A stretch of 21,721 bases of DNA from a virus. The DNA is taken from positions 1-21,721 of IMG/VR virus record IMGVR_UViG_3300049222_000082; one strand, 5' to 3'. Shown here in pieces: positions 1 to 21,721 of this stretch. Made by a program: the position numbers and the translations under genes. The notes under the pieces were generated by a model. That model ran no database searches, was not told the DNA's origin, and saw nothing but the letters and a program-made list of their open reading frames with translations. The number at the start of each line of letters is the position of its first letter. Positions within the stretch are counted from its first letter, which is position 1.

Positions 1-2
1 CT

Positions 3-722
3 GCGGCGCGTGATATGCACACACGCATGACGATGCCTTGGGGTAAGACTGGTTGGCAGCTATGCCCGACCGCGCAGTATTTCAAATACACCGAAGCAAT
101 GACGGGTATGCAGAACAAGTTCTATGAATTGGTTCAAGAGTTCTTGGATAACTACGAGCAAGCTGTCGAGGATGCGCACTTGTTCTTGGGTGATCTTGCA
201 AACCCTGACGACTATCCAAGCCTAGAGAAGTTGTCACGCAAGTTCTCATTCACGCTCGACGAAATGCCGCTACCTACCTCTGGCGACTTCCGCTTGGACA
301 TCGCCAACGAAGGGATTAGCCAGTTGGCTAACAAGTACGAGAAGTTCTACACCACGCAGTTCGAGACCGCGATGGGTGACATATGGAAGCGTACCTATGA
401 CGCGCTGTCTAACATGTCGGAGCGTCTCGACTACGAGACCGATATCGTAGAGTACGTGGACGATGCGGGGCGTACCAAGCGCCGTAAGATCGGGGCCAAA
501 ACATTCCGCGATACGTTGGTGTCCAACGTGACCGAGATGATCGGACTACTCAAAGTTAGCAACGTGGCTAACTCACCTCACATGACTGCTATGGCTGAAC
601 GTCTGGAAGATGCGATGCTAGGAGTCACACCCGCTGCCCTGCGTGACGACGAGTCGCTGCGCAAGCAGACAAAAGCCGAAGTAGATGCAGCCATCGCTGC
701 GCTGCCAACACTAGACATATAA
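3..722 (+). CDS. DUF3150-like phage protein, 5' end cut by window
   Basis: The frame is open to the left edge (the codons before Met at 15 read Ala-Ala-Arg-Asp), and that Met has no ribosome binding site, so the true start is outside the window. The visible 239 residues are soluble, mostly helical and rich in charged residues. The stretch PWGKTGWQLCPTAQYFKY near the start resembles the 'LPWdd.GwRLLP..nyf' region I associate with DUF3150 phage proteins. These are often encoded beside a MoxR-like ATPase and a VWA protein, as here. The gene carries two copies of the dispersed palindrome (315-332 and 555-572). It ends 18 bases before the ATPase gene, so they are probably co-transcribed. The family assignment is tentative and the molecular function is unknown. 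Confidence 0.6.
   Translation, partial: AARDMHTRMTMPWGKTGWQLCPTAQYFKYTEAMTGMQNKFYELVQEFLDNYEQAVEDAHLFLGDLANPDDYPSLEKLSRKFSFTLDEMPLPTSGDFRLDIANEGISQLANKYEKFYTTQFETAMGDIWKRTYDALSNMSERLDYETDIVEYVDDAGRTKRRKIGAKTFRDTLVSNVTEMIGLLKVSNVANSPHMTAMAERLEDAMLGVTPAALRDDESLRKQTKAEVDAAIAALPTLDI
315..332. repeat. Dispersed palindrome copy, one mismatch
   Basis: ATTAGC-CAGTTG-GCTAAC, with A for G at position 1. It lies in frame in the DUF3150-like gene and encodes ISQLAN. Confidence 0.7.
555..572. repeat. Dispersed palindrome copy, perfect
   Basis: GTTAGC-AACGTG-GCTAAC inside the DUF3150-like gene, encoding VSNVAN. Confidence 0.9.
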
Positions 723-740
723 ACAGATTGGAGAAACCTC

Positions 741-1847
741 ATGTCAACTAACACAATGTATGCACTGAGCATCGAAGAAATCGCTAACGCCATTGCAGTT
801 CAAGTTCCTCTGCCACCAGAGGACAAGACAACCATCATCGTCGAGGGCGAGATGGGCAGCGGCAAGTCATCAATCCTCAAGGTATTGGCCGAGGATCTGC
901 CTGACCACAAGGCGATCTATTTCGACTGCACGACCAAGGCCGATGCGGGCGACCTGATGTTGCCAAAGTTCAAGGATTTGGAAGGCAACGACTATGTTAG
1001 CTTTGCGACTAACGAGGAGCTTGGTATGCACCTCAAGGATACGCCGCTCATTATTATGATCGACGAGGCAGGCAAGAACCGCGCTATCCAGAACCCGCTC
1101 AACCGTTTGTTCCAAGAGCGAATGATCGGTATGCATGAGCTACACCCAGAGAGCGTTGTCTTTGCGACGACTAACCTTGGGTTCGAGAATGTGGGCGACA
1201 CGTTCCTGCCGCATACTTGCAACCGCGTGACATTCGTGCGGATGCGCAAGCCGAATGCGATAGAGTGGATCGAATGGGGTATCAACCACAAGCTAGATCA
1301 CGTCACGCTTGCATGGGTCAAGGACAACCCGCAGGTGTTGGCATCGTCTGACGATGTGAAAGACCCCGAGGATAACGTCTACATCAACCACCCCAAAGCC
1401 AACGGGCGTCGATCATTCTGCACAGCGAGGTCTCTGCACAAGGCGTCAAACTACATGAAGATGCGCGACAAGCTCAACGACAAGTCTCTGACCGCGTTGC
1501 TCATTGGTACGATTGGTATGCGTGGCGGCATGGATCTGATGGCTCACCTCAAGTTAGCCGATCAGCTACCTAGTTTGGAGTCGATCAAGTCCGATCCCAA
1601 AAACGCCAAGGTTCCGACCACAGCGGCAGGTATCTGTATGGTGGTCTATCGGACACTGGCAGCTATCGAGCAAGACTGGCTCAACTCTTGGATGGACTAC
1701 ATGGCGCGGCTAGATGCCGAGGCGCAAGGTATGTTTGCCAATGGTGTCCGTGCGCCAAGATACAGCAAGCAGGCGATGGTCATGCAGAACCGCAAGTTCA
1801 CGCAGTGGGCAGCGGATAACTCGCATATGTTTTCATCAGATCAATAA
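741..1847 (+). CDS. MoxR/CbbQ-type AAA+ ATPase
   Basis: This 368-residue AAA+ ATPase probably works as a chaperone or remodelling motor with the VWA protein downstream. Walker A is GEMGSGKSS (residues 36-44), Walker B is LIIMIDE (103-109) followed by AGK, and sensor 1 is VVFATTN (139-145). This layout is typical of MoxR/CbbQ/NorQ-like ATPases, which pair with VWA partners (NorQ-NorD, CobS-CobT, RavA-ViaA). The C-terminal half is not recognised and is probably a lid plus a phage-specific extension. The start ATG at 741 follows TTGGAGAA at 728-735. The stop overlaps the AAGGAGG ribosome binding site of the VWA gene, so the two are translated together. Two one-mismatch copies of the dispersed palindrome lie inside (996-1013 and 1553-1570). 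The substrate is unknown. Confidence 0.85.
   Translation: MSTNTMYALSIEEIANAIAVQVPLPPEDKTTIIVEGEMGSGKSSILKVLAEDLPDHKAIYFDCTTKADAGDLMLPKFKDLEGNDYVSFATNEELGMHLKDTPLIIMIDEAGKNRAIQNPLNRLFQERMIGMHELHPESVVFATTNLGFENVGDTFLPHTCNRVTFVRMRKPNAIEWIEWGINHKLDHVTLAWVKDNPQVLASSDDVKDPEDNVYINHPKANGRRSFCTARSLHKASNYMKMRDKLNDKSLTALLIGTIGMRGGMDLMAHLKLADQLPSLESIKSDPKNAKVPTTAAGICMVVYRTLAAIEQDWLNSWMDYMARLDAEAQGMFANGVRAPRYSKQAMVMQNRKFTQWAADNSHMFSSDQ
996..1013. repeat. Dispersed palindrome copy, one mismatch
   Basis: GTTAGC-TTTGCG-ACTAAC inside the AAA+ ATPase gene, encoding VSFATN. Confidence 0.7.
1553..1570. repeat. Dispersed palindrome copy, one mismatch
   Basis: GTTAGC-CGATCA-GCTACC inside the AAA+ ATPase gene, in the other frame, encoding LADQLP. 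Confidence 0.6.
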
Positions 1848-1858
1848 GGAGGATAAGA

Positions 1859-3079
1859 ATGTTACAGTTAGGCGGTAAGCTAACCGAGGAGCAGCGGCTC
1901 GAAAAAGCCGTTGTTCAAATCATGCACAAACAACCTGCCATTGGCGGGTTGGTTATGTTGGGCAAGCGTGTTGTATGTGACAAGACACGCACGGCATGTA
2001 CCGATGGGCGTGACGAGTGGTATGGACGTGAGTTTGTACGTAACCTGAACGACAAGCAGCTACGCTTCCTCGTTCTGCATGAGATGTATCACAAGATGTA
2101 TCGCCACTTGATTACGTGGCGGCATCTCTGGAAGAAGTGTTCCGACACAGCCAACCGTGCGATGGACTATGAAATCAACATCAAGATACTCGACGAGTAT
2201 GGAGAGTTCGTGGAGTGGATCCCAAATGGCTGTCTCAATCAAGCCTATCGTGGTTGGGGCACAGCTAAAATCTTTGACGACATCTACGAGAAGCGCAAAG
2301 AACGCGAAGGCGGTGAAAGCGGTGACGGTGAAGGCGGCGGTGGCGATGGTGGCGGCGATGGTGACGGTGAACCATTCGACGATCACGATTGGGAAAGTGC
2401 TAAGGAGATGACCGAGGAGGAGAAGCGCGAGCTAGAGCGTGAGATCGACGAGGCAATCCGTCAAGGCAATATCGTGGCAGGCAAAACCGGAAGCGGTGGC
2501 AGTCGTGACATGGAGGAGTTGTTGCAGCCCAAGGTAGATTGGAAAGAACCGTTCCGCGAGTTCTTCATGGCTACCTGTGCGGGTAACGACAATTCGACGT
2601 GGCGCAAGCCCAAGCGTAGGTTCATTGCGCAAAACGTGTATCTGCCATCGACGTTCAGCGAGACCATTGGCGAGTTGATACTTGGCATCGACACGTCAGG
2701 CTCGACATTCGCGCCGGGAGTGTTGCCTGCGTTTATGACCGAGACAAAATCCATCTGCGATATGCTACGCCCCGAGCGGGTTCGCATCTTGTATTGGGAC
2801 ACAGCGATCTGTCGTGCTGAAGTGTACGAGCAGTACGAGTTGGACAACATGATAAACACCACGCAGCCCGAAGGCGGTGGCGGCACGGACGTTAGCTGTG
2901 TGGCTAACTACATCACAGAGCATAAGCTCGACCCGCAAGCTATCGTGTTGCTGACCGATGGGTATCTATTCGGAGGCTGGGGCAACTGGCATCATCCGAC
3001 CCTGTGGTGCGTGTTGGACAATGCGAATGCGCGTCCGACCAACGGCAAAACAATTCACATCAAATCGGAGGACATGTGA
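1859..3079 (+). CDS. HExxH metallopeptidase-like plus VWA domain protein
   Basis: The protein has 406 residues. The N-terminal half carries a zincin-like motif HEMYH (74-78) in a context like the 'putative metallopeptidase domain' family (DUF2201 N-terminal region). A Gly/Asp/Glu-rich linker covers about 150-175. The C-terminal half is a VWA-like domain with a MIDAS signature: DTSGS (278-282), GGGGTD with Thr343, and LTDG with Asp367. By analogy with CobT/NorD/ViaA-type proteins it should be the VWA partner of the ATPase encoded just upstream (11-base gap). The start ATG at 1859 follows AAGGAGG at 1846-1852. Whether the HExxH is an active protease is not known. Palindrome copies lie at 1867-1884 (one mismatch) and 2891-2908 (perfect). 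Confidence 0.85.
   Translation: MLQLGGKLTEEQRLEKAVVQIMHKQPAIGGLVMLGKRVVCDKTRTACTDGRDEWYGREFVRNLNDKQLRFLVLHEMYHKMYRHLITWRHLWKKCSDTANRAMDYEINIKILDEYGEFVEWIPNGCLNQAYRGWGTAKIFDDIYEKRKEREGGESGDGEGGGGDGGGDGDGEPFDDHDWESAKEMTEEEKRELEREIDEAIRQGNIVAGKTGSGGSRDMEELLQPKVDWKEPFREFFMATCAGNDNSTWRKPKRRFIAQNVYLPSTFSETIGELILGIDTSGSTFAPGVLPAFMTETKSICDMLRPERVRILYWDTAICRAEVYEQYELDNMINTTQPEGGGGTDVSCVANYITEHKLDPQAIVLLTDGYLFGGWGNWHHPTLWCVLDNANARPTNGKTIHIKSEDM
1867..1884. repeat. Dispersed palindrome copy, one mismatch
   Basis: GTTAGG-CGGTAA-GCTAAC, eight bases after the start of the VWA gene, encoding LGGKLT. Confidence 0.7.
2891..2908. repeat. Dispersed palindrome copy, perfect
   Basis: GTTAGC-TGTGTG-GCTAAC in the VWA domain, right after the Thr of the MIDAS region, encoding VSCVAN. 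Confidence 0.9.
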
Positions 3080-3195
3080 TGGAAGATGACGACTTAACAG
3101 ATATGGTTTTTAAATACCTACAAGACATGGCGGATCGCGGTGATGAAGCCGCGAAGCGTCTGTTGGATATGTTGCGGGAGGAACCAGATGAGTAA
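3079..3195 (+). CDS. Small acidic hypothetical protein (38 aa)
   Basis: The ATG at 3079 shares its A with the TGA stop of the VWA gene and is preceded by GGAGG at 3067-3071. The 38-residue product is strongly acidic (starts MEDDDL, ends EEPDE) and reads as one amphipathic helix. A longer frame starting at 3004 is open, but it would overlap the VWA gene without a ribosome binding site. Function unknown. The translational coupling and good spacing support a real gene. Confidence 0.65.
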   Translation: MEDDDLTDMVFKYLQDMADRGDEAAKRLLDMLREEPDE

Positions 3196-3373
3196 TATTT
3201 TTGTAGATAACCCGTTCATCCGCTGCCCCGAATGTAAAGGCGTGGGTAAAGAAATAGCTGAGCGCAACGTGATGATGAGTAACGATAATCCATACGGTTA
3301 CATAGAGGAGTATGAGCGTGATTGTCGTAACTGCGATGGGCTTGGCGAAATCGAAAGGGATTATGATGATTGA
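3188..3373 (+). CDS. Small zinc-knuckle protein with two CxxCxG motifs (61 aa)
   Basis: The 61-residue protein carries two cysteine pairs, CPECKGVG (residues 13-20) and CRNCDGLG (46-53). This is the CxxCxGxG pattern of the DnaJ central zinc-binding region, reduced to one pair of knuckles. They probably bind a single zinc ion. There is no J domain, so it is not a full DnaJ. The start ATG at 3188 overlaps the previous stop and follows GGGAGGAA at 3176-3183. The longer upstream in-frame extension (from 3140) has no ribosome binding site. Possible roles are protein-protein or nucleic-acid contact. Function unknown. Confidence 0.75.
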   Translation: MSNIFVDNPFIRCPECKGVGKEIAERNVMMSNDNPYGYIEEYERDCRNCDGLGEIERDYDD

Positions 3374-3608
3374 ATTTTTTACAGCTTTGATCTTGCACTA
3401 CGAGTTGCAGGGCAAAGAAGTCGAGGCAGTGGTGTGGTTTGAAACCGAAGCCGACTGCCAAGCGGTGATGCAGAATGATATTGCAGCACCATTGTACGAC
3501 GAGTTGTACGACTTGTACGGCAATAACCTAATGATGTTCTGCGAAGTATCGGAGGGCGTCTCAAATATAATCAGGCCGAAAACACGGCCAACACAGGAGA
3601 ATAACTAA
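3366..3608 (+). CDS. Hypothetical protein (80 aa)
   Basis: Begins MIEFFTALILHYE and contains an acidic, Tyr/Leu-rich middle (YDELYDLYG). No family is recognised. ATG at 3366 sits five bases after AGGGA (3356-3360). ATG at 3363 is possible but too close to that site. The start overlaps the stop of the zinc-knuckle gene, and the stop TAA overlaps the next ATG (TAATG), so the three genes look translationally coupled. Confidence 0.7.
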   Translation: MIEFFTALILHYELQGKEVEAVVWFETEADCQAVMQNDIAAPLYDELYDLYGNNLMMFCEVSEGVSNIIRPKTRPTQENN

Positions 3609-4606
3609 TGGCACTTACATACTCAGTATTCCAAACTTTTGCAGAGGTGGAGCATCACTACAATGCTATCAAACCTTTGATATCGAAATGTCACACTAAA
3701 GCAGAGGATGTTCGACCTATCGGAGATCGTAAACGTAAGTGGGAGCGTATCGTTAAACTCAGTGATTACTGCTATGCGCTTCTTGACGGGTATTGCTTTG
3801 GCGACCCCGTGTTTAAAACGTGGGGCACTGACAGAACCGTCACCAAAGCGGATACCGAATTTTACGCTGCTGTCGTGTGGCGCAAGCATCGTGACGGAAC
3901 CACAAGCGTTAAGATACGCAATGGCACGGGGCCGTGGAACCATGTCAGTAGGTATCAGTTCCTAACACGCCACGTACCGAGAGGTATGTACTTCCTAGTG
4001 TACAACGGGAAGCAAGCTATAAACCTGACCAGTAATTACAGAGATCACGATAGACATTTCCTAGCCAAAGGTAAAACCGTGCCAAAAGAGGTGAACCCCC
4101 ATTGGAAAAATTTTATGCACCGCAAAGACAACGCGGCGTTAGCCTTCAAGCTAACTCCTGACGGGAAGTGGCTGCGTGATCCAGAAACAGGCGAGGATCT
4201 GCCGATACCGCCGCGTGTCAACAAGGCGCTGAAAGCCAAGTTCAAGGAACCGCTGAGAGAGTTCTTTGAGTGGGGCATGACAATCGCAAACATGCTGCCG
4301 CTTACGGATAACGACTACATCCGAAAGATGCGCACCGAGGCGTATGACTATTATTCAGAAACAGAGGGCACAGGGTTCATACGATCTAGAGATACCTACA
4401 ACGTGAAGAATTGTAGGAGTATCATTACAGACCCCGAACATCCGCTGCGCCTACCTCTGTTTGTAGAGTTCGCGGAAACCACAGCCGATGGGTGGTGGCA
4501 ACATGCCTCTTACAAAGTGCAACAAGTAGAGACGAAGGAGGATCTGTCAGCAGTACGAAACAAATACAATAACTGGGTGAACAAGCACCTTGGTTTCAAA
4601 TCATAA
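3608..4606 (+). CDS. Hypothetical phage protein (332 aa)
   Basis: A soluble protein of 332 residues with many aromatic and basic residues and no recognised domain. It has no membrane segment or signal peptide. The N-terminal third could be a beta-rich domain (regular alternation around YAAVVWRKHRDGTTSVKIRN). The C-terminal half is helical and charged. The start ATG at 3608 shares its A with the preceding TAA and follows AGGAGA at 3596-3601. A perfect palindrome copy at 4138-4155 puts LAFKLT into the protein. Function unknown. Confidence 0.75.
   Translation: MALTYSVFQTFAEVEHHYNAIKPLISKCHTKAEDVRPIGDRKRKWERIVKLSDYCYALLDGYCFGDPVFKTWGTDRTVTKADTEFYAAVVWRKHRDGTTSVKIRNGTGPWNHVSRYQFLTRHVPRGMYFLVYNGKQAINLTSNYRDHDRHFLAKGKTVPKEVNPHWKNFMHRKDNAALAFKLTPDGKWLRDPETGEDLPIPPRVNKALKAKFKEPLREFFEWGMTIANMLPLTDNDYIRKMRTEAYDYYSETEGTGFIRSRDTYNVKNCRSIITDPEHPLRLPLFVEFAETTADGWWQHASYKVQQVETKEDLSAVRNKYNNWVNKHLGFKS
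4138..4155. repeat. Dispersed palindrome copy, perfect
   Basis: GTTAGC-CTTCAA-GCTAAC in the 332-aa gene, encoding LAFKLT. Confidence 0.9.
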
Positions 4607-4626
4607 TATAAAAATGGAGAATGACT

Positions 4627-5490
4627 ATGGGATACAATCCTTACTTAACGTCAGAAGCGATGCAACAGACAGAGAACAATAGCTACGTGGGTAATGAGGT
4701 AGCTAGGTTCGCAGATGCTGTGGCCGCTGCACTAAAAGCAAAGTGGAGCTACAAGCGTAGGAACAGCGTTTGGATCTATCGTGAGAACGAGATTTATGCG
4801 CTAGGTTTTGTGGGTTACGGTGACTTCACCGAAAAAGCCAACGGAGATGCTGCGTACATTGTTCACAGTCGCAACATCGAAAACTGTAGGTACAACGACT
4901 ACAACGCGCAGCATTACATGGCATTTGCCAAGCATTTTGAGAAAGGCCTATCTAATGCTACCCGCCACCTGCGCACCATACCGTGTCACGTAGCTGTGGA
5001 ACGAGAGCTTAGAAACCTACGTAGACAGATGCGAGACATAGACGACTACAGTTCGCGGAAGGTTAGGCAGTTGGCTAACGATGTCACCGATGGGCTAGGT
5101 CGTGGTAAAAGCTCGCCCTTGGAGCGAGAGCTTAAAAACCTTGTGAACACGGGGCATACATGGCTTGATGCAAACTTTGGTGAACAAGTCAAAACGTTCC
5201 TTAACTACAGTGGCGAGGACACGTCCTCCGGTGAGAGTATGTTTGATGTCGTGTATATCAACATCTCGCCACGCGGTACGCAGTCGGTCAACGTGTACAC
5301 TAACATGGATGGTAAAGAGTGGAATTGGGAGCCAGATCCGAGCAATCATTACGGGTGCGATGTGGATCAGCTAGACGAAGAGCTTAAACGTAAGGTGTCC
5401 ACATTGCAGATGGTTGAGCAAGGTACGTTTGTTCCGAATGTTGGCTTTCATGCTCTCACAGGGAGACTGTTCTATGTCGCTCAATCCTAA
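4627..5490 (+). CDS. Hypothetical phage protein (287 aa)
   Basis: The start is taken at ATG 4627, six bases after GGAGA (4616-4620). An ATG at 4621 directly abuts that site and is unlikely. The product is a soluble 287-residue protein. Its N-terminal half contains a beta-rich stretch (SVWIYRENEIYALGFVGYGDF), its middle a charged helix with Arg-rich repeats (ERELRNLRRQMRDIDDYSSR), and its C-terminal third a second beta-rich segment. No family is recognised. A one-mismatch palindrome copy (5062-5079) encodes VRQLAN. It overlaps the next gene by 17 bases. Confidence 0.7.
   Translation: MGYNPYLTSEAMQQTENNSYVGNEVARFADAVAAALKAKWSYKRRNSVWIYRENEIYALGFVGYGDFTEKANGDAAYIVHSRNIENCRYNDYNAQHYMAFAKHFEKGLSNATRHLRTIPCHVAVERELRNLRRQMRDIDDYSSRKVRQLANDVTDGLGRGKSSPLERELKNLVNTGHTWLDANFGEQVKTFLNYSGEDTSSGESMFDVVYINISPRGTQSVNVYTNMDGKEWNWEPDPSNHYGCDVDQLDEELKRKVSTLQMVEQGTFVPNVGFHALTGRLFYVAQS
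5062..5079. repeat. Dispersed palindrome copy, one mismatch
   Basis: GTTAGG-CAGTTG-GCTAAC in the 287-aa gene, encoding VRQLAN. The spacer is the same as in the copy at 315-332. Confidence 0.7.
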
Positions 5491-5854
5491 AATTATAAAT
5501 CTTGACACCCCCCTTGACGAGACGGTATATCGCATTTACATACAACCTTCATCGTTTGCTGTCGATGTAACGTGTTTAGGCACAGAGTGTTACGAGGTAG
5601 GGAACTTTGGTAAGTATGTAAGTGATTTGCCAGATTGGGTACAGGGGAAACTAGCAGTGCTTATGATGATGGGGGAAGATGACTACGGGCACATAATTGA
5701 AGGCGTAGGCTTTCGCAAAGACCGTCATGTTTTCTACGTTAGCCATGAGGCTAACCCTGTCAGTAGAGACAAGTTGGAAATGTTGGCGTTTTCTGTGTGT
5801 CTTAAAATTCCCTTGGAGTGTACGCGCCCTTTAGAAGGAGTTGTAGATGGGTGA
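5474..5854 (+). CDS. Hypothetical protein (126 aa)
   Basis: The start ATG at 5474 follows GGGAG at 5461-5465 and lies inside the end of the previous gene. The upstream in-frame Met at 5414 has no ribosome binding site. The 126-residue product begins MSLNPKIINLDTPLDE and is a mixed alpha/beta protein with no recognised motif. The perfect palindrome at 5738-5755 encodes VSHEAN. The stop overlaps the next start by eight bases. Function unknown. Confidence 0.7.
   Translation: MSLNPKIINLDTPLDETVYRIYIQPSSFAVDVTCLGTECYEVGNFGKYVSDLPDWVQGKLAVLMMMGEDDYGHIIEGVGFRKDRHVFYVSHEANPVSRDKLEMLAFSVCLKIPLECTRPLEGVVDG
5738..5755. repeat. Dispersed palindrome copy, perfect
   Basis: GTTAGC-CATGAG-GCTAAC in the 126-aa gene, encoding VSHEAN. 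Confidence 0.9.
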
Positions 5855-6035
5855 CACAGAATTAAGCATGTTCCAGCAAGCACAGTTGCGTTGGCTCAAG
5901 CGACAGGTAGACAACCTGCAAGAAGAACAATGGCGCAATGATGCGAGGCCCCGTGTAAAGCAAGAACTCTTTGCAGCTCGTGAGGAGTTGGATACTTACG
6001 TGAAGAACCTTCGCAACGCAGGGGTGAAGATATGA
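5847..6035 (+). CDS. Small coiled-coil hypothetical protein (62 aa)
   Basis: Sixty-two residues, almost entirely predicted helix with regular charged/hydrophobic spacing (QLRWLKRQVDNLQEEQWR, then EELDTYVKNLRN), so a short coiled coil is likely. ATG at 5847 follows AAGGAG at 5835-5840. The stop overlaps the ATG of the VRR-NUC gene (ATATGA). Function unknown. It may be a partner of the nuclease, by position only. Confidence 0.7.
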   Translation: MGDTELSMFQQAQLRWLKRQVDNLQEEQWRNDARPRVKQELFAAREELDTYVKNLRNAGVKI

Positions 6036-6355
6036 CACCGGAAGCGAAGGTAAAGAAGAAGGTAGTACGCATTCTGAAAGATGCGGGTGCGTATTACTTC
6101 TACCCTGTGACGAGTGGGTACGGGCGCAGTGGTGTGCCTGATGTAGTTGCATGTCTGGAGGGTTACTTCCTTGGCATCGAATGTAAGGCGGGGAAGAACA
6201 AGCCGACCCCGCTACAACAGAAAAACTTGGACGATATAGACACAGCAGGAGGTATAGCACTGATTATTAACGAGGATAATCTGGACTTATTACAGTCCAT
6301 AATACTGGGCATCAAAGTAGATGTCACGATAACAAAAAACTCAAATGGAGAATAG
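6032..6355 (+). CDS. VRR-NUC domain nuclease
   Basis: A stand-alone VRR-NUC nuclease of 107 residues, the usual size for phage members of this PD-(D/E)XK branch. It likely cleaves branched or structured DNA during replication or recombination. Catalytic signature: GVPDVVA with Asp37, then GIECKAG with Glu50 and Lys52, followed by the conserved Gln of TPLQQKN. The basic N-terminal helix (EAKVKKKVVRILKDAG) is typical of the family. ATG at 6032 overlaps the previous stop and follows GGGGTGA at 6021-6027. Confidence 0.88.
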   Translation: MTPEAKVKKKVVRILKDAGAYYFYPVTSGYGRSGVPDVVACLEGYFLGIECKAGKNKPTPLQQKNLDDIDTAGGIALIINEDNLDLLQSIILGIKVDVTITKNSNGE

Positions 6356-6364
6356 ATAGCCGCT

Positions 6365-6916
6365 ATGGATATCACACAAGAACAACTGAAAAAACTTTTT
6401 GGCGAAATAAAAGAAGTCGTTATGATTATGGAGCGTGTTCCGCATAACGCAGGGGGCGCAGGGTTTGCTGTCACCACCGAGGGTGAAAGCTGCTTTGTCG
6501 GCAGGAATTATATCGAAAACAATAACCTGCAAGAAGGCGATTTCTTTACAGCGCGGGTGGCCCCTAACCAAAACAACCACAAGACAAACACTCCCTATAA
6601 GGTAGTGGGTAAGGTTGCGGTGCTAGACGGGCTAGATCCGTTTGATGAAACACCTTCACCGAGGGTGCAGCAAGCTACGCTAGAGGACCGCATTACGGCT
6701 CTTATGCGTGACGAAGAACACTCATATCCGCACAGGGTTGGGGAGTTAGCCAGTAAGCTAACTTCTGACACCGCAGCAGTTCAGCTTGCGTTACAGCGTA
6801 TGCACACTGCGGGTGAGATATGGGAAGCAAAGATAGAACGTAAGGGTACGCAAACAAAAGCGTCTTACGTTTTGTGGGCGCTCGACGACGAGTGGTTTGC
6901 ACTTGACTACGAGTAA
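6365..6916 (+). CDS. Hypothetical protein with possible OB-like part and winged helix (183 aa)
   Basis: The N-terminal about 90 residues look beta-rich (GGAGFAVTTEGESCFVGRNY... GDFFTARVAPN... YKVVGKVAVLDG), compatible with a small OB-like or cold-shock-like barrel. After a Pro-rich linker, residues about 105-160 read as a winged helix (EDRITALMRDEEHSYPHRVG, LASKLT, TAAVQLALQRMHTAGEIWEAK). This suggests a nucleic-acid-binding protein. The only near ribosome binding site, GGAGA at 6347-6351, is 13 bases from ATG 6365, an unusually long gap. The perfect palindrome at 6745-6762 falls in the winged-helix part. Both domain calls are inferences from pattern. Confidence 0.7.
   Translation: MDITQEQLKKLFGEIKEVVMIMERVPHNAGGAGFAVTTEGESCFVGRNYIENNNLQEGDFFTARVAPNQNNHKTNTPYKVVGKVAVLDGLDPFDETPSPRVQQATLEDRITALMRDEEHSYPHRVGELASKLTSDTAAVQLALQRMHTAGEIWEAKIERKGTQTKASYVLWALDDEWFALDYE
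6745..6762. repeat. Dispersed palindrome copy, perfect
   Basis: GTTAGC-CAGTAA-GCTAAC in the winged-helix part of the 183-aa gene, encoding LASKLT. Confidence 0.9.
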
Positions 6917-7031
6917 TACGGATCGGGGGTGCGGCTTGTACGGTCGCACCCTTGAAGAGTTCATTCACGCCATGCACGGCTTGGATGTTGTTTGGAAACC
7001 GAAGAAGAGTGGCGAAGAGCCACCGTTTTAA
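6903..7031 (+). CDS. Possible small ORF with TTG start (42 aa or shorter)
   Basis: A frame open from upstream runs to TAA at 7029-7031, in a gap that otherwise has no gene. Candidate starts are TTG 6903 (42 aa), TTG 6936 (31 aa, preceded by a GGGGG run) and ATG 6972 (19 aa). The translation GRTLEEFIHAMHGLDVVWKP looks protein-like rather than random. No start is well supported, and the region also holds a 7-bp hairpin, so this may be non-coding. Confidence 0.35.
   Translation: MTTSNTDRGCGLYGRTLEEFIHAMHGLDVVWKPKKSGEEPPF
6927..6951 (+). other. Hairpin, perfect 7-bp stem
   Basis: GGGTGCG at 6927-6933 pairs with CGCACCC at 6945-6951 around an 11-base loop, eleven bases after the preceding stop codon. 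There is no T-run, so it is not a standard terminator. It may be an mRNA processing or stabilising hairpin, or it may lie within the small ORF. Confidence 0.45.
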
Positions 7032-7043
7032 AGGAGAATAACT

Positions 7044-7811
7044 ATGCCTGCGAAGAAAACCACTGCGGTAGCAGAAACTTTAATAGTCCACACCGTAAAA
7101 CAAGGTGTGATAAAACTGCGTATGATCGGTCAAACGCCGATGTACTTTAACAGCATGAGCAGTAAGGCTATGCGCGACTTGCTTATCGGCGGGGGAAAGA
7201 AAACCGCTGCGGAGAAGCAAGACATTAAACACAATCCAGAACAAGAGTTTCGGGAAAGTGTGTACACTAAACCAAAGGGCGACACGTTGCTATGCTTCCC
7301 TGCGGCGGGTGTAAAAGGTTCGATGGTTACATCAGCGTTAGAAACAGCGGGGATCAAAAGCACAAACGTAAAACGCTTGGTGTTCTTACCCGAAAGCCAA
7401 ATACAGATTTGGGGTAAGCCGTACCTTAAAATGGATATCGTGCGGTCTGCCGATATAAACAAAACTCCAGATGTGCGTACCAGAGCATACCTACCAAACT
7501 GGTGTTCAGAAATAACGATTAAATATGTGACGCCTACGCTGAACGCCAACGGCATTGTATCGCTGTTGACAAACGCAGGGCTAATCGTAGGGCTAGGAGA
7601 CTTTCGCCAAGAGAAAGGGCGTGGGTCATACGGCACGTTCTCTGTAACAAGCGCGGAAGATATGGGTGAACACCAAGAGGCTTGGGATGAAATCACGAAA
7701 GAAGCGCGTGAAGTCCAAGAGTTAGCTATGGAATACCCCGAATGCGCTGACGAGCAAACGGCAGAGCTTATGAGACTTATGCAAGAAGAGCGGTTGCGTC
7801 GAGCAGCCTAA
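7044..7811 (+). CDS. Conserved-looking phage protein, unknown function (255 aa)
   Basis: A 255-residue soluble protein. The middle has beta-type alternation (KLVFLPESQIQIWGKPYLKM-like, residues 110-130). Then comes RTRAYLPNW (145-153) and a Gly-rich stretch GLGDFRQEKGRGSYGTF (183-199), a pattern I associate with an uncharacterised family in phage early regions. The C-terminus is a charged helix. The Gly-rich loop is only superficially like those of RAMP/Cas7 folds. ATG at 7044 follows AAGGAGAATAACT, the common ribosome binding site of this genome. It is followed by the gene-free repeat region. Confidence 0.75.
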   Translation: MPAKKTTAVAETLIVHTVKQGVIKLRMIGQTPMYFNSMSSKAMRDLLIGGGKKTAAEKQDIKHNPEQEFRESVYTKPKGDTLLCFPAAGVKGSMVTSALETAGIKSTNVKRLVFLPESQIQIWGKPYLKMDIVRSADINKTPDVRTRAYLPNWCSEITIKYVTPTLNANGIVSLLTNAGLIVGLGDFRQEKGRGSYGTFSVTSAEDMGEHQEAWDEITKEAREVQELAMEYPECADEQTAELMRLMQEERLRRAA

Positions 7812-7818
7812 ACGAAGA

Positions 7819-7836
7819 GGGGCGGTTCGCCGCCCT
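7819..7836 (+). other. GC-rich hairpin with TTCG loop after stop codon
   Basis: GGGCGG (7820-7825) and CCGCCC (7830-7835) form a 6-bp stem closed by TTCG, with a further G-T pair at the base. It lies eight bases after the stop of the preceding gene. TTCG is a favoured RNA tetraloop sequence. No T-run follows, so it may be a mRNA 3'-end or pause hairpin rather than a full terminator. Confidence 0.5.
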
Positions 7837-7850
7837 AATTCACGGATAAG

Positions 7851-8198
7851 GTATGGCGGTTCAGGCGGGGCGGGGTCTGTTAGGTTACGGCGGGGTCCGG
7901 TATGTTAGGGCGAGGCGGTTTAGGCGTGTTGTGGTGAGGTATGGCGCGGCGCGGCCAGTCGAGGCGGTCGAGGTGTGTTCGGGTAAGGCGTGGATTGGTA
8001 CGGCGAGGTTAGGCGGTCGAGGTGTGTTGAGGTCTGGCGAGGCGTAGCGTGGCGAGGCGGTTCAGGTATGTTGGGGTCTGGTAAGTTGGGTTACGGCATA
8101 TCAAGGCATGGCGGTCTAGGTGTGTTCCGGTGTGGCGAGGCGTAGCGTGGCGTGGCGGTTTAGGCGTGTTGTGGTTTGGCGTAGCGTGGCGCGGTGTG
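7851..8198. repeat. G-rich degenerate pentamer array
   Basis: About 350 bases of G/T-rich, A/C-poor sequence built from degenerate 5-base units close to GGYRN (for example GGCGA, GGCGT, GGTAT, GGCAT). Longer internal repeats are exact: 22 bases at 7914-7935 and 8154-8175 (240 apart, a multiple of five), 19 bases at 8036-8054 and 8134-8152, and 17 bases at 7963-7979 and 8012-8028 (one mismatch at 8110-8126). The open frames across it on both strands are low-complexity products of the repeat. It lies between gene blocks and could be an origin, a structural element or a recombination hot spot. Confidence 0.85.
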
Positions 8199-8216
8199 GT
8201 TAGCCGACTGACTAAC
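8199..8216. repeat. Dispersed palindrome copy, one mismatch, intergenic
   Basis: GTTAGC-CGACTG-ACTAAC, the only copy outside a gene. It lies immediately after the pentamer array and seven bases before the 9-bp hairpin. Confidence 0.75.
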
Positions 8217-8222
8217 AAAAAC

Positions 8223-8247
8223 AAAGCAGGCTGTGATGGCCTGCTTT
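8223..8247. terminator. Perfect 9-bp hairpin, possible terminator
   Basis: AAAGCAGGC (8223-8231) pairs perfectly with GCCTGCTTT (8239-8247) around a 7-base loop. On the + strand the trailing T-run is short and inside the stem. On the - strand the stem is followed by TTTGTTTTTG-type sequence, so termination would be stronger there. It sits 29 bases before the next gene start. Confidence 0.5.
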
Positions 8248-8275
8248 ACAAACAAAAACTATGGAGAATAAACTT

Positions 8276-8779
8276 ATGTCTAAGTTTTCTAAAAAGACTA
8301 AGCAGCGTATCATAGATGATTACCTGCAAACTACCGGCGCAAATATGTTTGTGCCTTCAGAGTTCGTCGATTGGTTAGCAGGCGAGCCAGAGCATGAAGC
8401 GTACCAAGCGTTTTATGGGATTGACGATGCGGAAGCCGCGAGGCAGCATCGTATACAGTTGGCGCGGCAGATGGCGTCAGGGCTACGCATCGTGGCAAAA
8501 ACGGAGACAGTAGAAAGTTCTGTTGTGTCCATAAAGGTGACAGAATACCCCGCGTATATTTCACCTGTGTCAAAGCGGCGTGAGGGCGGGGGGTACGAAC
8601 CTTTTGACCCTACCGATGAAGTTGCACAAGCTGAGCTACGCAGACAAGCCGGTGTAAGTTTGGCGGCGTGGCTTGAAAGGTTTCGCGGTGCAGCGGAAAA
8701 TTATGGAGTTGATGTAACTCCAGTTGAAGAAATCGTGCGCGTGTTGCGTGACGACAAAGATAAAGCAGTAGGAGAATAA
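8276..8779 (+). CDS. Hypothetical phage protein (167 aa)
   Basis: The start ATG at 8276 lies eight bases after GGAGA (8263-8267). An in-frame ATG at 8261 would overlap that site and is rejected. The 167-residue protein begins with a basic helix (KFSKKTKQRIIDDYLQTTG). A helical stretch with DDAEAARQHRIQLARQ follows. It ends with EPFDPTDEVAQAELRRQAG and SLAAWLERFRGAA, a layout I associate with uncharacterised phage proteins next to DNA polymerase genes. Its C-terminus overlaps the ribosome binding site of the next gene. Function unknown. Confidence 0.7.
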   Translation: MSKFSKKTKQRIIDDYLQTTGANMFVPSEFVDWLAGEPEHEAYQAFYGIDDAEAARQHRIQLARQMASGLRIVAKTETVESSVVSIKVTEYPAYISPVSKRREGGGYEPFDPTDEVAQAELRRQAGVSLAAWLERFRGAAENYGVDVTPVEEIVRVLRDDKDKAVGE

Positions 8780-8781
8780 CT

Positions 8782-9225
8782 ATGAGTGTAATTGGTAAAA
8801 AAGCAGAAAAAGTTTGGGCGTATCTTGTGAAGCACCCAAAGGCCTCTAGTGCAAAAGTTGCTAAAGCGTGTGGCTGCTCGCCATCGTATGTACATCTGCT
8901 AAAGAAAAAGATCGGCACACCGAAAGAGGTGTTGGAAGAAGTAAATCTAACCGTGACACGCGCTGACGTCCTCGACACAGCTAAAGACTATGTGACGAAA
9001 GATCGTGCTGCGGAGCATGGTGACATGGAGACTAACTTCAGCACCATAGCGCAATACTGGTCTGTGCATCTGGACGCGCAAATAACCCCGACAGATGTTG
9101 CGGTTATGATGAACCTGCTCAAGGTTGCGCGAATAAAGTCTAACCCAAAGTCTAAAGATAATTGGGTCGATGGTGCAGGGTACATGGCTTGCGGCGGAGA
9201 GATTGCCAGTGCCTTACGTGCGTAA
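8782..9225 (+). CDS. HTH plus DUF6378-like protein
   Basis: 147 residues. Residues about 8-45 form a helix-turn-helix-like segment (KVWAYLVKHPKASSAKVAKA, then CSPSYVHLLKKKIG). Residues about 62-147 match the pattern of DUF6378, a small phage domain: VLDTAKDYVTKDRAAEHGD, NFSTIAQYWSVHL, VAVMMNLLKVARI and DGAGYMA. DUF6378 has no established function. The fusion to a DNA-binding-like N-terminus suggests a regulatory or replication-linked role. ATG at 8782 follows AGGAGAATAAC. Confidence 0.78.
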   Translation: MSVIGKKAEKVWAYLVKHPKASSAKVAKACGCSPSYVHLLKKKIGTPKEVLEEVNLTVTRADVLDTAKDYVTKDRAAEHGDMETNFSTIAQYWSVHLDAQITPTDVAVMMNLLKVARIKSNPKSKDNWVDGAGYMACGGEIASALRA

Positions 9226-9400
9226 GCCTAGTAAGTCCAAGAAAGCAAAGATTGGGGCGGGCGTTTATGACGCTCGCTTCAACGACAAAAAAGTAACGCT
9301 ACCCAAAGCACCGTGGGAGGACGACGAAGATGGATATAGTGACGTTGGATTTCGAGACGTACTACGACAAGGAGTACAGCCTGTCGAAGATGACGACTGA
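9209..9400 (+). CDS. Small basic-to-acidic hypothetical protein (63 aa), GTG start
   Basis: The GTG at 9209 follows GGAGAG (9195-9200) at good spacing. The frame overlaps the end of the DUF6378-like gene and the first 71 bases of the polymerase gene. The product begins basic (RKPSKSKKAK) and ends acidic (VEDDD). The polymerase ribosome binding site GGGAGG (9315-9320) lies inside it. The double overlap is unusual but possible in this compact genome. An upstream start at 9170 has no ribosome binding site. Function unknown. Confidence 0.55.
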   Translation: MPYVRKPSKSKKAKIGAGVYDARFNDKKVTLPKAPWEDDEDGYSDVGFRDVLRQGVQPVEDDD

Positions 9401-11174
9401 AGAATATATCCGCGATGATAGATTTGAGATTATTGGGCTAGCTGTAAAAAAGAACGATAAGCCAACACGTTGGCTACAAGGTGAGGAACTCACTACACGT
9501 TTCTTATCACACGTAGACCTCTCGTCCTGCGCTATACTTTGCCATAACACCGCGTTTGATGGGGCGATACTAGGGTGGCGATTTGGTGTGAAGCCGAAAC
9601 TGTGGCTTGATACAATGTGCATGGCCCGTGCGTTACATGGCACGGAGAAGAGTGTGAGCCTAAAGGCTGTGTCTGAACGCTACGGCGTTGGGGCCAAGGG
9701 TGATGAAGTTACCCGAGCGTTAGCCAAGCGGCTAACTGATTTTAGCGAAGAAGAAATTGCAAAGTATGCAGAGTATTCCCGCAACGATGTGGACCTGACA
9801 TACGAGATTTTTAAGTTGATGTTTAGCGGAATAGTTGGAAACCAGTTCCCACAACAAGAGTTACAGCTAATAGATCGCACGTTGCGGATGTTTATCGAGC
9901 CTACGCTTGACCTAGATTTGTTCTTGTTGGAGCAACATCTGGAAGAAGTGCGTGAACGCAAGGACAAGCTGCTACGCGATGCGAACATAACCGACAAAAA
10001 AGATTTGATGTCCAACAATAAGTTTGCGGAGCTTCTTATAAGTCTTGGCGTTGAGCCGCCGAGGAAGATTAGCCCGACGACAGGTAAAGAAACATTTGCC
10101 TTTGCTAAGTCTGACGAGGCGTTCAAAGCGTTGCTAGAACATGACGACGATAAAGTGCAGTCGTTAGTCTCTGCACGTTTGGGTACTAAAAGCACCTTAG
10201 AAGAAACACGTACCGAGAGGTTCATATCCATTGGTAAACGTGGACTTCTTCCGGTTCCGATTAGATATTACGCAGCGCATACAGGTCGGTGGGGTGGACA
10301 GGACAAGATCAACCTGCAAAATCTTCCGAGTCGAGGGCTGAACGCGAAGAAACTCAAGAGCAGTATTATAGCGCCCGAAGGCCATACACTCATAGATGCA
10401 GACAGCGCACAGATCGAAGCTAGAGTTCTGGCGTGGCTTGCAGGGCAAAATGATTTAGTTAGCCAGTTCGCTAACGGCGAAGATGTGTACATAAAAATGG
10501 CCGCTCGTATATACGGCTGCGAAGAAGAGAGCGTTACGAAAGATCAACGCTTTGTAGGTAAGACTACTATTCTTGGTGCAGGGTACGGCATGGGGGGCGT
10601 AAAGTTCCAAGCTCAGTTAAAAAACTTTGGCTTTGAGATACCCGTCGGAGAGGCTAAGCGGATCATAAGTATCTACCGCAGTATCAACCACAGCATAGAT
10701 AGGCTGTGGAAGGACGCGCAGTTTACTCTGGAACAGATGACACACAACGGTCCAGTTCGATTTGGTCGTAGGGGCGTTCTAAAAGTTCTACCAAAAGAGA
10801 ACGCCATCCAGTTGCCATCGGGTCTTTGCATACACTACGAGGACTTGAAGTATGAAATGACCGAAGAAGGGTCACATGAATACAGATACAAAGTACGGCG
10901 GGGCCGAAACAGAATTTACGGCGGTAAGATGGTGGAGAACGTGTGCCAAGCCATAGCTCGTTGTATCATTGGCGAGCAGTTGCTAAGTATATCCGAAAGA
11001 TATAAAGTTGTCCTTACCGTACATGACTCGATTGTTTGCTGTGTGAAGGATGAAGAAGTTCCCGAAGCGCAAGCGTATGTAGAAGAATGTATGCGCAAGA
11101 CACCAGATTGGGCCGCAGGCCTACCTATAGACTGCGAGAGCGGTACAGGTAAATCGTATGGGGAATGTGAATGA
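9330..11174 (+). CDS. Family A DNA polymerase with 3'-5' exonuclease
   Basis: The replicative polymerase, 614 residues, with a proofreading exonuclease followed by the polymerase domain. Exo motifs: LDFET (Asp7, Glu9), HNTAFDG (Asp77) and YSRND (Tyr149, Asp153). Polymerase motif A is DSAQIEAR (Asp358). Motif B is R407-xxx-K411 with GAGYG at 416-420. Motif C is VHDS with catalytic Asp566, where Ser replaces the more usual Glu of HDE. There is no 5'-nuclease domain, as is normal for phage enzymes. ATG at 9330 follows GGGAGG at 9315-9320. The stop overlaps the next ATG. Perfect palindromes at 9719-9736 (LAKRLT) and 10458-10475 (VSQFAN) lie in the exonuclease and polymerase parts. Confidence 0.95.
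   Translation: MDIVTLDFETYYDKEYSLSKMTTEEYIRDDRFEIIGLAVKKNDKPTRWLQGEELTTRFLSHVDLSSCAILCHNTAFDGAILGWRFGVKPKLWLDTMCMARALHGTEKSVSLKAVSERYGVGAKGDEVTRALAKRLTDFSEEEIAKYAEYSRNDVDLTYEIFKLMFSGIVGNQFPQQELQLIDRTLRMFIEPTLDLDLFLLEQHLEEVRERKDKLLRDANITDKKDLMSNNKFAELLISLGVEPPRKISPTTGKETFAFAKSDEAFKALLEHDDDKVQSLVSARLGTKSTLEETRTERFISIGKRGLLPVPIRYYAAHTGRWGGQDKINLQNLPSRGLNAKKLKSSIIAPEGHTLIDADSAQIEARVLAWLAGQNDLVSQFANGEDVYIKMAARIYGCEEESVTKDQRFVGKTTILGAGYGMGGVKFQAQLKNFGFEIPVGEAKRIISIYRSINHSIDRLWKDAQFTLEQMTHNGPVRFGRRGVLKVLPKENAIQLPSGLCIHYEDLKYEMTEEGSHEYRYKVRRGRNRIYGGKMVENVCQAIARCIIGEQLLSISERYKVVLTVHDSIVCCVKDEEVPEAQAYVEECMRKTPDWAAGLPIDCESGTGKSYGECE
9719..9736. repeat. Dispersed palindrome copy, perfect
   Basis: GTTAGC-CAAGCG-GCTAAC in the polymerase exonuclease domain, encoding LAKRLT. 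Confidence 0.9.
10458..10475. repeat. Dispersed palindrome copy, perfect
   Basis: GTTAGC-CAGTTC-GCTAAC in the polymerase domain just after motif A, encoding VSQFAN. Confidence 0.9.
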
Positions 11175-11845
11175 GTAAAGCAGCGCCGTGGTCGTTCAGT
11201 CGGATCAAAGCATTCGAGCAATGCCCCAAGCAGTTCTACCATGAGAAGGTGCTGAAGCAGTATCCGTTCATACAGACGGACGCTATGATCTACGGCAACC
11301 AATTCCATAAAGCCTGCGAAGACTACATCGGTAAGGGCGAGCCGCTCCCCGAGAGGTTTATGTATATTAAAGACGCTTTGGACAAACTGAACCAACGTGA
11401 AGGCGTAAAGATATGTGAGCAGCGGTTAGGAGTAACGGCTAACTTGGAACCATGCACCTTTGGCGCTAGGAACGTATGGTTTCGTGGTATTGTGGACCTT
11501 GCCATCCTTGACGAAGATAGCGGTATCGGTTGGATCATCGACTACAAAACTGGCAAGTCTGCAAAGTACGCAGACAAAGGGCAGCTAGAGTTGATGGCGT
11601 TGGCGATCTTTGCGCACTACCCCAAGATAACAAGCATACGCGCAGGGCTACTGTTCGTGGTGGCGAACAAACTCGTAAAAGAAACGTATGAAGTTGCGGA
11701 TAGAGCTAATCTTTGGGAGAAATGGTCTTCAAACTATGCTACAATGGAGAAGGCGTTTGAAGCAGATGTGTGGAACCCCCGCCCCTCTGGATTATGCAAG
11801 CGTCATTGCCCTGTAACCGAATGCGCCCACAACGGGAGTAACTGA
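11171..11845 (+). CDS. PD-(D/E)XK nuclease, RecB/Cas4-like
   Basis: A stand-alone exonuclease-like protein of 224 residues from the PDDEXK_1/RecB group. Motifs: SFSRIKAFEQCPKQFY (8-23), YGNQFHKACEDY with His46, GIVDLAI with Asp109, and IIDYKTGK with Asp124 and Lys126. A QLELMAL helix with Gln138 follows. Cys18 plus C-terminal Cys209, Cys213 and Cys218 match the one-plus-three cysteine layout that holds an iron-sulphur cluster in Cas4 and AddB, so a cluster is likely. It probably resects DNA ends together with the neighbouring helicase. ATG at 11171 overlaps the polymerase stop (GTGAATGA context) and follows GGGGAA. Confidence 0.88.
   Translation: MSKAAPWSFSRIKAFEQCPKQFYHEKVLKQYPFIQTDAMIYGNQFHKACEDYIGKGEPLPERFMYIKDALDKLNQREGVKICEQRLGVTANLEPCTFGARNVWFRGIVDLAILDEDSGIGWIIDYKTGKSAKYADKGQLELMALAIFAHYPKITSIRAGLLFVVANKLVKETYEVADRANLWEKWSSNYATMEKAFEADVWNPRPSGLCKRHCPVTECAHNGSN
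11425..11443. repeat. Palindrome variant with 7-base spacer
   Basis: GTTAGG then seven bases then GCTAAC, in the PD-(D/E)XK nuclease gene. Both a mismatch and an extra spacer base make its function doubtful. Confidence 0.35.
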
Positions 11846-12132
11846 TGCCCTATAAAAACAAACCCCGCCCGTACAAAAAAGAGTACAAGCAGCAGAAAGA
11901 ACGCGAAGAGCATAGCGACCGCATGGAGCGGCAACGTGCGCGGCGTAAGATGGATAAGACTGGCAAGGATGCCAACAAGAACGGCAAAGCCGACAAGCGC
12001 GAGGGTAAAGATATCGCGCACAAGAAACCGCTCAGCAAGGGTGGCAAAAATAAAGACGGTGTAAAAGTACAAAGCCGCAAGAAAAATAGAGCCGCTGGCG
12101 GTGCGTTAAGCCGCGGAAAGCGCAAGAAGTAA
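11845..12132 (+). CDS. Small very basic HNH-remnant-like protein (95 aa)
   Basis: Almost a third of the 95 residues are Lys or Arg. The opening NKPRPYKKEYKQQKEREEH and the later GKDIAHKKPLSKGG resemble a common phage family in which the second motif reads like the 'DHxxPLSxGGxNxxxN' part of HNH nucleases. Here the Asp-His pair is DIAH and the cysteines are absent, so an active nuclease is doubtful. The protein may simply bind DNA. ATG at 11845 shares its A with the preceding TGA and follows GGGAG. Confidence 0.75.
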   Translation: MPYKNKPRPYKKEYKQQKEREEHSDRMERQRARRKMDKTGKDANKNGKADKREGKDIAHKKPLSKGGKNKDGVKVQSRKKNRAAGGALSRGKRKK

Positions 12133-12144
12133 TTGGAGAATAAC

Positions 12145-13680
12145 ATGCAGATTGTACAGGATAAAGCCATCCTGCTTACACTGCCTAACCCAAAGCAAAT
12201 CACAACAGTGATTGCGAAGAGTAAGGAGTTGTCGATGAATGAAGTCGTCGTGAATTGGGGTATCGACGAGGCCCACAAGTTGAAAGCATTGAATATAAAG
12301 GTGCCTTCACCGATTGAGAAACGCTATTCGTGGGTGGGTAAGTACAAGCCTTATCAACATCAGAAAGACACGGCGGCGTTTCTTACCATGAACAAGCGAG
12401 GCTTCTGCTTCAATGAGCAGGGCACAGGCAAAACAGCCAGTGCGATATGGGCCGCAGACTTCTTGATGAAGCAAGGTATCATACGTCGAGTCCTTGTCGT
12501 GTGCCCTCTATCTATCATGGACAGCGCATGGCGTGAGGATTTGTTTAGTTTTGCTATGCATCGCACCGTGGACGTTGCGCATGGCGCGAAAGAGAAACGC
12601 AAAAAGATAATAAACAGCGGGGCCGATTTCGTCATTATAAACTATGACGGTGTTGAGGTTGTGGCAGATGCTATCGCCAAGGGTGGGTTTGACCTAATCA
12701 TCATAGACGAGGCAACGCACTACAAGAACGCGCAGACCAAGCGGTGGAAAACGCTCAAGAAGCTTGTCAAAGATGATACATGGCTATGGCTTATGACAGG
12801 TACTCCTGCTGCGCAGTCGCCGCTAGATGCCTACGGCCTTGCCAAGCTAGTGAACCCACAGAGCGTACCTAGTTTCTTTAGCTCGTTCCGCGATCAGATT
12901 ATGGTAAAGGTTACTCAGTTTAAATGGATGCCGAAAGAGAATGCCAAGAGTACGGTATTCCGTGCGCTTCAACCTGCGATACGCTTCACCAAAGAAGAGT
13001 GTTTGGACCTGCCTGACATGGTGTACACTAAACGCAGGGTAGAGATGACCAAACAGCAGCAGACATTCTACGACCTGCTGCGCAAGCGTATGGTCATGCA
13101 AGTTGCCGGTGAGAGTGTAACAGCGGTGAACGCTGCGGTGAACCTAAACAAACTGCTACAGATATCGGCAGGAGCTATATACACCGACGAAGGTGATACG
13201 GTGCAGTTCGATATCTCCAACAGGTACAAGGTGCTGAAAGAGGTGATAGACGAATGCTCGCAAAAAGTGCTTGTGTTTGTACCGTTCCGACACACCATAG
13301 ACTTGTTAGCCGGTAAGCTAACTAAAGACGGCATAACGTCCGCTATCATACGAGGAGATGTAGCTGCGCATAAACGCACTGAGATATTCTCGCAGTTCCA
13401 AAGCGAGAAAGACCCCAAGGTCTTGCTTATACAACCCCAAGCCGCAGCACACGGGGTTACACTTACAGCAGCAAATACTGTTGTGTGGTGGGGGCCGACA
13501 CCCTCGTTGGAAACTTACGCACAAGCAAATGCTAGGGTTCACAGATCGGGGCAGAAGCATAAATGCACAGTGATACAGCTTGCGGGTTCGTTTGTTGAGA
13601 ACCGTATATACAGGCTGTTGGACGACAAGATAAGTACGCACACAGAGATTATTGATTTGTATAAAGAAGTGCTTGACTAG
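12145..13680 (+). CDS. SNF2-family (superfamily 2) helicase
   Basis: A 511-residue SF2/SNF2-type ATPase. Motif I is EQGTGKT (91-97), motif II IIIDEATH (185-192), motif III MTGTP (217-221), and motif VI QANARVHRSGQ (460-470). QxxRxxRxGQ is the SNF2/Rad54 form. A Tyr-Gln-His-Gln stretch at about 70 stands before motif I. It likely translocates on dsDNA to remodel replication or recombination intermediates. The start is ATG 12145, six bases after TTGGAG. An in-frame TTG at 12133 lies on the ribosome binding site and is rejected. The perfect palindrome at 13305-13322 encodes LAGKLT. A promoter-like sequence overlaps its stop codon. Confidence 0.92.
   Translation: MQIVQDKAILLTLPNPKQITTVIAKSKELSMNEVVVNWGIDEAHKLKALNIKVPSPIEKRYSWVGKYKPYQHQKDTAAFLTMNKRGFCFNEQGTGKTASAIWAADFLMKQGIIRRVLVVCPLSIMDSAWREDLFSFAMHRTVDVAHGAKEKRKKIINSGADFVIINYDGVEVVADAIAKGGFDLIIIDEATHYKNAQTKRWKTLKKLVKDDTWLWLMTGTPAAQSPLDAYGLAKLVNPQSVPSFFSSFRDQIMVKVTQFKWMPKENAKSTVFRALQPAIRFTKEECLDLPDMVYTKRRVEMTKQQQTFYDLLRKRMVMQVAGESVTAVNAAVNLNKLLQISAGAIYTDEGDTVQFDISNRYKVLKEVIDECSQKVLVFVPFRHTIDLLAGKLTKDGITSAIIRGDVAAHKRTEIFSQFQSEKDPKVLLIQPQAAAHGVTLTAANTVVWWGPTPSLETYAQANARVHRSGQKHKCTVIQLAGSFVENRIYRLLDDKISTHTEIIDLYKEVLD
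13305..13322. repeat. Dispersed palindrome copy, perfect
   Basis: GTTAGC-CGGTAA-GCTAAC in the SNF2 helicase gene, encoding LAGKLT. The spacer is the same as at 1867-1884. Confidence 0.9.
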
Positions 13681-13701
13681 CTTATGTTTACTAACTATAT
13701 G
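13673..13701 (+). promoter_or_regulatory. Sigma-70-like promoter candidate
   Basis: TTGACT (13673-13678), a 17-base spacer and TATATG (13696-13701) lie in the only gap of this stretch, directly upstream of the 129-aa gene. The -35 matches five of six consensus bases and the -10 four of six. It could give separate expression of the genes from 13730 onward. Confidence 0.35.
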
Positions 13702-13729
13702 CCATGTATAACTAAGTTTGGAGAGTTTT

Positions 13730-14119
13730 ATGCAAGTTCCTGTAGAGAAGCTTACGAAAGCGTACATTAAGATACGCGAAAAACGTGCGGAGTTGTCGGC
13801 TAACTTCAAAGATGAAGACGCAAAGCTCGCTGATAAGATGAATACTATCAAGCGCGCATTGTTAGATCATTGCGAAGAACATAGCGTAGAGAGTGTTAGG
13901 ACAACGGAAGGGTTGTTCTACCGAACCGTTAAGCAGCGGTATTGGACAAATGACTGGGAGCAGATGCACCACTTTATTATGGAGCATCAGGTGCCAGAGT
14001 TGTTGGAGAAGCGGCTTAACCAAACCCACATGCGGCAGTTTTTAGAGGAGCATCCTGATGTGCTACCTAAAGGGCTTAATGTGGATAGCGAGTATGCAAT
14101 TTCAGTGAGGAAAAAATGA
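13730..14119 (+). CDS. Conserved-looking phage protein (129 aa)
   Basis: The start ATG at 13730 follows TTGGAGAG (13718-13725). The 129-residue protein has an N-terminal charged helix (about residues 5-50, likely coiled coil: KAYIKIREKRAELSA... DEDAKLADKMNTIKRALL). Then follow a Tyr/Trp-rich segment (YRTVKQRYWTND) and a helical tail ending in VDSEYAISVRKK. I associate this layout with uncharacterised phage proteins in replication regions. Function unknown. The stop overlaps the next ATG. Confidence 0.75.
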   Translation: MQVPVEKLTKAYIKIREKRAELSANFKDEDAKLADKMNTIKRALLDHCEEHSVESVRTTEGLFYRTVKQRYWTNDWEQMHHFIMEHQVPELLEKRLNQTHMRQFLEEHPDVLPKGLNVDSEYAISVRKK

Positions 14120-14331
14120 CGGATACCGTTTATTCTGATGTTAATAAAACCGCCGAGTATTTTGGCGTATCAATTCATACCATTAGAAAATGGGTGAAGG
14201 AGGGTCACATACCGCGTGACCATTACATTCGGGGCGGTACAACATACCGCTATAACATTCCTGCCATCGAAAAAGTGTTGACAGGAGAGGGGAAAGCCCA
14301 ACAAATGGAACTCCCATTAAAAACAAAATAA
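14116..14331 (+). CDS. MerR/excisionase-type helix-turn-helix protein
   Basis: A 71-residue DNA-binding protein with one MerR-like/HTH_17 motif: NKTAEYFGVSIHTIRKWVKE (10-29), then GHIPRDHYIRGGTTYRYN, the wing of excisionase-type winged helices. The C-terminal tail is short and there is no effector domain. It is the best local candidate for a sequence-specific regulator, and so for reading the dispersed palindrome, although that link is speculative. ATG at 14116 follows GTGAGGA and overlaps the previous stop. Confidence 0.82.
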   Translation: MTDTVYSDVNKTAEYFGVSIHTIRKWVKEGHIPRDHYIRGGTTYRYNIPAIEKVLTGEGKAQQMELPLKTK

Positions 14332-14341
14332 GGAGAACACG

Positions 14342-15211
14342 ATGTCGGATATGGCGTTGTTTGAGGGAAACTCCCTCGTAAGTAGTGATTTGTTTAAGTC
14401 TTTGCAGGATGTAGATGACAACCTTGCAGGGGGCAGCGGTGGGTCTGGTCCTCGCCGCATAAGTATTCGTGGTGGCCGCTTCCGTGAGATGGTTGGCGGT
14501 GAGCAGGTCAATGTAAAGAGTGACGGGTTTATAAACGTAGTGATAGTAAACGCTGCGAAGATTTCTCGTACATATTATGCGGGTCAGTATGACCCCGAAA
14601 ATCCATCTGGCCCGTCTTGTTGGTCGCCAGACACACAGGCCCCTGATCCAAGTGTTCCAGCGGATACGCGCCAAGCATCGAAGTGCATGGACTGCCCGCA
14701 GAACATTAAAGGGTCGGGACAGGGGGAAAGTCGTGCCTGTAGGTTTGGTCAGCGTATTGCTGTCGCCCTAGAGGGTCAGATGGACACTGTGTATCAATTC
14801 CAACTCCCTGCTACTTCTATATTTGGAGATGCCAAAGATGGTAAGATGGGTATGCAGGCTTACGCCAAGTATCTACGCGCACACAAGACGCCTTCTATAG
14901 CTGTGGTAACGCAGATATATTTTGATGAAAGCAGCGCGACACCGAAACTGTACTTTAAGCCGGTACGCCCGTTGACAGAAGAAGAACTGCAAGAAGCGGT
15001 GAAGCTCAAAGATACGGACGAAGCACACCGTGCTATCACTATGACTGTGGCTCAAACAGACAAAGTACAAGCCGCAGAAACTCCATTGGCAGATGATGAA
15101 ATCAGCATTGATGACATTCCTGCACCGGAACCCAAGAAGGTCAGCAAGAAGGCGGCGGCTGCTCCCGCACCTGCGACAGACTTAGGGTCGATCTTAGACG
15201 AGTGGGACTAA
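14342..15211 (+). CDS. Probable ssDNA-binding protein with zinc ribbon and acidic tail
   Basis: 289 residues with four cysteines spaced as a zinc ribbon (Cys93, Cys115, Cys118, Cys133; CMDCPQN, then ACRFGQR). A beta-rich core lies on each side of the ribbon (INVVIVNAAKISRTYY; YQFQLPATSIFG). A low-complexity Ala/Pro/Lys linker follows, and the end is acidic and aromatic (LGSILDEWD, 281-289). That last feature is a hallmark of SSBs, whose tail recruits partners. With a primase-helicase next door, an ssDNA-binding role is likely but inferred. ATG at 14342 follows AGGAGA. Confidence 0.65.
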   Translation: MSDMALFEGNSLVSSDLFKSLQDVDDNLAGGSGGSGPRRISIRGGRFREMVGGEQVNVKSDGFINVVIVNAAKISRTYYAGQYDPENPSGPSCWSPDTQAPDPSVPADTRQASKCMDCPQNIKGSGQGESRACRFGQRIAVALEGQMDTVYQFQLPATSIFGDAKDGKMGMQAYAKYLRAHKTPSIAVVTQIYFDESSATPKLYFKPVRPLTEEELQEAVKLKDTDEAHRAITMTVAQTDKVQAAETPLADDEISIDDIPAPEPKKVSKKAAAAPAPATDLGSILDEWD

Positions 15212-15225
15212 TCGTCTAGGGTCAT

Positions 15226-15259
15226 GTCGTGGCGGGGTAGGTCCAATCCCCGCCACGAC
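15226..15259. other. Perfect 12-bp hairpin before the primase gene
   Basis: GTCGTGGCGGGG (15226-15237) pairs with CCCCGCCACGAC (15248-15259) around a 10-base loop. This is the most stable simple hairpin I found in the window. It ends seven bases before the GGAGAG ribosome binding site of the primase-helicase gene. No T-run follows, so ordinary termination is unlikely. An RNA regulatory hairpin or a single-strand initiation structure is possible. Confidence 0.8.
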
Positions 15260-15279
15260 CTTAAATGGAGAGCAGCATA

Positions 15280-18102
15280 ATGAAAACAATAGAATTTTTA
15301 CGCTCTGTGCTAGGAGATGGTGGGTGTTACTGCGTATTTGCAGCAAATGCAGCTACTGATAAACGGGTACAGAAGTTTTACGATAGCCTAGAAGCTGTTG
15401 CCAAAGCCGCAGATCATTTCGATGCAGACGGTTTTGATGTGTATTTTGGGTTGGGTACACTGCGAGAAGCGGGTAGCCGCAAGAAAGAGAACGTAGTGTC
15501 TCTTAAATCTTTGTTCTTAGATTTAGATTGTGGCCCAAGCAAAGAGTATCCTGATCAGCAGCAAGCGGTGCAAGCTCTACGAAAGTTTGTAGGGGAGCTA
15601 AACTTACCTAAGCCAATGTTAATAAACTCAGGGCGAGGAGTACATGTGTACTGGCCCCTGACAAAACCTGCGCCGTTAGCCGAGTGGCTAACTGTTGCGG
15701 AACGGCTAAAGAAAGTTTGTGCAGAACGTGGGCTGTTGGCAGACCCTGCTGTAACCGCAGACGCGGCTCGCATATTGCGCCCGCCTAACACTCATAACTA
15801 CAAAGATAGCCCCCCGCTACCAGTAGAGCGCATAGGTGTGACGGAACCCGTGCCTGCGGAGCTTTCGGCGTTTATGCAGTTGTTAGGAGCGGAGTTAAAA
15901 CCCGTAAACACGCAGATAGATTTAGGGCCAGACGCACTGCAAGAAGCTTTGGCTGCAAACAAAGAGAGCGTGTTCAAGTCCATCGTGTCTAAGACTTTGA
16001 ACGGTCGAGGCTGTGCGCAGCTAAAGAACGTGTGGGAGAACCAGAACACCATCAGCGAGCCGCTATGGCGAGCGGGGTTGTCTATCGCAAAGTTCTGCAA
16101 GGACGCTGCCGTTGCAGCGGTAAAGATATCCGAGCAGCACCAAGGGTACGACCACGACGAGATGCAGCGCAAGTTGTCTGAGATTAAAGGCCCGTACACA
16201 TGCCAGAAGTTTGACGAGCTTAATCCCAATGTGTGTGGCGAGTGCCCGTTCAAAGGCAAGATAAAGTCTCCGATAACGCTAGGGCAGAAGATAAAAGAAG
16301 CGAGCGGCCCCGTAGAAGTCAAAGCCAAGAGCATGTTGGGTGGCCCTGTAGAGAAAACTTTTAGTATACCTGTGTTACCCCGTCCGTACTTTAGGGGTGA
16401 GACAGGCGGGGTATATCTACGCACCGTAAATAAAGAGGGCGACCCCGAAGAAATTGTTGTGTACCAGAACGATCTGTACGTTACACGACGACTACGTGAT
16501 GCAGAGTTGGGTGAGGTAATCGCGTTCTGCCTGCATCTCCCAAGGGATGGGGTGCGAGAGTTTACCGTGCCACTAACATCCGTAACTTCCCGCGATGAAT
16601 TCCGCAAAAATATGTCCATGCACGGCGTAGCTGTGTTTGGCATAAAACCATTGGAGGCATTGATGGCATATACACAGCGGTGGATTGAAGAATTGCAAGC
16701 AACAAATACAGCAGATGAAGCGCACCGGCAATTTGGTTGGGTGGACGATGATATTATGGAAGAGTTTGTTCTGGGGGATAAACTCATTACCGGCAACGAT
16801 ATTCGGTACAACCCACCCTCTTCAAAAACTGGGGGTATGCTAGAAGCGTTTATAGAGCGTGGGGAGAAAGACGCTATCGTGTCGAACCTAGAGTTCTACA
16901 ACCGCCCTGATTGGGAGATGCACCAGTTTATTATTGGCATGAGCTACGGCACCGTGCTTATGCCGTTCACAGGTATAAACAGCCTTGGGGTGCATCTCGT
17001 TAGCCAGACGGGTTTTGGTAAGACAACAACCTCGAAAGCCGCGCTATCTATATGGGGCGATCCCGAGTTGTTAATATTGCAGAAGAACGATACGCAAAAC
17101 TCTCGCATGAACCGTGGGGAGTTGTATCACAACCTGCTGCTTGTCTCTGACGAGATGACAAATCTTAACACGTTGCAGATGTCAGAATATGCCTATGCCC
17201 TGTCGGGCGGCAGGCAGAAAAATCGGCTTGCGCAAAGCGGCAACACGGAACGTGCGCGTGGTAAACCGTGGCGATTACTAGCCCTGAGTTCTGCTAACAC
17301 CAGTGCGTGGGATATATTGTCCAGAGAAAAAGCCGAGCCGAAAGCAGAGATGCAACGGTTACTAGAGTTAAAGGTGCCGCAGAAGCTTGTAGACCCGAAA
17401 CTAAAGCGTCACGCTGACGAGTTACTAAAAGCCATAGAACGTAACTACGGTTGGCTCGCGGTGGAGTATGTGCAGTGGGTCATAAACAACAGAGAGAACG
17501 CAGAGGCACTTGTGCTTGACGCACAGAGGCGAATAGATGCGGCGGCTGGGTTAGCCTCAGAAAATCGCTTCTGGTCTGCGGGATGTGCTACAGTGATCGC
17601 GGGTCTAATTATTGCCAAGCAATTAGGGCACGTAAACTATGATGTCAAAGCTGTGTTCGATTGGCTTGTGACCGAGCTACGGGAGCGCAAAGCCTTCGTC
17701 GATGATGTGGGTTCTTCTGTGCAGGAGACTTTGAGTAACTACATCGCAGAGCATTATAACAATGTGTTGATGATCGACAGCAACGAAGACTTGCGCGGTG
17801 CAGGTGAGAACGAGAACGGACTAGATGATCTTGTGCGCCCCGAAGCAGTGCCGAGAGGTCAGCTTGTAGCGCGGTATGAACCCGACACAAGCAAGTTGTT
17901 CTTGTTGCCAAAGCCCTTGAAAGAGTGGAGCGCCGACCATCAGCTTAACTATACCTCGCTTACAAACGAGCTACGGGATAAGTTGGGGGCCAAACGCACC
18001 AAGATGCGTATCACTAAAGGCACTAAACTAAACATGCCAGCAGTGTGGGTTCTTGAGCTAACATTTAAAATGGATATAGTAGATGAAGGTAGCGAAGATT
18101 GA
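15280..18102 (+). CDS. AEP-type primase fused to DUF927-like helicase
   Basis: A 940-residue two-function replication protein. The N-terminal primase of the archaeo-eukaryotic type has FLDLDCG (Asp81, Asp83), SGRGVHVYW with His122, and DAARILR (161-167). A cysteine cluster (TCQKFDELNPNVCGECPFKG, about residues 307-326) follows and probably binds zinc. The C-terminal part has DUF927-like helicase features: Walker A TGFGKT (577-582) and LLLVSDEM as Walker B. It would unwind the fork and lay down primers for the family A polymerase. The start is ATG 15280, after GGAGAG at 15267-15272. An ATG at 15265 overlaps that site and is rejected. The perfect palindrome at 15675-15692 encodes LAEWLT. Confidence 0.88.
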   Translation: MKTIEFLRSVLGDGGCYCVFAANAATDKRVQKFYDSLEAVAKAADHFDADGFDVYFGLGTLREAGSRKKENVVSLKSLFLDLDCGPSKEYPDQQQAVQALRKFVGELNLPKPMLINSGRGVHVYWPLTKPAPLAEWLTVAERLKKVCAERGLLADPAVTADAARILRPPNTHNYKDSPPLPVERIGVTEPVPAELSAFMQLLGAELKPVNTQIDLGPDALQEALAANKESVFKSIVSKTLNGRGCAQLKNVWENQNTISEPLWRAGLSIAKFCKDAAVAAVKISEQHQGYDHDEMQRKLSEIKGPYTCQKFDELNPNVCGECPFKGKIKSPITLGQKIKEASGPVEVKAKSMLGGPVEKTFSIPVLPRPYFRGETGGVYLRTVNKEGDPEEIVVYQNDLYVTRRLRDAELGEVIAFCLHLPRDGVREFTVPLTSVTSRDEFRKNMSMHGVAVFGIKPLEALMAYTQRWIEELQATNTADEAHRQFGWVDDDIMEEFVLGDKLITGNDIRYNPPSSKTGGMLEAFIERGEKDAIVSNLEFYNRPDWEMHQFIIGMSYGTVLMPFTGINSLGVHLVSQTGFGKTTTSKAALSIWGDPELLILQKNDTQNSRMNRGELYHNLLLVSDEMTNLNTLQMSEYAYALSGGRQKNRLAQSGNTERARGKPWRLLALSSANTSAWDILSREKAEPKAEMQRLLELKVPQKLVDPKLKRHADELLKAIERNYGWLAVEYVQWVINNRENAEALVLDAQRRIDAAAGLASENRFWSAGCATVIAGLIIAKQLGHVNYDVKAVFDWLVTELRERKAFVDDVGSSVQETLSNYIAEHYNNVLMIDSNEDLRGAGENENGLDDLVRPEAVPRGQLVARYEPDTSKLFLLPKPLKEWSADHQLNYTSLTNELRDKLGAKRTKMRITKGTKLNMPAVWVLELTFKMDIVDEGSED
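15675..15692. repeat. Dispersed palindrome copy, perfect
   Basis: GTTAGC-CGAGTG-GCTAAC in the primase domain, encoding LAEWLT. Confidence 0.9.
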
Positions 18103-18304
18103 TGATCTCAACCCTGACGGTTTAAAGATTACCGTAGATTGGGAGAGTATGGACGTTGGGATGTCGTTCTTTCTGCCCTGCATAGATATCGACAAAGCTA
18201 AAAAGCAGGTCAAATCTGTTGCAAAAATGAAAGATTTTGGCGTTGAGATACGAATTGTTATAGAAGATAAAAAATTAGGTTTACGGGTATGGAGAACTGT
18301 GTGA
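18083..18304 (+). CDS. Small hypothetical protein (73 aa)
   Basis: 73 residues, beginning MKVAKIDDLNPDG and overlapping the end of the primase gene by 20 bases. It alternates beta-strand-like and charged segments, with Lys-rich KAKKQVKSVAKMKD and a tail of VEIRIVIEDKKLGLRVW. No family is recognised. The start lacks a good ribosome binding site, so translation may depend on coupling. It is the last + strand gene before the terminator. Confidence 0.65.
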   Translation: MKVAKIDDLNPDGLKITVDWESMDVGMSFFLPCIDIDKAKKQVKSVAKMKDFGVEIRIVIEDKKLGLRVWRTV

Positions 18305-18379
18305 TATACTTCGCCTGACAACTCACACTACAGGTTGTTCTCCATTTACTGGCCTCCACTATATGTGGGGGCCTTTTTT
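18302..18379 (+). ncRNA. Candidate small RNA with own promoter and terminator
   Basis: An extended -10-like sequence (TGA followed by TATACT at 18305-18310, weak -35) is followed about 40 bases later by a strong terminator. A transcript of about 62 bases starting near 18317 would carry GTTGTTCTCCATTTA (18334-18348), complementary to the AAATGGAGAATAAC-type ribosome binding sites of this genome. A copy of ATGGAGAAC at 18289-18297 forms an inverted repeat with 18337-18345. No expression evidence exists. Confidence 0.3.
18351..18379 (+). terminator. Rho-independent terminator between convergent units
   Basis: GGCCTCCAC (18351-18359) and GTGGGGGCC (18365-18373) form a 9-bp stem with one G-T pair and a 5-base loop. 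Six T residues follow at 18374-18379, overlapping the stop of the - strand gene. The T-run makes it a + strand terminator. The - strand side lacks a T-run. Confidence 0.9.
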
Positions 18380-21300
18380 ACATAAACAGAGACGAGTTTT
18401 TATCGAACTGCTGTGCATACAGCATATACTCGTCACGGCGTTTCGGGCTGAACGTAACCCCATGATACCGAGACTGCTTGCCAGAGATACGGGTCTTACG
18501 TGATCGCCGTATAGTCTCTGCTGTAATCGGATCGTTGGGATGTTCCTGATTATACTTGGCGATCTTACGCAGCACCGACGAGTTATCTGCACCGTCAAAG
18601 TAGTTGCGGAAGTACATGTCCAACAACTTCTTCTTACGACGAGAAGTCGCACGGTCTGCGCCTTTCAGCACCGCGTTCTCTTCAAGCTGCCTAGAATACT
18701 CTGCGGGTGCGAAGCCTAAAGTCTGCAACCCAACATGCGCAGGGTGTAGATCCTCAATGATCTTGTCACCGCCAACAGTCTGTACGCCTTCGGTAGCGTA
18801 TCGCACCGCCTTCATACCGTTCTTGATTGCTGCTGGAGACATAGCCTCAAAGCCCCGATAGAACTCACCCTCACCGAATAGTTTAAACCCACGCTCCGTT
18901 TGCGCAAAGATACCGACCAGCGGCCCACCACCATACTCTAGCGCTTGGTACAGCAGCGGTGTATCACTTCGTATAAATGTGTCTCTAAACAGAAGCTCGC
19001 CTAGCCCAACACGGCTGGCGAAGTTGATGCCAGTTACATAGTTTAGCGCCCCACGGTACGGGCCTTCCCCTAAATATGTACGCACGATGGTGTCTGCATC
19101 GTCCATCGGGTCATCTTCATCATCAGCAAACATGTTAAAGATCAGAGATGCCATGCCATAAAGCGGCATACCCGCGACCCCTGCCAAGACCCCTGCGGAA
19201 CCGTATATACCTGCAAGTTGATAGGCGGCTATACGTCTGGCTTCTTTGCTTTGTCCTGTTGTAGCGTCTTTGTACAAACTATGCAGCAGTGACAGCATGG
19301 ACACGCCATACCGCTTATACATGAACACTACGCGGCCTAGTGCGTTTTGGCTGATTGTTGGCGCTGCCCCCGCAGCAAGTCCGCCGTTCATCATCTCCGC
19401 ATCGTTGATGGCTTCTATGGCTGCATCCTTGCGTAGCTGTATATCTTCGGCAGAGTTAAGCTCCACGTTTGGATTTGCTTTTCTAGCTTTTTCTAAAGCT
19501 AGTTGGTACGCAGCTATCATAGATACTTCACGGTTAAAACGCTCGCCGTGAAATAGGAAAAACCCAGAGGCTTTATTAAACTTAGCCCAAAAACCGGTCA
19601 TGCGGTCGATATCTAGGATCTCATGGTCCAAAGAACGTCTAAACTGTCCTGTGTCTACACCGGCTTCAATAAGTTCTTTTAAGTCTTGCTGATCCTGCGA
19701 TAGGTCTTTTCTATCGAAGTCTATATTCTCAGCAGAGAACGCTGCGGGAACCTCTTGCACCTCTGTTGTAGGGTTTCCGTTATCATCGGTGCCAAACGTC
19801 TCGACTTTACGAGTACGCCCAGCGGTGCGTATAAGCCCCCCAGCTTTTTTCATAGCGTTCATAGTAGCGGGGTAAGATTTATATTTACCGCCTAGATACG
19901 GCAGGGCAATGAGCGGTATTTGCGACAGGTTTACCAAGCCGCCAGAGACGTTGAAGCCGAGAGTAAAGTTAAACGCAACGCCTGTAGCGGCTCTGGACAG
20001 CCCGCTCACCTGCGGAAACGCGCCTATTTCGTTGAACCTTTGTAGTTGCTCATACACCACGACTTGTCCCGGTGTAGCCGTGTCTTTTACTTCTGCGTTA
20101 AACGCCTGTTCAAGCCCAGCCCGCAGCCGTGAGAACTTACCTTTATATTCCATCTCTACAATCTGCCGCGTTATAGAGCGCGCACGATCTGTTATGGTAG
20201 TTATAGCATCAGGGTTGTATCCCAGCGCACCTTGTGCAATCTCGCCCGCTTTACGCTGTCTAAACGACTGCAAGTAAGATGTCTGCGGCAGTGTGTTCAA
20301 GATAAGCTCAGTTACTTCTGCCCGAAGTGTTTCGTTACCCGCCGCCTGCTCATTAACCTTTGACATAAGTTGGTTCACAAACGCAGTGTCTGGCGCTCTG
20401 CGGGTGTAGTGTTGTATATCTACTCCTCTTGGGAACACCATACTCTCCGCTATAAGTCGCTCTGCTATTTGCGAATCAGTCAGAGTGTCAGGAAACCCAG
20501 CCATACCCTTTGTAGCGGATATTTTAGCTTGCCCACCTTCAGAGTTCACATAGTTTTGTATTAACTCAGGCATTAATTTTTTATACGCCCGCGCACGTTG
20601 TGCATCGCTTTCATACGCTTCTGCGTAATACTCAATTCTACCTGTGTTAGGGTCTACCGCTTCAAACTGTATCCAAAAATCCCCTCTACGGTTGAGCGGG
20701 AAATACGGGTCGATAGAACCTTGTTCAGCAAGGCGTTGGAAAAATGAGTTCAGTACCTCATCTCGTGTGGCTGCATCCACTCCAGCATCGTCTAGGCGAG
20801 CGCCCAAAGCTCTACGAAGCTCATCTTTCTTGGCGCGGAACAAGTTACGTGCAAGCCGATACTGACGCATCCCATCTGCGCCGCCTTTGTTCACTTCTAC
20901 CACAAGATCTCGTACCCCCTGCCAACGTGCAAGGCGCTCCGTGCCTTCTCCATACGCTTCTATAGCTTGGAGTTCGTTTAGTTCAGGGTCAACTTCATAC
21001 AACGTACTCTCGTTAAACAGTCTATTCAGCGAAGGCGCTAAGTCTTTGTGGGTGTTAGCCCACTTGGCTAACCCATCTGTAATGACTTGTGTTTTAGCTG
21101 TTTCTTCTTGCAGCGTACCCGCAGCTTTGTTCATCGTGTTGTTTATCTGTGGGATTATAGTTTGCATCATGGGCGTAGGGAAATAACGCAACGCTATGTC
21201 GTCCATGTAATGCAGGGGTGTGGCTTTGGTTAGGATGCTTCCCAGCGTCTCGCCTAATACACTCAACCCACTTCGTGTTTTATCTTCCATAAACGCAAGG

Positions 21301-21721
21301 TACTTTGTAGCGCCTTCGTCGTTGAAGATAGGGCCGTTACGCAGGGCGCTGTTCATCGCCTTGTTGGCCTGTTTGGGATTGTTGGCAACATTAAATAACA
21401 CTTCAGCGTTACGATACTGAGGCGCAGGGGCCAGCAGTGAGCCGATCTGCAACTCTAATTCATCCAATGCAGAGATTGGCTCTTTGTACTCTATCGCGTT
21501 GTTCTTGATCTGCACGTTGAAGATGGACCGCGCTATACGGGCAATCGCACGTTTTATCTGGCTAAACGCGCTCTCACCTTTGCCCTTAACTTGTAGCTGT
21601 GCAAGCTGCTGTTGGAACTTAGGGTTACTAAATGCTTCGGCTACAAATTCCAGCAGTGAGCTTGATCCGTAGTAGGAAGGCAAACTCTCGCGCACCTCGT
21701 TAAATATACGCTCTATAGCCT
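18378..21721 (-). CDS. Giant polyvalent virion protein, N-terminus cut by window
   Basis: At least 1113 residues. The frame is open to the right edge, and the first start-like codon inside is only a GTG at 21695, so the true start lies beyond. Features fit internal virion/polyvalent proteins of podovirus-like phages. LLEFVAEAFSNPKFQ (near the cut) resembles the tail of a zincin-like peptidase domain, so an HExxH may lie just outside. YFPLNRRGDFWI (331-342 from that GTG) resembles the 'GYxPL.R.G.' signature. A late segment has hydrophobic helices (LAGIYGSAGVLAGVAGMPLY, then MASLIF), like the LPD38-type region. Such proteins are ejected with DNA at infection. A palindrome with a 7-base spacer lies at 21054-21072. 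It converges on the replication genes. Confidence 0.75.
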   Translation of the reverse strand, partial: AIERIFNEVRESLPSYYGSSSLLEFVAEAFSNPKFQQQLAQLQVKGKGESAFSQIKRAIARIARSIFNVQIKNNAIEYKEPISALDELELQIGSLLAPAPQYRNAEVLFNVANNPKQANKAMNSALRNGPIFNDEGATKYLAFMEDKTRSGLSVLGETLGSILTKATPLHYMDDIALRYFPTPMMQTIIPQINNTMNKAAGTLQEETAKTQVITDGLAKWANTHKDLAPSLNRLFNESTLYEVDPELNELQAIEAYGEGTERLARWQGVRDLVVEVNKGGADGMRQYRLARNLFRAKKDELRRALGARLDDAGVDAATRDEVLNSFFQRLAEQGSIDPYFPLNRRGDFWIQFEAVDPNTGRIEYYAEAYESDAQRARAYKKLMPELIQNYVNSEGGQAKISATKGMAGFPDTLTDSQIAERLIAESMVFPRGVDIQHYTRRAPDTAFVNQLMSKVNEQAAGNETLRAEVTELILNTLPQTSYLQSFRQRKAGEIAQGALGYNPDAITTITDRARSITRQIVEMEYKGKFSRLRAGLEQAFNAEVKDTATPGQVVVYEQLQRFNEIGAFPQVSGLSRAATGVAFNFTLGFNVSGGLVNLSQIPLIALPYLGGKYKSYPATMNAMKKAGGLIRTAGRTRKVETFGTDDNGNPTTEVQEVPAAFSAENIDFDRKDLSQDQQDLKELIEAGVDTGQFRRSLDHEILDIDRMTGFWAKFNKASGFFLFHGERFNREVSMIAAYQLALEKARKANPNVELNSAEDIQLRKDAAIEAINDAEMMNGGLAAGAAPTISQNALGRVVFMYKRYGVSMLSLLHSLYKDATTGQSKEARRIAAYQLAGIYGSAGVLAGVAGMPLYGMASLIFNMFADDEDDPMDDADTIVRTYLGEGPYRGALNYVTGINFASRVGLGELLFRDTFIRSDTPLLYQALEYGGGPLVGIFAQTERGFKLFGEGEFYRGFEAMSPAAIKNGMKAVRYATEGVQTVGGDKIIEDLHPAHVGLQTLGFAPAEYSRQLEENAVLKGADRATSRRKKKLLDMYFRNYFDGADNSSVLRKIAKYNQEHPNDPITAETIRRSRKTRISGKQSRYHGVTFSPKRRDEYMLYAQQFDKNSSLFM
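21054..21072. repeat. Palindrome variant with 7-base spacer
   Basis: Perfect GTTAGC and GCTAAC arms with seven bases between them, in the - strand polyvalent gene. It is the only copy seen in that gene. Confidence 0.5.

Follow-up and report, generated by a model that had tools for sequence, protein, structure and literature searches.

The window analysed here, a stretch of 21,721 nucleotides from IMG/VR virus record IMGVR_UViG_3300049222_000082, is part of a 61.4-kb phage map (record G001) and carries, among other genes, ORFs for an ATPase, a DUF2201/VWA-like protein, a family A DNA polymerase, a SNF2-type helicase and a DUF927/primase-like protein. Dispersed through these and further ORFs is the interrupted palindrome GTTAGC-N6-GCTAAC (Table 1), for which the initial annotation had claimed nine perfect and six one-mismatch copies; all of them are present, and raising the tolerance to two mismatches adds none to these 15. 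Dinucleotide shuffles (n = 100) give a mean of 1.15 matches with up to two mismatches, and at most 4, against the 15 observed, and a control pattern read backward has no match in the window. Moreover, 300 runs of codon-preserving shuffles over 20 genes of the window yielded on average 0.10 perfect copies (maximum 1) where 9 are observed, and 0.85 copies with up to one mismatch (maximum 4) where 14 are observed. This comparison, proposed in the initial annotation, thus does not reproduce the observed counts and supports the view that selection acts on the DNA rather than on the encoded proteins. Fourteen of the 15 copies fall within the 20 genes used, that at 8199 being intergenic.

Table 1. 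Copies of the dispersed palindrome in the window (positions of the window)
Feature	Positions	Strand	Location
Operator-like copy, 1 mismatch	315..332	.	inside ORF 15-722
Operator-like copy, perfect	555..572	.	inside ORF 15-722
Operator-like copy, 1 mismatch	996..1013	.	inside ATPase ORF 741-1847
Operator-like copy, 1 mismatch	1553..1570	.	inside ATPase ORF 741-1847
Operator-like copy, 1 mismatch	1867..1884	.	near start of DUF2201/VWA-like ORF 1859-3079
Operator-like copy, perfect	2891..2908	.	inside DUF2201/VWA-like ORF 1859-3079
Operator-like copy, perfect	4138..4155	.	inside ORF 3608-4606
Operator-like copy, 1 mismatch	5062..5079	.	inside ORF 4621-5490
Operator-like copy, perfect	5738..5755	.	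inside ORF 5474-5854
Operator-like copy, perfect	6745..6762	.	inside ORF 6365-6916
Operator-like copy, 1 mismatch	8199..8216	.	sole window copy outside the 20 genes used
Operator-like copy, perfect	9719..9736	.	inside family A DNA polymerase ORF 9330-11174
Operator-like copy, perfect	10458..10475	.	inside family A DNA polymerase ORF 9330-11174
Operator-like copy, perfect	13305..13322	.	inside SNF2-type helicase ORF 12133-13680
Operator-like copy, perfect	15675..15692	.	inside DUF927/primase-like ORF 15265-18102; last of the 21 copies in G001

Across the whole of G001, the early/replication arm holds all 21 copies with at most one mismatch, between 39967 and 58048, and none is found elsewhere in the 61.4 kb, the structural arm included. 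Relatives were collected by their DNA polymerase (80 loci kept of 114 found), and the expectation that they would share the enrichment was borne out only at close range: at least two perfect copies of GTTAGC-N6-GCTAAC are present in each of the 31 loci with a DNA polymerase at least 78% identical, and none in the 49 loci at 60-72%, several groups of which have other palindromes. The dispersed palindromes found in relatives are GTAGTG-N3-CACTAC, GTAGTT-N3-AACTAC, CGTGG-N7-CCACG and TGTACG-N2-CGTACA. The sites are dyad-symmetric and span 14-18 bp across types, with about 9-21 copies per phage. The same search detected no dispersed palindrome family in KPP25 (whole) or Rollin (bases 20001-61282 only), whose polymerases are related, and no clear palindrome in L071, L072, L076, L079, L084 and G012, which are contigs or parts possibly without the promoter region. 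Within the spacer, the first base is mostly C (71%) or T (23%), and the second is a purine, A or G, in 83% of cases (47 site groups, both strands counted); the earlier remark that the spacer often begins with C and ends with G was thus partly right, and the full site is better written GTTAGCYRNNYRGCTAAC.

The first early gene, hereafter P, lies beside the divergence between terS and the early genes and encodes a protein of about 180-240 aa; in this phage it encodes 191 aa and occupies 40114-40689 of G001 (L087:114-689), about 1.7 kb to the left of the window. TerS was present at 132 loci, 27 of which had fewer than 1100 bases upstream; the rest represent 64 distinct regions, 63 of them with a P call (where a choice among ORFs was needed, the ORF with the most blastp neighbours). 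A site precedes the start of P in 61 of these 63 regions, exactly in 51 and with one mismatch in 10 more; in the two others, L233 and L239, the P-family gene is not preceded by any of the known site types. The count of exact sites was 49 of 63 prior to the correction of five P starts (L125, L127, L142, L153 and L158), which were set too far upstream in the family, tree, density and pair analyses; the corrected starts enter only the 61/63 count, that of L158 being a homology boundary rather than a start codon, and some other P starts are possibly off by smaller amounts. The nearest exact site lies 110-150 bp before the P start in 37 of the 51 regions.

Comparison of the P proteins with the sites indicates a close correspondence. 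Among the 52 typed phages, site type is the same in 285 of the 293 pairs whose P proteins reach 45% identity, all eight exceptions involving L193, which has mixed sites, whereas pairs with TerS at least 85% but P less than 45% identical agree in only 28 of 128 cases; pairs are not independent, and 11 of the 63 regions, having no site type with two copies and a clear lead, were omitted. The phages L130 and L186, and likewise L179 and L181, have 100% identical TerS, P proteins only 30-31% identical and different sites; the type of L179 is called from one copy, and L180, identical to L179 in P and TerS, has four. Site type requires five changes on the P tree and eight on that of TerS (only rows with a called type counted), the P tree being a quick one with long-branch warnings that includes the unrelated P243 rows and L212. 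In these sequence comparisons, the palindrome type is found to track P, a gene located outside the window. The GTAGTG site is common to P proteins just 36-44% alike, and thus the link is one of site with P subtype rather than one to one.

Site types can also be compared at homologous places. Between L208 and L185, P is 30% identical and the five other ORFs of at least 300 aa are 56-83% identical; at 6 of the 11 L208 sites, GTAGTG...CACTAC stands against GTAGTT...AACTAC, with both half-sites differing in place, while three of the remaining sites differ in part, one is the same and one is unaligned. In the comparison of L208 with L221, a phage with sites of the GTAGTT as well as the GTAGTG kind, both half-sites differ at just 4 of the 11 L208 sites and the others keep their letters. 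In the more distant pairs of L219 with L123 or L223, most sites are not at matching places.

Two other genes were considered as the source of specificity. The initial annotation had named the HTH protein encoded at 14116-14331 as a candidate binder, which we consider unlikely: its DNA-binding core is identical in L035 (CGTGG-N7, 4 copies) and L044 (GTAGT-N5, 3 copies), phages with different palindromes, and the type follows P instead. A small 64-aa ORF beside P does not follow the site type among L208, L221 and L185; it is 28% identical between L208 and L185, and the ORFs at this place are 72% identical between L208 and L221, whose types differ, and 32% between L221 and L185, whose types agree.

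As for P itself, blastp links 56 of the 63 first early proteins into a single family. The profile comparison of P185 with P191 gave E 0.002 at a probability of only 14%, and the two are joined through blastp intermediates; P243 (of the TGTACG type) and the first gene of a Rhizobium phage show no detectable relation to the main P family by profile. Searches of P191 against Pfam and PHROG gave no clear family and matched no HTH family; an Arc-like repressor PHROG reaches E 0.0006 against P and, at an E of 0.1, is matched by two of the 36 family members. The structural model of P191 (36 rows) is fair, with pLDDT 85.5 and pTM 0.69, and that of P185 (18 rows) is poor (pLDDT 53.9). The best match of the P191 model in the PDB by Foldseek has an E of only 0.97, VIA-align gave none at Z of 5 or more among 179 chains aligned, and the best match of the P profile to the sequences of solved chains is at E 0.2; in BFVD, the model matches one uncharacterised phage protein at E 3.7e-4.

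Taken together, these observations suggest, with a probability that we put at roughly 60%, that the palindromes are intragenic operators of P, a predicted dimeric, autoregulated DNA-binding regulator that would act in a stoperator-like manner. We infer from the covariation that P is the binder; its dimeric state and a repressive effect are inferred as well, and silencing goes one step beyond binding by P. Under such a mechanism, a P dimer would occupy the one or two copies next to the promoter of P, resulting in autoregulation, and about 8-20 further copies along the early/replication operon, mostly inside genes in this phage; the bound copies would probably shut down or damp early transcription, by blocking elongation, by bridging to the copy at the promoter, or both.

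The closest known parallel is in the Cluster A mycobacteriophages (L5, Bxb1, TipsytheTRex), in which more than 20 dispersed copies of one short site are recognised by a regulator that the phage encodes (in L5, a protein of 183 residues), the intergenic region preceding the regulator gene contains a site, and site sequence and regulator diverge together among related phages (PMC6550527, PMC9283540). These stoperators are asymmetric 13-mers that are bound by a monomer, oriented with transcription and located in short intergenic spaces (PMC9283540). The present sites resemble them in the many dispersed copies (21 in G001) and in the site before the putative regulator (51/63 exact, 10 more with one mismatch), and differ in being dyad-symmetric palindromes of 14-18 bp, neither asymmetric nor oriented, and in lying inside genes (14 of the 15 window copies) rather than between them; the family searches recognised no HTH in P. 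The earlier suggestion of stoperator-like silencing stays the leading reading, in a variant form with symmetric, mostly intragenic sites. Dyad symmetry, as for a dimer, and a site at the regulator's promoter are also features of the lambda CI operators, which are few and clustered, whereas the sites here are scattered within genes. Lambda CI is described as acting as a dimer (PMC9283540).

An unlikely reading, although the strongest of the competing ones, is that P is an architectural or segregation protein that folds, bridges or positions phage DNA in early replication. Short palindromes dispersed along DNA are known from RacA/ram, SlmA, Noc, MatP and the N15 centromeres, and the symmetric, unoriented, mostly intragenic sites of the window, at about 9-21 copies per phage, would suit such a role. 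In the distant relative Rhizobium phage RHph_TM3_14A (MN988472; polymerase 36.6% identical), GTTACC-N6-GGTAAC, a site of the same 18-bp layout, occurs 38 times when one mismatch is allowed and 15 times without; its copies are in both arms, which fits this role. Of the 38, 17 are not fully within annotated genes. In G001, however, all copies are in one transcription arm, unlike in the dispersed nucleoid-site systems and N15, and two further features set the present sites apart: a copy precedes the gene of the presumed binder in 61 of 63 regions, and relatives have several site types. Furthermore, PF00589, PF00239 and PF13614, taken as markers of an integration or partition module, have no match in any of five records of 58-62 kb; the last of these is the ParA-type ATPase of a ParABS-type partition system, and, given the lack of all three in these records, classical lysogenic immunity is without support in the group. 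The record of RHph_TM3_14A names a putative integrase and att sites.

Less probable still is that P is an activator or elongation factor, with the copies helping the polymerase through the 18-kb early operon. In several site types the promoter copy lies just upstream of a -35-like hexamer, and copies are denser close to the promoter: their density drops from 3.1/kb at 1-2 kb from terS to 0.6/kb at 7-9 kb (13 records, some near-duplicates), a gradient that also counts in favour of the operator reading. Its Fisher p is 0.003 when each of four site types is represented by one record, whereas KS tests on six records were all non-significant (p 0.10-0.66). Against activation, the spacing between promoter copy and promoter differs between site types, and the further copy that most GTTAGC phages have 40-49 bp before the P start, in G001 downstream of a TATAAT box, suits repression better.

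The sites could in principle be hairpins in RNA or single-stranded DNA (for processing, antitermination or as N4-type hairpin promoters) rather than double-stranded operators, which we regard as very improbable. Any inverted repeat can pair, a paired G-C versus T-A difference preserves pairing, and 8 of the 31 off-type inner pairs in GTAGT phages are paired double changes; the other 23 are uncompensated, however, and in GTTAGC phages the inner arm position departs from the consensus at 14 of 66 sites, with no compensated Watson-Crick change among them and three cases of T-G, where wobble is possible. Moreover, the spacer carries no pairing signal, Watson-Crick pairs numbering 22 where 25.9 are expected, 16 where 15.9 are and 6 where 12.0 are, which, together with the fact that half-sites differ together between phages, favours the idea of two half-sites for a dimeric protein already put forward in the initial annotation. 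That a host protein binds the sites is the least credible alternative, since, even when TerS is identical, a different P goes with a different site type, and a copy precedes P in 61 of 63 regions, although the type could track the host. Packaging, recombination or modification signals, also raised earlier, were set aside by argument, as they would explain neither the one-arm copies of G001 nor the covariation with one early gene.

Returning to P as a regulator acting through intragenic operators, the joint diversification of P and its sites resembles immunity specificity and may serve the exclusion of related superinfecting phages. As a tentative extension, rather doubtful in its full form, we propose that a large group of marine phages in which no integrase was found silences its own early arm via a new P family of no recognised fold and intragenic palindromic operators, that superinfection exerts diversifying selection on specificity, and that regulator replacement drives the in-place rewriting of both half-sites throughout the arm. 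Should P indeed silence early genes, these phages, in which no integrase was detected, would have a stoperator-like, immunity-like control; if it does not, the sites would represent a new dispersed architectural system. In either case, the comparisons connect an early gene that lacks annotation with its likely sites on the DNA and offer a natural experiment in which a regulator was replaced and scattered operators, many of them embedded in genes, differ accordingly. No description of these sites was found in the open-licence PMC literature, by titles and abstract beginnings, and they are unmarked in the annotation of RHph_TM3_14A. The phage group is widespread: at least 577 TerS-like stretches were confirmed in IMG/VR, and a TerS profile search of genome contigs confirmed three distant relatives (39-51%), whose contigs are 3-7.6 kb long.

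The window contains the interrupted palindrome GTTAGC-N6-GCTAAC in nine perfect copies and six with one mismatch, starting exactly where the initial annotation had placed them. Its claim that they exceed chance holds as well: 300 codon-preserving shuffles of 20 genes yielded a mean of 0.10 perfect copies against the nine observed, and dinucleotide shuffles of the window yielded 1.15 matches with up to two mismatches, counts so far below the observed ones that chance does not explain the copies. Fourteen of the 15 are intragenic, lying in genes that include those for an ATPase, a DUF2201/VWA-like protein, DNA polymerase A, a SNF2-type helicase and a DUF927/primase-like protein, and they occupy two of the three reading frames, seven copies in each; in the unused frame, the palindrome arms would place TAG and TAA in frame. 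The sole copy outside genes, at 8199, falls within an intergenic G-rich stretch (see table).

The window matches a longer IMG/VR record, G001 (61,378 bases, the contig of locus L005), at 99.88-100% identity and spans both of its ends without a gap; G001 therefore looks like the map of a closed or permuted genome. Structural genes occupy one strand and early/replication genes the other, diverging beside terS, and all 21 copies with at most one mismatch lie in the early arm (39967-58048), one of them beside the likely promoter of P, the first early gene. Copy density decreases with distance; this trend reaches significance only for pooled site types and is modest within single records. In the relatives G009 and G010, ORFs of 2189 and 2147 aa occupy the place of the window's DarB-like protein.

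Coordinates of features near the sites
Feature	Sequence	Position	Strand
G-rich, G-quadruplex-like tract	L111	9830-9855	
G-quadruplex-like tract	L123	2488-2511	
G-quadruplex-like tract	L144	9855-9880	
G-rich intergenic stretch, apparently non-coding, carrying degenerate repeats	window	7812-8260	
Small MerR/excisionase-like HTH protein	window	14116-14331	
DarB-like antirestriction, PHROG 10089 match; part of a very large protein	window	18378-21695	-

A polymerase search found 114 loci, of which 80 were kept. Two or more perfect GTTAGC-N6-GCTAAC copies occur in each of the 31 with >=78% identity, and no perfect copy in any of the 49 with 60-72%. Other groups possess dispersed palindromes of their own (GTAGTG-N3-CACTAC, GTAGTT-N3-AACTAC, CGTGG-N7-CCACG, TGTACG-N2-CGTACA and, in a smaller set, CTAGGAC-N2-GTCCTAG). 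The best cultured polymerase matches are distant, at 36.6% identity for Rhizobium phage RHph_TM3_14A and its near copies and 33.5% for Pseudomonas phage KPP25. RHph_TM3_14A (MN988472; L106/L107) carries 38 copies of GTTACC-N6-GGTAAC, 15 of them perfect, which are unmarked in its annotation, occur in both arms and in 17 cases are not fully within genes; in a search for dispersed palindrome families, some relatives, KPP25 included, gave none. Locus L212 has mixed GTTAG-N8-CTAAC sites and a first early protein that blastp does not place in the main P family; a similar palindrome may have arisen there independently. The phages are known by contig only, and as the relatives are metagenomic contigs we tentatively read the group as marine.

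The site type follows P. Loci recruited by the 191-aa product of G001 (P191) repeat GTTAGC-type sites in 11 of 13 cases; those recruited by the 185-aa product of G009 (P185) repeat GTAGT-type sites in 19 of 22, down to 50% P identity, with 5 of 9 more added by P185 alignment. The nine P-recruited loci lacking repeats each have <400 bases beyond P. A TerS profile retrieved, among the matches listed, 80 loci across the divergent region. In 63 distinct upstream regions, 56 first early proteins form one family linked by blastp, six form the separate P243 family (all six of the TGTACG type) and one stands alone. A site precedes P in 61 of the 63 (51 exact, 10 with one mismatch). Site type requires five changes on the P tree and eight on the TerS tree, untyped rows uncounted. 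In a comparison of 52 typed phages that is descriptive and no test, since its pairs are not independent, pairs with P >=45% identical share a site type in 285 of 293 cases, the eight exceptions all including L193, which has mixed sites; pairs with TerS >=85% but P <45% identical share it in 28 of 128. Moreover, within the pairs L130/L186 and L179/L181 TerS is identical, P agrees at only 30-31% and the sites differ. From this covariation and the position of the gene, we infer that P binds the sites.

A closer view comes from L208 (GTAGTG) and L185 (GTAGTT), which share 77.7% identity across 8.7 kb. Their P proteins agree at 30%, against 56-83% for all five remaining ORFs of >=300 aa; certain small ORFs diverge as much as P or lack a match. 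At homologous places, six of 11 sites read GTAGTG...CACTAC in L208 and GTAGTT...AACTAC in L185, within flanks of 71-92% identity; three differ partly, one is the same and the promoter copy is unaligned. Exchange of a letter in both half-sites at scattered places is what a changed binding specificity would predict. A third phage, L221, counts against such a change: it has both kinds of site, and both halves differ from it in only 4 of 11 L208 sites. A small ORF adjoining P, considered as the specificity gene, fails to follow site type in L221. Between the alternatives raised initially, conservation of position or of density, density is better kept and position less so, given that in the less closely related pairs, L219/L123 and L219/L223, most sites are not at matching places.

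Would the sites act as duplex or as hairpin? Eight of 31 off-type inner pairs in the GTAGT types are paired double changes; the other 23 are not. At the inner arm position of the GTTAGC type, 14 of the 66 distinct sites depart from the consensus, three being T-G and none a compensated Watson-Crick pair, and across 47 site groups the spacer has a symmetric pyrimidine-purine preference and no Watson-Crick covariation. These patterns fit a hairpin less well than a double-stranded operator contacted by two subunits, and the binder would thus be dimeric. P191 has no clear match to known families; its model, built from a 36-sequence alignment, is fair (pLDDT 85.5) and predicts a mostly helical protein with two short strands ahead of a long helix, for which structure searches returned no convincing relative of known function. 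In the alignment, the segment at residues ~103-125, which has many basic residues, varies with site type and is a candidate DNA contact.

Confinement to one arm in G001, the copy beside the likely P promoter and the density gradient together lead us to infer an autoregulated regulator of the early operon. P would control its own gene and act on the operon, most likely by repression, with the dispersed copies silencing it, either by serving as roadblocks or because they are bridged to the copy at the promoter. Activation would also be compatible with the upstream position that the latter copy has in several types. Ordinary lysogeny is without support, since PF00589, PF00239 and PF13614 had no matches in five records of 58-62 kb; a bacterial-genome scan with the TerS profile confirmed only three distant relatives, on short contigs.

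Among known systems, the closest is that of the Cluster A mycobacteriophage stoperators, described in PMC9283540 as asymmetric 13-mers, oriented with transcription, bound by a monomer and located in short intergenic spaces. The palindromes may work similarly, but share neither the asymmetry nor the orientation nor the intergenic placement, and we therefore do not class them as a stoperator system. The joint diversification of P and its sites suggests possible exclusion of related phages, recalling the immunity specificity of Cluster A mycobacteriophages (PMC6550527).

Of the sequences searched, 63 encode the MerR/excisionase-like HTH protein, and these span palindrome types. In phages belonging to several site types, the promoter copy has a G-quadruplex-like tract (for example GGGGGGTCGGGGGTAGGTGGGGG) immediately to its left, possibly an origin or a signal for packaging or transcription.

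Follow-up and report, generated by a model that had tools for sequence, protein, structure and literature searches.

VIPR (Viral Interference Programmable Repeat) systems are known from one 2026 preprint, which describes them as follows (PMC13142463). They are centred on a small, single-domain RAMP protein, which the authors place before CRISPR, and on guide RNAs (vrRNAs) made of alternating GGY triplets and NN pairs; the NN pairs recognise double-stranded DNA with one skipped base between them, usually the codon wobble position (PMC13142463). The systems repress their targets and act as a programmable defence in E. coli, and their natural targets lie in satellites and prophages (PMC13142463). 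Seven types are distinguished, and in one of them the arrays are staggered and their vrRNAs overlap; the preprint also speaks of "a related consensus". Type II, found in phage SUSP1 and in a Pseudomonas fulva prophage, carries a structured, invariable 3' tail after each guide (PMC13142463). Common traits include a glycine-rich loop, a thumb domain preventing the triplet from pairing, about 9–16 repeats per guide and the accessory genes vap1–6 (PMC13142463).

The window analysed here, the whole stretch of 21,721 bases of a virus record from a marine phage, holds a pentamer array in the gap between the end of one open reading frame at 7811 and the start of the next at 8261/8276. Very probably the array and its neighbours form a VIPR locus in which each of seven modules encodes one guide RNA that represses a target. 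The locus is of a kind already known; the member and its predicted targets are new. It resembles the VIPR loci of SUSP1 and P. fulva in its RAMP-fold Vipr protein, its adjacent pentamer array with a held triplet and variable NN pairs, its small neighbour gene, its sense reading of codons with one skipped base and its targets in competing mobile elements. It differs from them in carrying T at the second triplet position in 31% of the units (counted on the modules of related phages) and in targeting recombinases of alphaproteobacterial elements. Furthermore, its modules abut and are split by a 4-base unit alone, which shifts the frame by −1; no structured 3' tail follows each guide in the window array, where hairpins are found at the two array ends only, and the locus is therefore not of the SUSP1 type. 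The staggered, overlapping arrays and the related consensus mentioned in the preprint may cover these differences (PMC13142463). The features of the locus are collected in Table 1.

Table 1. Features of the VIPR locus, in window coordinates (NN, variable pairs).
Feature	Position	Strand	Content or basis
vipr gene, 255-aa RAMP/Cas7-like protein (phrog_4652)	7044..7811	+	profile match to SUSP1 Vipr, fold, array linkage
5' leader hairpin, right after the vipr stop	7819..7835	+	fold −16.9 kcal/mol, z = −2.7
Guide module 1	7859..7917	+	59 bases, 11 NN; decodes [HQ]GGL[RS]TGP[IM][RS][DE]
Guide module 2	7918..7966	+	49 bases, 9 NN
Guide module 3	7967..8015	+	49 bases, 9 NN
Guide module 4	8016..8059	+	44 bases, 8 NN
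Guide module 5	8060..8113	+	54 bases, 10 NN; decodes HIGLKGTMN plus one mismatched pair
Guide module 6	8114..8157	+	44 bases, 8 NN
Guide module 7, last	8158..8206	+	49 bases, 9 NN; closing unit GCCG, not GGCG
3' hairpin at the array end	8221..8249	+	fold −15.2 kcal/mol, z = −4.7
Probable vipr-accessory gene (phrog_15946)	8276..8779	+	172 aa if started at the upstream ATG (8261)

The stem of the 5' hairpin is kept in relatives through paired changes, for instance GCGG/CCGC to GCAG/CTGC, while at the position of the 3' hairpin five relatives (L028, L042, L048, L050 and L054) carry another stem sequence (GTGGGC...GCCCAC) and other relatives have no hairpin. Further out, the locus is flanked by a Holliday-junction-resolvase-like nuclease (6032–6355; Hjc, E 8.8e-06) and by a DUF6378 protein that weakly matches a helix-turn-helix (8782–9225). 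Three open reading frames inside the array, 7853–8047 (+), 8009–8224 (−) and 8130–8315 (+), are mechanical products of a stop-poor repeat and not genes.

The array lies where the original prediction placed it, and its 5-base period is well above that of dinucleotide-preserving shuffles, with a lag-5 identity of 0.49 against 0.33 (z = 6.8) and further peaks at lag 10 (z = 6.3) and lag 15 (z = 5.7). Its long exact repeats fall at the predicted offsets, 22 bases at 240, 20 bases at 98 and 18 bases at 49; the last two lengths had been given as 19 and 17. An assembly error is ruled out, since the same array is present, letter for letter, in contigs of three other metagenomes (L016; L017/L007; L018/L012). 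Between 7851 and 8206 the strand reads 171 G, 90 T, 55 C and 40 A. The proposed unit, GGYRN, is refined to G[G/T]Y-NN on 191 distinct modules of related phages: position 1 is G in 97%, position 2 is G in 64% and T in 31%, position 3 is T in 57% and C in 39%, and positions 4 and 5 are variable. Each module ends with a 4-base unit, GGCG, followed by GTYNN. Because this boundary shifts the frame by −1, module lengths take the form 5k−1, and in the clade they cluster at 39, 44, 49, 54, 59 and 64 bases. The seven window modules (7859–8206) measure 44, 49, 54 or 59 bases and hold 9–12 units, counting the closing 4-base unit; some clade modules are shorter or longer. Other phages mark the boundary by GGCA followed by GGYNN or by a longer separator. 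The latter applies to the arrays of L063, L062, L068, L155, L165, L153 and L164, in which hairpin-like or conserved AT-rich text replaces the 4-base unit; these arrays probably belong to other VIPR types. No match to the array was returned by BLAST of its DNA against phage records or by an Rfam search, and nothing relevant was found in the literature on pentanucleotide or pentameric repeats or GGCNN.

The protein encoded next to the array connects it to VIPR. The profile of the 255-aa family matches the SUSP1 Vipr protein (PDB 36pp_D) with E = 3.6e-42, while the window sequence alone stays below significance (E = 0.52); all 72 aligned members of the family match phrog_4652. The AlphaFold model of the protein (pLDDT 93) has Cas7-like CRISPR subunits, mostly Csm3, as all of its best 50 Foldseek matches (E ~1e-6, TM ~0.4). 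The family consensus contains a glycine-rich loop, AGxxVGxGDxRPxxxGxxGxFxV, and R147, W153, G183 and G197 are invariant. The window Vipr shares with the type III CRISPR-Cas backbone (Csm3/Cas7) its fold and the glycine-rich loop, and its subunits would likewise repeat along a guide and read it at regular steps; the locus differs from CRISPR-Cas in having no identical repeats and spacers and in its predicted gapped rather than contiguous pairing. A Pfam scan of ten window proteins identified no cas family.

The linkage between protein and array was assessed by a protein-blind scan of viral contigs for seven GGYNN units, which yielded at least 120 loci; 82 of those listed have long arrays. A homologue of the 255-aa protein lies near 69 of these 82 long arrays, on the same strand in 68, and a homologue of the 172-aa protein is also found beside 26. 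Among the 38 listed loci without a long array, the respective numbers are 10 and 0. The remaining long arrays (L061, L069, L071, L111, L113, L117, L120, L135, L141, L145, L157, L165 and L167) have no Vipr homologue in the DNA examined, several of these 13 loci being short or cut, and some may be orphan arrays. L143 (2741–3110, 3574–4164) is the sole case of the 69 in which the Vipr homologue lies opposite the G-rich strand of the array. The 172-aa protein gives a confident structure model, for which a structure search returned no fold match, and has no Pfam family; its gene is probably a vipr-accessory gene. Both protein families occur, annotated as hypothetical, in Gordonia phage UmaThurman (gp39 and gp41; L183:3953–4570 and 4967–5350). 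The Vipr family is likewise annotated as hypothetical in Gordonia phages Pipp, Ecliptus and ODay, Pseudomonas phages Medea1 and LESphi2, Listonella phage phiHSIC and Mycobacterium prophage prophiBWHA-1.

The published code can be examined with no reference to any target, through the composition of the NN pairs, whose codon phase is a direct observation. The fourth letter of the unit (A.30, C.165, G.35, T.18) follows codon position 1 of the phage's genes (A.29, C.20, G.35, T.16), and the fifth letter (A.345, C.20, G.18, T.27) follows codon position 2 (A.34, C.22, G.17, T.27). Over the 16 dinucleotides, the NN pairs correlate with sense codon positions 1–2 with r = 0.87; no other phase, nor the antisense strand or the genome average, exceeds 0.06. 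The GGCA-type modules of other phages give r = 0.81, and the sense fit exceeds the antisense fit in 144 of 191 modules. A skip of 0, 2 or 3 bases would let the phase drift along the guide, so that the codon signal would vanish; the NN composition thus supports the published 1-nucleotide skip.

Large collections were searched for targets of window modules 1, 2, 3 and 5. One target decoded with a 1-nucleotide skip reads CANATNGGNCTNAANGGNACNATNAA. For module 5, the viral search used the first eight NN pairs, which the variants of the module in other phages have in common, and left a single base free after each pair. In about 40 of the 49 viral matches the sequence hit is the same in-frame motif, HIGLKGTM, of large serine recombinases (Pfam Resolvase, Recombinase and Zn_ribbon_recom). 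When prokaryote genomes were scanned with nine NN pairs, all 119 matches listed were HIGLKGTMN, mostly from Alphaproteobacteria; by arithmetic, 18 fixed letters would give about 7 random matches over the whole prokaryote collection. The first nine pairs match 18 of 18 letters and the whole module 18 of 20 (19 of 20 in L233 and L276), the last pair being mismatched. Guide variants with GA in place of AA at the ninth pair match HIGLKGTMD variants of the recombinase, the AA/GA change tracking N/D. On these sequence matches, the predicted target of module 5 is HIGLKGTMN, a conserved motif of the catalytic domain of large serine recombinases. Since the motif is very common, this match taken alone could be a coincidence.

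Full-length exact scans with modules 5 and 1, the latter against viral sequences, returned no matches. A candidate for module 1, HGGLSTGPKTD, fits 20 of 22 letters and occurs in 1 of 328 Rhodobacteraceae genomes, which is about chance level. Module 2 had six scattered viral matches, none in frame in a long open reading frame, and no target; the 26 viral matches of module 3 are spread over unrelated genes, none fits the ninth pair, and none of 326 genomes has a match. A target search among the first 180 loci gave no signal, and its 3-nucleotide-skip matches are unmasked arrays.

Two guides of relatives, neither of them used to fetch data, speak against a lucky match of module 5. A module of L048/L049 spells KGTMNALY and matches 16 of 16 letters on the same serine-recombinase motif, starting four codons later; among shuffled guides with eight or nine pairs, none gave a perfect match. 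For a 13-pair module of L039, all 26 letters of 26 fit an in-frame stretch (EIAWTIRCYATKH) of a tyrosine recombinase gene on L297, the best of 100 order-shuffles reaching 21 letters. The perfect score is obtained at skip 1, with 18–19 letters at skips 0 and 2 and the guide's own array found at skip 3. No target of this guide within three mismatches was present in 121 other Rhodobacteraceae genomes. L297 (WTIQ01000318.1, 1–3432) is a contig of 3.5 kb from a metagenome assembly of Rhodobacteraceae; on it, a serine recombinase with HIGLKGTMN comes after two tyrosine recombinases, and two guides of one phage clade thus match one recombinase cluster. Statistics on loci that were themselves retrieved by the skip-1 pattern are in part circular, whereas the codon test and the L039 and L048 matches are not self-fetched. 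When all loci were rescanned, a few near matches came from order-shuffled guides as well (4 matches in one rescan, 3 modules in another). A guide of L051 decodes L[FL]VIDTLAR[RS][RS] and fits, over 18 of 22 letters, the helicase-like LIVIDTLARAM of L006 (8944–8976), making the replication gene of a rival phage a candidate target; L006 itself has a Vipr homologue.

Granting the VIPR machinery, the main role of the array RNA might be to regulate Vipr itself, as a single long scaffold or sponge, the target matches being relics. The modules do abut with no separate tail, and a single long RNA could be capped by the two terminal hairpins; the codon phase is, however, kept over whole modules, guides track target variants and match whole targets (26/26), and modules turn over quickly, as targeting predicts, which leaves this reading improbable. 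Much further down stands a passive element, be it a G-rich slippage array, a replication origin or an R-loop/G-quadruplex element, to which we give hardly any credence. The G/T strand bias and the 5-base period would suit it, but the array is tightly linked to one protein family across diverse phages, its NN content is codon-like, and many units have GT instead of GG. The original prediction was correct that the array is a functional asymmetric element. Replication slippage and drift of a short unit, which it also put forward, are not supported, as slippage gives identical units and here three positions are held while the two free ones carry codon information; nor is an origin, the cumulative GC skew rising through the array with no turning point. 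TRAP (trp RNA-binding attenuation protein) binds targets of about 11 units made of a triplet and a two-base spacer, the spacers being devoid of information. The window array shares this spacing, with about 9–12 units per module, but a TRAP-like RNA bound by a ring protein with meaningless spacers has a negligible probability, because the linked protein is of another family, a RAMP, and the spacers fit targets and are informative about codons. The RAMP identity of the linked protein and the codon-like NN pairs led to the rejection of the origin, slippage, G-quadruplex and TRAP readings.

For the VIPR reading, RNA production, protein contacts, DNA binding and repression are modelled on the SUSP1 work (PMC13142463). 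The array would be transcribed with the flanking genes, in their direction, and single guides would be released, one per module. Vipr copies would coat the guide at roughly one subunit per pentamer, each holding the G[G/T]Y triplet, with NN facing the DNA; the NN pairs would match bases 1–2 of successive codons, skipping the wobble base, and the complex would silence the bound gene. Module 5 would aim at HIGLKGTMN recombinases of alphaproteobacterial prophages and mobile elements to disable competitors, and a conserved motif combined with wobble-free reading would make escape by silent mutation useless. The phage probably benefits in that resident or incoming integrative elements are kept from moving or competing.

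A search with the 255-aa protein retrieved 46 loci, nearly all of which have an array in the corresponding position, composed of different modules, which bears out the suspicion that similar arrays exist in other phages. Contigs whose vipr is 97–100% identical to that of the window share at most one guide module exactly (the leader segment, which is not a guide, was left out of the count), while variants of module 5 recur in phages whose Vipr is only ~79% identical. Judging from these sequence comparisons, gain, loss and exchange of modules far outpace the drift of the genes; the suggested recombination hot spot holds only in the sense of whole-module shuffling between phages. The closest relatives of the DNA polymerase are in Rhizobium phages, KPP25 being a further relative; the Rhizobium phage relatives and the target-bearing genomes indicate that the host is probably an alphaproteobacterium.

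The window thereby provides independent, target-free support for the VIPR code from another phage clade, together with a compact array form with a 4-base delimiter. It adds serine and tyrosine recombinases of alphaproteobacterial mobile elements as predicted natural VIPR targets and reveals that modules turn over very rapidly and are exchanged from phage to phage; the cultured phages that carry the Vipr family are possible laboratory models. More speculatively, and with somewhat less than even confidence, the modules may be an exchangeable library of whole guides that moves between phages, even those whose Vipr is only ~79% identical, and is retuned at single NN positions to target variants, with GGCG as the delimiter that allows both exchange and the release of tail-less guides. 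If so, these viruses would carry a memory that is shared horizontally and directed against recombinase motifs which mobile elements can hardly alter.
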